Source: Larkinella terrae
GTDB taxonomy: Bacteria > Bacteroidota > Bacteroidia > Cytophagales > Spirosomataceae
Reading direction: 5' to 3'
Length of the DNA: 64,000 bases
Assembly (NCBI RefSeq): GCF_009668025.1
Contig: NZ_WJXZ01000001.1
Location: 873,004 to 937,003, forward strand
In this document: positions 1 through 64,000 of the stretch, in pieces
Layout of the letters: every line of letters begins with the position of its first letter
Numbering within the stretch: position 1 is the stretch's first letter
Position numbers and translations under genes: made by a program
Notes under the pieces: model-generated
The model's input: only the letters and a program-made list of their open reading frames with translations
Databases searched by the model: none
What the model was told of the DNA's origin: nothing

Positions 1-653
1 TCGCGCGGCACCATATTCGGATCGACGCCCTTATTGAGGAACCAGGTCAGCAATTCCGCCGAACCGGGTTCGCAAACCTGAAACTGAGTGGGGATGTGCG
101 CCGAATCGGCAATCTGAAAAGTTGCACCGTGTTCCAGCAACACGTCCAAACATTGCATGATGAGTTGCGGGTTATCGCTTTTTGTCGCCGTCAGGGCCGC
201 AAAATCGAGCAGCGTTTTGGACTGAAAACCGGGTTCGTTGATCGATGGCAGCGGTTTTGCCAGTAGCGTTTTCAGTTGAGTCACGTCACCCGCGGCAATC
301 GCGGCCGCGATCTGCTGGCGACCGGCATCCTGAAAATAGGCTGAGCCATCCTCGCTGGCTGCTGCGTTCCGACGTTGTTTCTGTAATTCGAAGTAATTCC
401 CAAAGGCGATATACAGCCCAACGAGGGCGGGCAGGGCCAGAACAACCAGGGCGATGATTTTCGTTGCCCGGTACGGCAGGATGTTTAAAACAATGAGTCC
501 GGCCAGCAGAAGGGCCGCAAAAAACACCAGTCCCGACTCCATGCCGCGCCCGGCCGCGTCGTTGCCCGAACGATTGATGCCCAGCAGCGTATAGAGGACC
601 AGCAGGCCGTAAATACCGATTAAAACCCAGTTGGAAATAGTAACGATTTTCAT
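1..653 (-). CDS. Ankyrin-repeat membrane protein, cut by the window edge
   Basis: The frame is open from an ATG at 653 down to base 1, giving 217 residues with no stop, so the C-terminus lies outside the window. Three hydrophobic helices are visible at about residues 9-25, 41-58 and 66-84. A soluble part follows with ankyrin-like units, such as IAAAIAAGDVTQLKTLLAK near 115-133 and LLEHGATFQIADSAH near 172-186. The likely topology is a small membrane anchor with ankyrin repeats on the cytoplasmic side, a protein-binding role (inference). Function and partners are unknown. It stands alone, divergent from the gene starting at 926. Confidence 0.8.
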   Translation of the reverse strand, partial: MKIVTISNWVLIGIYGLLVLYTLLGINRSGNDAAGRGMESGLVFFAALLLAGLIVLNILPYRATKIIALVVLALPALVGLYIAFGNYFELQKQRRNAAASEDGSAYFQDAGRQQIAAAIAAGDVTQLKTLLAKPLPSINEPGFQSKTLLDFAALTATKSDNPQLIMQCLDVLLEHGATFQIADSAHIPTQFQVCEPGSAELLTWFLNKGVDPNMVPR

Positions 654-925
654 AATGTGAAAGTGGGTCGAATGAGCGTGGATTTCATACCCCGAAATTG
701 CAACCGTTGCCTCACGGAAACCACCGGAAATAAACAATAAGTCGTTCTCAGTGAATAAGTAACAAACCGGGCCGACGGCTTACGCCGGCGTTTTGATTTC
801 ACTCAATAGATTTCCGGCATAAATTTTTAGTCGGATGTCGTTTTTGGCTAAACTTAAAGTAACTTAGGTAGCTGAAATACAGGGAGTTTTTTGCGTTCTA
901 TGATTTATACGATCCGAAGTCCGTT
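654..925. other. Divergent intergenic region
   Basis: This 272-base gap separates two divergent starts (653 minus, 926 plus), so promoters for both should lie here. I could not fix a convincing TAnnTTTG element for either gene, and no RNA gene is recognisable. Confidence 0.4.
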
Positions 926-2182
926 ATGAAACGATATCTCACGCTCCTGCTGCTTGTGCTGTCGATTGCCAGCCGGGCCAATTCCATCCTGATTCCGATG
1001 GATGACCGCCAGAAAAACCATCTCAAATCATACGGTATTGCCTATTTTGTCCTGAAAGCCGGGCTGGAAGTCGACTGGCTGCTCAATTACCGGGGCGGTA
1101 GTTTCATGATCAAGCATAGCCCGACGGTCGAAACCGAGTGCCGGGTTCGGGGCATTTCGTTCGAGATCATCTCGGATGCCGACGCCAATACCATTCAGCA
1201 GCAGATTTCGAATCCGGACCTGAACATGGCTTCGGTCAAACTGGTGTCGGCCGCCCGGATCGTGGTCTATTCGCCGATCAAGGTCAGCCCCTCCGAATTT
1301 GAAAATACCGATGCGGTTTTGCTGGTCCTCAAATACGCCGAAATCCCGTTTGAAGTGGTGTATGACGAAGAAATCCTGCGGGGCGACCTGGCAAAATACG
1401 ACTGGATTCACCTCCACCACGAAGATTTTACGGGTCAGTTTGGCCGGAATACGCGCCGGATGTCGGTCGAAGACGTGAAGGCGCAGGAAGACATTGCCAG
1501 GAAATTCAACTTCCCGAAAGTTTCGCAGATGAAGCTGGCCGTTGCCAAGAAAATCCGGGATTTCTGCGCCGGGGGCGGTTACATGTTCGCCATGTGTTCG
1601 GGGGCCGAAACCTTCGACATTGCGCTGGCGGCCGAGGGCGTCGATATTGTGGGCAGCACCTACGACGGCGACGGTGTCGACCCGAACGCCCAATCGAAAC
1701 TCGATTTCAGTAAAACCGTTGCTTTTCAGAACTTTACGCTGGAACTCGACAACGGCTACGGTGGCATGGCCTTTTCCGACATCAACAGTTCGGCGGGTCG
1801 TTTCGGAGGTTGGGATCAGCCGTCGGGCTATTTCAGCCTGTTTAATTTTTCGGCCAAGTGGGACATGATTCCCGCCATGCTCGTTCAGAACCACGAATCG
1901 AACATCAAGGAATTTCAGGGCCAAACCACGGCTTTCCGCAAAAGCACCGTCAAACCGAACGTGCTCGTGATGGGCACCAGCCCCTCATCCGACCGGTACA
2001 TTTACGGCGAAGTGGGCATCGGGCAATGGACATTTTACGGCGGCCACGACCCCGAAGGCACGCGCGGTGGCGGCTGGAAAATGCCCACCGACCTGAACCT
2101 GCACCCCAATTCGCCCGGTTATCGCCTGATTCTCAACAACGTATTATTCCCTTCCGCAAAAAAGAAAAAACGGAAAACCTAG
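926..2182 (+). CDS. Secreted class I amidotransferase-like protein
   Basis: The 418-residue product starts with a clear signal peptide (MKRYLTLLLLVLSIASRANS), so it is exported. The body resembles the glutamine-amidotransferase/DJ-1 fold: a central segment GGGYMFAMCSGAETFDIAL near residues 215-233 looks like a nucleophile-elbow Cys (MCSGAE), and HLHHEDFTGQFGRN near 159-172 is a second conserved-looking block. To my recollection relatives in Bacteroidota are often catalogued as asparagine synthetase B-like, although no ATP-dependent synthetase domain is visible here, so that name should not be trusted for function. The C-terminus is lysine rich (KKKKRK). It converges on the ModE-type regulator at 2220. 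Confidence 0.7.
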   Translation: MKRYLTLLLLVLSIASRANSILIPMDDRQKNHLKSYGIAYFVLKAGLEVDWLLNYRGGSFMIKHSPTVETECRVRGISFEIISDADANTIQQQISNPDLNMASVKLVSAARIVVYSPIKVSPSEFENTDAVLLVLKYAEIPFEVVYDEEILRGDLAKYDWIHLHHEDFTGQFGRNTRRMSVEDVKAQEDIARKFNFPKVSQMKLAVAKKIRDFCAGGGYMFAMCSGAETFDIALAAEGVDIVGSTYDGDGVDPNAQSKLDFSKTVAFQNFTLELDNGYGGMAFSDINSSAGRFGGWDQPSGYFSLFNFSAKWDMIPAMLVQNHESNIKEFQGQTTAFRKSTVKPNVLVMGTSPSSDRYIYGEVGIGQWTFYGGHDPEGTRGGGWKMPTDLNLHPNSPGYRLILNNVLFPSAKKKKRKT

Positions 2183-2219
2183 GTGCACGGAAGGCAGCGT
2201 ACGGGCCGGTTTTCGCCGG

Positions 2220-2555
2220 TCAAACGGGGAAGTGCTGGGTTTCCTGCGCCATAAATTGCCGGAACCGGTCCTGAAGCCCCCGGTAATAGGTGAGGTATTT
2301 TACACCTTCCGCCGTTACGCTGGCTCCCCCACCCCGCTCTCCGCCGGTTTGGGTAACCACCAGGGGTGCATCGGCCTGGCTATTCATGGATTGAATCAGG
2401 TCCCAGGCGCGTTTATACGACATTTTCATTTCTTTGGCGGCCTGGTTGATCGAACCCGTTTCCTGAATACGTTCCAACAATTCCATGCGGCCAATGCCAA
2501 AAAACCGCTCCTGAGCTTCCAGCCAGATCCGGCCGTTGATGCGTAGATTTGTCAT
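2220..2555 (-). CDS. ModE-type winged helix-turn-helix regulator
   Basis: The 111-residue protein matches the N-terminal DNA-binding domain of molybdate regulator ModE: RIWLEAQERFFGIGRMELLE, then ETGSINQAAKEMKMSYKRAW as the recognition helix-turn-helix, then a wing containing TQTGGERGGGASVT. It lacks the C-terminal molybdate-binding domains of Escherichia coli ModE, as is usual for short ModE-like proteins. No molybdate transporter or molybdopterin gene is nearby, so the ligand and targets are open. It lies 18 bases upstream of the sensor kinase start-to-stop boundary at 2574-5738 on the same strand; the kinase is transcribed first, and read-through is possible. Confidence 0.85.
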   Translation of the reverse strand: MTNLRINGRIWLEAQERFFGIGRMELLERIQETGSINQAAKEMKMSYKRAWDLIQSMNSQADAPLVVTQTGGERGGGASVTAEGVKYLTYYRGLQDRFRQFMAQETQHFPV

Positions 2556-2573
2556 ACCAAACTTGTGACTTGC

Positions 2574-5500
2574 CTAAAACAGAGCTGTCACTTTCTTAAA
2601 CGATCGTTCCAGCCGATTTAACGATAAAAACCGGTTTGAGGGCCGGAATTTCAGGGTCACGACGGCCCGGGTACCGTCGCTGGGCGAGGACTGCCATTCA
2701 ATTTCGCCGTTAATCAATGCCACCCGCGACTCGATGTTGCCAATTCCCAAACCGCGCCTGGCGGCTTTGTAATCAAAACCCTGCCCATCGTCGTTGTAAT
2801 ACAGTTTCAGTTGCGGTTCTTCAAAAACCAGCCGAATGCTAACCTGCCGGGCGTTGGCGTGTTTCAGGGTGTTATTCAGCAGTTCCTGCGTAATTCGGTA
2901 CAGCATCAGCTCGGTTTCGGGGTCCAGCCGCGACGGCAGCTCGTCGGCCCAGAAGTGGATTTCGAGCGTCGATTTGTCGATGCGGGAAATGAGTTCCTCC
3001 ACGGCAGCCGCGTAACCGTACTGCTCGAGCGTCCGCGGACTCAGTTCGCGCAGGAGGTTGCGGATATTCCCAATGATATCGCTGATGAGCTGCCGGGCGT
3101 GGTCGCCGAGCGAAACCGTCCGCGTGGGATTGCCGGGCGGATCAACCAGGCGTCCGACATACAGCTTCAGAGTAGCCAGTTGGGTACCAATTTCGTCGTG
3201 CAGATCGCGAGCCAGGTTTTTCTTGATCTGCTCCTGCAACTCGACCGCCAGCCGGGTGTTGCGCTGGTGTTGCCGGTGAATGTGATTTTCACGTCGGCGA
3301 AGCCAGTAGAACACGATGGCTCCCACCAGCAACCCAATCAAAACCAGAAACCAGGCCCGCTGCCAGAACGGAGGCTGAATAACCAGCGTCAGGCGTTTGA
3401 TTTTGGGGCTCCACTGCCCGTCTTTATTGGCGGCTTTAACCCGAAACGTGTACGTTCCCGGCGGCAGATTCGCATACCGGACGTAGGTATCATTGCCAGC
3501 CTGGACCCACTGCCCGTCGTAACCCACCAGTTGGTACTGGTACTGGTTCCGGCCGTTGCTGTAGTAGTCCAGCGCCGTAAATTCGAGGGCTACGGTATTT
3601 TGGTCATACGGCAATTCGACCCGGGAAATTTCGCCGATGTACCCATCCGACTGATAGGGTAATTCATTGACGCTCAGATCATGAATGTGCACCGCGGGCA
3701 TGTAGGAACTGGTTCGGAACTGCTCCGGATAAAACCGGTTAAAACCGTTTACGCCCCCAAAAAATAATTCGCCGTCCTGCGTTCGGTAATACGCATTTCC
3801 GTTGAATTCGTAGCCCTGCAAACCATCGGTCAGGTCAAAATTCTTGAACTTTTTCGTGGTCGGATTAAAGAAGGAGATGCCCCGGTTGGTGCTCATCCAC
3901 AGGCGGTTCTGGTGATCCGGCAAAATACCGTATACGAATGGATTGGCCAGGCCATACTGCTGATCGTAGATGCGAATCCGACCGGTTTTTGTGTTGAAAG
4001 CCGCCAGCCCTTTGTCGGTGGCCATCCAGACAATCGGCTGCACCGGATCTTCATAAAAATAAAGAACCGTATAGCCATCCAGCCCCTGAACAATTCGCTG
4101 CGGCTTCGGATTTTGGCCGGTGGGCGGTCGTTCGTAACAGTAAAAACCGGCCGAATACGTCCCGACCCAATACCGACCGGCGCGGTCGTGGCCCAGGCTG
4201 AAAATATTCTGATTGGCCAGCGTCGGCAGTAAAGTAAATTTCTTCCGGCGAATATCAAGCTCATAAAGACCATCTTCCGTGGCCGCCAGCATAATATTGT
4301 CGTCGATGGCCTGCAGTCGCCGGACAAAATTTTCGACCACTTTGCTGTTTGGTGAACCCGGCAACGGAATTTTACTGAAAACGGATTTTTCCTTGTCGAA
4401 TGTAAAAACACCCCCGTTTGTTCCGACCCAAATCCGGCCCAGAGGGTCTTTATAGAGGCATTTGATCAGCGTTCGGGAGGGCAAATCGCTCTTTTTGGCC
4501 TGCGTCAGATACCGCCGGATGATGCGGTTTTGAGCCCGATCCAGCACGTCCAGGCTCCGTTCGGTGGCAATCCAGAGTTCGGTCGGTGAGGTTTCCAGAA
4601 AACCGCGCACCACAAAATGGCTGAGCGTGGTTGGATCTTTGGCAACGTGGGGTTCGTTTTTCGAAACCGCCATACCGCCAAAAAAAGTGCTCCCCGGCAC
4701 AATCCGCGCCAGGCCGTCGGGATCGGTATTGGCCCAGATAATTCCTTGCGGATCAATGTAAATCTTGCAGATTTCGTAGTCGGACAATTGCCGCGAGCTG
4801 TTCGTAAAACCGCCCACCTGACTAAACTGGTTCGCCGATTTAGTAAAGAGCCAGATGCCATTGCGTTGCGTGCCCAGCCACAACCGCCCGTCTCGATCCT
4901 CCGCAATGGTGTAAACTGAGGTTAAGGCCCGACCATTGTCGGGCGTAAAAAGCTGATAACGACCCGTTTGTGGCTCAAAACGAACCAAGCCGCTGGCCGT
5001 ACCCAGCCAGACGATCCCCGCCGAATCGCAGTGGAAAGAGAAAACGCCCATCGGCGGACCGGCCTCATTCGAGGAATGATTGCTGAAATAATAGTGAATC
5101 TTTCGTTCGTAGAGATTGTAGCGAATCAGGCCGGTTGGTGCGTGCAGCCAGACATCGCCGAGCGGAGTCCGAACCGTGGAATTGAGTTGATCGTATTCGT
5201 GGGTCGGCCGCACCGTCGGGTCCAGAACCAGCTTCCGGCGGGTTTTGATGGTCAGCGACACCAGCCCTTCCGTTTCGCTGTAATACAGAACCTCCTGCCC
5301 ATTGGCGTAGAACGGAATGGTTTTGCTTTTGACCGATTTTTTGTCTTTGGAATACGAATAAATGCAGATAAACCGGTCGCTGGCGCGGTCGTAGTAATTG
5401 AGGCCGTATTCCGTGCCGATCCACAGATTGCCGTTACGATCCTCCACAATTCCGGAAATGTTGATGCCGACAATGGCGGTCGAATCCATCAAATTAGGCC

Positions 5501-5738
5501 GGTAATGGCGGAAGTGGGCGCCGTCGTAGCGGTTTAGGCCGTCCTGAGTGCCCAGCCACAAAAAACCGCGGCTATCCGTAAGCAAATGGTAAACAGAACC
5601 CTGCGTCAAGCCATCATCAACACCGATGTGATCAATCCGGAGGGATTGGCTCAAGGGGTCTTTGTCGGCTCCCGAGACGTCTGGCAACCCGAAGGTTAAC
5701 ACCCAGATGAGTAGGAACAAGATACGGGTTAGTTTCAT
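2574..5738 (-). CDS. Propeller-type sensor histidine kinase (HisKA_3, orphan)
   Basis: The 1054-residue protein has a signal peptide (residues 1-23), an extracytoplasmic two-component propeller region with repeated units such as RGFLWLGTQDGLNRYDG and GNLWIGTEYGLNYYDR, a Y_Y_Y domain before the membrane (LPPGTYTFRVKAANKDGQW), one transmembrane helix (about WFLVLIGLLVGAIVFYWL), and a cytoplasmic HisKA_3/HATPase_c core. The phospho-acceptor is His847 in RDLHDEIGTQ; NNTLKHANA is the N box and DDGQGFD the G1 box. There is no receiver or DNA-binding domain in the protein, so it should need a separate LuxR-type response regulator, and none is adjacent. The 5739-5924 stretch upstream holds no gene. 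Confidence 0.92.
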   Translation of the reverse strand: MKLTRILFLLIWVLTFGLPDVSGADKDPLSQSLRIDHIGVDDGLTQGSVYHLLTDSRGFLWLGTQDGLNRYDGAHFRHYRPNLMDSTAIVGINISGIVEDRNGNLWIGTEYGLNYYDRASDRFICIYSYSKDKKSVKSKTIPFYANGQEVLYYSETEGLVSLTIKTRRKLVLDPTVRPTHEYDQLNSTVRTPLGDVWLHAPTGLIRYNLYERKIHYYFSNHSSNEAGPPMGVFSFHCDSAGIVWLGTASGLVRFEPQTGRYQLFTPDNGRALTSVYTIAEDRDGRLWLGTQRNGIWLFTKSANQFSQVGGFTNSSRQLSDYEICKIYIDPQGIIWANTDPDGLARIVPGSTFFGGMAVSKNEPHVAKDPTTLSHFVVRGFLETSPTELWIATERSLDVLDRAQNRIIRRYLTQAKKSDLPSRTLIKCLYKDPLGRIWVGTNGGVFTFDKEKSVFSKIPLPGSPNSKVVENFVRRLQAIDDNIMLAATEDGLYELDIRRKKFTLLPTLANQNIFSLGHDRAGRYWVGTYSAGFYCYERPPTGQNPKPQRIVQGLDGYTVLYFYEDPVQPIVWMATDKGLAAFNTKTGRIRIYDQQYGLANPFVYGILPDHQNRLWMSTNRGISFFNPTTKKFKNFDLTDGLQGYEFNGNAYYRTQDGELFFGGVNGFNRFYPEQFRTSSYMPAVHIHDLSVNELPYQSDGYIGEISRVELPYDQNTVALEFTALDYYSNGRNQYQYQLVGYDGQWVQAGNDTYVRYANLPPGTYTFRVKAANKDGQWSPKIKRLTLVIQPPFWQRAWFLVLIGLLVGAIVFYWLRRRENHIHRQHQRNTRLAVELQEQIKKNLARDLHDEIGTQLATLKLYVGRLVDPPGNPTRTVSLGDHARQLISDIIGNIRNLLRELSPRTLEQYGYAAAVEELISRIDKSTLEIHFWADELPSRLDPETELMLYRITQELLNNTLKHANARQVSIRLVFEEPQLKLYYNDDGQGFDYKAARRGLGIGNIESRVALINGEIEWQSSPSDGTRAVVTLKFRPSNRFLSLNRLERSFKKVTALF

Positions 5739-5924
5739 TTGTCACCGAACCGGAAACATCATGGTAAATTACTAGATAGATCGGTAACCTGCAAATCAGA
5801 TTGTTACGCAACGCTTTTAGCCGAATTAATTATCAGACAATCTGTCGCTATTTTAAAACCATTCCCGGCCCGATGAGATGGTTTTTCCAGTCTGTTTTGT
5901 GATTAAGCGGTTACTTACAAAAAA

Positions 5925-5964
5925 AGAAGTGAGACAAGAAATACAAATCTCTTGTCTCACTTCT
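5925..5964 (-). terminator. Rho-independent terminator of the SGNH esterase gene
   Basis: A perfect 15-bp inverted repeat (5925-5939 with 5950-5964, 10-base loop) lies 12 bases past the stop of the gene ending at 5977. On the minus strand the stem is followed by a run of T (complement of the A run at 5920-5925). The motif GAGACAAGA in the stem recurs behind another gene near 11055. Confidence 0.8.
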
Positions 5965-5976
5965 CATCTCTTTTGT

Positions 5977-8619
5977 CTATTGTTTGAGTATTTTCAGCGT
6001 AACGCCCTTCTGACCGCTCGTTACGCGCAGCAACAACAGCCCCGCCGACTGCCGATGCACCGGCAGCGATTGGTGCTCGACGATTCCGGCTACGGCCACT
6101 TCCCGCTCCGTCACGATTCGTCCATCCAGATCAGTCAATTGCAGACGAAGTGGCTGGCCCTCAACGCCCCGAATGTCAACTTCAACGGTTTCGCCCACTG
6201 GGTTTCCCAAAACCGTTACCGCCAATTTTGTTTCGGTAACGCCAACCGACAACCTTGCCGCCGGACTACACGTCAGCGTTTTGGGTGCGCCCTTCAGTAT
6301 GTAGCTGCTGTTCAGGATTTTAGCGCTAATCTGGTGAGTTGCGTTATTTTTCAGGTTCGCCGGGGTCGTGAAGCTATACGCATGCGCTCCGTTGCCTTTG
6401 TTGGCGTCTTTCAGATCCTGCCGGAAAATATTGGCCTCGGTTGTACCGATGGAAACGCCGTTGGCATAAAACTCAATTTTCATCGCCGTGTTGGGCTTGT
6501 TCCGATCCCAAACCCAGCCCCGAATGGAGCCGCACTCGACTTTATCCAGGTAGCCTTCAAAATCGCCCGTCACTGTAGTCGACGAAGGCGGTTGCGTGGC
6601 CGGTGGCTGAATGGTCAGCGAAACGGTTGTAGTTCCGACGCCGTTCCTCGGATCAGTCGCGGTATAAGTCATGGAGAATGACCCGTTTACGGTCGGTGTA
6701 CCGCTCAAAACCCGGGTGCTCGCGTTGAAACCCAGCCCGCCCGGCAAGGGCGATAAACCGTAAGTCAGCGTTTCGCCGTCCGGATCGGTAAAAACCGGCA
6801 GGGTGGTCGAGAAAGCCACACCTTGCTGTGCCGTCAAACCCGAAACCGTGGGGGGCTGGGGCGGGTTGTTAGTCGGTGTCGGCGGAGTGCCGGTTCCCGC
6901 ACATTCAATCACTTTGGGGCCGCTTTTCAACACGAACGAGCTGCCGGTTACCCGCGCCGAAAGCGTATGCTTCGTATTGTCTTTCAGACTGTTGTCAATA
7001 AAATACCGGAAAGCGTGCCGACCGTCGCCTTTGCCCGCATTCATCAGATCCTGCCGAAATTCATCAGCAGTCAAGGTCGCGATCACGTTGGTTCCATCCA
7101 GAATCTGAACCGAAATAGGCGTATTTTTTTGGTTGGCATCCCAGGCCCAGCCCCGAAACGTCTCGCAATCAGCTCCGTAGAGATAGCCGTCGAAATTACC
7201 GCTAACAACCGGGGGCGTGGGCGAACAGTTTACGTTAACCGGCACGCCAGTGGTTTCGCCCTTATTGAGCATGGGAGCCGAATTGGCAAAAAAGCTCTGC
7301 CCGTTATACAGGTTGGTCAGCGCCTTGTTCCATTCCGTCGCTACGGCACTCTGTCCCTGGCTGTTGAAGTGCGTTTTATCCGGATCAGGAAGCCGGTACG
7401 CGTTTCCAAACTGGTCGGTATTGGGACCGGCAAAAATATTGGCCCGGCCATACGGCGACGTAAACGGGTCCCCAAAGTCTTTGATCGGCGCAGCGGGATT
7501 CGAGGTTTGGTGGGTATTGTACCCAATTACTTTGGTCTGTGCCAGAATCACCATCGGATCGGTTCCTCCGCGGAGGTGGCTCACCTGCGAAACCACCCAG
7601 GGAACTTCGCTGCCCAGATCCGTCCGGCTTTGCCCAATCAGCTCGTTCAGCACATCTTCGTACGTTTCGGATGTGTTGATCGCGTTGGTCCGCACGTCGT
7701 AATAGCGCGACGCGCGCGGAAAAATGGCGGTCGAATTTTCCGGGGCGGTATTCGGTTTGGTCGGATCGTCCCGCCGGTCGTTTTCGCCCTGATGCCAGAG
7801 AATGGCCCGCAAACCCGTTTGCCGGGCCTTTCCAGTCAGGTAGTTTTTCAAATTCCGGTAGGGAAAACCGTTCACAAACCGGGGTTGGCCGTTACTGAAC
7901 GGCGAGTTGCGGTTTTGGCTGCTGTTGCGCCACTCCACCACGCTGGAGGCCGACATCGCCGTCTGATGGAACGAAACCGGCACGTTCAGGACTTGAATCA
8001 GCTTATTGCCCAAGCCGCCCCAATACCACTGGTAATTGATGGTTTCCGGGGCACATCCGGCGCATTTGCCCGGATCATTCTGCTCAAAACCCTGAAAATT
8101 ATTGCTCTGGTCTTTCTCATTGACAAACCGGACGAAGGTTGCATTGCCGGTTTCGTACGACTGGTTGTTGTCATTTGCATAGCCCGACGCGTTGGATTGA
8201 CCGGCAATGGCGAAAACTTCGCCGACGCCAATATCGAAATCGGCGGTTTCCCGGTTGCTGTTGTCCTTCGCGCGAACCTTGTACATACCGCCCGCCATGT
8301 CGAGCTGCGCCGTTACCTGGCAGGTTCCGGCGCCGGAGATCGTCACGTTTGTCCAGCTTTGCGAATTGCCGGTAACCGGATTCAGTGGCCCCTGCGTACC
8401 GCCCGCCAGCGAATACTTATAAAACAGCAGTTGCAGGGACGAAATAGCCTGGCCGTTCGTCGAGGTGACGATAAATTTTACGTTCGCTTTATTGTCCTGC
8501 CCACGCTGGAAAACCATGCCGTTTTGGGGCCACGAAATACTGATCTGGGCGTGCAAATTGCTCGCACATACGAGCAGGAGAACAATCAGCCCATAAAATG
8601 AAAGTAGATTTTTTTGCAT
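5977..8619 (-). CDS. Secreted SGNH carbohydrate esterase, multi-domain, T9SS-like tail
   Basis: The 880-residue product has a signal peptide ending near AQ25. A sialate-O-acetylesterase-like SGNH catalytic domain follows, with GQSNA at residues 140-144 (nucleophile Ser142) and LWHQGEND near 280, the block normally carrying later active-site residues. After it come a roughly 95-residue module (GYLYGADCETFRGWAWD), a He_PIG immunoglobulin-like domain (FTDPDGETLTYGL), a second copy of the same module (GYLDKVECGSIRGWVWD), and a C-terminal segment (VEVDIRGVEGQPLRLQLTDL ... LLLLRVTSGQKGVTLKILKQ) typical of type IX secretion sorting domains. It probably deacetylates a polysaccharide outside the cell. 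The substrate is unknown. Confidence 0.85.
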   Translation of the reverse strand: MQKNLLSFYGLIVLLLVCASNLHAQISISWPQNGMVFQRGQDNKANVKFIVTSTNGQAISSLQLLFYKYSLAGGTQGPLNPVTGNSQSWTNVTISGAGTCQVTAQLDMAGGMYKVRAKDNSNRETADFDIGVGEVFAIAGQSNASGYANDNNQSYETGNATFVRFVNEKDQSNNFQGFEQNDPGKCAGCAPETINYQWYWGGLGNKLIQVLNVPVSFHQTAMSASSVVEWRNSSQNRNSPFSNGQPRFVNGFPYRNLKNYLTGKARQTGLRAILWHQGENDRRDDPTKPNTAPENSTAIFPRASRYYDVRTNAINTSETYEDVLNELIGQSRTDLGSEVPWVVSQVSHLRGGTDPMVILAQTKVIGYNTHQTSNPAAPIKDFGDPFTSPYGRANIFAGPNTDQFGNAYRLPDPDKTHFNSQGQSAVATEWNKALTNLYNGQSFFANSAPMLNKGETTGVPVNVNCSPTPPVVSGNFDGYLYGADCETFRGWAWDANQKNTPISVQILDGTNVIATLTADEFRQDLMNAGKGDGRHAFRYFIDNSLKDNTKHTLSARVTGSSFVLKSGPKVIECAGTGTPPTPTNNPPQPPTVSGLTAQQGVAFSTTLPVFTDPDGETLTYGLSPLPGGLGFNASTRVLSGTPTVNGSFSMTYTATDPRNGVGTTTVSLTIQPPATQPPSSTTVTGDFEGYLDKVECGSIRGWVWDRNKPNTAMKIEFYANGVSIGTTEANIFRQDLKDANKGNGAHAYSFTTPANLKNNATHQISAKILNSSYILKGAPKTLTCSPAARLSVGVTETKLAVTVLGNPVGETVEVDIRGVEGQPLRLQLTDLDGRIVTEREVAVAGIVEHQSLPVHRQSAGLLLLRVTSGQKGVTLKILKQ

Positions 8620-8922
8620 ACAATGCGGTTTGGTGTAAATTAAATGGTCCGGATAGCTGAAAACGGAAAGTGCGTTACTGGATACCGGTTTTTGTATCGA
8701 TCGGCGTCCCCAATAACTACGTACAAATTACGGCTTTTAAATCGGGTTTTTTACGAATAAATCACTAAGTATAAAGATACATAGATATACTCATAGGTGA
8801 GTGCGGTGGTCAATGAATCCGTTAGCCGGACTCGCCCAACTAAATACCAGACAGTTTTTTATTGACCAAAAACCGTATTTTGAACTTTATTGACTCGTTT
8901 CCTTCTTAACCTAATCAAGACA
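8620..8922. other. Divergent intergenic region
   Basis: These 303 bases separate the esterase (minus) from the prolyl oligopeptidase (plus). The part from 8690 on is AT rich and probably holds both promoters; no convincing TAnnTTTG match, RNA gene or repeat was found. Confidence 0.4.
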
Positions 8923-11043
8923 ATGATGTATAAATCCATGCTGACCGGCCTGTTTCTGCTGGCAGAAATCGCCGGATCGATGGCCCAATCCAACTCCGTT
9001 TCCAGTATGTTGAAATACCCCCAAACCCGTAAAACGGATCAAATTGATGAGTACCACGGCACGAAAGTTGCCGACCCCTACCGTTGGCTCGAAGACGACC
9101 GCTCGGCCGAAACCGGGGCCTGGGTGAAGGCGCAGAATGCGGTGACCTTCGGATACCTGGAACAGATTCCGTACCGGAAGCAAATCGAAAAACGGCTCGA
9201 ACAGATCATCAACTACCCGCGCTATTCGGCCCCGGGCCGCAAGAACGACTGGTTTTATTTTTACAAAAACGATGGGCTGCAAAACCAGTCGGTTTTATAC
9301 CGGCAAAAAGGGTTGAACGGCGTGCCCGAAGTGGTGATCGATCCGAATAAACTGGCCGCCGACGGCACCACACGGCTGACGAGCTTCGATCTGTCGAAAG
9401 ACGGTCGGTATGCCGCGTACGCCTTGTCGAAAGCCGGTTCCGACTGGCAGGAAATTTTCGTGATGGATATGCAGACGCTGAAGTCGCTGCCCGACAAACT
9501 CGAATGGGTGAAATTTACGGGCGCGGCCTGGCAGGGCGACGGTTTTTACTACAGCCGCTACGACAAACCGGGTGCGGGTCAGGAGTTGTCGTCCAAAAAT
9601 GAATTCATGAAGGTGTATTTCCACCGGCGGGGAACCGCGCAGTCGGCCGACGAGCTGATCTACGAAGACAAAACCCACCCGCTGCGGTATTTTTTCGCGC
9701 AGACGACCGAAGACGAGCGGTTTTTGATTCTGAACATTTCCGAAGGTACCGATGGCTCCGAAATCTGGTACAAAGATTCTCAAGCGGGTGACAAGCAGTT
9801 CAAGCGGTTATTCGAGGGCTTCAAATATAATTATTCGGTGGTCGACAACCTAGGCGATCAGCTGCTGGTGTATCACAACAACGGCGCTCCTAACTATAAG
9901 GTGTCGAAAATCGATCCGAAAACCGGTGCGCTGAGCGATTTCGTGGGTGAAAAACCGGAGAAGCTGGATCACGCGAATACCGCCGGTGGCAAGTTGTTCG
10001 TGAACTACCTGAAGGATGTTACCTCCCGGATTTACGTTTACGACCTGAGCGGAAAGCTCGAGAACGAAGTGCAATTGCCGGGTTTGGGCACCGTGAGCGG
10101 TTTTGGTGGTGAGAAAGACGACTCCTTTGTTTTCTACACCTTCACGTCCTTCACCTTTCCGCCGACGATTTACCGCTACGAAATTGCCACGAAGAAAACC
10201 GCCCTGTTCCGCGCGCCGGAAGTCGATTTCAAACCAACGGATTACGAAACCAAACAGGTGTTTTTCAACAGCAAGGACGGAACCCGCGTGCCGATGTTCC
10301 TGACTTATCGCAAGGGCCTGAAACTGGACGGCACCAACCCGACGATGTTATACGGCTACGGCGGTTTTAACATCAGCCTGACGCCCGCTTTCAGCGCCCT
10401 GCTGATTCCGTTTCTGGAACAGGGCGGCATTTACGCATCCATGAACCTGCGCGGAGGCAGTGAATACGGCGAAACCTGGCACGAACAGGGGATGAAGCTG
10501 AAAAAACAGAATGTTTTCGACGACTGCATTGCCGCTGCGGAATACCTGATTGCCCAAAAGTACACTTCCCCGCAGAAGCTGGCGTTGCGGGGTGGCTCCA
10601 ACGGCGGTCTGCTGGTGGGCGCCGTTATCAACCAGCGGCCCGATTTGTTCCGCGTTGCCATTCCGCAGGTGGGCGTAATGGACATGCTGCGGTTTCACAA
10701 ATTCACCGTTGGCTGGGGCTGGGTGTCGGATTACGGCAGCAGCGACAACGCCGATGAGTTCAAAGCGATTTATGCGTATTCGCCGATTCACAATATAAAA
10801 ACCGGCATCAAATACCCGGCTACGATGATCACCACCGCCGACCACGACGACCGCGTGGTTCCGGCCCACTCGTTCAAGTATGCGGCTACCCTGCAGGAAC
10901 TCTACAAAGGTCCGAATCCGGCACTGATCCGGATCGAAACCAATTCCGGCCACGGCGCCAGCAATACGAAGAAAAACATCGAGACCATGGCGGATATTTA
11001 CGCATTCACGCTGTGGAACATGGGCGTGAAAGTTTTGAAATAG
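8923..11043 (+). CDS. Prolyl oligopeptidase family serine peptidase (S9A)
   Basis: With the ATG at 8923 the product is 706 residues and begins with a signal peptide (MMYKSMLTGLFLLAEIAGSMAQ). The frame is open further up to a TTG at 8890, but that start would spoil the signal peptide. The N-terminal propeller starts with the family-typical YHGTKVADPYRWLEDDRS. The C-terminal alpha/beta hydrolase has Ser559 in RGGSNGG, the Asp of the ADHDDRV motif and His677 in SGHGAS. The enzyme should cut proline-containing peptides in the periplasm. A paralogue of the same size lies at 24761-26875 inside the fucose locus. A convergent barrel gene follows, separated by a strong bidirectional terminator. Confidence 0.93.
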   Translation: MMYKSMLTGLFLLAEIAGSMAQSNSVSSMLKYPQTRKTDQIDEYHGTKVADPYRWLEDDRSAETGAWVKAQNAVTFGYLEQIPYRKQIEKRLEQIINYPRYSAPGRKNDWFYFYKNDGLQNQSVLYRQKGLNGVPEVVIDPNKLAADGTTRLTSFDLSKDGRYAAYALSKAGSDWQEIFVMDMQTLKSLPDKLEWVKFTGAAWQGDGFYYSRYDKPGAGQELSSKNEFMKVYFHRRGTAQSADELIYEDKTHPLRYFFAQTTEDERFLILNISEGTDGSEIWYKDSQAGDKQFKRLFEGFKYNYSVVDNLGDQLLVYHNNGAPNYKVSKIDPKTGALSDFVGEKPEKLDHANTAGGKLFVNYLKDVTSRIYVYDLSGKLENEVQLPGLGTVSGFGGEKDDSFVFYTFTSFTFPPTIYRYEIATKKTALFRAPEVDFKPTDYETKQVFFNSKDGTRVPMFLTYRKGLKLDGTNPTMLYGYGGFNISLTPAFSALLIPFLEQGGIYASMNLRGGSEYGETWHEQGMKLKKQNVFDDCIAAAEYLIAQKYTSPQKLALRGGSNGGLLVGAVINQRPDLFRVAIPQVGVMDMLRFHKFTVGWGWVSDYGSSDNADEFKAIYAYSPIHNIKTGIKYPATMITTADHDDRVVPAHSFKYAATLQELYKGPNPALIRIETNSGHGASNTKKNIETMADIYAFTLWNMGVKVLK

Positions 11044-11141
11044 ACGTGAGAGATGAGACAAGAGAGTTGAGACTTGCCACTCGTAGTTACAACAACAAAG
11101 ACACATTCTGTCTTTATTCTCTTGTCTCTCTTCTCATGTCT

Positions 11142-11211
11142 GATCTGATTTTAACGTAAAAAAGCCGCCGGGAGATTTCTCCCGGCGGCTTTTTTACGTT
11201 AAAATCAGATC
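11142..11211. terminator. Long perfect palindrome, bidirectional terminator
   Basis: Arms of 34 bp (11142-11175 and 11178-11211) are perfectly complementary around a two-base loop. The GC-rich core GCCGCCGGGAGA is flanked by A6 on the left and T6 on the right, so it can end transcription from both convergent neighbours. The right arm stops exactly at the base before the stop codon of the gene at 11212. Confidence 0.85.
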
Positions 11212-11739
11212 TTAGAACTTGAAGGTAACGCCCAATTTCAGCGGAGCAACCCCGTAACCAACTTCGGCAAAAGCACCGATATTGGGTTTGAAGAAATACC
11301 GGCCACCGATGTGCAGGCCGAACAGTACGCGGTTTCCGTATGAGTTGTCATAAAAACCAGTGTAGCCTGAATTGTCGCTGTAGCTTGAGATGTAGTAACC
11401 CAACGCCAGACCAGCGTATAAATCCAGTTTGTCGTTGTTCAGGTTCAGCAGTTCGTTTACATGGTAAGAACCGCGGACGGCTACAGGTATGAACGTATAC
11501 CGCCATTTGTAACCAACGTAGTTGTAACCCCAGGTATAAAAGTCAACCTGAGCGCCCACGCTGATTTCGTCAGTTACACCGACTTCGAAAGAGGCCCCGA
11601 TGGGAACACCGCCACCATAGTAAGCGCCCAGACCAATACCGGCATTCAGAAATTTATCGCCTTTTTGATATTGTGCAAATGACTTTGTACCTACCAGGAG
11701 CAGGGTCATTACAAGAAGTGAGGAGAGTACTTTTTTCAT
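11212..11739 (-). CDS. Small outer-membrane beta-barrel protein
   Basis: The 175-residue protein has a signal peptide (MKKVLSSLLVMTLLLVGTKSFAQ) and then alternating amphipathic strands rich in Gly and Tyr (GIGLGAYYGGGVPIGASFEV, VDFYTWGYNYVGYKWRYTF, GLALGYYISSYSDNSGYTGF), ending in GVAPLKLGVTFKF with the terminal Phe usual for outer-membrane barrels. This matches the small eight-stranded porin/OmpA-barrel type; no OmpA peptidoglycan-binding domain is present. Function beyond an outer-membrane location cannot be told. Confidence 0.8.
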   Translation of the reverse strand: MKKVLSSLLVMTLLLVGTKSFAQYQKGDKFLNAGIGLGAYYGGGVPIGASFEVGVTDEISVGAQVDFYTWGYNYVGYKWRYTFIPVAVRGSYHVNELLNLNNDKLDLYAGLALGYYISSYSDNSGYTGFYDNSYGNRVLFGLHIGGRYFFKPNIGAFAEVGYGVAPLKLGVTFKF

Positions 11740-11771
11740 TAGTATGAATGAGTTAGATGTGAAACTTGGGC

Positions 11772-11802
11772 CAAAATAAGGGAGTTTATTAACTTCTTAC
11801 AA
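11772..11802 (-). promoter_or_regulatory. Candidate Bacteroidota-type promoter of the barrel gene
   Basis: Read on the minus strand, TTG (11802-11800) is followed after 20 bases by TTATTTTG (11779-11772). That is one mismatch from the TAnnTTTG minus-7 consensus, with a good spacing. The ATG at 11739 lies about 30 bases downstream. Confidence 0.4.
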
Positions 11803-12125
11803 GTGGTGAGCGGTCAGTTGGTCTTATTTCTCCCAAAATCGGGTAGAATTCCCTTAAATTTTCGTAGTAGTAACCCTTATTTAGTTTTTGGTACCAAGTA
11901 GTTCTACGTATCCCTCCAATTCAATACATGTAATAACATGGATTTTAGGACACTGGAAAGGTAATTATTCGACAGGACTATTTTTAGTTAATCCACTTGC
12001 GCACCGGTTTTCCCGACAAAACTGCCCCCCTTTTTCAGGCGGTCCGTCAGTCGCCGGTGAAAAAAAACAGAAATTTTGAAAAACCGCTGTAATGAATGGC
12101 GAACCCGCTCGTCTTTGTCATTGAA
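11803..12125. other. Intergenic region upstream of the sigma-factor operon
   Basis: This region separates divergent genes. It is AT rich up to about 11990. No RNA gene, repeat or clear promoter for the plus-strand operon was recognised. An in-frame ATG at 12096 would extend the sigma factor by ten residues. Confidence 0.35.
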
Positions 12126-12644
12126 ATGGATTTACACGCCTTCAAACAAAAAGTACTCCCCGTTCAGGGCCGACTTTTTCGGTTGGCCAAGTTGTTTCTG
12201 CGCAACCGCGAAGAAGCCGAGGATACGTTGCAGGAGGTTTTACTGAAACTATGGACGAAACGGCAGCAACTGGAGACTTACCAAAGTGTTGAGGCTCTGG
12301 CGGTTCAGATGACTCGGAACCTGTGTCTGGACAAATTGAAGTCCCACGCCAACCGGACAACGGAATACGATGCCGACCTGACCGCCGTTCAGGCCGCCGG
12401 GGTTTCGCCCTACCAGCAGGCCGAATTATCAGACACCGCCAGCGTGTTGCGCCGGATCATCGGTGAATTGCCGGAACCGCAGAAGCTGGTGCTCCATCTG
12501 CGCGATGTGGAGGAGTATTCGTTCGAAGAAATTGAAGAAGTAACGGGCTTAACCGTCAACAACATCCGGGTGATCCTGTCGAGAGCCCGGCAACGTGTTC
12601 GGGACAGTTACCTAAAAACCAACGATTATGAAGCAGGATATTGA
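12126..12644 (+). CDS. ECF-type RNA polymerase sigma factor
   Basis: The 172-residue product has region 2 (FRLAKLFLRNREEAEDTLQE, with DTLQEVLLKLW) and region 4 (ELPEPQKLVLHLRDVEEYSF, then EEVTGLTVNNIRVILSRARQ). I place the start at the ATG at 12126 (MDLHAFKQKVLP), because sigma factors of this group begin about there; the ATG at 12096 adds MANPLVFVIE. Its end overlaps the start of the next gene by 17 bases, so sigma and anti-sigma are translationally coupled. It probably drives the operon 12126-15056 or an envelope regulon. Confidence 0.9.
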   Translation: MDLHAFKQKVLPVQGRLFRLAKLFLRNREEAEDTLQEVLLKLWTKRQQLETYQSVEALAVQMTRNLCLDKLKSHANRTTEYDADLTAVQAAGVSPYQQAELSDTASVLRRIIGELPEPQKLVLHLRDVEEYSFEEIEEVTGLTVNNIRVILSRARQRVRDSYLKTNDYEAGY

Positions 12645-13398
12645 AAAGCTGCTGGAGAAATATTACGCCGGGGAAAGTACGCTGGAAGAGGAAAAGCAGT
12701 TGCGGGATTTTTTTCAGGGACCGTCGGTTCCCGCTCATCTGGCGAGCCAGGCCGGGCCGTTTCGCTACTATGCCGAAGCCCGGGCCGAGCAGCCGTCGCT
12801 CACGGTTAACAAGCGGTTGACCGACCAGTTGAGTTCGGAAAGTCGGGTTCGCAGCCTGACGACCTGGAGCCTGCGGATTGCGGCCAGCGTGGCCCTGCTG
12901 GCGGGCGGTTTTGCCGGCGGTTTGTATTACAGCAACCGGTTTTCGGACCAGCTCAATCCGACCGAAACCTCCTCGGCGCTGGCGATCAAAAAGGTGCTGG
13001 ACTTCGACCAGTCGGCCCAGACATCGGCCAGCGAGCGGATTCAGGCGGTAAATCAGAGTTACGAGCTGCCGGAAGCCAGTCAGGACATTACGCAACTGCT
13101 CATCAACACGATGAATTTTGACGAAAACGTCAACGTCCGGCTGGCGGCCTGTCAGGCGCTGACACGCTTGTCGAACGAAACCGGTGTGCGGGAAGCCCTG
13201 ATCCAATCGCTGAAGATCCAGACTGATCCGTACCTCCAGATCATGCTCATCGAAACGCTGGTGTCCATTCAGGAGAAACGGGCCGTCGACGAAATGCAGC
13301 GGCTGGCCCGAAACCGCCAGATTCTGGAAGCCGTCCGACTGAAAGCGGAGGAGGGCCTGAACCGCCTGACGCAGCCCCAAAACCGCTCGGCTTCGTAA
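12628..13398 (+). CDS. Membrane anti-sigma factor with HEAT-like repeats
   Basis: The 256-residue protein begins with a short cytoplasmic segment typical of anti-sigma factors (MKQDIEKLLEKYYAGESTLE), has one transmembrane helix at about residues 81-101, and carries an extracytoplasmic C-terminal half with helical repeats (INTMNFDENVNVRLAACQAL, IQSLKIQTDPYLQIMLIETL) of HEAT type. No zinc-finger HxxxCxxC motif is seen. It overlaps the sigma gene by 17 bases. The role is inferred: it should hold the sigma factor at the membrane and release it on a periplasmic cue sensed by the repeat domain. A hairpin overlaps its stop codon. Confidence 0.8.
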   Translation: MKQDIEKLLEKYYAGESTLEEEKQLRDFFQGPSVPAHLASQAGPFRYYAEARAEQPSLTVNKRLTDQLSSESRVRSLTTWSLRIAASVALLAGGFAGGLYYSNRFSDQLNPTETSSALAIKKVLDFDQSAQTSASERIQAVNQSYELPEASQDITQLLINTMNFDENVNVRLAACQALTRLSNETGVREALIQSLKIQTDPYLQIMLIETLVSIQEKRAVDEMQRLARNRQILEAVRLKAEEGLNRLTQPQNRSAS

Positions 13399-13408
13399 GC
13401 GGTTTTGG
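13377..13408 (+). terminator. Hairpin overlapping the anti-sigma stop codon
   Basis: An 11-bp perfect inverted repeat (13377-13387 with 13398-13408) encloses the TAA at 13396-13398. The arm ends in GGTTTTGG without a longer T tract, so it may be an attenuator or mRNA-stabilising stem rather than a full terminator. Confidence 0.4.
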
Positions 13409-13528
13409 TGGACAATTAGCATAGCCAACTCACTAGTAATTAAATCGTTGTGGTTTAATACTGAACCGATAAACAGTAAACACAATACTAATTAACGATT
13501 CGTTTTCCACTTTTTTAAGACCAAACCA

Positions 13529-14308
13529 ATGAGAAAAATCACGCTGCTGATTGTCACGGCTTTGTCGTGCCTTCTGAACGCCAATGCCCAGGAGTACAAG
13601 GCTAAACTAGCCAATGCCAAAGACCGAAAAGTGGTCATCGAAATGGATGCCGGTGAATATAAAATTGAAGGGTACGACGGCGACGAGGTCATCATTCGGG
13701 CGTCGTCCGGGCTGGATGCGCCACCGGAGCGCGCCAAAGGACTGAAACCGCTGTATTATTCGGCGGTGGATAACTCCGGCATTGGGCTGGCGGTGACGCC
13801 GGAAAGTAACGGTTTGAAAATCGAAAAAGCGACCCGCAAGGACATCGATTACACGATCCGGGTTCCAAAGAAGGTATCGATTCTTTTCCGGCAGGTCAAC
13901 TGGCGAAACGGCACCGTCACGATCAGCAACGTGGACGGCGATCTGGAAGTCCGCACGACCAACTCGCCCATTACGCTCAAAAGTGTGACCGGCCCCGTGG
14001 TGGCCAACACCACCAACGGCGAGGTGAACGTCACGTTCACGAATCTGAGCCAGGAAAAACCGACTTCCATTACAACCATCTCGGGGGCTGTCGACATAAC
14101 GCTTCCGGCCAGTACCAAAGCCAACATGAAGCTGCGATCGATCAACGGCGAGATGTATACCGATTTTGATCTGGGCCTGAAAAGCGCCAAAGACGGCATG
14201 GCCCGCGTTGGCGGTGGCAACCACATCGAGGGAACGGCCAATGGTGGCGGAGTTGAAATGCAGCTCAACACCATCAGCAGCAATATCTACATTCGCAAGC
14301 AGAAATAA
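13529..14308 (+). CDS. Secreted DUF4097-type beta-solenoid protein (first copy)
   Basis: The 259-residue protein has a signal peptide (MRKITLLIVTALSCLLNANA) followed by short beta repeats: ISNVDGDLEVRTTNSPITLK, SVTGPVVANTTNGEVNVTF, TTISGAVDITLPASTKANMK, which is the DUF4097 pattern. It ends TISSNIYIRKQK. The next gene encodes a paralogue with the same ending (SISNNVYVRKKK). Both follow a sigma/anti-sigma pair, so they are likely envelope proteins controlled by it. No enzyme residues are evident; structural or adhesin-like function is only a guess. Confidence 0.82.
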   Translation: MRKITLLIVTALSCLLNANAQEYKAKLANAKDRKVVIEMDAGEYKIEGYDGDEVIIRASSGLDAPPERAKGLKPLYYSAVDNSGIGLAVTPESNGLKIEKATRKDIDYTIRVPKKVSILFRQVNWRNGTVTISNVDGDLEVRTTNSPITLKSVTGPVVANTTNGEVNVTFTNLSQEKPTSITTISGAVDITLPASTKANMKLRSINGEMYTDFDLGLKSAKDGMARVGGGNHIEGTANGGGVEMQLNTISSNIYIRKQK

Positions 14309-14354
14309 ATATGTTAAACCAAAAACAAACGCGTTAAAACGCGTTTCTACGACG

Positions 14355-15056
14355 GTGAAAAAACTTCTCTTTTTGCTCCTGACGGTTTTGGTTTTCAGCC
14401 CCGTCTTTGCCCAGAAAATCATCGACAAGAAATTTCCGTTTACTTCGGATCAGCTCGTTAATCTGAACCTGAGATTTGCCGACAGCATCCAGATTCGGTA
14501 CTGGGACAAAGCGGAAGTCTCCGTCCGCATTGCGGTGACCATCAACGGCGGTCGTCTGAACGACGCACTGCTGGTTGAGTCGGGTTCAACGCCCACCGAA
14601 ATCAAACTCAAAACCGATTTCGACCGGGAGATGATCAAACAGGGCCGGGCCGAAGATTGTCCCGGCGACAAAAAATCGGTCTGGCGCACCGATTACAATG
14701 GAACCAATACCTACGTGTGCAGCACGATCAACTACCAGGTTTTTCTGCCCCGCAAAGCCAAATTACGCGTCGAATCCATCAACGGCAACATCGACATCGA
14801 GGGCGCCAGCGAAGACGTTTTTGCCAAAACCATCAGCGGTTTTGTGGACCTCAACTGGCCCGGAACCCAAGGCGCCAATCTGGCGCTGAAAACCGTCACC
14901 GGCGAAGTATATTCCGACTTAACGATCGACTTCAAAAACAAAAAACAGCAGAATCCGATTGTGGGCTACCTGCTGGAAGGAACCGTCAACGGCGGGGGGC
15001 CGGATGTGCGGCTGGAGTCGATCAGCAACAATGTGTATGTCCGGAAAAAGAAGTAA
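14355..15056 (+). CDS. Secreted DUF4097-type beta-solenoid protein (second copy)
   Basis: I take the GTG at 14355 as start because it gives a proper signal peptide (MKKLLFLLLTVLVFSPVFAQ) and a 233-residue product; the frame is open upstream to 14208, but that part overlaps the previous gene. Beta repeats (VESINGNIDIEGASEDVFAK, TISGFVDLNWPGTQGANLAL) match DUF4097. Near the middle it has a Cys pair (EDCPGDKKS and NTYVCSTIN) that could form a disulfide and is absent from the first copy. The gene pair probably arose by duplication. A terminator follows directly. Confidence 0.82.
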   Translation: MKKLLFLLLTVLVFSPVFAQKIIDKKFPFTSDQLVNLNLRFADSIQIRYWDKAEVSVRIAVTINGGRLNDALLVESGSTPTEIKLKTDFDREMIKQGRAEDCPGDKKSVWRTDYNGTNTYVCSTINYQVFLPRKAKLRVESINGNIDIEGASEDVFAKTISGFVDLNWPGTQGANLALKTVTGEVYSDLTIDFKNKKQQNPIVGYLLEGTVNGGGPDVRLESISNNVYVRKKK

Positions 15057-15072
15057 AATCCGGCCAATATTT

Positions 15073-15110
15073 CCACAAAAAAAGCCTCCAATCGGGGGCT
15101 TTTTTTGTGG
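15073..15110. terminator. Bidirectional rho-independent terminator
   Basis: The arms 15073-15089 and 15094-15110 pair through a GCC-rich core bounded by A7 and T7, with one wobble pair. The hairpin lies between the DUF4097 operon (plus) and the protease gene (minus). Confidence 0.8.
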
Positions 15111-15243
15111 ATACAGCAAGTAGCTGATGGGATTGAAGTTTATTCAAATGCCATAGTAACGAGCTATTAATCAACTGATTTAATTTAAAAATACGATAAA
15201 CTGATAACCCTAAACGTTGAACTAAAAACCTTAAACTTTTTCT

Positions 15244-16110
15244 CTAATAAACCGACACCTGATTGGGTTGAGTAAGCAGCTCTTCAAATTCCAGTAATTT
15301 ACTGTAGTGAATGGCGACGCCTAAATAATTTTGCGTCTGGGTGGCCGCCGGGTCAACGGGCATGTCCTCAAATGCCAGCGTCCTGACCACGCCTTTATTG
15401 GAATGAATCAAAACGAATCCAACGATTCCCACCAAACGCATTCGCTTGACAAGCACATACCGATTGTCTTCAAGACTTACTTCATTAACAACCATAAAAA
15501 CCGGTGAGCCACTCGAACCCTGAAAAATACCCGTGTCGACCAGAAATTGCCGCCGATCGCAGTAGTTCAGATTGATGTCCGTCGCGGTGATTCCTTTTCG
15601 GTAAATCGGCTCGTTGTTTTCCGAATCCAGCAACCCGTTGGGATAACCGACCACATAAATTTCTTCGACCGTATCCGTATCCCTCATTTCTTTTTCCGTC
15701 GGCGTTCGGTAGCTTCCCAGGGGCGGAATGTAAATGGCGATCCCCTCTCTCTCTGCTTTTTTCATTAAGCCATTCAAAGGGTAAATACAGAGGTCCGTTT
15801 TAGGATCCGGGTGCGGAACGCAGGAAGCCCAGAAGTCGGTGCAGACCGTTACGACCTGATTTCCGTGATCGGGCGTCCCGTCTTCTTTCTTTTTGGTAAA
15901 CCGGATGTGGGTCCATTTCGCATCTCTGACGAGGTGTTTGTTTGTGACAATAGCCTGAATAGCCCTACCATCTTCTTTATTGCAAAATTCATAAATGAAG
16001 CCAGTGCCTTTCCGGGTTTCTCTGGAAGGCAAGGTGCACTCGATCATCACGATTGAATGAGCAATGCTTTTGAATGGTTTAATTTTTTGGGTAATCATTT
16101 CATTTTTCAT
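15244..16110 (-). CDS. Trypsin-like serine protease without signal peptide
   Basis: Starting at the ATG at 16110 the product is 288 residues. The frame is open up to 16275, but that extension is AT rich and not protein-like. The chymotrypsin-fold triad is visible: His59 in VTNKHLV, Asp106 in KTDLCIYPL and Ser202 in GSSGSPVF. No signal peptide, PDZ domain or transmembrane segment is present, unlike DegP/HtrA, so it seems cytoplasmic. It borders a gene-poor, repeat-rich stretch. Stand-alone cytoplasmic trypsin-like domains are sometimes part of conflict systems, but no partner gene is adjacent, so its role is open. Confidence 0.85.
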   Translation of the reverse strand: MKNEMITQKIKPFKSIAHSIVMIECTLPSRETRKGTGFIYEFCNKEDGRAIQAIVTNKHLVRDAKWTHIRFTKKKEDGTPDHGNQVVTVCTDFWASCVPHPDPKTDLCIYPLNGLMKKAEREGIAIYIPPLGSYRTPTEKEMRDTDTVEEIYVVGYPNGLLDSENNEPIYRKGITATDINLNYCDRRQFLVDTGIFQGSSGSPVFMVVNEVSLEDNRYVLVKRMRLVGIVGFVLIHSNKGVVRTLAFEDMPVDPAATQTQNYLGVAIHYSKLLEFEELLTQPNQVSVY

Positions 16111-16634
16111 ATCGAGTGAGGACAGGTAATAAATGGCTTGAGAATTGACAACGGTTTTGAAACAGAACTTTTGCTGAGAAAAAGTCAACGTTGTAAAAAA
16201 CGCATTCAAAAAAAAGTGATTAATTGGTACGTAATTAGTTAATCGATAGCTAGTTGTAATACAATAATTGTGCAAAAATTAATGGATAATAAATAAACCA
16301 TGCAACATACTTGATTTTTCTTCAAATAATAATGTCGTCCAATACACGCATAAAAGTTGGCTTTTAAATGGAATATCCGGGGCCGCCGAACAGCTGCGAA
16401 TAACCGCAAATCGGGCCGGAAATACGAGTTATCTTCACGAAAGCGAACTAGTTCTGAACAGCCGCGAAACACTCCGAAAAGGATCAAAATATAAATCCGC
16501 TTTGCAGACCAGGGATTTCTCAAAAAAGCAGATTCTTCAAAAAATACAAATCCACCCACAGTTCCGTATTCTTTCGTCAAAAAATAATTTATTTAAGAGA
16601 CTGTCTGATAGTCAGATTTTCCTTGTTCGCCGAG
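16111..16634. other. Gene-poor AT-rich stretch
   Basis: No convincing gene was found. A stop-free plus-strand frame runs 16283-16690 (136 codons) but has no ATG or GTG start before its middle, and its end runs into the repeat. An overlapping minus-strand frame (16239-16580) has poor, non-protein-like composition. The stretch is probably decayed sequence. Confidence 0.35.
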
Positions 16635-16790
16635 ACATCGCCCCCAACCCCCTAAAGGGGGCTTTCAAATCCGGATATTTAAGTTCCCTTTAGGGAGTTG
16701 GGGGCAAATTTTAACAGCACTTAACGGCCCTGCCCTGAAGGGGCTTTAACACACCGATTTAAGCCCCCTTTAGGGGGTTGGGGGCGATGT
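16635..16790. repeat. Composite palindromic repeat with 30-bp terminal inverted repeats
   Basis: The outer arms 16635-16664 and 16761-16790 are perfect 30-bp inverted repeats carrying the core CCCCCTAAAGGGGG. Inside lie a diverged right half (to about 16705) and a decayed left half (about 16726-16745), as if two copies of the same hairpin unit had been placed in tandem. The same unit occurs at 34697-34763 and 36224-36299. No open frame is inside. Confidence 0.85.
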
Positions 16791-17046
16791 TTCCGTTGGG
16801 GACGGACCTGTATGGTAGAAAATGAGCTATTTAGATGCTCTCTAAAACCGGGCGAAAACCAGCGCCGATTATTATACCAATATCTCTATACGTTAAAAGC
16901 GCTTCCGACACTTTCTGATTATTTCTTACCTCCCGATCAGGGAATGTCCATTCAAATGGATTCGTTTCAAATACATTCGAGCAAGGCCATCGAGTATCCA
17001 TCCACGGCTACGGCAGTTCGCATCAGCCAAAATTGGTGAAATAGCA

Positions 17047-17287
17047 TTAAGCCGACTCCAATTTGTTTTTTTTCGAATCGTCGCTCAAAAAAATCGTACT
17101 TAATGCAACTATTCTCCAACGAACCCGGTCTTGAAAAGTAAGACCATCTCGCTCCAATTCATCATTAGCATCCTGCCAGGCGGCAAAATCACCGTAACCG
17201 GCTGATTAAACTAGCCTTATCCGCTGGCTCTTTTTGTGATTCTAATGAATTCAATAAATCTCCTATCCCAACCAAATTAAAACAGCA
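17047..17287 (-). pseudogene. Probable frameshifted gene relic
   Basis: Two adjacent minus-strand frames read like parts of one protein. The frame 17287-17192 encodes about 32 residues ending LESQKEPADKASLISRLR and stops at 17189. The overlapping frame 17205-17050 encodes about 52 residues including GDFAAWQDANDELERDGLTF and DRVRWRIVAL, with the stop at 17047. Neither has a good start codon. A frameshift plus loss of the 5' end would explain this; two small overlapping genes are the alternative. No family was recognised. Confidence 0.35.
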
Positions 17288-17407
17288 TTAAATAACGTTA
17301 TGCTGTTAAGGCATTAAATGATTACCATATTTTAATTTGTTAATTTTACTTTTTTTTGAGTCTCTATTTCCAAATCCAATCGCCGTAGGAACGGCTTTCA
17401 AAAATCT

Positions 17408-20400
17408 ATGATAGAATACGTACTACCGCAAGCCCGGCTTAGCAGGATGGTGAAACTTTGCCTTTTCCCAACCCTACTGGCTTCTGTCTGCACAAGTGCA
17501 ACCTTCGCTGCGAAGGACCCAAATTCGGGATCATTATCTAAAACCGCCTTCACCGTCGCGGTGGACCGTACTCTGACCGGGAAAGTGACCGACGAAACGA
17601 ACTCGTCTCTGCCAGGGGTTAGCATTGTTATTAAAGGAACGACGCGGGGAACCGTCACGGACGCCGATGGCCAGTACAAAATTGAAGTACCGGAATCAGG
17701 CGCTACGCTGGTTTTTTCATTTGTAGGTTATTTGTCTCAGGAGGTGAACGTCGGAACGCAGTCTTCCCTCAACGTAAGTCTGAAATCGGACAATAAAGTG
17801 CTGGACGAGATTGTCGTGATCGGTTACGGTACGGCCAAGAAAAGTGACTTGACCGGTGCGGTCGGAACGGTGAAAGAAGCCGAACTGAAAGAACGCCCCG
17901 CACCATCGTTGCAGCAGGCGCTGTCGGGCCGGATGCCGGGTGTGCAGGTCAACACCAACTCGGGTCGCCCGGGTGGTCGGACCACCATCCGTGTGCGCGG
18001 TTTCAGTTCCATCAACTCGTCCAACAATCCCCTGTACGTAGTGGATGGCGTGATGTTACCGCAGGGAAGCGGAGCCCAGTTCAGCTCGGCCATCGACTAC
18101 ATCAACCCCAACGACATCGTGTCGGTGGAAGTCTTGAAGGATGCCTCCTCGACCGCCATTTACGGGGCGCGGGGTGCCAACGGGGTGGTGCTGGTAACGA
18201 CCCGAAAAGGGAAATCGGGTGAAGGTCAGGTGACGTATAACGTGGATTTCAGCGTGAACACCATCGGACCCAACCGCCCGCACGTGCTGAATTCTGCACA
18301 GTATATCGCGACGGAAGATCTGGCGTGGGCCAACATGGCCAAGTATGACCCCGTCGGCTGGGCGGCTGGCAAATGGGCGTATCTGAACCCCAAACTCCGC
18401 CGGACCGACCCACGGGTGTGGAACTCCGATGGCAGTCCGAAATACGATACGAACTGGCTGGAAGAAGCCACCCAGAACAAGCTGTCGCAAAACCACCAGC
18501 TGGGTTTCAGCGGGGGTAATGAGCGCACCCAGTATTCGATTTCCCTGGGTTACCGGGATGACCAGGGCTTGATCAAGACGTCGTACATGAAGCGGTATTC
18601 AGGCCGGTTTACGATCGATGATCAGGTGAAGAAGTGGTTGAAAATCGGAGGTACGTTGAGCTACAACAACCAGTCGGAAAACATTGTGGATCAGGGCGAT
18701 GCGGTCGCTCGCCAGATTGTGGAAGACTTCCCTTTCCTGCCCGTGAAATACGATGACGGAACCTACGCCAATAACCGCGACTATCCTTACGCAGAAGGAA
18801 CGATGAGCTCGGTGCACCGTTTGATGGATACCAAATACATCCTCAATACGCAAACCACGTTGGGTAGCCTGTACTCAAACATCACCTTTGCGAAAGGACT
18901 GGAAATGCGCACGATTTTAGGTGCGAACATCCAGACGCAGGAAAATAATCAATCCGTCACCCGGACGCTGAACATTGGTGGGAACGGTAACGCATCCACT
19001 TCCAACCGGAAAGAATCGTTCTGGTCGTTGGAAAACTATCTGACCTATAACAAGCAGATCAACGAAAATCACAGCATCAACGCCCTGTTGGGGATTTCCT
19101 GGCAGGAAACCAATGTATTTTCTCAGGGAGCCAGCGTGAGCGGTTTTGCGACGGACTACTTCGGTTTTAACAACCTGGGTGCTGGGGCGACTAACCCCAG
19201 CGTGAGCTCAGGGGCGTCACGGTTTGCGTTTAACTCGTACTTCGGTCGGATCAACTACAGCCTGATGGACAAGTACCTGTTGACGGTAACGGGTCGGGCG
19301 GATGGTTCGTCAAAATTCGGAGAGAACCACAAGTTCGCCTTTTTCCCCTCGGCGGCTCTGGCCTGGCGGGCATCGGAAGAGGAGTTCCTGAAAGGCAACT
19401 CGGTGATCTCCAACCTGAAAGTACGGACCAGCTTCGGTCTGACGGGTAACTCGGAAATTCCGGCTTACACCTCGCTGTCGCTGCTGAGCTCGAACTACGC
19501 AACGGTTTACGGCGACACGAAAGTATCAGGAACGGGGATCAGCCGTCTGGCTAACCCGGATTTGCGCTGGGAAAAAACCGCCCAAACGGATGTTGGGGTT
19601 GAGTTGGGCTTGTTGAAAGGCCGCATCAACCTGGAAGCGGATTATTACTACCGCAAAACCACCGACATGCTGCTGGATGCACCCGTACCGCGCACGAGTG
19701 GTTACGCCACCATCCGTCGGAACGTGGGTTCAATGCAGAACAAAGGGGTTGAGATCGGCCTGAACACGGTGAACATCGACGCAGGCGGTTTTCAGTGGAA
19801 CACGACTTTCAACATCTCGTTCAACCGCAACAAGGTTTTGTCGCTGGCAACGCCTTCGGACATCTTCAACGTGGGTGGTCCGAACTTCACCAACCCAACC
19901 AACGTGATTCGGGTGGGTCAACCCGTCGGTTCATTCTGGGGCTTGACCCGCGTGGGTGTCTGGAGCGAAGCGGAGCGTGAAGAAGCCGCCAAGTTCACCA
20001 GCTACCGGAACGGGTTGACGATCCTGCCGGGTGACATCAAGTACCTGGATGTGAACGGAGACAAAGCCATCACGGACGCCGACCGGAGCATCATCGGAAA
20101 CGGTAGCCCGAAAGGCTGGGGTGCTTTCACCAACAGCTTCCGCTACAAAAGCTTCGATTTGACGTTTGAGACCCAGTTCTCATACGGCAACGATGTGATG
20201 TTGATGAACCTGCACCCGAGCGAAGACCGTCAGGCGCTGGCCAACAGCTACACCTCGGTGTTGAATGCCTGGACGCCAACGAATCAGAACACGATGATCG
20301 CCGAGATTCGGGACACGCGGGCGGGTTACGTAACGAACGTGGACAGCCACTGGATCAAGGATGGTTCGTTCCTGCGGGGTAAAAACCTGTTGCTGGGCTA

Positions 20401-20623
20401 TACCTTCTCCAACCTCGTGACGAGCAAGCTGAAACTGAACCGTCTGCGGGCGTACGTGTCGGTGCAAAACTTCTTCCTGCTGGTGAAAGACCCAATCGTG
20501 GGTGATCCGGAAGTAACGCCGACCAACCAGGGTGACGATAACAGCGCGTTCTCACAAGGGATGATCTGGCATAACTACCCCAAACCGACCGTTTACATGT
20601 TCGGTTTGCAGATAGGATTGTAA
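17408..20623 (+). CDS. SusC/RagA-type TonB-linked outer-membrane transporter
   Basis: The 1071-residue protein has a signal segment, a CarboxypepD_reg-like domain at about residues 56-127 (TGKVTDETNSSLPGVSIVIK), a TonB-box-like DEIVVIGYG at 133-141, the plug (LQQALSGRMPGVQVNTNSGR, IRVRGFSSINSSNNPLYVVD) and a large barrel ending KPTVYMFGLQIGL. There is no STN domain, so it should not signal through FecR. The ATG at 17408 is used; Met14 (MVKLCLFPTLLAS) is a possible alternative start with a tidier signal peptide. With the SusD at 20725 it forms an outer-membrane glycan or nutrient uptake pair. No enzymes or regulator flank the pair, so the substrate cannot be named. Confidence 0.95.
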   Translation: MIEYVLPQARLSRMVKLCLFPTLLASVCTSATFAAKDPNSGSLSKTAFTVAVDRTLTGKVTDETNSSLPGVSIVIKGTTRGTVTDADGQYKIEVPESGATLVFSFVGYLSQEVNVGTQSSLNVSLKSDNKVLDEIVVIGYGTAKKSDLTGAVGTVKEAELKERPAPSLQQALSGRMPGVQVNTNSGRPGGRTTIRVRGFSSINSSNNPLYVVDGVMLPQGSGAQFSSAIDYINPNDIVSVEVLKDASSTAIYGARGANGVVLVTTRKGKSGEGQVTYNVDFSVNTIGPNRPHVLNSAQYIATEDLAWANMAKYDPVGWAAGKWAYLNPKLRRTDPRVWNSDGSPKYDTNWLEEATQNKLSQNHQLGFSGGNERTQYSISLGYRDDQGLIKTSYMKRYSGRFTIDDQVKKWLKIGGTLSYNNQSENIVDQGDAVARQIVEDFPFLPVKYDDGTYANNRDYPYAEGTMSSVHRLMDTKYILNTQTTLGSLYSNITFAKGLEMRTILGANIQTQENNQSVTRTLNIGGNGNASTSNRKESFWSLENYLTYNKQINENHSINALLGISWQETNVFSQGASVSGFATDYFGFNNLGAGATNPSVSSGASRFAFNSYFGRINYSLMDKYLLTVTGRADGSSKFGENHKFAFFPSAALAWRASEEEFLKGNSVISNLKVRTSFGLTGNSEIPAYTSLSLLSSNYATVYGDTKVSGTGISRLANPDLRWEKTAQTDVGVELGLLKGRINLEADYYYRKTTDMLLDAPVPRTSGYATIRRNVGSMQNKGVEIGLNTVNIDAGGFQWNTTFNISFNRNKVLSLATPSDIFNVGGPNFTNPTNVIRVGQPVGSFWGLTRVGVWSEAEREEAAKFTSYRNGLTILPGDIKYLDVNGDKAITDADRSIIGNGSPKGWGAFTNSFRYKSFDLTFETQFSYGNDVMLMNLHPSEDRQALANSYTSVLNAWTPTNQNTMIAEIRDTRAGYVTNVDSHWIKDGSFLRGKNLLLGYTFSNLVTSKLKLNRLRAYVSVQNFFLLVKDPIVGDPEVTPTNQGDDNSAFSQGMIWHNYPKPTVYMFGLQIGL

Positions 20624-20628
20624 GGAAT

Positions 20629-20673
20629 TTTGGGGGGCGGTTTTTCTAAAAAATCGGGAAACCGCCCCCCAAA
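20629..20673 (+). terminator. Hairpin between susC and susD
   Basis: A perfect 15-bp stem (20629-20643 with 20659-20673) with a GGGGGG/CCCCCC core lies just after the SusC stop and 51 bases before the SusD start. No long T run follows, so partial termination or differential mRNA stability is more likely than a full stop. Confidence 0.5.
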
Positions 20674-20724
20674 TAAACCCCAATCCCCAATCGTTTAATA
20701 ATACAATCAAAAGTGATTTTACCA

Positions 20725-22281
20725 ATGAACTATACACTCAGCAAAGTAAGCAAGATTGTTTTGCTAGGAGCCACGCTGTTAGGACCCGCCGGTTGCAAGA
20801 ATTTTCTCGAAGAACAGGCTCCTTCCAACCTGACCCCTGACAATTTTTACACCATTCCTGACCACGCTGAAGCGGCCATTGCCTCCGTCTATGCCGATAT
20901 GCGTTTCATGGGCGATGGGGCCGGGATTTTCTCTTCCAACTGGCAACTGCTGGAAGCGCTGACGGGAACCTCGACCACCGAAACCGCTCAGAACTCGGAT
21001 TTGAACAACCTTTACGGGCTGGTCCACGACGGCAACACCATCCACGTAGTCAACTACTGGAACGGTCTTTACAAAGTGATTGCGCAGGCCAACCAGGTCC
21101 TCGACAAGGTGCCGGGCATTACGCCGATGGATGAAGCCCAAAAGAAGAAGATTCTGGGCGAAGCCCGGTTTTTGCGGGCCAATGCCTACTTCACGGCGGT
21201 TCGCCTGTGGGGTGATATTCCGCTGATTACCAAGCCACAAACGGCTTCTTCGGAAGATTTCCAACCGGCACGAACCCCGCAGGAAGAAGTTTACAAACTG
21301 ATTGTGGATGACCTGGTAGCCGCTGAAGCCGCCGGTCTGGCCTGGATGGATGTGTCGGGTCGGGTGAACCTGGCCGCCGTGAAAACCCTGCTTTCGAAAG
21401 TGTACCTGACAATGGCCGGTTTTCCGCTGAGCAAAGGCGCTACGCACTACAAACTGGCGGCTGACAAAGCCCTGGAAGTCATCACGTACGCCAACGCCAA
21501 TCCATCGGAGATCGGACTGTTTGCTTCGCTGGAAGACGTACATAAGGAAAGTACCGAAAACCGCCTGGAACACCTGTTCGAGTTGCAATACAACACGCTG
21601 GTGGCGGGTAACCCGATGGACAACATGTACCCGAACTTCAAACCGGTGACTTACAACGGTCCGTCGGGAACGGGCAGTACGGTGCCGACGCCCTCGTTCT
21701 ACGCTTCGTATGAGAAGGGTGATTTGCGGGCGAAGGACCAGGGCTATTTTTACTCGACCTACTTCACCAACGGTAGCGGAGATCGGTTCGATCTGGGCGC
21801 AAACTACATCTTCAAGCACTTCAACCGGACAGCCAACGGCACGCAGGGTGTAGCGGGCACGCGTCAGAACAACTTGAACGTACCGCAAATCCGGTACGCC
21901 GAAACGCTGTTGATCTACGCCGAAGCGCAGAACGAAGTGGGCGCTCCGACGCAGGCCGCTTACGATGCGCTCAAGAAAGTCCGGGATCGGGCGGGCCTGA
22001 CGACACCGGCTTTGGGCACCTACACCCAGGCGACGTTCCGGGAAGCGGTTTGGCGGGAACGGTGGCACGAGCTGAGCTACGAACAAATCACCTGGTTTGA
22101 TATGGTTCGGCTGCGGAAGGTATACAACGACAAAACCAACGGTTTCGACAACTTTGTGGGTCACATCAATCCGAGTTCGAATCAGCCGTTGCAGGAGAAA
22201 CACCTGTTGCTGCCGCTGGGCAAGCAGGAAATGCTCAACAACCCCAACCTGAAACCGCAGAATCCCGGTTATCCGAACTAA
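20725..22281 (+). CDS. RagB/SusD-family outer-membrane lipoprotein
   Basis: The ATG at 20725 gives 518 residues beginning MNYTLSKVSKIVLLGATLLG with a lipobox-like PAGC, so the mature protein is a lipoprotein at Cys24. A GTG four codons upstream is less likely. The typical SusD opening (CKNFLEEQAPSNLTPDNFYT), the helical TPR-like core (LGEARFLRANAYFTAVRLWG) and the C-terminal RYAETLLIYAEAQNEVG and RERWHELSYEQITWFDMVRL motifs are present. It should cap the barrel encoded upstream and bind the same ligand. It converges on the DUF1080 gene, with a bidirectional terminator between them. Confidence 0.95.
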   Translation: MNYTLSKVSKIVLLGATLLGPAGCKNFLEEQAPSNLTPDNFYTIPDHAEAAIASVYADMRFMGDGAGIFSSNWQLLEALTGTSTTETAQNSDLNNLYGLVHDGNTIHVVNYWNGLYKVIAQANQVLDKVPGITPMDEAQKKKILGEARFLRANAYFTAVRLWGDIPLITKPQTASSEDFQPARTPQEEVYKLIVDDLVAAEAAGLAWMDVSGRVNLAAVKTLLSKVYLTMAGFPLSKGATHYKLAADKALEVITYANANPSEIGLFASLEDVHKESTENRLEHLFELQYNTLVAGNPMDNMYPNFKPVTYNGPSGTGSTVPTPSFYASYEKGDLRAKDQGYFYSTYFTNGSGDRFDLGANYIFKHFNRTANGTQGVAGTRQNNLNVPQIRYAETLLIYAEAQNEVGAPTQAAYDALKKVRDRAGLTTPALGTYTQATFREAVWRERWHELSYEQITWFDMVRLRKVYNDKTNGFDNFVGHINPSSNQPLQEKHLLLPLGKQEMLNNPNLKPQNPGYPN

Positions 22282-22295
22282 TCAGTTTCAGAATA

Positions 22296-22342
22296 AAAAC
22301 AAACCACCCCGACTGGCAAGGCCTATCGGGGTGGTTTGTTTT
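22296..22342. terminator. Bidirectional terminator between SusD and the fucose locus
   Basis: Perfect 17-bp arms (22296-22312 and 22326-22342) with an A-rich left end and T-rich right end frame a CCACCCC/GGGGTGG core. It ends both convergent transcription units. Confidence 0.85.
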
Positions 22343-22360
22343 GGGGAAAACCGCATTCGC

Positions 22361-23110
22361 TCAGTCCAGCCGTTTGATCCGGATATTTCGGAAGTAGACA
22401 TGGTTGCCGTGATCCTGGAGCAGAATGCGGCCGCTGTCGGCTTTGGCGTAATCCGGGTAATCCCTGAATTTGGATTGGGCCACTTTTTCCTGAAAATCCG
22501 GACTCATGCGGTCGTAGCTGGCGAGGAGTTTTCCGTTCAGCCAGTGTTCGATGTGTTTTCCGTTGACAACAATCCGAACCTTGTTCCACTGGCCGGGCGG
22601 CAGCAGTTTCTTGTTCCGGGGTGGATAAAGCAGGTAAACCGCACCGGTCGAGATGGTGCTGTTGGGCTCCGGTTTGACTTCGGGATAATTGAAATCGTCG
22701 ATGATCTGGTACTCGATGCCCATCAGCGAGGTCGCGTTCGTTTTAGCGTTTTTGATGCGGTTTACCAGGTATTTGATCCCGCTGTTGGCCGATTCGGTCA
22801 GGTTAAAATCCAGTTCCAGTTCAAAATTGCGGAAACTTTCGCGGGTAATAATGTCGCCACCGACGCGCCCGCTGGTCACCGCCAGCGTCCCGTTTTCAAT
22901 TTTCCAGCCTTTGTAAGGTATGGAATCGCTGGTCGAGTTTTGCCATTTGGTCAGGTCATGACCGTCGAAAAGCACCTCCCAACCTTTTTGCTGATTTTTG
23001 GAGCGGTTTTCGGGATGATCGGATTTTGTGCTGCCCGATAACACCAGCAAAACCGGGATAGCCAGCAGCAAGGGCGCAAGGACTACTTTTTGGAAAGGGA
23101 AAGGTTTCAT
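22361..23110 (-). CDS. Secreted DUF1080 (3-keto-disaccharide hydrolase-type) protein
   Basis: The ATG at 23110 gives 249 residues with a hydrophobic export segment (QKVVLAPLLLAIPVLLVLSG). The DUF1080 lectin-like jelly roll is clear: WEVLFDGHDLTKWQNS, then FELELDFNLTESANSGIKYL, IEYQIIDDF and HWLNGKLLASY. Known members hydrolyse or eliminate 3-keto-glycosides in the periplasm; others only bind. The gene is the last of the minus-strand fucose locus and follows the sulfatase by 16 bases. A second, larger DUF1080 protein lies at 30825. Enzymatic activity is inferred from family only. Confidence 0.88.
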   Translation of the reverse strand: MKPFPFQKVVLAPLLLAIPVLLVLSGSTKSDHPENRSKNQQKGWEVLFDGHDLTKWQNSTSDSIPYKGWKIENGTLAVTSGRVGGDIITRESFRNFELELDFNLTESANSGIKYLVNRIKNAKTNATSLMGIEYQIIDDFNYPEVKPEPNSTISTGAVYLLYPPRNKKLLPPGQWNKVRIVVNGKHIEHWLNGKLLASYDRMSPDFQEKVAQSKFRDYPDYAKADSGRILLQDHGNHVYFRNIRIKRLD

Positions 23111-23126
23111 TTTCAGCAAATACGGG

Positions 23127-24620
23127 TTAAATGGATTTCAGAACCGGGGCTAAATTGAGCGTGTCACCCAGTTGGTGCTGCTGGCGAATCAGGCGGTTTT
23201 TCAGGTCCTGCAAAACGGTTTTATAAGCCGCCTGACCGGCCAGATCCTGCATTTCGTTGGGATCTTTCCGCAGGTCGAACAGCAGGATTTTCGGGGCTTT
23301 GGGGTAAACGATTAATTTGTAACGGTCCGTCCGCACCATCCGTTGGCGGTCCATGTAACTGCCGTAAATTTCCGGATAAGCGCCCATCGCTTTTTTGTTT
23401 TTGATCAGTGGCAACAGGCTGTTGAAATAGACATGAGCCGGTTTTGGAATACTCACCAGATCGTACGTCGTCGCCATAATATCCTGTAGATAAACCTGTT
23501 GCTCTCGCTTCTCGCCTTTGGGAATCGTCGGGCCAACTACCACCAGCGGAGCCCGAACGCTGTGATCAAACTGGCTCTGTTTCCCCAGCAATCCGTGGTG
23601 CCCGACGGCCAAACCGTGGTCGGCCGTAAAAAAGATGTAGGTATTGTCTAGCTTGCCGGTTTGGGCCAAGGCCCGCAGAATTTTCCCAATCTGCGCATCC
23701 AGATGCGAAATGCTGGCGTAATATTCCTGAATGTTCTTTTTGACGGCGTAGGGCGTTCGCGGAAACGGCGCTAGCTGCTCATCCCGCAGGTCTTTTCCGC
23801 AACCCATCGCATCTTTGTACGGATACTCATCCTGATAGCTGACGGGTAGCCTGATCTGGTCCAGCGGATACAGATCGACGTACTTCCTGGGCGACTGCCG
23901 CGGGTCGTGCGGAGCATTGAACGCCAGATACATAAAAAAGGGGGCATCTTTCTGGCTGGCTTCTTTCAGATAGCCCACCGCATCATCGGCCAGCACCTCG
24001 CTCCAGTGTTTGCCGCCTTTCCAGAAACCGCCGTATTCTTCGTCCCAGGGTTGCCAGGTCGTATCCTGCGCAGACAAAGGGCGGTTATACCCCGCCGGAT
24101 TCTGGTTCGGCATCCCCGGCCGCTCATGCGTGACGTGGTCGAAAAGCCGTTTGACATCCGTGTTGACGTGCCATTTGCCGGTCATATAGGTTTCGTAACC
24201 CGCTTTTTTCAACTGCTGGCTCCAGAAACCGTCGGCGTTGACCAGCGCACTGAAATTCTTCTCGGCCTGTTGGGCCTTCCAGACCGGCAATCCCGTCACC
24301 AGCATTGCGCGGCTGGCGACGCAAACCGCGCCGTGCCACGCGCCCATGTTATACGCGTGGGTAAACGTGGTGCCCGCCCGAACCAGCGAGTCCAGCGTGG
24401 GCGTAATCACCACCGGATCACCCAGCGCCCGGATCGTGTTGTACCGCTGATCATCCGTAAAAATGAACAGAATGTTGGGTTTCCGAGGGGCGGCCTTTTT
24501 AGGGTCAACCGAAATCTGGCTGCTTGTCAGGAGGGCAAAGCCCAAAATCAATCCAATCCAGAGCTGGATTTTGGCGGATCGAAACCGGTTTTTGTAATTA
24601 CGCACATTCAATCTTATCAT
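23127..24620 (-). CDS. Secreted formylglycine-dependent sulfatase (first)
   Basis: The 497-residue protein has an N-terminal hydrophobic export segment (about residues 18-33). Metal ligands are seen in FIFTDDQR (Asp56, Asp57), and the active-site Cys100 lies in CVASR, the C-x-[P/A]-x-R motif that is converted to formylglycine. Later come ADHGLAVGHHGLLGK and a C-terminal LFDLRKDPNEMQDLA, typical of alkaline-phosphatase-superfamily sulfatases. It probably removes sulfate from the glycan of this locus, alongside the sulfatase at 34775, from which it differs in the signature (Ala in place of Pro). No maturation enzyme gene is in the window. Confidence 0.92.
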   Translation of the reverse strand: MIRLNVRNYKNRFRSAKIQLWIGLILGFALLTSSQISVDPKKAAPRKPNILFIFTDDQRYNTIRALGDPVVITPTLDSLVRAGTTFTHAYNMGAWHGAVCVASRAMLVTGLPVWKAQQAEKNFSALVNADGFWSQQLKKAGYETYMTGKWHVNTDVKRLFDHVTHERPGMPNQNPAGYNRPLSAQDTTWQPWDEEYGGFWKGGKHWSEVLADDAVGYLKEASQKDAPFFMYLAFNAPHDPRQSPRKYVDLYPLDQIRLPVSYQDEYPYKDAMGCGKDLRDEQLAPFPRTPYAVKKNIQEYYASISHLDAQIGKILRALAQTGKLDNTYIFFTADHGLAVGHHGLLGKQSQFDHSVRAPLVVVGPTIPKGEKREQQVYLQDIMATTYDLVSIPKPAHVYFNSLLPLIKNKKAMGAYPEIYGSYMDRQRMVRTDRYKLIVYPKAPKILLFDLRKDPNEMQDLAGQAAYKTVLQDLKNRLIRQQHQLGDTLNLAPVLKSI

Positions 24621-24637
24621 AACTTACTTATCAAAAT

Positions 24638-24746
24638 GCCCCTAAATCCCGAAACGTCGGCCCGGCCTAAAGGGGACTTGGACACTTAAACTTCCAGATG
24701 TTAAAAGTCCCCTTTAGGCCGGGCCGACGTTTCGGGATTTAGGGGC
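24638..24746. repeat. Palindromic repeat, 42-bp perfect arms
   Basis: The arms 24638-24679 and 24705-24746 are perfectly complementary over 42 bp with a 25-base loop. They carry CCTAAAGGGGACTT, shared with the repeat at 45458-45532. The element fills the 140-base gap between the peptidase stop and the sulfatase start, and as RNA would fold into a very stable stem inside the operon. Confidence 0.9.
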
Positions 24747-24760
24747 GGTAATAGAATCAA

Positions 24761-26875
24761 TTACTTCCAGACCAAACCCATGTTCTGGAAGAGAAAAGCA
24801 TACAGATAAGCCGAGGTTTCCAGCGATTTTTTCGTGCTGCTGGCCCCGTGGCCCGAGTTGACATCGACCCGGATCAGGAGCGGGCGGGGCGACGACGGCC
24901 CGGCTTTGGCCTGTAAGGTGGCCGCATACTTAAAGGAATGCGCGGGAATTACCCGATCGTCGTGGTCGGCGGTGGTCACCAGAATCGCCGGATAGGCAAC
25001 CCCGGTTTTGATGTTGTGCAGGGGCGAATAGGCGTAAAGATACCGGAACTCGTCGGGTTTATCGCTGCAACCAAACTCCGGTATCCAACTCCAGCCCACC
25101 GTAAATTTATGAAACCGCAGCATGTCCAGCACACCGATCGACGGAAACGCCACCCGGAAAAGTTCCGGTCGCTGGTTCATGACGGCCGCCAGCAGCAGCC
25201 CGCCGTTGGAGCCGCCCTGAATGGCCAGCCGTCCGGGCGAAGTGTATTTTTTCGCAATCAGGTATTCGGCGGCCGCAATAAAGTCGTCAAAAACGTTCTG
25301 TTTGTTGCCCTTCATGCCCTGTTCGTGCCACTTCTGGCCGTATTCGCCCCCTCCGCGCAAATTCGGCTGCACATAAACGCCCCCCTGATCGAGAAACGCA
25401 ATCCGTGTCGGGCTGAAGGTTGGTGTCCAGCTCACGCCAAAACCGCCGTAGGCATACATCAGCGTCGGGTTGGTTCCGTCCCGCTTCAAACCCTGCTTAT
25501 AAATGATGGACGCCGGAATTTTCGTGCCGTCCCGGCTGGGGTAAAACACCTGCTCCACCACATAATCCTCGGGATTGAACGAGACTTCCGGTTTCCGAAA
25601 AACCGCACTTTTGCGCGTGGCAATCTGGTACTGAAACAGCGTCGGCGGATAATTCAGCGAGGTGTACGTATAAAAAACGCGGGTATCGGTTTTGTCACCA
25701 CTGAATCCGGTGGCTGTTCCCAAAACCGGCAGACTGACCTCGTTCTCCAGTTGTCCCTTCAGGTTGTACACATACACATGCGTTGCAATATCCTTTGAGT
25801 ATGAGGTAAATACCTTTCCTCCGGCGGTGCCGACGGCCTGCAACGGCTCCGGTTTTTCGTCCAGAAACGGTTTCCAGCGTTGGGAGGTTCGTTCATACCA
25901 GACCAGTTTTCCATTGGGCGCATTTTCATTCGTTTCGATCAAAAACCGGTCGCCCTCGTTCGTCACCAGGTTGTATTTGAAATCCGAAAGATCATTCCCG
26001 ACCGCCGTGAACGCAGTTTCGCCTTTTTTTCTAATTCGCCAGCCGTTGCCGTCTTTCCCCTTGCCGCGATCCTTGATGTACAAAATGGCGTACTGTTCGT
26101 CTTCGGTCGTGAACATATTGTGGAACCGCTGCGGATTGGCCCGGTCCTCAAAAACCAGTTTGTCGCTGGTTTGCGGGGTTCCTATCTTGTGGTAAAACAC
26201 TTGGTGGTTTTCGTTTTTGGCGGCCATAATCGACCCCTGCGGTTCCGGATAGCGGCTGTAGTAAAAACCGTCATCCTGCCAGGCCGCGTTCGACAGCTTC
26301 ACCCATTCGATTTTATCGGACAGCAACTGCCGGGTTTTCAGGTCCATCACCCGGTATTCCTGCCAGTCGGAACCGCCCTTCGAAAACCCTAAAACCGCAT
26401 ACGCGCCCGTCTTCGAAAGACTGAAAACCGTCAGTTTCACCGTACCATCTTCAGAAAGCGTGTTCGGATCAATAACAATTTCGGGATTATTGGTCTGGCC
26501 TTTCTGCCGGTATAAAACCGCCTGGTTCTGCAAGCCGTCGTTCTTGTAAAAATACAAGTAATTGCCTTTCTGGCGTGGCCCTGAATACCGGGGATAATTG
26601 TTGACTTTTTCTAAATCCGAATAGATTTTGTCTTTGAACGGAATCTGGCTTAACTGCTGGTAAGTCAGTTCGTTCTGGGCCTTTACCCAGGCTGCGGTTT
26701 CCGGCGACCGGTCGTCTTCGAGCCAGCGGTACGGATCGGCCACCGTGACGCCGTGGTAATTGTCGGTTTGGTCAACCGTTTTGGTTGGCGGGTAAACCGG
26801 CTTTGTCTGGGCGCGACTGCTTGCCGACACCAGCACCAAAAAACCAACCGCCTGTATCCGCCAAAAATTGTTCAT
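24761..26875 (-). CDS. Prolyl oligopeptidase family serine peptidase (S9A), locus copy
   Basis: The 704-residue protein has a signal peptide (MNNFWRIQAVGFLVLVSASS) and is a close paralogue of the product of 8923-11043: NYHGVTVADPYRWLEDDRSP at the start of the mature protein, the nucleophile motif IQGGSNGGLLLA, ADHDDRVIPAHS and NSGHGASSTKK. It should act on peptides in the periplasm. Its place between the fucosidase and the sulfatase genes suggests co-expression with the fucose locus, perhaps to deal with glycopeptides or glycoproteins that come with the glycan (inference). Confidence 0.93.
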   Translation of the reverse strand: MNNFWRIQAVGFLVLVSASSRAQTKPVYPPTKTVDQTDNYHGVTVADPYRWLEDDRSPETAAWVKAQNELTYQQLSQIPFKDKIYSDLEKVNNYPRYSGPRQKGNYLYFYKNDGLQNQAVLYRQKGQTNNPEIVIDPNTLSEDGTVKLTVFSLSKTGAYAVLGFSKGGSDWQEYRVMDLKTRQLLSDKIEWVKLSNAAWQDDGFYYSRYPEPQGSIMAAKNENHQVFYHKIGTPQTSDKLVFEDRANPQRFHNMFTTEDEQYAILYIKDRGKGKDGNGWRIRKKGETAFTAVGNDLSDFKYNLVTNEGDRFLIETNENAPNGKLVWYERTSQRWKPFLDEKPEPLQAVGTAGGKVFTSYSKDIATHVYVYNLKGQLENEVSLPVLGTATGFSGDKTDTRVFYTYTSLNYPPTLFQYQIATRKSAVFRKPEVSFNPEDYVVEQVFYPSRDGTKIPASIIYKQGLKRDGTNPTLMYAYGGFGVSWTPTFSPTRIAFLDQGGVYVQPNLRGGGEYGQKWHEQGMKGNKQNVFDDFIAAAEYLIAKKYTSPGRLAIQGGSNGGLLLAAVMNQRPELFRVAFPSIGVLDMLRFHKFTVGWSWIPEFGCSDKPDEFRYLYAYSPLHNIKTGVAYPAILVTTADHDDRVIPAHSFKYAATLQAKAGPSSPRPLLIRVDVNSGHGASSTKKSLETSAYLYAFLFQNMGLVWK

Positions 26876-26902
26876 TTAGGTTTGTTTTTCAGTTACGAAT
26901 GA

Positions 26903-28069
26903 TCACCCAATCAGTTTGCCCACCTTGCGAAGCGTCTCGGCATCGCCTTGGTGAATGTCGCCTTCGGGCAGGGGGCCGGTATTCAGCAACAGGTTCATGT
27001 TCCGGCTTTTGGCATCCGCCAGCAAATCCATAACTTCCTGTACGCCAAGGTGTCGTCGTTTGTCGTTATCTTCGGGTTCATACGACCACGCGCCCCGCTG
27101 CAGGGTGCTGCACGTCTCGTTGTGCTTGCTGTGGTGCGCTTCCCAAACCCGCTTCGCCAGGGCCGCCGATTCCGCCCCAAAGTCGCTCTGAATCTGGTCG
27201 GCCAGCGAAGCCGCTTTCCGTTCGGGAGCCGCAAAATCTTCCGTTCCCGTCGCGCCCTGTTTGAAAGAAACCAGCGCGTGCGGACTCAGCGAGCGGATTT
27301 CCCGGTAAAATTCTTCCATCGGAAACAGGTCGGGCCGGGCATACAAACCGCGCACCGGATCGAACCAGATGCCCGCCGGATCATACTGCGTCACCAACTC
27401 CCGCAACTGCGCCTTGACGTAAGCGGTGTAGCGTTCCGCGTCCTTCTCGGTTTTGTAGCGGTACTCCGGCTGCGGTTGCGCATAGTCCGGTCGGAAATAT
27501 TGCCAGCCCGCGGTTTTCGCCGGGAAATAGGGATGATGCCAGTCGGCGGCTACGGAATAATACAAAAATAAACCCAATCCTTTTTTCTGACAGGCCGCGT
27601 TCAGCTCGCCCACCAGATCGCGTTTCGCGGCTGCGTGAACGCTGGTGTAATCCGTTTGCGCCGACTTGAACAGGCAAAAACCGTCGTGGTGTTTGGTCGT
27701 GATGTTCACGTATTTCATCCCGGATTCCAGCGCCAGGTCGGTGATGAAATCGGCATCGAACTTCCGGGCGGTAAACTCGTTCATGAGCTTGCGGTACTCC
27801 GCAACCGGCGTTTTTTCGAACAACTGCACCCAGGCCCCGCGCCCCCAGATGCTGTACAGGCCGTAATGCATGAACAACCCGTATTTTGCCTCGTTGAACC
27901 AGGCCAGCGAAGCGGCTTTCGGGTCTTTGGCGTACAAGTCCTTGTATTTCGAGAGGTAATTCGGAACAGTTTTTTCGGGATTTATGGATGCGGCTGCGAA
28001 CGGCGAAGGCAGCAACAACGAAGTTCCGGCGAGTGATAACGTCTTTATAAAATCGCGACGATCGGTCAT
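26903..28069 (-). CDS. Alpha-L-fucosidase, GH29 (Tat-type signal)
   Basis: The 388-residue protein begins with a twin-arginine-like signal (MTDRRDFIKTLSLAGTSLLL). The GH29 barrel is recognisable from WFNEAKYGLFMHYGLYS, VNITTKHHDGFCLF near residues 121-134 and YDPAGIWFDPV with Asp237 as the expected nucleophile. The length is close to a catalytic domain alone; there is no C-terminal beta domain, unlike the second fucosidase at 43662. It should release alpha-L-fucose from oligosaccharides in the periplasm. It lies 27 bases upstream of the S9 peptidase and 46 bases after the SGNH hydrolase. Confidence 0.92.
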   Translation of the reverse strand: MTDRRDFIKTLSLAGTSLLLPSPFAAASINPEKTVPNYLSKYKDLYAKDPKAASLAWFNEAKYGLFMHYGLYSIWGRGAWVQLFEKTPVAEYRKLMNEFTARKFDADFITDLALESGMKYVNITTKHHDGFCLFKSAQTDYTSVHAAAKRDLVGELNAACQKKGLGLFLYYSVAADWHHPYFPAKTAGWQYFRPDYAQPQPEYRYKTEKDAERYTAYVKAQLRELVTQYDPAGIWFDPVRGLYARPDLFPMEEFYREIRSLSPHALVSFKQGATGTEDFAAPERKAASLADQIQSDFGAESAALAKRVWEAHHSKHNETCSTLQRGAWSYEPEDNDKRRHLGVQEVMDLLADAKSRNMNLLLNTGPLPEGDIHQGDAETLRKVGKLIG

Positions 28070-28115
28070 TTGGTTTCAGGTTAACAGGTTGTAGAAAATG
28101 AATTCAAGACGGTTT

Positions 28116-28799
28116 TCAGGAAGGCAAAACGGAGCTGATCACATCCGTTACTTTTTGGCCCAGGAACCGGTTGCCTTCGGGTTTAAAATGCACATTGGAT
28201 GGCAATTGAAGCGTGGCTAATTCGGGCAAAACCGCGCTGTATAAATCGTTGATCCGGATTTTATTTTTCTTCATAATCTTCCGCGCTACCTCGTTGTATT
28301 TCAGCACATCTTCGGCTTTTCGGTACGGACCTTCGGGTAAATCGGGATACGGCGTTGAGGTGGCAAAAATGAGCTTTGCGCCAGTCACTTTTAAGCGCTC
28401 CACAATGATTTTTAAATTGGCTTCGTACTGTTTTAAATCGGATTGGTGTGGATCGTCGGGTTTGTTGCTGTTGATGCCTGTGACTGGATCGACGTGTTTT
28501 AAATCGTGCAATCCAAAGTTGAAATGAATCACCGTCCAGGGTTCACTGCCAATCCATTGATCGATGCGCTGAACACCCAGTTTGGTCCCCTGGCAGTTCT
28601 CGGCGGGCCGGGATACAACGGCCTTTCCTTCCAGTAGTTGCTTGACAACCGGCGTATAACCCACTGAAATAGAGTCGCCGAGGATCAGGACGCGCGGCAA
28701 CTCGGCAGCGGTTTGGGCCAGCAGGTTTGAAGCGCCGAGCGTCAGTCCACATGCTGCACCGATCGTTTGTAGGAAGGTTCTTCGTGATACATTTTTCAT
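28116..28799 (-). CDS. SGNH/GDSL hydrolase with Tat-type signal
   Basis: The 227-residue protein has a twin-arginine-like signal (KNVSRRTFLQTIGAACGLTL). The GDSL block is VLILGDSISVGYT with the nucleophile Ser at about residue 43, followed by NFGLHDLKH (block III region) and a C-terminal PSNVHFKPEGNRFLGQ carrying the expected Asp/His-type block V (here NVHF). It is probably a carbohydrate esterase that removes an acyl group from the glycan handled by this locus. The sialate-O-acetylesterase-like enzyme at 32679 is a second esterase in the same operon. Confidence 0.88.
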   Translation of the reverse strand: MKNVSRRTFLQTIGAACGLTLGASNLLAQTAAELPRVLILGDSISVGYTPVVKQLLEGKAVVSRPAENCQGTKLGVQRIDQWIGSEPWTVIHFNFGLHDLKHVDPVTGINSNKPDDPHQSDLKQYEANLKIIVERLKVTGAKLIFATSTPYPDLPEGPYRKAEDVLKYNEVARKIMKKNKIRINDLYSAVLPELATLQLPSNVHFKPEGNRFLGQKVTDVISSVLPS

Positions 28800-28812
28800 G
28801 CTTTGTGTCGGT

Positions 28813-30804
28813 TTACTGAACGATTAATTTCCCCCGCATGACGCTGTAATGGCCTGGGAATGTGCACACGAAAGGATAGACACCCGGTTTTTCCGGAGCG
28901 GTGAAGTAAATCTTTTCGGAGCTTTCGGGCTGCAGTATGGCGGTGTGGAAAAGCACCAGATCCGATTGCGGTATATAATGAAAATCGGGCCCTTTTAAAC
29001 CCAGCGCCAACGACAATTGCCCGACTTTTTCAACCGCATCGTCCGGTTTGGTAATGACCAGATTATGCAGCATATCGTCGTTGTTATTGAACATCAGTTC
29101 AACTTTACTTCCGGCTTTTACTTTCAATTCCGTCTCATCGAACTGAAGCCCCGGTTTTGTGCCGACAGTCAGCGAAATTTCGGGGCCATATACCCACGAA
29201 TCCGGTTGTTTCGTGACTCGTTTCGGGTCTTTGTCAATATCGTAGGACACGCCGGTTTTCCGAGCGGCTGCCATCGCGGTGGCGGCTTTTCCAACCGGAA
29301 TGTTATTCAAGGTGTAATATCCCAGATTGTGCAGTAACGCCCGGCCATCGGCCGCTTGTAAACCGGCGGCTTTCACTTCGTGAATGTAGCCTTTCCGCAG
29401 CCCATGCACCACCAGTTTGACCGATAGCCGGTCTTTGGCCACGACGGCCTGATGGACCATGCAACTCTGCTGATTGATGATTTTGCTGCCGTACGTGCTC
29501 CAGTAGTGATACGTAAAACCGGTGATCTCGTATGAGCTTGTTTGTGAGGCCGTTGCGGGGTTGACGGGTTGCGTAAATTCCAGCACAAAACCGTCGGACT
29601 GCGCCTTGATGGTCTTGATTTCGAACGGTATTTTGCCGGTCCAGCGGAGCCGTTGCAGCCCGTACAACTCGGGACCTTTGGAGTTCCAGCCCCGGCTGGT
29701 CATCCCGACAAACATCGCGTGGTCGGTTCCCCATTTCATCCGGAAAACGCCCGACGAAAAACCTTCCCGAAACGGAAATGTAGCGCCCTGATATTCCCCC
29801 TTTACTTTTTCCAGAAATACCCGATTCACCTTGCTATGGCCCTGATCGCCAATGAAATACTGGCCGACAAAAGGGCCAAAACCGCCCCGGGTGGTATCGA
29901 TCAGGATGTCGGAAGTCGAAACGCCCAGCAGTCCGTGCGGAAACCAGATCGCCGGGAGTTTGAGCGCCGGAATGGTGGCCGCGACTTCGTGCATCGGTAA
30001 ATCGGGTGAGCTGGGCACATCGTCCACTTTCAGCGAAAGCGGAGAGCGCGGGTCGTTCGTCCATTTTAAACCGGCGGGATTGCCGGCAAAATCACCCGGT
30101 TTCAGGTGCGTCATCCGCCCGGAACCGACCCAATCACCCTGGTTTTCGGTGTAGAAAATATCACCGGCGGCATTGATGCCCAAACCGGCCGGGGAACGGA
30201 GCCCGGTTGCCAGCGGGGTCATTTCACCGGTTGGCGAGATTTTCAGCAGCCAGCCGCGCCATTTTGCCAGACTCGCTCCCCGACTGATCCACGAAAGATT
30301 CAGCGTCACCAGCATATTGCCGTCTTTGGTCACCACCGGCCCGTACGAATATTCGTGGTAATTGCCGGACAACGGCCAGGAATAAATTGCCTTGAAAGTG
30401 TCGGCTTTGCCGTCGTTGTCGCGGTCTTCCAGCCGGGTCAATTCCCCGCGCTGTGCCAGGTAAAAATGATTTCCAATGAACGCCAGTCCGAGGGCTTCGT
30501 GCAGGCCGGAAGCAAACTTTTTAAAGATGGGTTTCTCGTTTTTTTTCAAGTACGGATTTTCCAGAATCCAGACTTCGCCGTGGCGCGTACTAATGCCGAG
30601 CTGGTTTTTTCGATTGAAAGCCAAACCGCCCACTTCCAGTGCGATGTCCTTCGGAATGGGAATTGTTTCGATCTGGTAATACCGGGACTCTTCGGTCGTA
30701 TCAGGAGGAAAAAACCGCTCGGCCCGGCCTGGTTGGATCACCAAACCAAGCAGTAGGCCAAACAGCCAGCGGGAACCGAAATATTTTAATAGGTTGACTA
30801 TCAT
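28813..30804 (-). CDS. Propeller sugar-dehydrogenase-like protein fused to an azurin-type cupredoxin
   Basis: The 663-residue exported protein starts with a hydrophobic signal (WLFGLLLGLVIQPGRA). The N-terminal two thirds form a beta-propeller of glucose/sorbosone-dehydrogenase type (LGISTRHGEVWILENPY, LTRLEDRDNDGKADTF, GLRSPAGLGINAAGDIFYTE). The C-terminal about 120 residues are a type I copper domain: His580 in MLHNLV, Cys647, His652 and Met656 in FVCTFPGHYSVMRG. The Cys-to-His and Cys-to-Met distances (+5, +9) equal those of azurin. The fusion suggests a sugar oxidase that passes electrons to copper in the periplasm, but dehydrogenase activity is inferred, and a purely binding propeller is possible. 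Confidence 0.82.
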   Translation of the reverse strand: MIVNLLKYFGSRWLFGLLLGLVIQPGRAERFFPPDTTEESRYYQIETIPIPKDIALEVGGLAFNRKNQLGISTRHGEVWILENPYLKKNEKPIFKKFASGLHEALGLAFIGNHFYLAQRGELTRLEDRDNDGKADTFKAIYSWPLSGNYHEYSYGPVVTKDGNMLVTLNLSWISRGASLAKWRGWLLKISPTGEMTPLATGLRSPAGLGINAAGDIFYTENQGDWVGSGRMTHLKPGDFAGNPAGLKWTNDPRSPLSLKVDDVPSSPDLPMHEVAATIPALKLPAIWFPHGLLGVSTSDILIDTTRGGFGPFVGQYFIGDQGHSKVNRVFLEKVKGEYQGATFPFREGFSSGVFRMKWGTDHAMFVGMTSRGWNSKGPELYGLQRLRWTGKIPFEIKTIKAQSDGFVLEFTQPVNPATASQTSSYEITGFTYHYWSTYGSKIINQQSCMVHQAVVAKDRLSVKLVVHGLRKGYIHEVKAAGLQAADGRALLHNLGYYTLNNIPVGKAATAMAAARKTGVSYDIDKDPKRVTKQPDSWVYGPEISLTVGTKPGLQFDETELKVKAGSKVELMFNNNDDMLHNLVITKPDDAVEKVGQLSLALGLKGPDFHYIPQSDLVLFHTAILQPESSEKIYFTAPEKPGVYPFVCTFPGHYSVMRGKLIVQ

Positions 30805-30824
30805 TGGAGTTACAAGTGTTTTTT

Positions 30825-32663
30825 TTACCAGATCAGCGTATAATCGATGGCATACTGACCCGCTTTGGCAGCTGAAAACAGCAATTCCTGGGTGTTACCA
30901 GTCTGGTGAATGGTCGGTTTCAGGTTCGGCGAGTTCAGCACCAGGTAATAAGCTTTGTCGTCAATGGCGTAGGAACCGTCGGGCAGCAACTCGATGGATT
31001 TTCCGGAAGCGATCCGATACTGGAAACCGTCTTTGCTGGTTAAGGTCACTTTTCGGTTCAGGCTTCGCTCTTTCGCTGAAGGACTTAGTTTGTCTGAAAT
31101 GGTTACACCAAGGCAGGTATACTGAAATGTGGGCAAACCGCTCCTGTCCAGCGTGTACTCCGAAAACCGGAAGGCACTCTTTTGGTCCCAATCCGGGACA
31201 ACCGCCTTACCCGCAACACTGCGTAAATCCGTACCCGCAGCAAATTTCTGCACCATTCCCAGCGGTATACCAATCTGCTGATTTCCCCGGCGATTCCACA
31301 TGGGTGTCGCGTCGAGAAAACCGCCACTCCAGACCTGAAACAGGCGTCCTTCCTGCAAATCGACCGTAAAATGAATGCCTTCGGGTGTACCAATTGACAG
31401 ACAGTGCGTGCGCCGTGTTTCGCCATCGTCCATAAAGGTTCGCTGCAAAACTGCCTGCTGCGGGTCAGTGTCGATAAGGATCGGTTCGACGGGCGGTTCG
31501 TGAAAAACGGAACCCGCTGCGTGCAACGGCTGGATCGTCATGCCCGGCCCTTCGACGTACAGCGCCAGGCCCTGCCGCCAACCGATAAACTTGTTGTAAA
31601 TGAGCGTAAAGGGAACCGCCCCGGCTTTGGCCGCGAACGTCTGGATGGCTTCCTGCTCAAAACCGTGCACGCCGTCGTGGAGCATCACCGTATCCTTGTC
31701 GATGATCAGCAGCCCACCCCCACCGGTTTGCAGTTTGAACAAATAGGTGCCGGTTTTCGGGAAATTGAACTGGCCCTGATACGCCAGCAAAAAGATGTCT
31801 TTCTGGCTGGCGGAATGGTAGGAAATTGAATCGATTTTTCGCTCACCTACCGAGACAAGCGACTGATTTTGAAAGATTTCGCCGGGGGATTTGTATTCTT
31901 TAACAACCAGATTTGATATAGCCAGCGGTTTTCCCTCGTCGAGTTTGTAGGCGATTGCTTTCAGGGCCACGCGCCCGTGATTGCCCTGAATCATCAGCGG
32001 GCCGAGCGGTTTTTCGTCCTTGAAAGCGCCCGAGCGCGTGGGGCCGCTCACCTCAAAATCCTTCTGAACCAGCACGCCGTTGACGTACACCTCGACAAAC
32101 CGGGCGTTGGCGATCTTTTTCCCCTGGCTGTCGAACTTCGGGGCCTTGAACCAGACGCGAATGTGCTGCCACAAACCGGGCGCTTTGCTGGCGTTGATCC
32201 GGGGTGCCGAACCCTCGTAACCCAGGTTGGTCACGGTATCGGTGCGTTGGTAAATCCCGCCCAAATCGCCGTATTTCGGTTTTTCGCGCTTTCCCCAGCT
32301 ATCCTGCAACTGCAGTTCGTAGCGCCCCTGAAAATAGAGGCCGGAATTGGAGTTCTTAGCCATCATAATGTCCGCTTCCAGTTCCATATCGCCGTGTTCG
32401 AACCGGGTAAAAAGATGCCCCCGGTTTTGCGGGTCCGAGAGGTTGGCCAGCACGCCCGTTCCGGGAAAACCCTCCAGCGCCTGCTCGACCTGCCGATCGG
32501 CAAACGCATTGCCGACGATTTTCCAGTTGGCGGTGGTGGGCCGGAAAGCCGAAAGGTCGGTGAGCGGCAGGGGTGTTAAGGGCAGACGCTTCGCCTTTTC
32601 CTGCGAATAGCTTTCCGAAAAACCGGCCATCAGCACCCCAACCATCAGTAACAAATTTCTCAT
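30825..32663 (-). CDS. DUF1080 protein with PA14-like domain
   Basis: The 612-residue protein has a signal peptide (MRNLLLMVGVLMAGFSESYS). A DUF1080 jelly roll covers about residues 40-230 (FTRFEHGDMELEADIMMAKN, NSGLYFQGRYELQLQDSWG). A PA14-like carbohydrate-binding domain follows (GQFNFPKTGTYLFKLQTGGG, FTLIYNKFIGWRQGLALYVE), and then about 200 residues without a recognised family. PA14 domains often bind fucose- or galactose-containing glycans, which suits the locus. It probably cleaves or binds a glycoside, possibly a 3-keto form, at the cell surface or in the periplasm. Neighbours lie 15 and 20 bases away, so it is in the operon. Confidence 0.82.
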   Translation of the reverse strand: MRNLLLMVGVLMAGFSESYSQEKAKRLPLTPLPLTDLSAFRPTTANWKIVGNAFADRQVEQALEGFPGTGVLANLSDPQNRGHLFTRFEHGDMELEADIMMAKNSNSGLYFQGRYELQLQDSWGKREKPKYGDLGGIYQRTDTVTNLGYEGSAPRINASKAPGLWQHIRVWFKAPKFDSQGKKIANARFVEVYVNGVLVQKDFEVSGPTRSGAFKDEKPLGPLMIQGNHGRVALKAIAYKLDEGKPLAISNLVVKEYKSPGEIFQNQSLVSVGERKIDSISYHSASQKDIFLLAYQGQFNFPKTGTYLFKLQTGGGGLLIIDKDTVMLHDGVHGFEQEAIQTFAAKAGAVPFTLIYNKFIGWRQGLALYVEGPGMTIQPLHAAGSVFHEPPVEPILIDTDPQQAVLQRTFMDDGETRRTHCLSIGTPEGIHFTVDLQEGRLFQVWSGGFLDATPMWNRRGNQQIGIPLGMVQKFAAGTDLRSVAGKAVVPDWDQKSAFRFSEYTLDRSGLPTFQYTCLGVTISDKLSPSAKERSLNRKVTLTSKDGFQYRIASGKSIELLPDGSYAIDDKAYYLVLNSPNLKPTIHQTGNTQELLFSAAKAGQYAIDYTLIW

Positions 32664-32678
32664 ATCATTGTCAATCAG

Positions 32679-34658
32679 TTACTTAAATTTCACCTCCGCC
32701 GTTATGCCTTTCCAGGTATCGGTGCGGAATGGAGCCGCCGGAAACCCTTCTTTGTTGTACAGATTCGCTTCGATGTTGTCGTCGGACCAGCCGTAGCGCA
32801 CGGCTACCGGATTACTCACCTGGTCGCACCAGACGACCACTTTATCGCCCTGAATCTCCGCCTTCGCCCAATGGAATTTCTGATCGGAACCGGCTACTTC
32901 AAAGCCTTTGAGGTACGCATATTTGTCCGAAGCGGTCAGGCCGCTCCCGGTTTGCCCGAACGTCAGCGTCACCTTGTTTCCGCTGATCTGTTGCGATTGA
33001 TACACCGGGCCGCCGGGTAAAACCGGTTGCTGATAAACGGTTTTTAACGCGCTGTACGCCAGCCGTTTGCCGACATCCTGCTTGTTTTTCGGGTGAATAT
33101 CGTTCGTTTCGCCAATATCGGAAGTAACCGCCATCCCGGTGTTCGGTACGGTCGTGAGCGTCATCGCCTGTGCTTCCCGCAGCTCGGCCCAGGTGCTGCC
33201 TTTTTCGCTGGTGCCACCGCTCGCGCCATAACTCGCCAGTTGCACGAACAGGAAGGGAAAGTCTTCACCCCAGCGTTTCCGCCAGTCATTGATTAGAAGT
33301 GGAAACGACTTCCGGTACTGGTACGCCCGCCCGGCGTTCGATTCGCCCTGGTACCAGATGACGCCCTGCATGGCGAAAGGAATCAGCGGAGCCACCATCG
33401 CATTGTACAGAATGGTTCCGGCGACGTTGGCCCCCGTAAACTGGTTGTTGTCCACGGACGTCTCCACGCGGTATTTCCAGTCACCGGCCAGCGGTTGTTC
33501 GTACGAATCCCGGGTGATTTTCAACTGCTCGGCTTTGCCGCTAAAACCGCCGATGCTGCCGAGGTCTTCGATGCGGACGGCAATGACATTTTTACCGGCT
33601 TTCAGCACATTCGGCGGAATGATGTAGGTACGGCCTTCCGGTACTTTTTTGGTCGATTCGCCCACTTTGACGCCGTTGACGTAGGTCCGGTCGAAGTCGT
33701 CGATGCTGCACAGATTCAGCACCATGCTTTGCCCGGCCCATTCGGCGGGGAGCGTAAATTCTTTCCGAACCCACACAACGCCGTCCAGACCCGAGAGAAT
33801 TTTAAGATCAAAATAGCCCGGCACGGCCATCGTCTGCCAGTTCGAATCGTCGAGCGAAGCGCCCGACCAGCTTTGAACGGTTTCGGCGTCCGGAAAACCG
33901 CCCTGTTGCTGAATGATCACCTCATCCAGTTTTTTCTTCCGTGATTTGCTCAGTTCTTCGAGCGAAACCGGCATGCTGGCCAGCGGTTCCTTAAACTCAT
34001 CAAAGCTGTTCATGGCCTCCCGGCTGATCCAGGATTCGACCTGCGTGCCACCCCAGGAGGTGTTCAGTAAGCCAATCGGCACCTGCATTCGGTGGTAGAT
34101 TTCGCGGGCGAAGAAATAGGCCACCGCCGAAAAATTACCAACGGTTTCGGGCGTCGTGGCCTGCCATTCCCCGCCGGTTACATCGTCTTTGGGTGTCAAA
34201 CTTTTGTCGTGCGGAACCTTGAAATGCCGGATTTGCGGGAAATTGGCGGCTTTTTTCTCCTCCTCCGCTTTCGCCGACCGGTTGACCAGCATTTCCATGT
34301 TCGATTGACCGGAACAAATCCAGACCTCACCCACCAGCACGTCGTCCAGCGTCAGGGTGTTTTTTTTGCCAGCAACCACGAGCTGATACGGCCCACCAGC
34401 TTCGGTCGGGTCGAGCCGGATCAGCCATTTGCCGTCTTTGTCGGCCTTAGCGGTTTTGGTCTGCCGCTGCGGTCCGGCCCCGATGAATTGGACCGTTACT
34501 TTTTCCCCGGCGGCCGCCCAACCCCAGACCGGGATGGGTTTCCGGCGTTGCAACACCATGTGAGAACCGAAAATCCGGGGCAAACGGACCTCGGCCCAGG
34601 CTTCAAAAACCGTCAGTGCCAGCAGCAAAACCGCACTAGTTCGTAGGAAAGCTTTCAT
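32679..34658 (-). CDS. Sialate O-acetylesterase-like carbohydrate esterase
   Basis: The 659-residue protein has a signal peptide (MKAFLRTSAVLLLALTVFEA) and the classical layout of the family: N-terminal beta domain (PRIFGSHMVLQRRKPIPVWG), GEVWICSGQSNMEM with nucleophile Ser119, an inserted jelly-roll domain (DDFDRTYVNGVKVGESTKKV), and QGVIWYQGESNAGRAYQYRK. Despite the family name, enzymes in polysaccharide loci usually remove acetyl groups from neutral or acidic sugars; with sulfatases and fucosidases around it, acetylated sulfated fucan is a reasonable target (inference). The start is 38 bases from the repeat at 34697. Confidence 0.92.
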   Translation of the reverse strand: MKAFLRTSAVLLLALTVFEAWAEVRLPRIFGSHMVLQRRKPIPVWGWAAAGEKVTVQFIGAGPQRQTKTAKADKDGKWLIRLDPTEAGGPYQLVVAGKKNTLTLDDVLVGEVWICSGQSNMEMLVNRSAKAEEEKKAANFPQIRHFKVPHDKSLTPKDDVTGGEWQATTPETVGNFSAVAYFFAREIYHRMQVPIGLLNTSWGGTQVESWISREAMNSFDEFKEPLASMPVSLEELSKSRKKKLDEVIIQQQGGFPDAETVQSWSGASLDDSNWQTMAVPGYFDLKILSGLDGVVWVRKEFTLPAEWAGQSMVLNLCSIDDFDRTYVNGVKVGESTKKVPEGRTYIIPPNVLKAGKNVIAVRIEDLGSIGGFSGKAEQLKITRDSYEQPLAGDWKYRVETSVDNNQFTGANVAGTILYNAMVAPLIPFAMQGVIWYQGESNAGRAYQYRKSFPLLINDWRKRWGEDFPFLFVQLASYGASGGTSEKGSTWAELREAQAMTLTTVPNTGMAVTSDIGETNDIHPKNKQDVGKRLAYSALKTVYQQPVLPGGPVYQSQQISGNKVTLTFGQTGSGLTASDKYAYLKGFEVAGSDQKFHWAKAEIQGDKVVVWCDQVSNPVAVRYGWSDDNIEANLYNKEGFPAAPFRTDTWKGITAEVKFK

Positions 34659-34696
34659 TAATTTCAGGTAAGGGTCTGGTGATTCGTTATTTTTTT

Positions 34697-34763
34697 GCCC
34701 CCAACCCCCTAAAGGGGGCTTCTATCTCTGGAAGTTTTAAGCCCCCTTTAGGGGGTTGGGGGC
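34697..34763. repeat. Palindromic repeat, 25-bp perfect arms
   Basis: The arms 34697-34721 and 34739-34763 are perfectly complementary and carry CCCCCTAAAGGGGG. The element fills the gap between the arylsulfatase stop (34775) and the esterase start (34658) and is the same unit as at 16635-16790 and 36224-36299. Confidence 0.9.
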
Positions 34764-34774
34764 AGTAATTCTCA

Positions 34775-36163
34775 TCAGTAATCGTCGCCTTTTTCGCTCT
34801 TCTGACACGACAAAAGCCAGTCGTCCAAAGCGGTTTTCATTGATGCCAGCACGGCGGGCTGTGTTTCGGAAATATCCTGCAATTCGGTCGGATCGTTCAG
34901 CAGGTCGTAGAGCTCGTAATGGGCACCGTCGTCGGCCGAGTAAATCTTGAATTGGTTGTCGGTGTACGCGCGTTGCTTATACGACTTAAAACCAATCGGT
35001 TTGGTCCGTTGGGCGGTGTCGGTAAAAAGCAGCGGAAACACGTCGATGCCATCCATCGGTCGCGGATTGCCCGGAATCGAATAGCCCAAAAGGGAAAGAA
35101 TCGTCGGAAAGTAATCGCTGGTCGTGACCGGAACGCTGACTTTGCGGTGACTTTTGATCTGCCCGGGCCATTCCAGCAGCGCCGGAACCCGAATGCCGCC
35201 TTCGTACAGGCTGCCTTTTCGCCCGCGAAAAATACCGGCCGTTCCCTGTTGCCGTTTACCGGGATGCTGGTCGATGCCGCCCCCTTCACCCGCCGGACCG
35301 TTGTCCGACGCGAAGAGAATCAGCGTGTTATCGGCCACGCCCAGTTTGCGGAGTTCCCGGCGCAAGCGGCCAATCTGCTCGTCCATCGCCGTGATGCAGC
35401 CGTAATAATGCTGGTGATTTTCGTCCAGACCGGGGTACATCGCCCGGTAATTCGGACCGGCCACCACCGGCGAATGGGGCGTATGAAACCAGATAACGGC
35501 CAGAAACGGTTTCTTTTTCTGAACGGACTGACCGATAAACGGCAGCGCGCGGTCCATGATAATCCGCGAATCATCGCCTTCCAGGTTGTTTTCGTCAAAC
35601 CGGTCCGGGCCCGTCCAGTAGTGGGTTTTCACCATCTGGTCTTTCATCGGGTCCCAGGTTGGAACCGCCTGTTCGGTCGAAAAACACGTTTCAAAACCGT
35701 TCTCCCAGGGGGGCGAAAATTCATCGTTGGCCTTGCCGCCCCGGTGTCCGTCGCGGACGGTTTTGCTGAGGGTACCGAGGTGCCATTTCCCAAAGTGCCC
35801 GGTGGCGTAGTCATTGGCTTTCAGCACTTCCGCCAGCGTGGTTTCCTGCGGTTTGATGTGGCCGACGTTGGCAAAGAAAATACCGTACCGCTCCGGATTC
35901 CGACCGGTCAGGCAACTGCCCCGCGTGGGCGAACAAACCGGCGCGCCTGAATAAAACCGGGTGAATTGCAGACCGTTCGCAGCCATTTTGTCCAGCTCCG
36001 GCGTTTTGATCTGCGGATTTCCGTTGAAACCGACATCGCCCCAGCCCAGATCGTCGGCCATCACCAGAATAACATTCGGCCGAACCTTCGACGGTTTTTG
36101 GGCCCGAATGCTGTCCGGTTTCAGGAAAATCAACAGAAGAACCAGGGGGATGATCCGTTTCAT
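34775..36163 (-). CDS. Secreted arylsulfatase (second sulfatase)
   Basis: The 462-residue protein has a signal peptide (MKRIIPLVLLLIFLKPDSIR), metal-binding ILVMADDLGWGD (Asp37, Asp38) and the canonical formylglycine motif CSPTR with Cys77, followed by GSCLTGRNPERYG. HFGKWHLG, IWFHTPHSPV and FASDNGPAGE complete the S1 sulfatase core. It should hydrolyse sugar sulfate esters in the periplasm or at the surface. It is the first enzyme gene after SusD in the operon. It belongs to a different subgroup from the sulfatase at 23127, so the two may target different sulfate positions. Confidence 0.95.
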   Translation of the reverse strand: MKRIIPLVLLLIFLKPDSIRAQKPSKVRPNVILVMADDLGWGDVGFNGNPQIKTPELDKMAANGLQFTRFYSGAPVCSPTRGSCLTGRNPERYGIFFANVGHIKPQETTLAEVLKANDYATGHFGKWHLGTLSKTVRDGHRGGKANDEFSPPWENGFETCFSTEQAVPTWDPMKDQMVKTHYWTGPDRFDENNLEGDDSRIIMDRALPFIGQSVQKKKPFLAVIWFHTPHSPVVAGPNYRAMYPGLDENHQHYYGCITAMDEQIGRLRRELRKLGVADNTLILFASDNGPAGEGGGIDQHPGKRQQGTAGIFRGRKGSLYEGGIRVPALLEWPGQIKSHRKVSVPVTTSDYFPTILSLLGYSIPGNPRPMDGIDVFPLLFTDTAQRTKPIGFKSYKQRAYTDNQFKIYSADDGAHYELYDLLNDPTELQDISETQPAVLASMKTALDDWLLSCQKSEKGDDY

Positions 36164-36223
36164 GCGGTGTTGAAATGAGTTGAGGGTTTAAGAGGGTATT
36201 TTAAATTAAAACACTTTATTTCA

Positions 36224-36299
36224 AGATTGCCCCCAACCCCCTAAAGGGGGCTTAAAACTCCTGGTGTAAAAGTCCCCTTTAGGGGGTTGGGGGCAATCT
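36224..36299. repeat. Palindromic repeat, 30-bp arms with one mismatch
   Basis: The arms 36224-36253 and 36270-36299 match with one mismatch and carry CCCCCTAAAGGGGG. The element lies in the 249-base gap between the SusD stop and the sulfatase start, where it could dampen transcription or protect the upstream susCD message. Confidence 0.9.
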
Positions 36300-36412
36300 C
36301 AGGATAAAACTTTCATTTTCGAGAGTTTTCAAAGTGTGACAATCAGAATATAACTTCCTGACTTTAAGAGAAATATTACCATTTGCTAAAGCCTTAAACC
36401 CTAAACTAGAAA

Positions 36413-37906
36413 TCAATAACCCGGATTTTGCGTCAGGTTTTTATTGATGTCGATTTCGCTCTGCGGGAACGGGAACAGGTAGTGTTTCGCCGGATCGAAC
36501 TTGCGCAAAACACCACCCGGATCGACGATGCCGGGAATCACTTTTTCCGCAATTTTCCACCGCTTGATATCCAGATACCGGTACCCTTCGGCACCCAGTT
36601 CGACGCGCCGTTCGTGCCGGATTCGGTCGCGTAGGGTTGCTTGCGTCAAACCGGTCGGAAGAGCTGGCATTTTGACCCGCGCCCGAACCGCGTTGACCGC
36701 ATCGTACACGGATTGGTCGGGGCCGCTGGCTTCGTTTTTGGCTTCGGCGTAAATCAGCAGCACTTCGGCGTAGCGCGTCAAAATGTAATCCTGATCACTG
36801 CGGGTTGAATACGAAAACGGCAGATTCTCGGGATCAACGTATTTCCGAACCAGGTAGCTCGTATAAATCCCCGCGGCCGTATTGGTAAATTTGACACCGG
36901 TCGAACTGACAAGCTGCTCCTTGATATCCCGAATGGTGTAATCCAGCCGCGGATCGCGGTTTTTCTTGTAGGCGGTTTTGTCGTACAGGGGCGACTGGCT
37001 GATGGGTAAACCGTCCGTACATTCGAACTCGTCCACAAAATTCTGGCTACCATTGATGGCTGCCGCGTTGCCGTATTTCATATCCGGGCTTTCCGATGAA
37101 AACCGATCTGGGTTTAAATACCGCGCCGAGAACATAATTTCGGGGTTGTTGGTCTGGCCTTTGGTCAGAAACATCGTCTGGTAATCGGTCGCCAGCTTAA
37201 ACACCTTCGACTGAATGACCAGATTGGCCGCATCAGCGGCTTCCTGCCACTTGTTGTTGTGCATCAGCACTTTCGCTTTCAGGGCCAGGGCCGAACCTTT
37301 CACGGCGTGGCTGGTGTAGAGTGTAGCGGGCAAGAGCGCAATCGCATCATCCAGATCTTTGATAACCTGCTCAATCACCGTCGCTTTCGGACTCTGCTTG
37401 ACGGCGGCCTCGGCCAGCGTGATGGGCTTCGTATACAGCGGCACGCCCCCGTAAAACTCGGTCAGGGTGAAGTAAAACAGGGCCCGCAGGAACAACACTT
37501 CACCCTTGTACCGGTTTTTCTTGGCCTCATCCATCGTCACCCGGTCAATGTTCGCCAGGAAGACGTTGCAGGCCGTCACGCCTTTGTACGACTCCAGATA
37601 AACCGTGCTGACCAAACCGCCCGTGGCCGGTTCGATGATGCCTTTGGCGATGTTGTCGACACGCTGATACGTCCCGAACAGAAAGAAATCGTCCGTCAGG
37701 GCGTCCCAATCCATCCGGTGGTGGTCGTAGGTTAGGCTCAATAATTGGCTGTAAACGCCCGCAATGGCCATATCCGCGTCTTTTTCGGTGGTCCAGAACG
37801 TCTGGTTCGAGAGCTGATCGAGCGGATTTTTATCCAGAAAATCCTGGCAGGCAGTGAGCAGCAAACTCGCGGTACTCACCAGGCTTATGATCAAAAACTT
37901 TTTCAT
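36413..37906 (-). CDS. RagB/SusD-family outer-membrane lipoprotein of the fucose locus
   Basis: The 497-residue protein begins MKKFLIISLVSTASLLLTAC, a lipobox with Cys20, followed by DFLDKNPLDQLSNQTFW, the usual SusD opening. The core has LFLRALFYFTLTEFYGGVPL and the C-terminal half RYAEVLLIYAEAKNEASGPD and RHERRVELGAEGYRYLDIKR. It should bind the polysaccharide at the cell surface as partner of the SusC whose stop lies 18 bases upstream. Ligand type (sulfated fucan) is inferred from the locus. Confidence 0.96.
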   Translation of the reverse strand: MKKFLIISLVSTASLLLTACQDFLDKNPLDQLSNQTFWTTEKDADMAIAGVYSQLLSLTYDHHRMDWDALTDDFFLFGTYQRVDNIAKGIIEPATGGLVSTVYLESYKGVTACNVFLANIDRVTMDEAKKNRYKGEVLFLRALFYFTLTEFYGGVPLYTKPITLAEAAVKQSPKATVIEQVIKDLDDAIALLPATLYTSHAVKGSALALKAKVLMHNNKWQEAADAANLVIQSKVFKLATDYQTMFLTKGQTNNPEIMFSARYLNPDRFSSESPDMKYGNAAAINGSQNFVDEFECTDGLPISQSPLYDKTAYKKNRDPRLDYTIRDIKEQLVSSTGVKFTNTAAGIYTSYLVRKYVDPENLPFSYSTRSDQDYILTRYAEVLLIYAEAKNEASGPDQSVYDAVNAVRARVKMPALPTGLTQATLRDRIRHERRVELGAEGYRYLDIKRWKIAEKVIPGIVDPGGVLRKFDPAKHYLFPFPQSEIDINKNLTQNPGY

Positions 37907-37924
37907 GGGAAGTTCTTTTAAGAC

Positions 37925-40900
37925 TTAAAATTTGACCTTGAGACCCGCCGTAAACATGCGCACCTGCGGATAGGTGGCAAACCGCTGCCGACCCGTGCCG
38001 GTGCGCTCGGGATCGGCGCCCGGATACTTGGTGAACGTCGCCAGGTTATCCGACGACAGGTAAATCCGCAGGTCTTTCATCCGGATTTTGCTGGTAATGG
38101 TTTTCGGGAACGAGTAGCCGAGCACCAGATTTTTGATGCGCAGGTACGACGCATCCATCAGGAAATAGGTCGAGCGCAGGCCGTTGTCGGGGCCGTAGCC
38201 GTTGAGGTACATCGCCGGGTGGGTGGTCGATTTATTCTCCGGCGTCCAGGCGTTTTGCGCAAATTCGAGGGTCGGCGCGCTGCCCTGCGTAAACGGATCG
38301 ATGCCCCAGCGGTCGACGTAGGTGTTGTTGCCGTAAACCCCCTGGAAGAAAATCGAGAAATCGAAATTTTTCCAGAACGCGTTCACGCCCCCGCCGTAGT
38401 AAAACTTGGGATACGCGCCGGGCACCACTACCCGGTCGTTGCCGTCGATCTTATTATCGCCGTTCTGGTCCTTGAATTTCAAGTCCCCCGGTTTTGGGTT
38501 GTACGGGTGAGCCGGTCCTTTGTCAATTTCTTCCTGCGACTGGAAAATCCCCGCCCATTCGATCAGGTAATTCGACATCCAGGGCAAGCCCTCCTGAATC
38601 GTATTGTTGTTGTCGTAAAAAGGCGCCTTGACTTTCAGGACTTTATTGGCGTTTTTGGAAAAATTGGCATTGATGTCGTACCGCAGCTCGCCGATTTTAT
38701 TGGAGTGACTGAGGTTCAGCTCAATTCCCTGGTTCTGCATTTTGGCGTAGTTCACGGTCGGGCCGGTCAGACCGACGCTGCCGGGAACTTCGATCGCGTA
38801 AATGATGCCGTCCGTGATCTTGTTGTACCAATCGATTGAGCCCGAAAAAATGCGTTTTTTGAAACTGAAATCCAGCCCAATGTCGGTGATAGTTGTAGTT
38901 TCCCAGCGCAGGTTTTTGTCGGTGAGCCGCGTCTGCACGACGCCCTGTTGCAGGACATCGAACGGATAGGTCGTGACGGAAAGAATGTCCTGATACGGAT
39001 AATTTCCGATGTTCTGATTTCCCAGCTGACCCCACGACGCCCGCAACTTCAGGTTGTCGATCCAGCTCTGCGACTTCAGAAATTCCTCGTTCGAAACCCG
39101 CCAACCTGCCGAAAGCGACGGAAAAAAGCCCCAGCGGTTGTCTTGCTGAATGCGCGACGTACCGTCGTAGCGAAAGTTGGTCTCGAGCAAATACCGCTCC
39201 TTGTAGTCGTACGTAAACCGTCCAAACAGCGACTGAATAGCCCATTCGTACGATGTTCCGGCGGTCGATTGGTTATCGGTCGACCCTGCGTTCAGCTCCA
39301 TCAGGTCATCCGTCGGGAACTTCTGGCGAGCGCCCTGCAAATAGCGGTTTTTGAACGATTCCTGGTTATAGCCCAACAAACCGGTTACGAAATGGTCTTT
39401 GCCAAATGTTTTTTTGTAATTGAAAGTGGAATACAGCGTGGTCAGAATCGATTGATCAAACCGGTCGGTAATGCCGAGTCGTGTGGGATTTCCGTTGTTC
39501 TGGTAGGTTCCGTCGGAGAAATAATAGGCATCGACCGGATGCTCGTGCACTTTCGTAAAATCGTCACTGTAGTTGACGGCTCCTTTTACGCCCCAGGTCA
39601 GATCCGGCGTGATGTTGATATCGACGTACGACTGCGCCGTCAAATTGTATTTTTCGTAGCGTACCGAACCGCTGTTGATCACCGCCAGCGGGTTCCGGTT
39701 AGATGGAACGCCCTGCCGGTACGCCCCGGAATAATGCCCGGAACCGTCCGGTACATACGGCCCGTTGGTCGGGTTCATCGAGTACACCAGCAGCATGTAA
39801 TCCGAGTCGGTGTAAGGCGGTTCCATAATGTCCTTTTTCACCAGCCCGATGTTCGCACCTACCCGCAGAATCCGGTTTACTTTCGAATCGACGTTCAGGT
39901 TAAAATTATACCGTTTGTAACTGTGACCACCGGCAATGCCGTTCTGGTTCAGGTAGCCGGTCGAAAAATTATAGGTGGTTTTTTCAGAACCTCCATTCAC
40001 CGAGAGGTAGTGTTGCTGCGCGGAAGCGTTTCCGACGATGAAATCAATCCAGTCGAAATTCGGGTATTTGGTCCGGTCCGTCGCGTTGCGGTAGGTGTCG
40101 ATTTCGGTCTGCGTATACAAAGGTGCCTGACCGGAACGGGCGCGGGCAGCATTGAAATACGTCATAAAATCCGCCGAATTGGTCACCAGTTTGGGCATCC
40201 GCGTCGGTTGATGCAGTTGAAAATCCGCCCGATAATCGACATTGAACGAACCGGCCTTGCCTTTTTTAGTCGTTACCAGAATCACGCCGTTGGCACCCCG
40301 CGCCCCGTAAATGGAAGCGGATGCCGCATCTTTCAAAACCGAGATCGACTCAATGTTGTCGGCGTTGAGGTTCGTCAGGTTCCCGACCACGCCATCGACC
40401 AGCACCAGCGGAGCAGCTCCGGCATCGCTGAACGTTCCCAAACCCCGGATCGTCATGATCGCGCCGTCGTCGCCAGGTTGGCCGGAGTTTTGAACAACCT
40501 GTAAACCAGTCACTTTACCCTGTAACAGGTTCTCCACGTTTGCCGTCGAGCGTTTCACCAGCTCATCAGCCGCCACCGTCGCTACGGAGCCGGTCAGGTT
40601 GACTTTCTTCTGTTCGCCGTAGCCCACAACCACGATTTCCTCGAGCGATTTGATATCGGTATTCAGCACGATTGCCAGGACGGTTCGGTTGCCGCTCACT
40701 ACCACTTCCTCCGAAACATACCCGATGGAACTGACCACCAGCGTCCCCTTGCCGCCTTCCAGTTGCAACTGAAACTTACCGTCACCGTCTGTGACTGTGC
40801 CCTGCGTTTTCCCCTTGATCAGGATGTTGGCGCCGGGCAAAACCGCCCCGGTCTGATCCTTGACCGTCCCCTGAATGGTCACCGGGCCGTCGGACAGCGA

Positions 40901-41290
40901 TTTTTCGATGATCGAAGCTTCGAACAGTTTCTTTTTCCGAACGTAAATCTGGGAGTTGACGCGCAGAAACTGCAGATTGGCGTCTTTCGACAGGATTCGC
41001 AACAGCGATGCCAGGGATAAATTCTTGTCGGAAATCGTGACCAGCTGGTTTTTGTCGAGCGTTTCGCCGTTGTAAGCAAACGAAAACTGGGTGCGCTCGC
41101 TGATGATGTTGAGGGCATCCTCCAGTCGCACATTTTTGAGGGAAAGATTCAGGTAAATTTCTTCCAGGCTTTTACTCTGGTACGGACTGGTTGCCGCCAT
41201 AATCCGACTGCCGGGGAGCAACAGGATCAAAATCCCGAGTGCGCTCAGTCTGACCAGCTGCCGGATTTGGTTAAGTAAGGTTCTTTTCAT
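37925..41290 (-). CDS. SusC/RagA-type TonB-dependent transducer-transporter with STN domain
   Basis: The 1121-residue protein has a signal segment, an STN (secretin/TonB N-terminal) domain at about residues 50-118 (LEDALNIISERTQFSFAYNG, LQFLRVNSQIYVRKKK), a CarboxypepD_reg-like domain at 138-212, EEIVVVGYGEQKK at 217-229, plug motifs (LQGKVTGLQVVQNSGQPGDD) and a barrel ending FATYPQVRMFTAGLKVKF. The STN domain is what touches FecR-type anti-sigma factors, and a FecR gene lies directly upstream. So this transporter should both import glycan fragments and signal their presence to the sigma factor at 42679. Confidence 0.96.
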   Translation of the reverse strand: MKRTLLNQIRQLVRLSALGILILLLPGSRIMAATSPYQSKSLEEIYLNLSLKNVRLEDALNIISERTQFSFAYNGETLDKNQLVTISDKNLSLASLLRILSKDANLQFLRVNSQIYVRKKKLFEASIIEKSLSDGPVTIQGTVKDQTGAVLPGANILIKGKTQGTVTDGDGKFQLQLEGGKGTLVVSSIGYVSEEVVVSGNRTVLAIVLNTDIKSLEEIVVVGYGEQKKVNLTGSVATVAADELVKRSTANVENLLQGKVTGLQVVQNSGQPGDDGAIMTIRGLGTFSDAGAAPLVLVDGVVGNLTNLNADNIESISVLKDAASASIYGARGANGVILVTTKKGKAGSFNVDYRADFQLHQPTRMPKLVTNSADFMTYFNAARARSGQAPLYTQTEIDTYRNATDRTKYPNFDWIDFIVGNASAQQHYLSVNGGSEKTTYNFSTGYLNQNGIAGGHSYKRYNFNLNVDSKVNRILRVGANIGLVKKDIMEPPYTDSDYMLLVYSMNPTNGPYVPDGSGHYSGAYRQGVPSNRNPLAVINSGSVRYEKYNLTAQSYVDINITPDLTWGVKGAVNYSDDFTKVHEHPVDAYYFSDGTYQNNGNPTRLGITDRFDQSILTTLYSTFNYKKTFGKDHFVTGLLGYNQESFKNRYLQGARQKFPTDDLMELNAGSTDNQSTAGTSYEWAIQSLFGRFTYDYKERYLLETNFRYDGTSRIQQDNRWGFFPSLSAGWRVSNEEFLKSQSWIDNLKLRASWGQLGNQNIGNYPYQDILSVTTYPFDVLQQGVVQTRLTDKNLRWETTTITDIGLDFSFKKRIFSGSIDWYNKITDGIIYAIEVPGSVGLTGPTVNYAKMQNQGIELNLSHSNKIGELRYDINANFSKNANKVLKVKAPFYDNNNTIQEGLPWMSNYLIEWAGIFQSQEEIDKGPAHPYNPKPGDLKFKDQNGDNKIDGNDRVVVPGAYPKFYYGGGVNAFWKNFDFSIFFQGVYGNNTYVDRWGIDPFTQGSAPTLEFAQNAWTPENKSTTHPAMYLNGYGPDNGLRSTYFLMDASYLRIKNLVLGYSFPKTITSKIRMKDLRIYLSSDNLATFTKYPGADPERTGTGRQRFATYPQVRMFTAGLKVKF

Positions 41291-41374
41291 AGTATTAAAG
41301 GTTTATTGAACAGTGGTTTCATGAACAGATACCTGATCGATAGCTTCGCCAAAAGAATAGGATTCAGGGGAAAG

Positions 41375-41399
41375 AGCCAGGTGTTAAAGGCACCTGGCT
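41375..41399 (-). promoter_or_regulatory. Hairpin in the fecR-susC gap
   Basis: A perfect 9-bp stem (41375-41383 with 41391-41399) lies after the FecR stop and 85 bases before the SusC start. The T tract on the minus strand is weak, so it may be a leaky terminator that separates regulator and transporter expression. Confidence 0.45.
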
Positions 41400-41419
41400 A
41401 CTTTTTTATCTGCCCGGTT

Positions 41420-42478
41420 TTACTTTTTTTGGGTTACATAAACGGTATTATTGACTAATTCATACTGAAAATTGGAGGTGTAGTTCAACGCGTCAAGGAT
41501 ACTTTTTAAAGAAGTATTGCTGAACCGGGCACTGAAATCTTCCTTCACTTTCAAGCCTTTCGGGACGACAAAATTGACGGAATACCAGCGTTCCAGTTTC
41601 TTCTTTATTTCCTGAAAATCGGCGTTTTTCAAAATAATTACATCGTCTTTCCAGGCCACTAAATCACTCAGATTAACCCGTTCTTTCCGGGCTGTTTCGG
41701 TCGTTTTCGCGTACGAATAAAGCTCCGAGGGCAGCAGTAAACTTTGACTGGTTAGCGCCTTCGCCGAAACCGTACCGACTTTCACTTTTCCCGTCAAAAC
41801 CGCTACGGTTATTTCGCGATTTTCGGGATACGCATTGATGTTAAAGGACGTTCCAACGACGGTTGTTTTCAGCGTTTCCGTCTGGATCGTAAAAGGTCTG
41901 GACGTGTCGTGAGCGACATCAAAAAAGGCTTCTCCTTCCAGGGTAACGGCGCGGGCGGCCGTGCCAAAATCGGACGAATAGGTCAGCGCACTTTCCGCAT
42001 TTAATTTAACCAGACTGCCATCCGGCAGACGGACCAATTCCCGCTGACCCCGGATCGTCCGGACGTTTATTTGCCGAGCAATAGACTGACTGACAGCGGT
42101 TTTATCCGAATACTTCCGGATGGTATACTGCCAGATCGTCACGGCTGCGGCTGCGGTAATCAAAACTATAGCCGCAAATCGGAGCAGCCGGGGAATCGAA
42201 ACCGGAAACCGGATGATTCGGGATGACTTCGTACTCGATTCACCGGCCTGAATCCGTCCCCAGACTTCCAGTAAATCCAGTTCGGAAGGCTGATATGAAT
42301 GTTTATACCGCACCGCCAGAATCAGCTCTTTGGCCAGCGCAACCGTCTGTACTTTATCGGGATGTTCCTTCAACCAGCGTTCCCAAAAAAGATGCTGTTC
42401 TTCGGTCGGATTTTTCACCCACCGAATGAAATCGTCATCTTTTAAAAAGTCTTCCAGCTGATAATTCTGGTACATCAT
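41420..42478 (-). CDS. FecR-family anti-sigma factor
   Basis: The 352-residue protein has a cytoplasmic N-terminal part (about residues 1-95), one transmembrane helix (about 98-118, RFAAIVLITAAAAVTIW), a periplasmic FecR domain (VRTIRGQRELVRLPDGSLVK, TLEGEAFFDVAHDTSRPFTI) and a C-terminal DUF4974 domain (DFQEIKKKLERWYSVNFVVP). In family terms it holds the sigma factor until the STN domain of the outer-membrane transducer signals. It lies between the sigma gene and the STN-bearing SusC gene, the standard order. Confidence 0.95.
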   Translation of the reverse strand: MMYQNYQLEDFLKDDDFIRWVKNPTEEQHLFWERWLKEHPDKVQTVALAKELILAVRYKHSYQPSELDLLEVWGRIQAGESSTKSSRIIRFPVSIPRLLRFAAIVLITAAAAVTIWQYTIRKYSDKTAVSQSIARQINVRTIRGQRELVRLPDGSLVKLNAESALTYSSDFGTAARAVTLEGEAFFDVAHDTSRPFTIQTETLKTTVVGTSFNINAYPENREITVAVLTGKVKVGTVSAKALTSQSLLLPSELYSYAKTTETARKERVNLSDLVAWKDDVIILKNADFQEIKKKLERWYSVNFVVPKGLKVKEDFSARFSNTSLKSILDALNYTSNFQYELVNNTVYVTQKK

Positions 42479-42678
42479 TCCTGCTCGTTGTGGTTAATTT
42501 TTCCATATCCTCCAATCAATACGGGAGGAATAGGCTTTCAACGGGTAAGAGCCTGAATTGCCGCCGACATATACAGGCGGTTTAAAAAATTTTCATTTTT
42601 TTTAAACGACTTGAAAAATCAGGGAAATGGCGCGGGAACGGCCCTCGGAGAAAACGAATAAATGCGGTGGTGATCAAC

Positions 42679-43323
42679 CTATTTACCGGCCAGAATGGCC
42701 AGCAGCAGCATGGTGAGAGTGAACCGGGATTCGCCTAATTCTTTCCGGAGTTTCAAGATCGTTCGACTCATTAAAATCCGGGCGTATTCTATTTTAGCGA
42801 AACCCATCAGGGCGGTTATTTCGGCGTAGGAAAACCCTTCGTAGAAATAATAAATAATGATTTCTTTCTGCCGTTTGGTCAGCTGCGCAAAGGCGGTTTC
42901 CAGCTTTTGCCGCAATTCCTCATCCAGCAGCTCGCTGAGGCTACCCGATTCATCAGACAAAAGAATTTCAAAACCCCGGTCGTCGTCGTAATCCAATTGC
43001 TCCGGGTTCAGCAGGTTCTTATTCAGGTGCCGGACAATGCGGTTTTTATACGCCTTGTAGAGGTAAAATTTGATGGACGAAACCTCGCCCAAACCCGCTT
43101 TTTTTTCCTGAAGGTAAATAAAAAGGTCCTGAATGGTGTCTTTCACCAGGTCCGTATCGCTGGTAAACTGCCGACCGTAATTATACAGAACCGGAAAATA
43201 CCGGGAATACAAAAACGCAAATGCCTGCTGATTCCCGCCCCTGAACTGCTGCCAGAGGTCGGCGTCGGTGATGCCGTTAAATGGAGCCGCTTCCCGTTGC
43301 TTCCTATCTAACTTTAGCTCCAT
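42679..43323 (-). CDS. ECF RNA polymerase sigma-70 factor of the fucose locus
   Basis: With the ATG at 43323 the product is 214 residues; the frame is open to a TTG at 43374, but the added part has no family match. Region 2 (FLYSRYFPVLYNYGRQFTSD, LVKDTIQDLFIYLQEKK) and region 4 (AQLTKRQKEIIIYYFYEGFS, YAEITALMGFAKIEYARILM) are clear. The C-terminus is unusually hydrophobic (TLTMLLLAILAGK). With FecR and the STN-type SusC it forms a trans-envelope signalling set that should activate the locus when the glycan is present. Confidence 0.94.
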   Translation of the reverse strand: MELKLDRKQREAAPFNGITDADLWQQFRGGNQQAFAFLYSRYFPVLYNYGRQFTSDTDLVKDTIQDLFIYLQEKKAGLGEVSSIKFYLYKAYKNRIVRHLNKNLLNPEQLDYDDDRGFEILLSDESGSLSELLDEELRQKLETAFAQLTKRQKEIIIYYFYEGFSYAEITALMGFAKIEYARILMSRTILKLRKELGESRFTLTMLLLAILAGK

Positions 43324-43661
43324 AGCAGGCTGAATTGGTTCAATGAAATGAGTTACGGTTTGGGTAAAAAACAAGATAGAAAGAATATGTAATTAATAGA
43401 GCAATTTCTTGGGTTTTATCTATAAACTACTCAGAAAAAGTTGCAATATCTGTCAACTTCCTGCCCTGCTTAGGCTACTGATTAAAAGGACGAACGGACT
43501 AGTTTTGGTCGATCATTTGGACAAAAATAAAGAAAAATACTTAATCTATTTATTTAGTATAGAAAATTGATTTGGCTTTTTTACAGAATTACGGGCATTT
43601 TTTGTAACGATTATAGATATACGTTACGATGAAGTTTGGCTAATTGACGAACGAGCTAAAC
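43324..43661. other. Gap between fucosidase and sigma-factor genes
   Basis: These 338 bases are AT rich, mainly 43381-43640, and probably contain the promoter of the sigma-FecR unit. No repeat, RNA gene or small coding frame could be supported. Confidence 0.35.
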
Positions 43662-45428
43662 CTAGTTCGGCGTCTGATTTTTGGGTGGGAACAATTGAAA
43701 CTCGCTGACGCCAACGCTGCCCTCCGACTCCTGAATGACCAGTCGAAACCGCTGCGCCTTCACGGGTTGAATCTCCTGCCGCCATTCGTCGCCAATCTGC
43801 TGGCCCGATGCGAGGGTCAGCCATTCATTGCCTTTCTGGTACTGGACGCTAAACCGGTTGATTTGGGAATACAGCTCGGGGTTGTTTTTTCGCTGAAATT
43901 CGTTGAGAACGATCTGCCCGACCGATTGCGGTTTTCCCAGATCAACCTCCAGCCAGCCGGTTTGATCGAACATGGCCTTGGCTTCCTTCGTCCGGTAATA
44001 GAGCGGTTTGCCATATTGAGCTTCAAAATTGACATCACTCCGCCGGCCCAGTTTCCAGTACGTCGCTTTATTATCATCCACCGTGGAGCCGGAACCGTGC
44101 AGAAACTCCCCGACGACACTGGAGGCCGTCGCTTTTTGAGCATACGCCAGCGACCCGGTTTTTGAGAACGGCAAAATGGGAGCTAATTGGGAAGCCGGGC
44201 GGTCGAGGGTCAGCTCAATGAGCGTCGCAATGGAATCCCGCGCCGGAACGGCCAGCCGGAGTTGCGCTTTGGTTTGCGAAAACTGAACGGGTTTACCGTT
44301 GAGAAACGTCGCCTTTTTGATCGTGGCCGGAAGAGCCGGTAACATCACTTCGTTCTCGGTTCCCGCCAGCAAATGCAAAAAAATCCGGTTTCCTTTTTGC
44401 GTACAGACGTACTCCTGTGCGGGGGTATACGGTCCGCCTTTGGTGCCGTAAATGGCCTCGGCCCGGGGTTTGATCCAATCGCCAACCTCCTGTAACCGGC
44501 TGGCAAACAGGGGCGGAATCTGTCCCAGGCTATCCGGCCCTACATTGAGCAGTAAATTGCCGTTGCCACCCACGCACCGCAGCAAGGTGTGCACAACCTC
44601 CTTCGCCGACCGGGGTTTGTCTTCAAACCGCCACGCCCACTGGTGGCCCATGTTCGTACAGGTTTCCCAGGGAACGTTGCCGTAACCGGCCACAAAACCC
44701 TCGGGAGTAACATAATCGCCGTAGCGGCCCGGCTGGCTGTGCGACTCGTCCGGGTTAAAGGCCTCGAGCCGGTTATTGAGAATAATCCCGGGTTGCAACC
44801 GGTGGGCCATGTCGTACACATTTTTGGGATTCGTGGGGCAGGGCCAGCCGTCGTAATCGATCCATAACAGGCTGATTTTGCCGTAGTTGGAAAGCAATTC
44901 CCTGAGCTGTTGCTGCATCCGGTTTTCGAATACTTTATTTTTTTCCGCTTCCGGATTGCGGCAGTCGGGATCTTTCCAGTCGCCGGGCGAAAAATACCAG
45001 CCCAACTGAAGTCCGGCTTCGTGAACGGCCTCGGCCAGTTCCTTGCAAACGTCCCGCCCAAACGGCGACGACATGATGTTGTAGTCGGTCGTCTGGGTAT
45101 TCCACAGACAAAAACCGTCGTGGTGTTTGGCCGTCAGCACGACGTACTTCAACCCGCCCGCTTTCGCCAGCCGAACCCACTCTTTCGGGTTGAATTTTAC
45201 CGGATTAAACCGTCGATACAATGAATCGTACCGGCTTTTGCCGGTTCCCACCCGCGACCAACTGATTTCCTTGCCCGTCAGTGTGGCCGGTCCCCAGTGG
45301 ATAAACATCCCGAACCGGTCGTGTTGCCACCACTGGAGTCGCTGCGCCTGGGGTAGCGCTTTCTGGGAAACCGCCGGGAGCGTGATCAGGAGAAAAAGCA
45401 GCGGAAGCAGGAGCGGTTTTGCGTTCAT
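43662..45428 (-). CDS. Alpha-L-fucosidase, GH29, with C-terminal discoidin-type domain
   Basis: The 588-residue protein has a Sec signal peptide (MNAKPLLLPLLFLLITLPAV), a GH29 barrel (QHDRFGMFIHWGPATLTGKE, VVLTAKHHDGFCLWNTQTTD) with the nucleophile Asp191 in LLWIDYDGW, a linking beta domain (about 345-410) and a C-terminal F5/8 type C-like domain (GWLEVDLGKPQSVGQIVLNE, RFRLVIQESEGSVGVSEFQL). It should release alpha-L-fucose. It lies downstream of the fucose transporter and catabolic genes on the same strand. It differs from the 26903 enzyme in signal type and in the added binding domain. Confidence 0.94.
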   Translation of the reverse strand: MNAKPLLLPLLFLLITLPAVSQKALPQAQRLQWWQHDRFGMFIHWGPATLTGKEISWSRVGTGKSRYDSLYRRFNPVKFNPKEWVRLAKAGGLKYVVLTAKHHDGFCLWNTQTTDYNIMSSPFGRDVCKELAEAVHEAGLQLGWYFSPGDWKDPDCRNPEAEKNKVFENRMQQQLRELLSNYGKISLLWIDYDGWPCPTNPKNVYDMAHRLQPGIILNNRLEAFNPDESHSQPGRYGDYVTPEGFVAGYGNVPWETCTNMGHQWAWRFEDKPRSAKEVVHTLLRCVGGNGNLLLNVGPDSLGQIPPLFASRLQEVGDWIKPRAEAIYGTKGGPYTPAQEYVCTQKGNRIFLHLLAGTENEVMLPALPATIKKATFLNGKPVQFSQTKAQLRLAVPARDSIATLIELTLDRPASQLAPILPFSKTGSLAYAQKATASSVVGEFLHGSGSTVDDNKATYWKLGRRSDVNFEAQYGKPLYYRTKEAKAMFDQTGWLEVDLGKPQSVGQIVLNEFQRKNNPELYSQINRFSVQYQKGNEWLTLASGQQIGDEWRQEIQPVKAQRFRLVIQESEGSVGVSEFQLFPPKNQTPN

Positions 45429-45453
45429 GTTCTTAAGAATTTATGCTTTAATA

Positions 45454-46777
<1,324 letters not shown>

Positions 46778-46779
46778 CG

Positions 46780-47118
46780 TCAGGCGTTTAAGCGAAAAAT
46801 TGGTTTCATCTTCGCCCAGTGTTCGCCCGGTTGCGCTTCGGCCAGCCGTTGCTGAAAACCGTCCATCAAAACCGCCCATTCAGCTTGCCGGGGAAGTTTA
46901 CCGATTTCGTTAAACGCATCGTTCAGGTCAACTCCTTCGGCGGTTTCGACAATCATAAATAACCGGGTGCCGATGCGGTAAATCTGCATATCCGTAATGC
47001 CGCCCGCCCGGATGCCCGCCGGAATTTCCGGCCAGATGTGTTCCGGCTGGTGGAGGTGTTCGTACTGGGCAATACCTTCCGGATTGTCTTTCAGGTCGAG
47101 GGCCAGGCAGGTGCGCAT
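46780..47118 (-). CDS. L-rhamnose/L-fucose mutarotase-type protein
   Basis: The 112-residue protein matches the RhaM family: EHLHQPEHIWPEIPAGIRAG, with the His/Trp-Pro-Glu active-site block, and ITDMQIYRIGTRLFMIVETA. RhaM interconverts alpha and beta pyranose forms of L-rhamnose. In this place, between a fucose-type dehydrogenase and a fucose permease-type transporter, action on L-fucose is more likely (inference). Gaps of 2 and 48 bases to its neighbours mark it as part of one operon. Confidence 0.88.
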   Translation of the reverse strand: MRTCLALDLKDNPEGIAQYEHLHQPEHIWPEIPAGIRAGGITDMQIYRIGTRLFMIVETAEGVDLNDAFNEIGKLPRQAEWAVLMDGFQQRLAEAQPGEHWAKMKPIFRLNA

Positions 47119-47121
47119 TTT

Positions 47122-47151
47122 TTTATTGAGTGATTCGTTTATTGAGTGATT
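47122..47151. repeat. Short direct repeat
   Basis: TTTATTGAGTGATT occurs twice (47122-47135 and 47138-47151) with a 16-base period in the gap between the SDR stop and the mutarotase start. It may be a slippage product; no function is suggested. Confidence 0.7.
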
Positions 47152-47166
47152 GAGCGAATTGCCTGT

Positions 47167-47940
47167 TCATTTTCGGTAGCCTAGTTCGGCGCCCCCGCCG
47201 ACGGGCAGGATACAGCCGGTGATGAAGCGGGCAGCATCGGAGACCAGAAAAACGGCGGCATCGGCAATGACATCGCCTTCCGGGCAATAACCGAGTGCGT
47301 GGATGTCGTTCAGATACGTTTCGATGGACGAAGGATTGGGTTGTTGCGTCGCCCAAACCCGCAGCATCGGCGTCCAGACCCCCGCTGGGCAAACGGCATT
47401 GACCCGGATGCCAAAGGGCGCATAATCCAACGCCATTGCTTTCGTCAGGGCGTTCATTCCGCCTTTCGTCGCGACGTAAGCCGCATGATTTTCCTGCCCG
47501 ATTTCGCCCACCAAACTGCTGGTATTCAGGATACAACCGCGCGATGCTTTCAGCGCGTCCAGCCCAAACCGGGTGGTCAGGTAGACGCTTTTCAGATTGA
47601 CCGAAAAAAGCGAGTCCCATTCCTCCTCCGTTGTTTGATCGAGCGGTTTCGACGGACTGGCAATGCCTGCGTTGTTGTGAATCACATCCAGCCGACCAAA
47701 TCGCTGCCTGGCCTGATCGATGGCTTGCCGGACGTCGTCGGCCCGTTGCACATTTCCCACGATTCCGTCGTGATCGTTTCCAAGCCGGTTGAGCAGGGTT
47801 TGGAGGGCGGTTTCGTCGCGATCCATGACAAACAGCTTCGCCCCGGCCCGCACGTAGGCGTCGGCGCAGGCTTCGCCAATGCCGGAAGCGCCACCCGTCA
47901 GGAAAATGATTTTGTCGGTCAGGGATGCCATGTCCACCAT
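47167..47940 (-). CDS. Short-chain dehydrogenase, probable L-fucose dehydrogenase
   Basis: The 257-residue protein has the classical SDR features: TGGASGIG at residues 15-22, NNAG at 89-92, catalytic Ser at 141/142 (NTSSLVG), Tyr155 and Lys159 in YVATK. The ATG at 47940 is used; Met4 is an equal alternative. In the oxidative fucose pathway an SDR oxidises L-fucose to L-fuconolactone, and the next gene upstream encodes L-fuconate dehydratase, which supports this role. A 2-keto-3-deoxy-L-fuconate dehydrogenase, also an SDR in that pathway, is the main alternative. Confidence 0.85.
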   Translation of the reverse strand: MVDMASLTDKIIFLTGGASGIGEACADAYVRAGAKLFVMDRDETALQTLLNRLGNDHDGIVGNVQRADDVRQAIDQARQRFGRLDVIHNNAGIASPSKPLDQTTEEEWDSLFSVNLKSVYLTTRFGLDALKASRGCILNTSSLVGEIGQENHAAYVATKGGMNALTKAMALDYAPFGIRVNAVCPAGVWTPMLRVWATQQPNPSSIETYLNDIHALGYCPEGDVIADAAVFLVSDAARFITGCILPVGGGAELGYRK

Positions 47941-47944
47941 CGGT

Positions 47945-49171
47945 TTAGGGTTTCAGATCGCTGCTGCTGCCCGGTTCGGTCGGGACCTGGTAAAAACCGT
48001 CCCGGATTTGAACCGGATTGACAAAATACGATTGTAAATGCGGAATGTGTTCGAGAAACAGGTTTTCGTGCTCCATGGCGATATGGTTGTAAAGGACCAA
48101 ATGCTGGTGAATCTGCCCCATATCGCCCACGTGCGGCACCACCGGAATACCGTATTTTTTGGCCAACAGGCTGATTGTCAGAAACTCGGAAATGCCGCCT
48201 ACCCGAACCGCATCGACCTGGCAAAACGCCATTGCCCCGGCCTGCAGGAAGTTTTTGAAAATCACCTTGTTGGGAATGTGCTCGCCGGTCGCAACTTTGA
48301 AAGGTGCAATGGCGTCGGCGATGGCGCGGTGACCCAGCACATCGTCGGGATGCGTGGGTTCTTCGATCCAATACGGTCGAATGCTGCCCAGTTTCCGGCA
48401 AATTTCCAGTGCTTCCGGCACGTTCCAGCGCTGGTTGGCGTCGAGCATGATGGTGGCCGCATCCCCGGCGGTTTCCCGGATCAGGGTCGCTCGTCGGAGG
48501 TCGCGTTCCGGATCGTCGGACCCCACCTTGAGCTTCATGGCCGTAAAACCGGCATCAACGGCTTTGCGCGTGTTGGCGACGATACGCTCATCCGAAAAAT
48601 TGAACCAGCCGATGGACGTATCGTAACCTTTGTAACCGGTTTTGAGAATACCGATTCGTTGCGGGCCGGTTTTTCGCGCTTCGGTCAGGAGTTGAATGGC
48701 CTGCGGACGGGTTAGTTCTTCTTCGAGATAACTCAAATCCAGGGTATTAACGACTTCTTCGGGCGTCAGATCGAGCAGCAGTTGCCAAAGCGGTTTTTGC
48801 CGGGATTTGGCCCAGAGGTCGTAACAGGCGTTGGTGATAGCGGCCAGCGCCAGATGCACAACCCCTTTGTGCGGACCCAGCCAGCGGAACGAAGGCGAAT
48901 CGACAATGGAGCGATACGTCCGGCCAAAGTCGGCCATCAATGTTTCAATCTCCTGACCAACAAGTGGTTCCGAAAGATATTGAATAGCCTTGCAAACCAA
49001 ATCCGTTCCCGCCCCCAGCGTAAACGCCAGACCGGTTCCTTCCACGGCAGTATCGGTTTTCAGGATACAAACCGCGTACGCGTATTGAGGCATGGTGTGC
49101 GTGGCGTCGGAACCGGCACCGTCGGCAAGGTCAAATCGGCGGTCCTGAACCTGAATGGAGGTAATGTGCAT
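47945..49171 (-). CDS. L-fuconate dehydratase (enolase superfamily)
   Basis: The 408-residue protein carries the mandelate-racemase-subgroup residues: Lys213-x-Lys215 in MKLKVG, metal ligands Asp244 (MLDANQRWN), Glu270 (YWIEEPTHPDD) and Glu297 (ATGEHIP), and His347 in VPHVGDMGQ. As far as I recall, the characterised Xanthomonas L-fuconate dehydratase has the same residues with an offset of four to five. It turns L-fuconate into 2-keto-3-deoxy-L-fuconate in the cytoplasm. It is the first gene of the catabolic operon 49171-45470 and lies opposite the AraC regulator. No lactonase gene is in the window. Confidence 0.93.
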   Translation of the reverse strand: MHITSIQVQDRRFDLADGAGSDATHTMPQYAYAVCILKTDTAVEGTGLAFTLGAGTDLVCKAIQYLSEPLVGQEIETLMADFGRTYRSIVDSPSFRWLGPHKGVVHLALAAITNACYDLWAKSRQKPLWQLLLDLTPEEVVNTLDLSYLEEELTRPQAIQLLTEARKTGPQRIGILKTGYKGYDTSIGWFNFSDERIVANTRKAVDAGFTAMKLKVGSDDPERDLRRATLIRETAGDAATIMLDANQRWNVPEALEICRKLGSIRPYWIEEPTHPDDVLGHRAIADAIAPFKVATGEHIPNKVIFKNFLQAGAMAFCQVDAVRVGGISEFLTISLLAKKYGIPVVPHVGDMGQIHQHLVLYNHIAMEHENLFLEHIPHLQSYFVNPVQIRDGFYQVPTEPGSSSDLKP

Positions 49172-49226
49172 GGTACGGGAATAGGAAACTGCTAATATTG
49201 TATTGATTTAAGGGTATGACTCAATG

Positions 49227-49244
49227 AGATTTTTCATTAAATCT
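49227..49244. promoter_or_regulatory. Dyad in the fuconate dehydratase-AraC gap
   Basis: AGATTT and AAATCT face each other over a 6-base spacer, 56 bases upstream of the dehydratase ATG. It could be an operator for the AraC-type protein, but such AT-rich dyads occur by chance. Confidence 0.25.
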
Positions 49245-49324
49245 TTTAAATTTCAAGTTGAATAATACAAAAATAGGTCAGTCCTGTCTACCAATGCCAG
49301 TTATCTGTTGATAACTTTCAATAC

Positions 49325-49332
49325 TATATTTG
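49325..49332 (+). promoter_or_regulatory. Minus-7 promoter element of the AraC gene
   Basis: TATATTTG matches the Bacteroidota consensus TAnnTTTG exactly and ends 25 bases before the ATG at 49358. No well-spaced TTTG minus-33 element was found (TTG at 49308-49310 is only 14 bases away). Confidence 0.45.
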
Positions 49333-49357
49333 CATTCCTGCCTTCCGCAGTATCGCC

Positions 49358-50266
49358 ATGAAACCGATTTATGCTCTGCTGCCTGATTTTGTCCGTGCGC
49401 AAAAACCGTTCGTGTTTCGGGAAATCGTGCGTCCCCAATTCTCCACCGACTTTCACTTTCACCCGGAATGCCAGCTGGTGTATGTGGTGTCGGGAGCGGG
49501 AACCCGGATTATTGGCGGCTCGGTCGAGCAGTTTGAAGCGGGCGATCTGACGTTTATTGGCCCGAATGTGCCGCATGTGTGGTACAGCCACGCGGCCCGG
49601 CCGGAGGTTCCCCAGGAAGCCCGGTCCCTGGCGTTGTACATCAATCCGGAGGTGGTGCTGCACCAGCTGAAACCGTTTACAAACACCCAAACGCTGGCCG
49701 ATTTTTTCCGGCAGTCGGAACGGGGTCTTTGCCTGACCGGACCAACGCGCGAGCAATTGGTTCCGTTGCTGACGGCGATGGCGAACCAGCAGGACCTGAC
49801 GCTGCTAACTTCGTTTCTGCAAATCCTGCAAGTGCTGGTAACGGGTCCGGAAGGTCGGTGGCTCAACCCGGAATCGTTGCTGGTTTCTTACGCGGGTAAT
49901 GCCCAAAGCCGGGTGTCGCGGTTGATGCGTTTCATTCAGGACCATTTTCGTCAACCGATCACGCTCGAAGAAACCGCAGCCATGGCCGGGTTGCAGCTCC
50001 ACTCGTTTTGCCGGTTTTTCAAAGCCCTGACCCAGCGCACGTTCTCCGAATTTCTGAACGAAATCCGCATCGGTTTTGCCTGTCAGTTGTTGCAGCAATC
50101 GGATTTGCCCGTTACGCAGATCGCCTATGAAAGCGGTTTTGGCAATGTTTCCTATTTCAACCGGTCGTTCAAAAAAAACCGGAGCATGACGCCGAAAGAA
50201 TACCGCCGGTTGGTGCAACAGGTAAACGATAAAGTTTCGGGCGGCTTACCATCCTTTCCAGTATAA
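49358..50266 (+). CDS. AraC-family regulator, probable control of fucose catabolism
   Basis: The 302-residue protein has an N-terminal cupin-type sensor domain (TDFHFHPECQLVYVVSGAGT, GDLTFIGPNVPHVWYS) and a C-terminal AraC double helix-turn-helix (HFRQPITLEETAAMAGLQLH, SDLPVTQIAYESGFGNVSYF, KKNRSMTPKEYRRLVQQ). It is divergent from the L-fuconate dehydratase operon with a 186-base gap, the usual layout for a regulator and its target. Its inducer is likely fucose or a catabolite (inference). The GH32 gene follows on the same strand after 41 bases and could be cotranscribed. Confidence 0.93.
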   Translation: MKPIYALLPDFVRAQKPFVFREIVRPQFSTDFHFHPECQLVYVVSGAGTRIIGGSVEQFEAGDLTFIGPNVPHVWYSHAARPEVPQEARSLALYINPEVVLHQLKPFTNTQTLADFFRQSERGLCLTGPTREQLVPLLTAMANQQDLTLLTSFLQILQVLVTGPEGRWLNPESLLVSYAGNAQSRVSRLMRFIQDHFRQPITLEETAAMAGLQLHSFCRFFKALTQRTFSEFLNEIRIGFACQLLQQSDLPVTQIAYESGFGNVSYFNRSFKKNRSMTPKEYRRLVQQVNDKVSGGLPSFPV

Positions 50267-50307
50267 ATCGCTCCTCCGCTACTTCAAGCTGGTAATTACG
50301 CAAACCG

Positions 50308-51957
50308 ATGAGATCAATTTTAAAGCACATTACCCTGACCGTAATGCTGGTGTTCGGCAGTCGGTTACTTCCGGCACAGAATCTTTCCCTGACGATTACC
50401 AAGCGGTATCTGAACCTGCCGGTGTCGCAGACCCAAAACCGGGGAATCATGCAATTCCGGGTTCAGGGCAAACCGGAGCGATCGTTCAAGATTCGGCTGG
50501 CTACCGATAAACCCGATTACTGGGTGTTTTGCGATGTCGCGGCATTAAAAGGTAAAACCATCTCCATCAGCTATGACGGTAAACCGGAAGGCTTGAGCAA
50601 AATTTATCAGGACGATGCCATTGCCGGGCAGGATTCGCTTTATAAAGAAAAAAACCGCCCGCAATACCACTTTTCAACCCGCCGGGGCTGGATCAACGAC
50701 CCGAACGGCATGATTTTTTATGAGGGGGAATATCACCTCTTCTACCAGCATAATCCCTACGAACGCGAATGGGAAAACATGTCGTGGGGGCATGCGGTGA
50801 GCAAAGACATGATCCACTGGGAAGAACTGCCCACCGCGCTCTCGCCCGACAGCATGGGAACGATGTTTTCCGGTTCCACCGTGATCGATTATACCAACAG
50901 CGCCGGTTTTAATCGGGGCAATACGCCCGCCATGCTGGCTTTTTTCACGGTCGACAATCCGGAAAAAGAAGTTCAGTGCCTGGCGTATAGTCTGGACAAA
51001 GGCCGCACCTGGACCAAATACAACAAAAATCCGCTGATTGACTCGAAGGCGAAATGGAACAGCAAGGACACCCGCGATCCGCGCGTGTTCTGGTACAAAC
51101 CCGGCCAGCACTGGGTAATGGTCCTGAACGAGCGGGACGGCCATTCGATTTATACCTCAAAAAACGCCAAAGAGTGGCGCTACGAAAGCCACGTAACGGG
51201 TTTCTGGGAATGCCCGGACTTGTTTGAACTGCCCATCGATGGCGACAAAAACCGGACGAAATGGGTCATGTACGGAGCCTCCACGACCTACATGATCGGT
51301 TCTTTCGACGGAAAAACCTTTACGCCGGAATCGGGCAAACATGTTTACACAACCGGGAGCATTTACGCGGCTCAGACGTTCACCAACATGCCCGAGAGTG
51401 ATCCCCGGCGCATTCAGATTGGCTGGGGCCGGATTCCGCAGCCGGGCATGCCTTTTAATCACCTGATGCTCCTGCCCACCGAACTGCGGCTTCAGACGAC
51501 CCAAAAGGGACTGCGCCTGAGCAGTGTTCCGGTGAAGGAAACCGGGCAATTGTTTACCAGAACCGGGCAATGGGCGTCGCTCAGTGCCGCCGAAGCGAAT
51601 GAAAAACTGAAAGCCCTTCCATCGCTCGACCGGTTTCGCGTCAAGGCGACCCTTAAACTGTCGCATGCGACCAGCGCGGGTCTTTCGCTGTTCGGTCAGC
51701 GAATCCTCGACTACGATCTGAATTCCAACCTGGTTAATGGCGTCTTCTATTCACCGGAAGACATGACCAGTATGGAAGTCACCGCGGACATTTACGTCGA
51801 CCAGACATCCGTCGAGGTATTCATTGATAGCGGTGCCTACTCCTATTCGCTGGAACGAAAACCGGTTTCGGCACCGAAAGAAAATCTCGCGTTTTGGGGC
51901 AATCGGATCGAGGTCAAAAATCTGGAACTGTATACGGCTCAATCCATCTGGAAATAA
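50308..51957 (+). CDS. GH32 fructan/sucrose hydrolase, secreted
   Basis: The 549-residue protein has a signal peptide (MRSILKHITLTVMLVFGSRL), an N-terminal extra domain of about 90 residues (DUF4980-like), then the five-bladed GH32 propeller: WINDPNG with nucleophile Asp131, FSGS, RDPRV at 256-260 and ECPDLF with acid/base Glu301. A C-terminal beta-sandwich follows (DIYVDQTSVEVFIDSGAYSY). It should cleave beta-fructosides (levan, inulin or sucrose) in the periplasm. It does not fit the fucose theme of its neighbours; no other fructan gene is in the window. Confidence 0.94.
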   Translation: MRSILKHITLTVMLVFGSRLLPAQNLSLTITKRYLNLPVSQTQNRGIMQFRVQGKPERSFKIRLATDKPDYWVFCDVAALKGKTISISYDGKPEGLSKIYQDDAIAGQDSLYKEKNRPQYHFSTRRGWINDPNGMIFYEGEYHLFYQHNPYEREWENMSWGHAVSKDMIHWEELPTALSPDSMGTMFSGSTVIDYTNSAGFNRGNTPAMLAFFTVDNPEKEVQCLAYSLDKGRTWTKYNKNPLIDSKAKWNSKDTRDPRVFWYKPGQHWVMVLNERDGHSIYTSKNAKEWRYESHVTGFWECPDLFELPIDGDKNRTKWVMYGASTTYMIGSFDGKTFTPESGKHVYTTGSIYAAQTFTNMPESDPRRIQIGWGRIPQPGMPFNHLMLLPTELRLQTTQKGLRLSSVPVKETGQLFTRTGQWASLSAAEANEKLKALPSLDRFRVKATLKLSHATSAGLSLFGQRILDYDLNSNLVNGVFYSPEDMTSMEVTADIYVDQTSVEVFIDSGAYSYSLERKPVSAPKENLAFWGNRIEVKNLELYTAQSIWK

Positions 51958-52064
51958 AGCCGTTAAGACCTTTGTACCCAGTCAATCCAACCACCTCCCA
52001 CCGGGAGCAAATGGCTTTTTACGGTTTTATAAGTACATTCGCAACCAATTTATGCGTAGTCTGA

Positions 52065-53279
52065 ATGCAAGTAGTCGAGGTTGGCCAACATGCCAAATAC
52101 CAACGTGAGTTTATCCAGTTTCCGGTGCGCCTTTACCAGAATAACCCGTTTTGGATCCGGCCGCTGGACACCGATGTCGAGGAAGTTTTTGACCCCGCCC
52201 GCAACAAGCGGTTCGAAAACGGCGAATGTATCCGGTATCTGCTGCTCAACGATGCGCAGGAAACGATCGGGCGGATTGCGGCCTTCGTAGACCGGGACAT
52301 TGCGAATCTGGATAACGATCAACCTACGGGCGGCCTGGGTTTTTTCGAGTGCATCAACGATCAGGCAGCCGCGTTTCGGCTCTTCGATACGGCGAAGACC
52401 TGGCTCCGGAACCGGGGCATGGAAGCGATGGACGGCCCGATTAATTTCGGCGACCGCGACCGCTGGTGGGGTTTGCTGGTCGACGGTTTTGACCGCGAAC
52501 CGAATTACTGCATGCCGTACACCAAGCCGTACTACATTGCCTTCTTCGAAGCGTACGGTTTTCAGGACTACTTCAAACAGTTTACGTTTGGGATTCCAAC
52601 GACCTGGTCGAAGCTGACCAGCATGTCGCAAACCGTAAAAGACCGGGCCCAGCGCATCTACGAAAACGGCGATTACAGCTTCCGAACCATTGATAAACGG
52701 CAACTGCCCGCAGCGGCCGAGCAGTTCCGGCACATCTACAACGCGGCCTGGGCCGGGCACAGTGGCGTGAAGGAGATGTCGGCCGGACAGGCGCAGGCGC
52801 TGATGCAGAAACTGAAGCCGATTATCGACGAGAAAATTATCTACTTTGCTTATTACGGCGACGAGCCCGTGGCTTTTTTCGTTTGTTTGCCCGAACTGAA
52901 CCAGATTTTCAAGTACGTCAACGGCAAACTCGATCTGATCGGTAAGCTGAAATTTTTATGGCACCTGATCCGCAAAACCAACCGCAAGGCGTTTGGCGTC
53001 GTATTTGGTGTCGCTCCGGCCCACCAGGGAAAAGGGCTCGAAGCGGCCATTGCCCTCCGGATGCCCCACGAAGCGGCCCACAATCCGGCCTTTCAGTACA
53101 CCGAGCTGGAAATGAACTGGGTGGGCGATTTTAATCCGATTATGGTGCGGTTTGTCAGCCAGTTGGGGTCGACCATTGTCAAAACCCACATTACCTACCG
53201 GTATTTATTCGACCGCAGCAAACCGTTTAAACGTTGTCCGGTAATTGCGCGACGGAAAGAAAAACCGTCTGCGGAATAG
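52065..53279 (+). CDS. GNAT-like acyltransferase-fold protein, function unknown
   Basis: The 404-residue protein is cytoplasmic (no signal peptide). The C-terminal half has a GNAT-like acetyl-CoA-binding stretch (GVVFGVAPAHQGKGLEAAIA, with the HQGKGL loop) and TELEMNWVGDFNPIMVRFVS. The N-terminal half (YQREFIQFPVRLYQNNPFWI, GPINFGDRDRWWGLLVDGFD) is conserved-looking but not assigned. Proteins of this build are common in Bacteroidota and are usually left as hypothetical or N-acetyltransferase. No substrate can be inferred from the context. Confidence 0.75.
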   Translation: MQVVEVGQHAKYQREFIQFPVRLYQNNPFWIRPLDTDVEEVFDPARNKRFENGECIRYLLLNDAQETIGRIAAFVDRDIANLDNDQPTGGLGFFECINDQAAAFRLFDTAKTWLRNRGMEAMDGPINFGDRDRWWGLLVDGFDREPNYCMPYTKPYYIAFFEAYGFQDYFKQFTFGIPTTWSKLTSMSQTVKDRAQRIYENGDYSFRTIDKRQLPAAAEQFRHIYNAAWAGHSGVKEMSAGQAQALMQKLKPIIDEKIIYFAYYGDEPVAFFVCLPELNQIFKYVNGKLDLIGKLKFLWHLIRKTNRKAFGVVFGVAPAHQGKGLEAAIALRMPHEAAHNPAFQYTELEMNWVGDFNPIMVRFVSQLGSTIVKTHITYRYLFDRSKPFKRCPVIARRKEKPSAE

Positions 53280-53365
53280 CCCCCGATTCTGAGGCCGATC
53301 GCGTTCAGGCTATATTTTTCCCGTTATTAATACTATTATTGCGCTGGTCATACCTAGTAGTCACA

Positions 53366-56300
53366 ATGTCAAAGCTGTTTTCCCTTTGTATTGTACGCCC
53401 GTACTGGCTTCTCCTTACAGTCTTGCTACTAATGCAGGCATCCGCTCAGCCGTATCAGGCCGCTGGCAATCCGGAAAAATACCCGATAGCCAATCAGTTT
53501 GAGCACCTCTCGGTGGACGATGGCCTGTCTAATAATTACGTAACGGCCATTCTGCAGGACCGTGACGGCTACATGTGGTTTGGAACCGGGGATGGCTTGA
53601 ATAAATACGATGGTGCATCCTTCACGGTTTTTAAACCCAATCCCAGCCAGCCTGCCCGTAGTTTTCAGAATGGCTACATTATGGGCCTGTGCGAGGGCGA
53701 CTCGAACCAGATCTGGGCAATTACCAACGGAGGAGGATTACACGAAATCAACCGAAAAACCGGTCTGGTTACTCCGCATCTCATTCAGGCGGCCCAGGCC
53801 AATCGCTGGAATACCCAACATTCCATCTTCCTGGATCAGCAACAGCTTCTCTGGATCAGCACACGGGCGGGGCTGGTTCGCTATGAGCCCGGCCGTCACC
53901 ACTTTACACTTTACCCGCCCCCGATTGCCGATGTGCCGATCATTACGGCTTTTGAAGACCGGCAGCAGCGGTTTTGGGTAGCCACGCAGCGGGGTCTGTT
54001 TCTCTTCAACCGCTCGACCGGCCGCTATACCCCGGTCACCGTTCCGGGATTGAAGGATACCCAACCCGCCTTTCAATCGTTTTACCTTGATCAGCAGGAT
54101 GTTCTCTGGCTGGGGAGTTCGACGGAAGGCTACAGCCTCTTCAAAATTGATCTGCACCGCCAGCCCCTGACGCCGATTCCGTATAATCCGGGCGGAAAAC
54201 TGAATCCTTACATCTGGCGAAATACCGTTCACCAGGATTCGACCGGGCTTATCTGGATGGGTACAACCAACGGATTACAGGCCCTCAATCCGGTTACCCA
54301 TCAGGTGTTTACTTACCAATCGGATCCAAATCGATACAAAGGGCTGGCCAGCAGCAGTGCCCAGACGGTTTTTCACGACCGCTCCGGGATGATCTGGATT
54401 GGAACCGATAACGGCATCGACCGGCAGGCCGTGAATACCAGACCCTTTGTCACCTATCAGGTTAAACCCAACGAGCGCCGGGCCAGTATGCCCGAAAACC
54501 GGGTCTATGCGGTTTTTAAAGATAAGCAGGGTCGACTCTGGTTCAACAACGCCCCGACTTTGTTCCGACTCTCCGCCGATGGCAAACAGCTTGATCGAAT
54601 CGCTCCCGAAAACCGGAGCATCGAGGGTCTGCAGCCCGGCGAGGTGACGGCCTTTTTACCCGACGGAAAAGATGGAATCTGGCTGGGATCCTACGGAGGG
54701 CTGGTCCATTATGACCCCGCTACGGACCAATACAAAACCTATCCCTCAAAAATCCCGGCCCGATACCTGGCGGTACAGTCGATGAATCGGACGCCAAAAG
54801 GTGACATTTGGATTGGGGGTGAAAACGGTTTTGCTTCTTTCAATCCGCTCACCCACCAATATACCTATTATCCGTATCAACCGGGAAATCCGAATAGCAT
54901 TCCCGACAAAGATGTTTACGGGCTCCTGGTGAGCCAGACCGGGGAGGTGTGGATTTTGATTCACCGAATGGGCGTTTGTCGCTTAAATCTCCAAACGGGC
55001 CGGATGATCCACTATACAACCGGTCCCCGGGGCAACCTGAGCAGTAACGACGTTCGGACTATTTACGAAGACGAGGGCGGTACGATCTGGATTGGAACGC
55101 ACCGGGGCGGTTTGAACCGGTTTGACCAAAAGATGGGGCAGTTTACGGCCGTCACGCACCCGGACGGAATACCCGGTAACACAATCGTTGGCATTACGGG
55201 GGATAAGTCTGGAAACCTCTGGCTGAGTACCAACGAAGGCTTATGTCGGTTCAATCCCCAAACCAGAGATATTCAGACCTATCAGGTGTCGGATGGCCTG
55301 CCGAGCAATAATTTCAAGCAGAGCGCCGTATTTCGGCACACCGACGAACTGTTTTTCGGCAGCGAAAACGGGGTGGTCCATTTTAATCCCGAGCAGATTC
55401 GTGATAACAACCGCCCATTTCCGGTTTACATCACCGATCTGAAGGTCATGGAAAAACCCCGCGCACTGACGAACAGCGTGATTCGTCTTCAACACGACGA
55501 GACCTTCTTTTCCATTGGTTTTGCGGCCCTGGACTACGAACAGCCGGACAAAAACCAGTATGCCTATCGACTCGAAGGACTGAATCAGGACTGGGTGCAG
55601 AACGGCAACCGCCACGTAGCCAACTTTACCACGCTCCCCTCCGGCACGTATACGTTTCGGGTTAAAGCCGCCAATGGCAATGGGTTCTGGTCAACACAGC
55701 AAGCATCCGTACAACTGATTGTGCTGCCGCCTTGGTGGGCAACCTGGTGGGCTTACAGCCTGTATGCGCTGCTGGCTGGTGCGGCCATTTGGGGCTACAT
55801 CCGGTTTTCGACCAACCGGATTCAGCAACGCCAGGAACTGGAATTCAATCGCCGTCAGGCCGAACAGTTCAAAACCATCGATGAACTGAAAACCCGTTTT
55901 TTTTCCAACATTACCCACGAGTTCCGTACCCCCCTGTCGCTGATTATTGCGCCGGTGGACAAGCTGCTCCAGGATGGCCGGTTCGACGGTCCGGCCCTTA
56001 CCACGGTTCGTCAGAATGCGGAACGGCTCCTGCGGCTGATCAATCAATTGCTGGACTTGTCGAAGCTGGAAGGCCACCACATGAGCGTTTCGCGCGTACA
56101 GGGGCGGGTCATCGATTTTATTGAGCAGATCGTGGGGATTTTCCAGCGGGCGGCCGAGCAGAAAGGCATCCTCTTCACCTGCAGGATGGAGCATTTCCCA
56201 ACGCATGAGTACGTCTTCGACGCCGATAAGTGGGAAAAAATTGTGACCAACCTGCTGGCGAATGCGCTCAAGTTCACAGGCGCAGGCGGAAGCATCACTC

Positions 56301-57472
56301 TGACCATCACCCCGATCCGGGCGGAGACAGAAATGACGGGGGTTGAATTTGAACTGACCGACACCGGTATTGGCATTGCGCCGGAACAACTCCCGCATAT
56401 TTTCGACCGGTTTTATCAGGCCGACTCCTCCTCCACCCGCGCCCACGAGGGCACGGGCCTGGGGCTGGCGCTGGTCAACGAATTGATTCAGTTGCTGGGC
56501 GGAAAGATCGCGGTGGAAAGCCAGGTAAAAGAAGGAGCCACTTTCCGCTGGACCCTCCCCGTCGAACCCGTACCGGCCACGGCTAGCTATCCCGCGATGA
56601 ATCGGTTCGCCAATCTACCGGTGGTTGACCCGGTTGTTCTGCCGGTTTCGACCGCCGTTGTCAAACCGGTCGGGGAGCAACCGCGTTCCCGCGTCCTGGT
56701 CGTGGAAGATAACGAAGAATTAAGGGCGTTTCTGGTCGGTGAACTGGCCCCGTCGTACGACGTCCTGCAGGCGGTGGATGGGCAGGAGGGCTGGGAAGTT
56801 GTTCAGGCGGAACTACCGGATGTGGTCCTGACGGACGTCATGATGCCCCGGCTGGATGGCCATGCGTTATGCCAGCTCATCAAAAATCATCCGGATACGG
56901 ATCATATCGCCGTTATCATGCTCACCGCCAAGGCCGCCCAATCCAGCCGGATTGAGGGATTTCAGCACGGCGCCGACGAGTATTTATCCAAACCGTTCAG
57001 CATGGCCGAACTGCAGCTGCGGCTCCAGAATCTGCTGACCCGGCAGCAGAAATTAGGCGACGTTTACCGGCAACGGTTCGCCCTGCCCGAAGAGCCAAAG
57101 GTTTTACCCGCGGAATTGCCGACTCCGCTTCCGGAGATCACCAGTGATCCGTTTCTGATGCGGATTTATGCCATATTGGATCAGCATCTGGATAATCCCC
57201 TGATCGGCGTGGAATGGCTGGCCGACAAACTTGGCATGAACCGCAAGACGTTGTACCGTAAAATTCAGAGCCTGATTCAGCTGGCACCGGCTGAGTTGAT
57301 CCGGCAGTACCGGATTCGGAAAGCGGCCGAGTTCCTGCTGGCCGGTAGCAGTGTGGCCGAGACGGCCGACCGGGTGGGTTTCAACACGCCTTCTCACTTC
57401 TCGATGGTCTTTAAGGATATCTACCACCAAACCCCTACCGAATTTATCACGAAGGGCGAAAAAGACGCTTAA
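53366..57472 (+). CDS. Hybrid two-component system protein (propeller-kinase-receiver-AraC)
   Basis: From the ATG at 53366 the product is 1368 residues with a signal peptide; the frame is open back to 53234, but this would overlap the preceding gene. Order: two-component propeller repeats (about 40-690; e.g. GYMWFGTGDGLNKYDG), Y_Y_Y domain (SGTYTFRVKAANGNGFW), transmembrane helix (about 789-812), HisKA with His851 in ITHEFRTPLS, HATPase_c (TGIGIAPEQLPHIFDRFYQA), receiver with Asp1157 in VVLTDVMMPRLDG, and a C-terminal AraC helix-turn-helix (EWLADKLGMNRKTLYRKIQS). HTCS proteins sense glycan fragments in the periplasm and activate nearby loci. No SusC/D pair is adjacent; the GH32 gene upstream or the lipoprotein gene downstream may be a target. 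Confidence 0.95.
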   Translation: MSKLFSLCIVRPYWLLLTVLLLMQASAQPYQAAGNPEKYPIANQFEHLSVDDGLSNNYVTAILQDRDGYMWFGTGDGLNKYDGASFTVFKPNPSQPARSFQNGYIMGLCEGDSNQIWAITNGGGLHEINRKTGLVTPHLIQAAQANRWNTQHSIFLDQQQLLWISTRAGLVRYEPGRHHFTLYPPPIADVPIITAFEDRQQRFWVATQRGLFLFNRSTGRYTPVTVPGLKDTQPAFQSFYLDQQDVLWLGSSTEGYSLFKIDLHRQPLTPIPYNPGGKLNPYIWRNTVHQDSTGLIWMGTTNGLQALNPVTHQVFTYQSDPNRYKGLASSSAQTVFHDRSGMIWIGTDNGIDRQAVNTRPFVTYQVKPNERRASMPENRVYAVFKDKQGRLWFNNAPTLFRLSADGKQLDRIAPENRSIEGLQPGEVTAFLPDGKDGIWLGSYGGLVHYDPATDQYKTYPSKIPARYLAVQSMNRTPKGDIWIGGENGFASFNPLTHQYTYYPYQPGNPNSIPDKDVYGLLVSQTGEVWILIHRMGVCRLNLQTGRMIHYTTGPRGNLSSNDVRTIYEDEGGTIWIGTHRGGLNRFDQKMGQFTAVTHPDGIPGNTIVGITGDKSGNLWLSTNEGLCRFNPQTRDIQTYQVSDGLPSNNFKQSAVFRHTDELFFGSENGVVHFNPEQIRDNNRPFPVYITDLKVMEKPRALTNSVIRLQHDETFFSIGFAALDYEQPDKNQYAYRLEGLNQDWVQNGNRHVANFTTLPSGTYTFRVKAANGNGFWSTQQASVQLIVLPPWWATWWAYSLYALLAGAAIWGYIRFSTNRIQQRQELEFNRRQAEQFKTIDELKTRFFSNITHEFRTPLSLIIAPVDKLLQDGRFDGPALTTVRQNAERLLRLINQLLDLSKLEGHHMSVSRVQGRVIDFIEQIVGIFQRAAEQKGILFTCRMEHFPTHEYVFDADKWEKIVTNLLANALKFTGAGGSITLTITPIRAETEMTGVEFELTDTGIGIAPEQLPHIFDRFYQADSSSTRAHEGTGLGLALVNELIQLLGGKIAVESQVKEGATFRWTLPVEPVPATASYPAMNRFANLPVVDPVVLPVSTAVVKPVGEQPRSRVLVVEDNEELRAFLVGELAPSYDVLQAVDGQEGWEVVQAELPDVVLTDVMMPRLDGHALCQLIKNHPDTDHIAVIMLTAKAAQSSRIEGFQHGADEYLSKPFSMAELQLRLQNLLTRQQKLGDVYRQRFALPEEPKVLPAELPTPLPEITSDPFLMRIYAILDQHLDNPLIGVEWLADKLGMNRKTLYRKIQSLIQLAPAELIRQYRIRKAAEFLLAGSSVAETADRVGFNTPSHFSMVFKDIYHQTPTEFITKGEKDA

Positions 57473-57490
57473 TCGGCGCGTTTTTCGCCC
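57454..57490 (+). terminator. Hairpin spanning the HTCS stop codon
   Basis: GGGCGAAAAA (57454-57463) pairs with TTTTTCGCCC (57481-57490), with more pairing inside after a 2x2 mismatch. The TAA lies in the loop region. GTTTTAGG follows rather than a clean T tract. Confidence 0.5.
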
Positions 57491-57906
57491 GTTTTAGGTG
57501 TTATGCCCCAAATTTGGTGATAAATGTCCCAAATTTGACAGGGTTTTGACGGGCAAAAAAGCACCTTTACTGCGTTAAAAAAGTTTGCTGTCCACCCCAT
57601 TTATAATAACCACCTTTACGTTTTTTGTACGGGCTGTCTTTACAATCTTTACCCCATGATCTCCGGATTGTGGGGTAAAGGTGCGTTACAATAAATCCGT
57701 TGATTGGTAACGTAATCGATAAAAGTACCGGGGTCATTCACCTTTTTCGCTCTGCTCTGATTTACGTCAAGAATCTGCTAATCAAGCTCTTTCTACTGGA
57801 TTTGGGAAGACGGATTGGCGTTCTTACACAAACCTCTTCCCGTTTTCAGCGAGTCTTCAACCCATTAATCTTTACGGATTCTATTCTTACCTAACCACTC
57901 AAAGCA
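57491..57906. other. Long leader region upstream of the YD-repeat lipoprotein
   Basis: These 416 bases hold no credible gene. They contain two CCCAAATTTG sites 21 bases apart, two direct CACCTTTAC motifs (near 57560 and 57611) with an inverted copy near 57674-57682, and a hairpin with 10-bp arms (57647-57656 and 57671-57680, CTTTACCCCA). This looks like a regulatory region rather than empty spacer. Confidence 0.5.
57507..57537. promoter_or_regulatory. Tandem operator-like sites
   Basis: CCCAAATTTG occurs at 57507-57516 and 57528-57537; the first copy extends to the perfect palindrome CCAAATTTGG. The 21-base spacing equals two helical turns, which fits a dimer of a DNA-binding protein such as the AraC domain of the HTCS encoded just upstream. 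Confidence 0.4.
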
Positions 57907-58839
57907 ATGTTCACGAAACGCTTACTTTTTTGGGCTGCCTGCCTGTTGGTAGCCACCCAGTTTTCAGCCTGTGACGATCACCTGCCGGGATCGGAACCGA
58001 GTCGCTTGCGCGTTAAATCCCTGACTCAGGAGCTACCGGATGTGGCCGGCAGGACTCTTTTGGCCCCGACAAGTACGGTTAGCACGTTTGCCTACGATTC
58101 GCAGGGCCGCCTGAGCACCATCACAACCAACCGCTCGGGAGCCGTTGAAACCAGCACCTGCCAATACGACGCCCAAAACCGGCTCAGTCAGCTCAAAAGA
58201 ACGATTGTGGCAAATCCGCCTGCCGGTTCTGATTCGGAGGAACAATATATGTACAGCTATAATTCGGATGGGCAGGTTTCAGAACTGACGTATACCAACA
58301 ATGGTGTCAGTGGCGGAAGCTGGGTACTGACGCCTACATACAATGCCGCGAATCAAATGATCAGCAGCACCAAACAATTTACTACTTCGGGCCTAACCCA
58401 TACTGAAAACCATACTTTTGCCTATACGGATAACAACCTGACGTCTTTCACGGCCACCAGTTCCACGAATGCGAAACAAACCGTAATCAATGGCACATTG
58501 GAAACCACGTATACTTACGACACCCGGCTGAATCCGTTTTACGGCGTATTCGCCGTTCCGGCACCGGGTCCGGTTGCGTCGCTGCCAACCGGTGGTGTTT
58601 ATAACTACGAAACCTATTATGGGGGGCTTACCAATCTGTTCAACCTGAGTCCGAACAATGTAGCTTCCAGCCAGTCTGCCAGCGTCATCACCACTGGATC
58701 GCTTCCTCCCGGACCAACGGTCAATACCGCCGTTACCTATTCGTATACCTATAATGGTTCAAACCTGCCGACGAGCCGGATCAAGAAAACGAACGGCGTT
58801 GTCGAGGAAACGCTTTATTACGAATACGAAACGTATTGA
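57907..58839 (+). CDS. Lipoprotein with YD/RHS-type repeats
   Basis: The 310-residue protein has a lipoprotein signal (FWAACLLVATQFSAC, Cys22 of the mature start) followed by DDHLPGSEPSRL. The body shows repeats of the YD type: FAYDSQGRLSTITTNRSGAV, QYDAQNRLSQLKR, YSYNSDGQVSELTYTNNG, and later YTYDTRLNPFYG, SYTYNGSNLPTSRIKK. Such repeats form beta-structured shells in RHS proteins, but this protein is short and has no toxin domain. Surface or periplasmic location is likely. It follows the HTCS gene after a long leader; function unknown. Confidence 0.8.
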   Translation: MFTKRLLFWAACLLVATQFSACDDHLPGSEPSRLRVKSLTQELPDVAGRTLLAPTSTVSTFAYDSQGRLSTITTNRSGAVETSTCQYDAQNRLSQLKRTIVANPPAGSDSEEQYMYSYNSDGQVSELTYTNNGVSGGSWVLTPTYNAANQMISSTKQFTTSGLTHTENHTFAYTDNNLTSFTATSSTNAKQTVINGTLETTYTYDTRLNPFYGVFAVPAPGPVASLPTGGVYNYETYYGGLTNLFNLSPNNVASSQSASVITTGSLPPGPTVNTAVTYSYTYNGSNLPTSRIKKTNGVVEETLYYEYETY

Positions 58840-58855
58840 AACTGAACTGTCTGGC

Positions 58856-58889
58856 TACTAAAAAAGCCCCTTCCGGGGCTTTTTTAGTA
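58856..58889. terminator. Bidirectional rho-independent terminator
   Basis: Perfect 15-bp arms (58856-58870 and 58875-58889) with A6 and T6 edges and a GCCCC/GGGGC core lie between the lipoprotein (plus) and msrA (minus). Confidence 0.9.
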
Positions 58890-58894
58890 CTTTC

Positions 58895-59608
58895 TTATTC
58901 GTGGCTCGACGTTACCTTCTCGCTATTTTTGAGCTTGTCTTTGAACACTTTTCTGAATTTATCCAGCTTCGGCGCGATCACGAACGAGCAGTAGCCCTGC
59001 TCCGGATTGTTAGCGAAATAGCTCTGGTGATAGGCTTCGGCTTCGTAGAACGTCGATGCCGGACTGATTTCAGTTACAATCGGTTTGTCGTACGCACCGG
59101 ATGCGTTCAGTTCTTTCTTGATGGTTTCGGCCAGTTGCTTCTGCGCATCATTGTGGTAAAAAATCACCGAACGGTATTGCGTTCCGACGTCGGCCCCCTG
59201 CCGATTTAAGGACGTTGGGTCGTGGCTGCGGAAAAAGGCCTGCAGCAGTTCGGCATATGTAACCTTTTTCGGGTCATACGTAATTTCTACGCACTCGGCA
59301 TGGCCGGTATTTCCGGTGCAAACCTCTTTGTAGGTTGGATTGGTTTTGGTGCCACCTTCGTAGCCCGAAACGGCGTCATAAACGCCATCCAGCGATTCAA
59401 ACATGGCTTCCGTACACCAGAAGCAGCCGGTACCAAAGGTTGCTTTTTCGGCTCCTGCGGGCGTTGTTGCGGGGTTGTTCGTATTCATAACTTTGGATTT
59501 TCGATCGGATGATTGTTGTTTTGACTGACCACATGACACCAGCGGCATAATTGGTAACAGCGCCATTAACCAGGCTGCCAGCCGTTTTAAATTCGATTGT
59601 TTAAACAT
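58895..59608 (-). CDS. msrA: Peptide-methionine (S)-S-oxide reductase, lipoprotein form
   Basis: The 237-residue protein starts with a lipoprotein signal (MALLPIMPLVSC, Cys26), so it acts in the envelope. The MsrA domain has GTGCFWCTEAMFE with nucleophile Cys62, SGYEGGTKTNPTYKEVCTGN, HAECVEITYDP, and FFRSHDPTSLNRQGADVGTQ. It reduces methionine-S-sulfoxide in proteins. It is longer than cytoplasmic MsrA because of the export region and a linker (SDRKSKVMNTNNPATTP). No msrB is adjacent. Confidence 0.96.
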   Translation of the reverse strand: MFKQSNLKRLAAWLMALLPIMPLVSCGQSKQQSSDRKSKVMNTNNPATTPAGAEKATFGTGCFWCTEAMFESLDGVYDAVSGYEGGTKTNPTYKEVCTGNTGHAECVEITYDPKKVTYAELLQAFFRSHDPTSLNRQGADVGTQYRSVIFYHNDAQKQLAETIKKELNASGAYDKPIVTEISPASTFYEAEAYHQSYFANNPEQGYCSFVIAPKLDKFRKVFKDKLKNSEKVTSSHE

Positions 59609-59734
59609 AGTACGAAATTGAAAGGTTTATTCCGACATTGCACTGGTATAACAAAAGCGAGTTCCCTGCCTACGAATGAATCAGTCCAGCGGTTTTTACT
59701 AAACAGAATCCGGTTTAAGACGGTTCGATATTTA

Positions 59735-59822
59735 GTACCCACGGACTGTCAGTCCGTGAGAATCTGGGTACACTTCCACCTGGTATCCTGAAATTTAACA
59801 CGGACTAACAGTCCGTGGGTAC
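59735..59822. repeat. Palindromic repeat (double hairpin) upstream of the PPK2 gene
   Basis: The arms 59735-59758 and 59799-59822 are 24-bp inverted repeats with one mismatch, and each arm is itself palindromic (CGGACTGTCAGTCCG in the left arm). It differs in sequence from the CCTAAAGGGG family. It ends 30 bases before the proposed TTG start of the next gene. Confidence 0.85.
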
Positions 59823-59852
59823 AGAAAATCCGTAAACTAACACCAAAACACC

Positions 59853-60761
59853 TTGAATACTACGAACGAACCCCTGCATCTGAAAACGGAACAATTTCGT
59901 TTTACCGGCTCTCCGGAAAGTGGCCCCTTTTCCATCTCCGATTTCCCCACCAAAATCGACGATCTTTACGAAAGCAAGGAACATTATGAAACCCTGCTCA
60001 GCGATCTGACCTCCGAACTGAACGATTTGCAGGAAAAAATGTACGCCCACAACCGCTACGGTTTGGTTACCATTTTTCAGGCGATGGATGCCGCCGGGAA
60101 AGACAGCACCATTCAGCACGTTTTTTCGGGTGTGAACCCGCTCGGGTTGCGCGTTCATTCGTTCAAACGGCCAACCGACCAGGAACTCGACCACGATTTT
60201 CTCTGGCGGAATCTGATCAAGCTGCCCGAGCGCGGCACCATCGGTATTTTCAACCGCTCGTACTACGAAGAGGTGCTGGTGGTGAAGGTTCATCCCGAGA
60301 TTCTGACCAAAACCCAGCGGCTGCCCGAGGAACGCACCGCCGACCTCGACAAAGTCTGGAAACAGCGGTATAAAGATATCTGCCATTTCGAAACCTACCT
60401 CAACCGCAACGGTTTTCCGGTACTGAAATTTTTCCTGCACGTCTCGAAAAAAGAACAGGGTGACCGGCTGATCGACCGCATCGAAGACCCGTCGAAAAAC
60501 TGGAAATTCGACGATCAGGATGTCGTGGAACGCGGTTTCTGGAAACAGTACATGCAGGCCTACGAAGACGCCATCAACGCAACCGCCACCAAAAAAGCTC
60601 CCTGGTACGTCATTCCGGCCGACGACAAGAAAAACATGCGGCTGATTGTGGCCAAAATTCTGGTCGAAGAATTGAAAACCCTGAAAATCGAATACCCGAA
60701 GGTGAACAAACGGCAGCAGAAGAGTTTGCAGGACTTGCTCGAAGTAATCAAAAAAGAATAA
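59853..60761 (+). CDS. PPK2-family polyphosphate:nucleotide phosphotransferase
   Basis: With a TTG start at 59853 the product is 302 residues; no ATG or GTG fits better, and the next in-frame Met lies too far in. The PPK2 core is visible: Walker A FQAMDAAGKDSTIQHVFSG at about 75-93, HSFKRPTDQELDHDFLWR near 102-119, and Walker B-like IGIFNRSYYEEVLVVKVHPE near 130-149. Known members transfer phosphate between polyphosphate and nucleotides; whether this one favours AMP, ADP or other substrates cannot be read from the sequence. It is cytoplasmic and apparently monocistronic. Confidence 0.92.
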   Translation: MNTTNEPLHLKTEQFRFTGSPESGPFSISDFPTKIDDLYESKEHYETLLSDLTSELNDLQEKMYAHNRYGLVTIFQAMDAAGKDSTIQHVFSGVNPLGLRVHSFKRPTDQELDHDFLWRNLIKLPERGTIGIFNRSYYEEVLVVKVHPEILTKTQRLPEERTADLDKVWKQRYKDICHFETYLNRNGFPVLKFFLHVSKKEQGDRLIDRIEDPSKNWKFDDQDVVERGFWKQYMQAYEDAINATATKKAPWYVIPADDKKNMRLIVAKILVEELKTLKIEYPKVNKRQQKSLQDLLEVIKKE

Positions 60762-60764
60762 CCC

Positions 60765-60790
60765 GGAGCGGTTTTCGTCAAAACCGCTCC
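60765..60790 (+). terminator. Hairpin after the PPK2 gene
   Basis: An 11-bp perfect stem (60765-60775 with 60780-60790) with a 4-base loop begins 4 bases after the stop codon. The T run is inside the stem, not after it, so efficiency is doubtful. Confidence 0.5.
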
Positions 60791-60898
60791 GTCGGTGTGT
60801 CTTCGCAGGGTGTTTGTCGTCTAAGTTTCTGAAAGAACGTCTTTCAGCCGGAACGGGCTGTCCGGTAACAGTACAGCCTCTCCCACCGCGACGACGAT

Positions 60899-62971
60899 TT
60901 GAAATTCACTTCTACGGTTTGGCTACTCACCGGTTTTTTGCTGCTGAATCGGGTTGCCGCTGCGCAGGAATACCGCCGACAGGAGACCAACCTCAGTACC
61001 TTCATCCAGAACTTATTTCCGGTTCAGACGGAGGGCATTGATTACCAGTCGGTTTCTGAGAATCTGTACCAGCTTTACGCCAATCCGCTCGACCTCAACA
61101 CCGCCACCCGCGACGAGCTTTCGGCCACCTATCTGCTGACCGAGCGCCAACTCAACAGTCTGTTCAATTACCGCACAACCTTCGGCAATTTTCTGTCGAT
61201 TTATGAACTCCAGGCCGTTCCGGATTTCGACCTGCCAACTATCCGCCGATTGCTCCCGTTTGTCACCGTCGATTCCCAAAACCGCACCCTTTCGGTCCGC
61301 AACCCCACCGACCATTACCTCATCCTGCGGGTGGAACGCGTGCTGGAACAGCAGAAAGGATTCACGGCGGGCGAACCCGACAAAAACAGCAATCCGGCTC
61401 GGCGCTACGACGGCAGTCGGCAGCAGTGGTACGTGCGGTATCGCTACAGCCGCCCGCGCGACTTCAGTTTCGGCCTGACGCTGGAACAGGACCCCGGCGA
61501 GCCGCTGCGCTGGAAACCGGGAAGTTACCAGTATGGAATCGACTACATCTCGTTTCACGCCCAAATTCAGAACCGGGGTCGCTGGCGGAACGTCCTGCTG
61601 GGTGATTACCAGCTGCAAATCGGGCAGGGACTGGTTTTGGCGTCGGGATTTTCGCTGGGCAAAGGAACCGAAACCGTCGCGGGCGTTCGCCGACCATCGC
61701 TGGGCGGCCGACCGTATTCGTCGCTGAGTGAATACGGTTTTCTGCGCGGATTGACGGCGACGTATTCCGTCAGCAAGAACTGGGATATGACGTTGCTGGC
61801 TTCCCGCAACCGGCGCGATGGCAATGTGGTTATCGATACTGAAAATCAGGAAGATAAAATCAGTTCACTGCAAACCAGCGGCCTCCACCGAACCGCAGCC
61901 GAACTCGCCGACCGGGCCAGTTTGCTGGAACAGAATCTGGGCCTGCACCTGCTCTACCATACCGGCCAGCGACTGCAACTGGGTGCGACGGTTTTGCATA
62001 CGGTTTTCGATAAAACCCTGCAAAAACGCGATTTACCTTATAACCGGTACGAGTTTACGGGAAAACAGAACACCGTGATGGGTCTCCACGGCAATTATGT
62101 CTGGCAAAATGTCAATTTTTTCGGCGAAGCTGCGCGCTCGTCCAGTGGCGGAATCGGCGCCGTGGGCGGGGCCGTCGCCAGTTTGACCAAACGCCTGGAT
62201 GCGGCTTTTCTGGGGCGGTATTACGCCCGGAATTTCCATAGTTTTTACGCCAACGCCTTCGGCGAAAATACGCGCAACAGCAACGAGCGGGGTATTTACA
62301 CCGGTTTGCGCTACGTCATTTACCGCAAACTGACGCTGGGCACTTTCGTTGATTATTACCGGTTTCCATGGTGGAAATACCTGGTTGACAAACCGTCGCA
62401 AGGTTACGATTACCTGCTGCAGGCGACTTATTCGCCCACCAAAAAATGGTCGGTTTACGGGATTTACCACGAAGAACACAAGGAGAAAAATCTGCCGACG
62501 GCGCTCAGCAAAATCAAGGAAACCGTTAAAACCGTGCGGAAAAATTACGCGCTCAACGCCGAATACAATCCCTCGCGCGTGTGGTCGTTCCGGACCCGGA
62601 TTCAGTGGGGCGGTTTTCGGTACACCGGTTTTTCATCCTCCAGGGGAGTAGCGATCGTGCAGGATGCTACGGCGGATTTCGGACGATTGTCTCTCAGCGG
62701 ACGGCTGGCGTGGTTCAGCACCGCGGATTACGACAGCCGACAGTACGTCTACGAACGCGATGTGTTGTCGGCATTTTCGATTCCGGCCTACGCCAACAAG
62801 GGCATCCGAAATTACCTGCTGATTCAGTATAACCTGAACAAGCATCTGGACGTCTGGCTGCGCTGGAGCCGCACCGATTTCCGAAAACAGGAAACCGTCG
62901 GCTCCGATCTGGACGAAATTGCCAAACCGCACAAGAGCGAGGTGAAAGTGCAGGTGCGGTGGCGGTTTTGA
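60899..62971 (+). CDS. Exported helix-hairpin-helix protein with large beta-rich domain
   Basis: The TTG at 60899 gives 690 residues with a good signal peptide (MKFTSTVWLLTGFLLLNRVA). A ComEA-like helix-hairpin-helix region follows (about 60-115: NPLDLNTATRDELSATYLLT, FGNFLSIYELQAV). The rest is about 570 residues of alternating aromatic strands (YVRYRYSRPRDFSFGLTLEQ, KLTLGTFVDYYRFPWWKYLV, VKVQVRWRF at the end), suggesting an outer-membrane barrel ending in Phe. Similar proteins are common in Bacteroidota and uncharacterised. DNA binding by the HhH at the periplasmic side is only a guess. Confidence 0.82.
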   Translation: MKFTSTVWLLTGFLLLNRVAAAQEYRRQETNLSTFIQNLFPVQTEGIDYQSVSENLYQLYANPLDLNTATRDELSATYLLTERQLNSLFNYRTTFGNFLSIYELQAVPDFDLPTIRRLLPFVTVDSQNRTLSVRNPTDHYLILRVERVLEQQKGFTAGEPDKNSNPARRYDGSRQQWYVRYRYSRPRDFSFGLTLEQDPGEPLRWKPGSYQYGIDYISFHAQIQNRGRWRNVLLGDYQLQIGQGLVLASGFSLGKGTETVAGVRRPSLGGRPYSSLSEYGFLRGLTATYSVSKNWDMTLLASRNRRDGNVVIDTENQEDKISSLQTSGLHRTAAELADRASLLEQNLGLHLLYHTGQRLQLGATVLHTVFDKTLQKRDLPYNRYEFTGKQNTVMGLHGNYVWQNVNFFGEAARSSSGGIGAVGGAVASLTKRLDAAFLGRYYARNFHSFYANAFGENTRNSNERGIYTGLRYVIYRKLTLGTFVDYYRFPWWKYLVDKPSQGYDYLLQATYSPTKKWSVYGIYHEEHKEKNLPTALSKIKETVKTVRKNYALNAEYNPSRVWSFRTRIQWGGFRYTGFSSSRGVAIVQDATADFGRLSLSGRLAWFSTADYDSRQYVYERDVLSAFSIPAYANKGIRNYLLIQYNLNKHLDVWLRWSRTDFRKQETVGSDLDEIAKPHKSEVKVQVRWRF

Positions 62972-63054
62972 CTTTTATTATCCTCTAGACGCCGGTGATT
63001 TGGCGGGGAAATCTATCCATTTAATCGATTGAAGAAGATAAGCGGAATTGTTGA

Positions 63055-63218
63055 TTACTGCTTTTTGAAAGCAGTAATTATATCGATAAATTTCTGTTTC
63101 GTTTCTAAATTGTTCACAGAAGTCCCGTTTTCCATTTACCTAAAATGGGTTGTCCTGGCGATTCAACAAGATTAAGTAAGTAATTGCAAAAGGTAGTTCT
63201 ATTATAAGAAAAACAGAA
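63055..63218 (-). pseudogene. Frameshifted gene fragment
   Basis: Two minus-strand frames join into one plausible C-terminus. Frame 63218-63117 encodes about 34 residues with NYLLNLVESPGQPILGKWKT and stops at 63114. Frame 63135-63058 continues in another phase with NGTSVNNLETKQKFIDIITA and FKKQ, stopping at 63055. No start codon precedes the first part. This suggests a truncated, frameshifted remnant; a 26-residue ORF from the ATG at 63135 is the alternative. A perfect 11-bp stem (63054-63064 with 63068-63078) covers the end. Confidence 0.35.
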
Positions 63219-63260
63219 TCATATATTTACATAACTTTCCCCTTTCAAGCAGATACTAAA

Positions 63261-63869
63261 ATGAGACATAGTATATTTCTGCTTATGTTGCTGATTGCTG
63301 GCTGTCATCGAACGATTGAGCCAGTGGAGCCAGTGCCGCCGATTGGTACCGCTTATCTACGGGTGGAATATGAGGGTAAGAAGTCAACCTATGTTGAAGG
63401 TAAAAATGGCATAATTTTGTCAAGCAGTTTCGGTAGTTTTATTAACAACTCCAATATGGTAGGCATGGGAGGAGGGATCAAAGATTCGATTAATAATATT
63501 GACTGGACAATTCTCTTTTATTTTAAAGCTGCTGACTATCAGAAGAACACAGGGAATTTTACAAAACTCTTCGATAGTGGAGATTATAATTACTTGCTGT
63601 TAGACAAAGATTATAATCCGATTGGGGAGAAAGGCGTCGTCATTTCAACATCATCACCATTGGATACTAGTACGACCTATCGAAAAGCCAATACTACCCT
63701 TCTTCAAAAAGATGATAGACCTAGACTTTTAGAAGTGAAAAAGGCGTACTTCTATAATTTGACCTATGATCGATTCATTTGGGTTGAAGGGAAATTTGAA
63801 AGCTGGATGAGTGATAACAAGAAAATAAAGGGAGAGTTTCGAATCAAAGTTCAACACGATTTACAGTAA
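63261..63869 (+). CDS. Lipoprotein of unknown function, AT-rich gene
   Basis: The 202-residue protein has a lipobox (MRHSIFLLMLLIAGC, Cys15) followed by a Pro/Glu linker (IEPVEPVPPIG). The rest is predicted beta-rich (TAYLRVEYEGKKSTYVEGKN, AYFYNLTYDRFIWVEGKFES) with a C-terminal KIKGEFRIKVQHDLQ. No family was recognised. The base composition is clearly more AT rich than its neighbours, and a gene relic lies just upstream, so recent acquisition is possible. Confidence 0.78.
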   Translation: MRHSIFLLMLLIAGCHRTIEPVEPVPPIGTAYLRVEYEGKKSTYVEGKNGIILSSSFGSFINNSNMVGMGGGIKDSINNIDWTILFYFKAADYQKNTGNFTKLFDSGDYNYLLLDKDYNPIGEKGVVISTSSPLDTSTTYRKANTTLLQKDDRPRLLEVKKAYFYNLTYDRFIWVEGKFESWMSDNKKIKGEFRIKVQHDLQ

Positions 63870-63919
63870 GCCTTATCAGGCACACTCCTGATTGACACAA
63901 ACTTACCAAACACTCGGTT

Positions 63920-64000
63920 TTACTCTTCCTTCGCCCGAACAGCTGCTTGTTCCATATGGACGGTTTTGTTACTCACCGCCGAATCCTTGAAGAAACCGAA
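63920..64000 (-). CDS. C-terminal end of a gene running off the window
   Basis: On the minus strand the frame is open from base 64000 to a TAA at 63922-63920, encoding FGFFKDSAVSNKTVHMEQAA and six more residues (VRAKEE). Composition matches the host coding style, unlike the AT-rich neighbour. Too short to identify. Confidence 0.45.
   Translation of the reverse strand, partial: FGFFKDSAVSNKTVHMEQAAVRAKEE

What the first reader, a model, noticed from the sequence alone, without database searches (positions are those of the whole stretch)
22361..49171. Large minus-strand locus for a sulfated fucose-containing glycan with built-in fucose oxidation
Seen: STN-type SusC, SusD, two sulfatases with intact C-x-[P/A]-x-R motifs, two GH29 fucosidases, two esterases, sigma/FecR, and next to them a FucP-type transporter, mutarotase, SDR and L-fuconate dehydratase. 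Known: these families together degrade fucose-rich sulfated glycans such as fucoidan or animal and algal sulfated fucans. Inferred: one regulated pathway from surface capture to cytoplasmic fuconate. No endo-acting fucanase (GH107, GH168 and similar) is visible, so the initial depolymerising step must be elsewhere or be done by one of the unassigned proteins.
Basis: partly seen in the sequence, partly recalled or inferred. Interest (0 to 1): 0.7.

Follow-up and report, generated by a model that had tools for sequence, protein, structure and literature searches.

The report
Sulfated fucose-glycan locus with redox pair
This bacterial gene cluster most likely strips sulfate and fucose from a sulfated sugar polymer and burns the fucose, and inside it sits a widely conserved two-gene unit, not described in the papers searched, that may break the sugar chain by first oxidising it.

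Summary
22361-43374 (-) is a sigma/FecR/SusC/SusD locus with two formylglycine-type sulfatases, GH29, SASA and GDSL esterases. Candidates for the remaining pathway steps lie on another contig. Relatives of the SusC/SusD pair sit beside fucose genes in 11 of 11 loci examined, but a close relative carries the sulfatase locus without the fucose operon, so 'one regulated pathway' is too strong. The propeller gene has the DUF1080-PA14 gene directly upstream in 79 of the 80 best homologous loci, and sulfatases lie nearby more often than chance (12 of 27 genera; at most 4.4 expected). Folds resemble sugar dehydrogenases and DUF1080 enzymes, including 3-keto-glycoside eliminases. I propose oxidise-then-cleave chemistry as the missing chain-breaking step. 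No activity, cofactor or substrate is shown. The locus is a new variant of a known kind.

The parts
22361..23119 (-). DUF1080 (3-keto-disaccharide hydrolase family) protein, secreted type
   Evidence: PF06439, 169.3 bits, cut-off 26.8; 90% identical gene in G008
23127..24620 (-). S1-type sulfatase, motif CVASR
   Evidence: PF00884, 161.5 bits; motif; nearest solved 7p24 mucin-desulfating sulfatase, E 2.4e-36
24761..26875 (-). Prolyl oligopeptidase family (S9), apparent signal peptide by eye
   Evidence: PF02897 and PF00326; sequence
26903..28069 (-). GH29 alpha-L-fucosidase, twin-arginine-like N-terminus by eye
   Evidence: PF01120, 211.9 bits; nearest solved 8z63, E 2e-105
28116..28799 (-). 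GDSL-type esterase
   Evidence: PF13472, 39.6 bits, cut-off 32.9
28813..30804 (-). Beta-propeller with C-terminal blue-copper (cupredoxin) domain; putative envelope sugar dehydrogenase
   Evidence: PF00127 43.3 bits; copper-ligand pattern invariant in 34 of 34; model pLDDT 85.3; fold matches 2ism, 3das, auracyanin
30825..32663 (-). DUF1080-PA14 protein, conserved partner of the propeller; putative keto-glycoside-cleaving enzyme
   Evidence: PF06439 77.5 bits, PA14 24.4 bits; fold matches 4qhz, 8v31, 9fbe; partner in 79 of 80 loci
32679..34658 (-). SASA-type acetylesterase
   Evidence: PF03629, 70.8 bits
34775..36163 (-). S1-type sulfatase, motif CSPTR
   Evidence: PF00884, 207.5 bits; motif; nearest solved 6bia sulfatase, E 1.4e-59, then iota-carrageenan sulfatase 6b0k
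36413..37906 (-). SusD-type glycan-binding lipoprotein
   Evidence: PF07980, 154.5 bits
37925..41290 (-). SusC-type TonB-dependent transporter with STN domain
   Evidence: PF07715, PF13715, PF07660
41420..42478 (-). FecR-type anti-sigma factor
   Evidence: PF04773 and PF16344
42679..43374 (-). ECF-type sigma factor
   Evidence: PF08281, PF04545
43662..45428 (-). GH29 alpha-L-fucosidase with F5/8 type C domain
   Evidence: PF01120, 252.5 bits; nearest solved 6gn6, E 2.7e-73
45470..46879 (-). FucP-type sugar symporter
   Evidence: TIGR00885 292.5 bits, cut-off 280.4; gluP cut-off also passed
46780..47118 (-). Mutarotase, rhaM family
   Evidence: PF05336, 89.3 bits
47167..47940 (-). SDR, putative L-fucose dehydrogenase
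   Evidence: Nearest solved HSD17B14, E 6.4e-51
47945..49171 (-). L-fuconate dehydratase (ENOSF1 type)
   Evidence: 4a35 E 9.4e-107, 2hne and 1yey E 2e-105; only close copy in the genome
49358..50266 (+). AraC/cupin regulator, divergent from the fucose unit
   Evidence: PF12833, PF07883; AraC homologue beside the fucose operon also in G008, G234, G005, G173, G039

Best explanation
A locus for a sulfated, O-acylated, fucose-bearing glycan, made of two transcription units. (1) Sigma/FecR/SusC/SusD unit: SusC/SusD take up oligosaccharide; in the envelope two sulfatases, SASA and GDSL esterases and GH29 remove sulfate, acyl groups and alpha-L-fucose. (2) Fucose unit under a divergent AraC: GH29 frees fucose, the FucP-type protein imports it, mutarotase and SDR make L-fuconolactone, and L-fuconate dehydratase makes 2-keto-3-deoxy-L-fuconate; an amidohydrolase, a second SDR and an FAH hydrolase encoded on contig C6 finish to pyruvate and lactate. 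Within unit 1 the propeller-cupredoxin protein and its DUF1080-PA14 partner most likely act in sequence: the propeller oxidises a sugar hydroxyl (C3 by analogy) and hands electrons through its blue-copper domain to the respiratory chain, and the DUF1080 protein then cleaves the keto-sugar's glycosidic bond, supplying the chain-breaking step for which no known endo-fucanase is seen in the locus. Step confidences: sulfated fucose-glycan target 0.85; fucose oxidation 0.85; the pair works as one unit 0.85; the propeller is a dehydrogenase 0.65; oxidise-then-cleave 0.4. Shown: families, gene order, conservation. Inferred: chemistry, substrate, localisation, regulation.
For: Families and whole order kept in G008. 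Fucose genes beside the SusCD relatives in 11 of 11 loci. Dehydratase = ENOSF1/FucD type, single close copy; SDR nearest HSD17B14, shown to be L-fucose dehydrogenase in PMC11293516 (passages); other steps on C6. Pair: DUF1080-PA14 directly upstream, same strand, in 79 of 80 loci, median gap 12 bp; partner trees correlate, r 0.86, 0 of 999 permutations, 79 sequences. Sulfatase link: 12 of 27 genera against at most 4.4 expected, tail 0.0003; 18 of 61 operon neighbours are sulfatases, 6 SASA, 3 GH29, 3 ThuA, 2 GH95. Redox: copper ligands invariant; same propeller with a CxxCH domain instead of cupredoxin in 3 of 12 relatives looked at; fold matches sugar dehydrogenases. DUF1080-PA14: PF06439 in 31 of 31, fold matches incl. 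3-keto-glycoside eliminase/hydratases 8v31 and 9fbe. Precedent: periplasmic LacABC 3-dehydrogenase with DUF1080 (PMC9007349, passages).
Against: No activity, cofactor or substrate is shown. Profile comparison of the propeller with GSDH proteins is not significant (probability 3.6%, E 0.012 locally; shifting, poor alignments otherwise). No PqqE passes its cut-off in the genome (66.8 against 381.35 bits). Propellers are a common fold: nitrous oxide reductase and PknD also match, and model residues 148-150, next to a candidate catalytic histidine, have pLDDT under 50. By profile, 8v31 is not significant (E 0.12). The pair has no other same-strand neighbour within 200 bp in 16 of 34 loci, so it is not tied to glycan operons. 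The DUF1080 signature is degenerate in several lone copies. The sulfatase test does not correct for relatedness, and the SusCD loci were not a random sample. No promoter pattern match was found to support the unit boundaries.
Confidence: 0.6

Rival explanations
1. Conventional locus: the DUF1080 proteins hydrolyse the unoxidised glycan directly, as endo-enzymes, and the propeller-cupredoxin protein has no part in cleavage.
For: PMC9007349 (passages) names a DUF1080 protein, THTE_1561, as a characterised endo-xanthanase/lichenase; PMC5673643 (passages) proposes DUF1080 proteins for the xanthan backbone from expression data. Closest solved relatives are annotated only as putative glycosyl hydrolases.
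Against: The DUF1080-PA14 gene keeps the redox partner in 79 of 80 loci, and partner trees correlate, which a stand-alone hydrolase would not need.
Confidence: 0.25
2. The propeller-cupredoxin protein oxidises freed monosaccharide (L-fucose or a relative) at C1 outside the cytoplasm, feeding electrons to respiration, like AA12 enzymes; the DUF1080-PA14 protein handles another step or only binds glycan.
For: Fold matches to AA12 structures 6jt5, 6i1q and 6h7t. AA12 of Trichoderma prefers L-fucose (PMC6881810, passages); the Coprinopsis enzyme oxidises L-fucose and L-galactose and has a fused cytochrome domain (PMC4332668, passages).
Against: The locus has an intracellular SDR for the same oxidation. 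The pair is often outside fucose loci. Cofactor not established. It does not explain the strict tie to DUF1080-PA14.
Confidence: 0.2
3. The locus serves an animal-type sulfated fucosylated glycoprotein (mucin-like), not an algal or microbial fucan.
For: A peptidase of the S9 family with an apparent signal peptide is in the operon in the window, G008 and G154. The CVASR sulfatase's nearest solved relative is labelled mucin-desulfating (7p24).
Against: No GH20, GH33 or other mucin-type glycosidase among the 13 genes of the unit. In G030 no peptidase of this type was found on the 26.6 kb contig, and a GH95 gene follows the sulfatase. Nearest outside loci with matching sulfatases, GH29 or SASA are L084, L085 and L100, from an uncultured Flaviramulus, Agaribacillus and an 'ErkenSummer' bin; that these are marine and lake organisms is recalled.
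Confidence: 0.2

Closest known systems
Loci for fucose-containing sulfated polysaccharides, e.g. the GH29 types in Verrucomicrobiota (PMC8857213, passages)
   Same: GH29 with S1 sulfatases and PF03629 (SASA) genes; target fucose-containing sulfated polysaccharide
   Different: Here SusC/SusD with sigma/FecR, and inside the operon the propeller-cupredoxin/DUF1080-PA14 pair, a second DUF1080 protein and an S9 peptidase; fucose goes by the fuconate route, not (as reported there) a microcompartment
L-fucose oxidation pathway (dehydrogenase, lactonase, fuconate dehydratase, second dehydrogenase, hydrolase; PMC11293516, passages)
   Same: Dehydratase of the ENOSF1/FucD type and an HSD17B14-like SDR side by side with a fucose transporter
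   Different: Split over two loci: window (first and third step) and contig C6 (candidates for the others)
LacABC periplasmic 3-dehydrogenase with DUF1080 3-ketoglycoside hydrolase (PMC9007349, passages)
   Same: An envelope dehydrogenase encoded next to a secreted DUF1080 protein
   Different: Other dehydrogenase (propeller with cupredoxin), DUF1080 fused to PA14 and a conserved C-terminal region, linked to sulfatases and fucosidases rather than lactose
PQQ-dependent sugar dehydrogenases: sGDH, Adh and AA12 (structures 1cq1, 3das, 6jt5)
   Same: Propeller fold; an electron-transfer domain may be fused, as the haem domain of the Coprinopsis AA12 enzyme (PMC4332668, passages)
   Different: No significant profile match to GSDH, cofactor unknown, blue-copper domain instead of haem

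Membership tests
Polysaccharide utilisation locus | Tandem SusC/SusD with glycan-active enzymes | tested here: met
   37925-41290 and 36413-37906 with GH29, sulfatases, esterases
Fucan/fucose-containing sulfated polysaccharide locus | Sulfatases and GH29 or GH95 in one operon | tested here: met
   Two S1-type sulfatases and GH29 in one run of genes
Fucan/fucose-containing sulfated polysaccharide locus | Endo-fucanase (GH107, GH168 and similar) | tested here: not met
   All 13 genes of 22361-43374 fall in other Pfam families; the rest of the genome was not searched
Fucan/fucose-containing sulfated polysaccharide locus | Growth on or induction by sulfated fucan | not testable with these tools
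   Needs culture
L-fucose oxidation pathway | L-fuconate dehydratase | tested here: met
   4a35 and 2hne/1yey at E about 1e-105
L-fucose oxidation pathway | L-fucose dehydrogenase | tested here: inconclusive
   SDR nearest HSD17B14, but SDR specificity cannot be read from similarity
L-fucose oxidation pathway | Lactonase, second dehydrogenase, final hydrolase | tested here: inconclusive
   Amidohydro_2 and FAA_hydrolase genes side by side on C6 with an SDR, FucP and mutarotase; functions inferred
DUF1080 (3-keto-glycoside hydrolase/eliminase) | PF06439 domain above cut-off | tested here: met
   77.5 and 169.3 bits, cut-off 26.8; 31 of 31 aligned relatives of the PA14 type match
DUF1080 (3-keto-glycoside hydrolase/eliminase) | Close relation to an enzyme proven on keto-sugars | tested here: inconclusive
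   Foldseek E 6.9e-6 (8v31) and 2.6e-5 (9fbe), behind structures of unknown activity; profile E 0.12 for 8v31
PQQ sugar dehydrogenase (sGDH/AA12) | Propeller fold of the family | tested here: met
   Best Foldseek matches 2ism (E 1.2e-13, TM by target 0.69) and 3das (E 2.1e-11); other propellers match too
PQQ sugar dehydrogenase (sGDH/AA12) | Sequence-profile homology to GSDH | tested here: not met
   No PF07995 hit; hhalign not significant
PQQ sugar dehydrogenase (sGDH/AA12) | PQQ and calcium binding residues; PQQ supply | tested here: inconclusive
   H150 and R203 are invariant and by eye resemble sGDH H144 and R228, but no alignment supports this; no PqqE over cut-off, though uptake is possible
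Type-1 copper protein | His, then Cys-x4-His-x3-Met ligands | tested here: met
   H580, C647, H652, M656 invariant in 9 of 9 and 34 of 34; auracyanin match

The most novel reading that the evidence does not exclude
The propeller-cupredoxin/DUF1080-PA14 pair is a widespread, undescribed envelope system of Bacteroidota that breaks sulfated glycans by oxidation followed by elimination or hydrolysis of the keto-sugar, wired to respiration through copper or haem c; in this locus it does the work of an endo-fucanase.
Probability: 0.3. Interest if true: 0.85.

Novelty: new variant of a known kind. Interest (0 to 1): 0.6.

Why it matters
How bacteria open sulfated fucans is a bottleneck in carbon turnover, and here no known endo-enzyme is seen in the locus. 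If the pair oxidises and then cleaves such chains, many sulfatase loci that carry it (Cyclobacterium, Agaribacillus, Flavicella, Lunatimonas and others) become readable, and a two-protein assay would test it directly. If it does something else, it is still a strictly conserved redox pair of unknown function.

Tried and rejected
Choline sulfatase: the NCBI model scores far below its cut-off. The nearest solved sulfatases are mixed, so no subfamily is claimed.

PQQ as cofactor: suggested by the fold, but profile comparison failed and no PqqE passes its cut-off, although 18 GSDH matches were found in the genome. Not claimed.

Pair specific to fucans: rejected; in 16 of 34 loci it has no other same-strand neighbour within 200 bp (6 of these 16 still hold a sulfatase in the flank).

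Single regulated unit: rejected after G154. The promoter pattern gave 0 matches (1.08 expected by chance), so it says nothing.

Papers. Searches returned listings. 'Not described' rests on (sulfatase with DUF1080: 2 papers, each naming DUF1080 once; cupredoxin with polysaccharide utilization loci: 0; none of six terms in one fucoidan paper); subscription journals are mostly not held. Passages only were seen of PMC9007349, PMC11293516, PMC6881810, PMC4332668, PMC8857213, PMC10628242 and PMC5673643. GH107, GH168, SulfAtlas and the sources of 8v31 and 9fbe are recalled or known from PDB titles, not read.

Rows dropped: 15 of 76 operon neighbours (contig-end fragments and short ones); 13 of 80 loci (8 near-identical Arenibacter; 5 with a broken, split or missing partner). 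Of SusD hits ranked 5 to 15 I fetched 7. The 80 loci are the best of at least 483. Sulfatase counts per genome were capped, so I used the larger first-look candidate numbers. Tree support values were not examined.


Full report
What is there. The window lies at G000:C1:873004-937003 of a 7.85 Mb genome. Four genes of the same run went unnamed: DUF1080 (22361-23119), prolyl oligopeptidase (24761-26875), a beta-propeller with a blue-copper domain (28813-30804) and DUF1080-PA14 (30825-32663). An AraC/cupin gene (49358-50266, +) faces away from the fucose genes.

Two units, not one. A gap of 287 bp separates the fucose unit (49171 down to 43662) from the sigma gene. In G008 the 18 minus-strand genes and AraC are all kept, 76-99% identical. 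In G154 the SusCD-sulfatase block is kept (60-76% identity for the glycan-processing and SusCD genes, FecR 55%, sigma 64%), without the end DUF1080 gene and with an extra sulfatase; no fucose operon lies in the 10 kb held upstream of sigma. In G030 SusCD, both sulfatases, the pair and the GDSL gene are kept at 52-67%, with a tannase-family esterase and a GH95 gene; no fucose operon was seen on its 26.6 kb contig. More distant SusCD relatives (about 43-49% identity) lie beside AraC, dehydratase, SDR and FucP in G234, G005, G173 and G039, and beside GH95 in G239, G212 and G018. Counting the window, G008, G154 and G030, 11 of 11 loci carry a fucose operon, GH29 or GH95, and 6 of 11 carry the operon. 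They come from the top of the SusD ranking in 222 genomes of the family, not a random draw, and I measured no background rate. They support a fucose-containing target and suggest that the sulfatase set is an addition in this branch.

Fucose oxidation. The dehydratase matches ENOSF1 and L-fuconate dehydratase equally well and is the only close copy in the genome; the next of 13 matches is 30% identical over part of it. The SDR's best solved relative is HSD17B14, which PMC11293516 identifies as L-fucose dehydrogenase (passages); this is an argument from family only. An Amidohydro_2 gene and an FAA_hydrolase gene lie side by side on C6, with a second FucP, mutarotase, SDR and GH29. So the pathway can be completed, but from two loci. 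The transporter also passes the broader gluP cut-off.

The pair. The propeller-cupredoxin gene has the DUF1080-PA14 gene directly upstream on the same strand in 79 of the 80 best homologous loci of the public genome collection, median gap 12 bp, range -164 to 101. The exception is L143, a Runella. The 80 are the best of at least 483 relatives. Tree distances of the partners correlate over 79 sequences (r 0.86, 0 of 999 permutations); shared species history contributes. The window's copies are closer to the marine-type set than to lone copies of its own family. Relatives of the propeller are found in 71 of 99 related genomes, with 9 matches in the window's own genome.

Link to sulfated glycans. 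29 of 80 loci hold a sulfatase in the held flank. Taking the first listed locus of each of 27 named genera, 12 have one; an upper bound for chance, from each genome's first-look sulfatase candidates, is 4.4, tail 0.0003. Relatedness is not corrected. Among 61 of 76 same-strand operon neighbours, sulfatase is the commonest family (18), then SASA (6), GH29 (3), ThuA (3) and GH95 (2). In L085 the pair lies with ThuA, two GH95 genes, SASA, sulfatases and a second propeller of the DUF7133 family with a cytochrome c domain. Against this, in 16 of 34 loci the pair has no other same-strand neighbour within 200 bp; 6 of those still have a sulfatase in the flank.

Chemistry. The propeller model (pLDDT 85.3) matches glucose dehydrogenase 2ism, PQQ aldose dehydrogenase 3das, sGDH and AA12, and auracyanin for its C-terminal domain; nitrous oxide reductase, also a propeller with a cupredoxin, and PknD match as well. 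Of 12 relatives whose match had stopped short of the cupredoxin, 9 have a cupredoxin after all and 3 (G009, G013, G044; propellers 56-57% identical) carry a CxxCH domain instead. An exchangeable electron-carrier domain is good evidence for a redox enzyme. The DUF1080-PA14 model (pLDDT 86.6) matches DUF1080 structures, mostly of unknown activity, and further down the 3-keto-glycoside eliminase/hydratases 8v31 and 9fbe. Periplasmic 3-dehydrogenase with DUF1080 is a proposed partnership for lactose, backed by mutant fitness data (PMC9007349, passages), and beta-elimination of C3-oxidised glucosides is reported for an enzyme not called DUF1080 (PMC10628242, abstract start and passages). Hence oxidise-then-cleave. 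Against it: no significant profile link to GSDH, no PqqE over cut-off, 8v31 at E 0.12 by profile, and a degenerate DUF1080 signature in several lone copies. AA12 enzymes act on free L-fucose, which feeds a rival reading, and a DUF1080 protein is named as an endo-xanthanase/lichenase, which feeds another.

Verdict. As a fucose PUL it is a solid, mildly unusual member of a known kind. The redox pair inside it is the part worth following: its existence, order and sulfatase link are shown; its chemistry is a hypothesis.

Noticed in passing
window 17408-22281 (+): A second SusC/SusD pair ends just beside the finding on the other strand (SusC without STN hit); its target is unknown.
   Followed up: no
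window 50308-57472 (+): A GH32 gene, a 404 aa gene without Pfam match and a hybrid two-component regulator follow the AraC gene: a likely separate fructan-type locus. It is not present in the held stretch beside AraC in G008 (L031).
   Followed up: partly
window 5977-8619 (-) and 8890-11043 (+): A second SASA protein with Ig-like domain and a second prolyl oligopeptidase, 56-57% matched by the peptidases of the G154 and G008 loci.
   Followed up: no
L175, L176, L180 (G009, G013, G044): The same propeller carries a c-type haem domain in place of cupredoxin: an exchange of electron carrier on one enzyme family.
   Followed up: partly
L036-L039, DUF1080-PA14 gene: The DUF1080 signature is degenerate while the C-terminal region, which has no Pfam name, stays conserved; that region may be the functional core in these copies.
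   Followed up: no
L073-L079, L082, L083 (Arenibacter) and L106, L115, L122 (Zobellia): The pair lies about 2-3 kb from a contig end in these assemblies, as if beside a repeated element; cause not examined.
   Followed up: no
   Followed up: no
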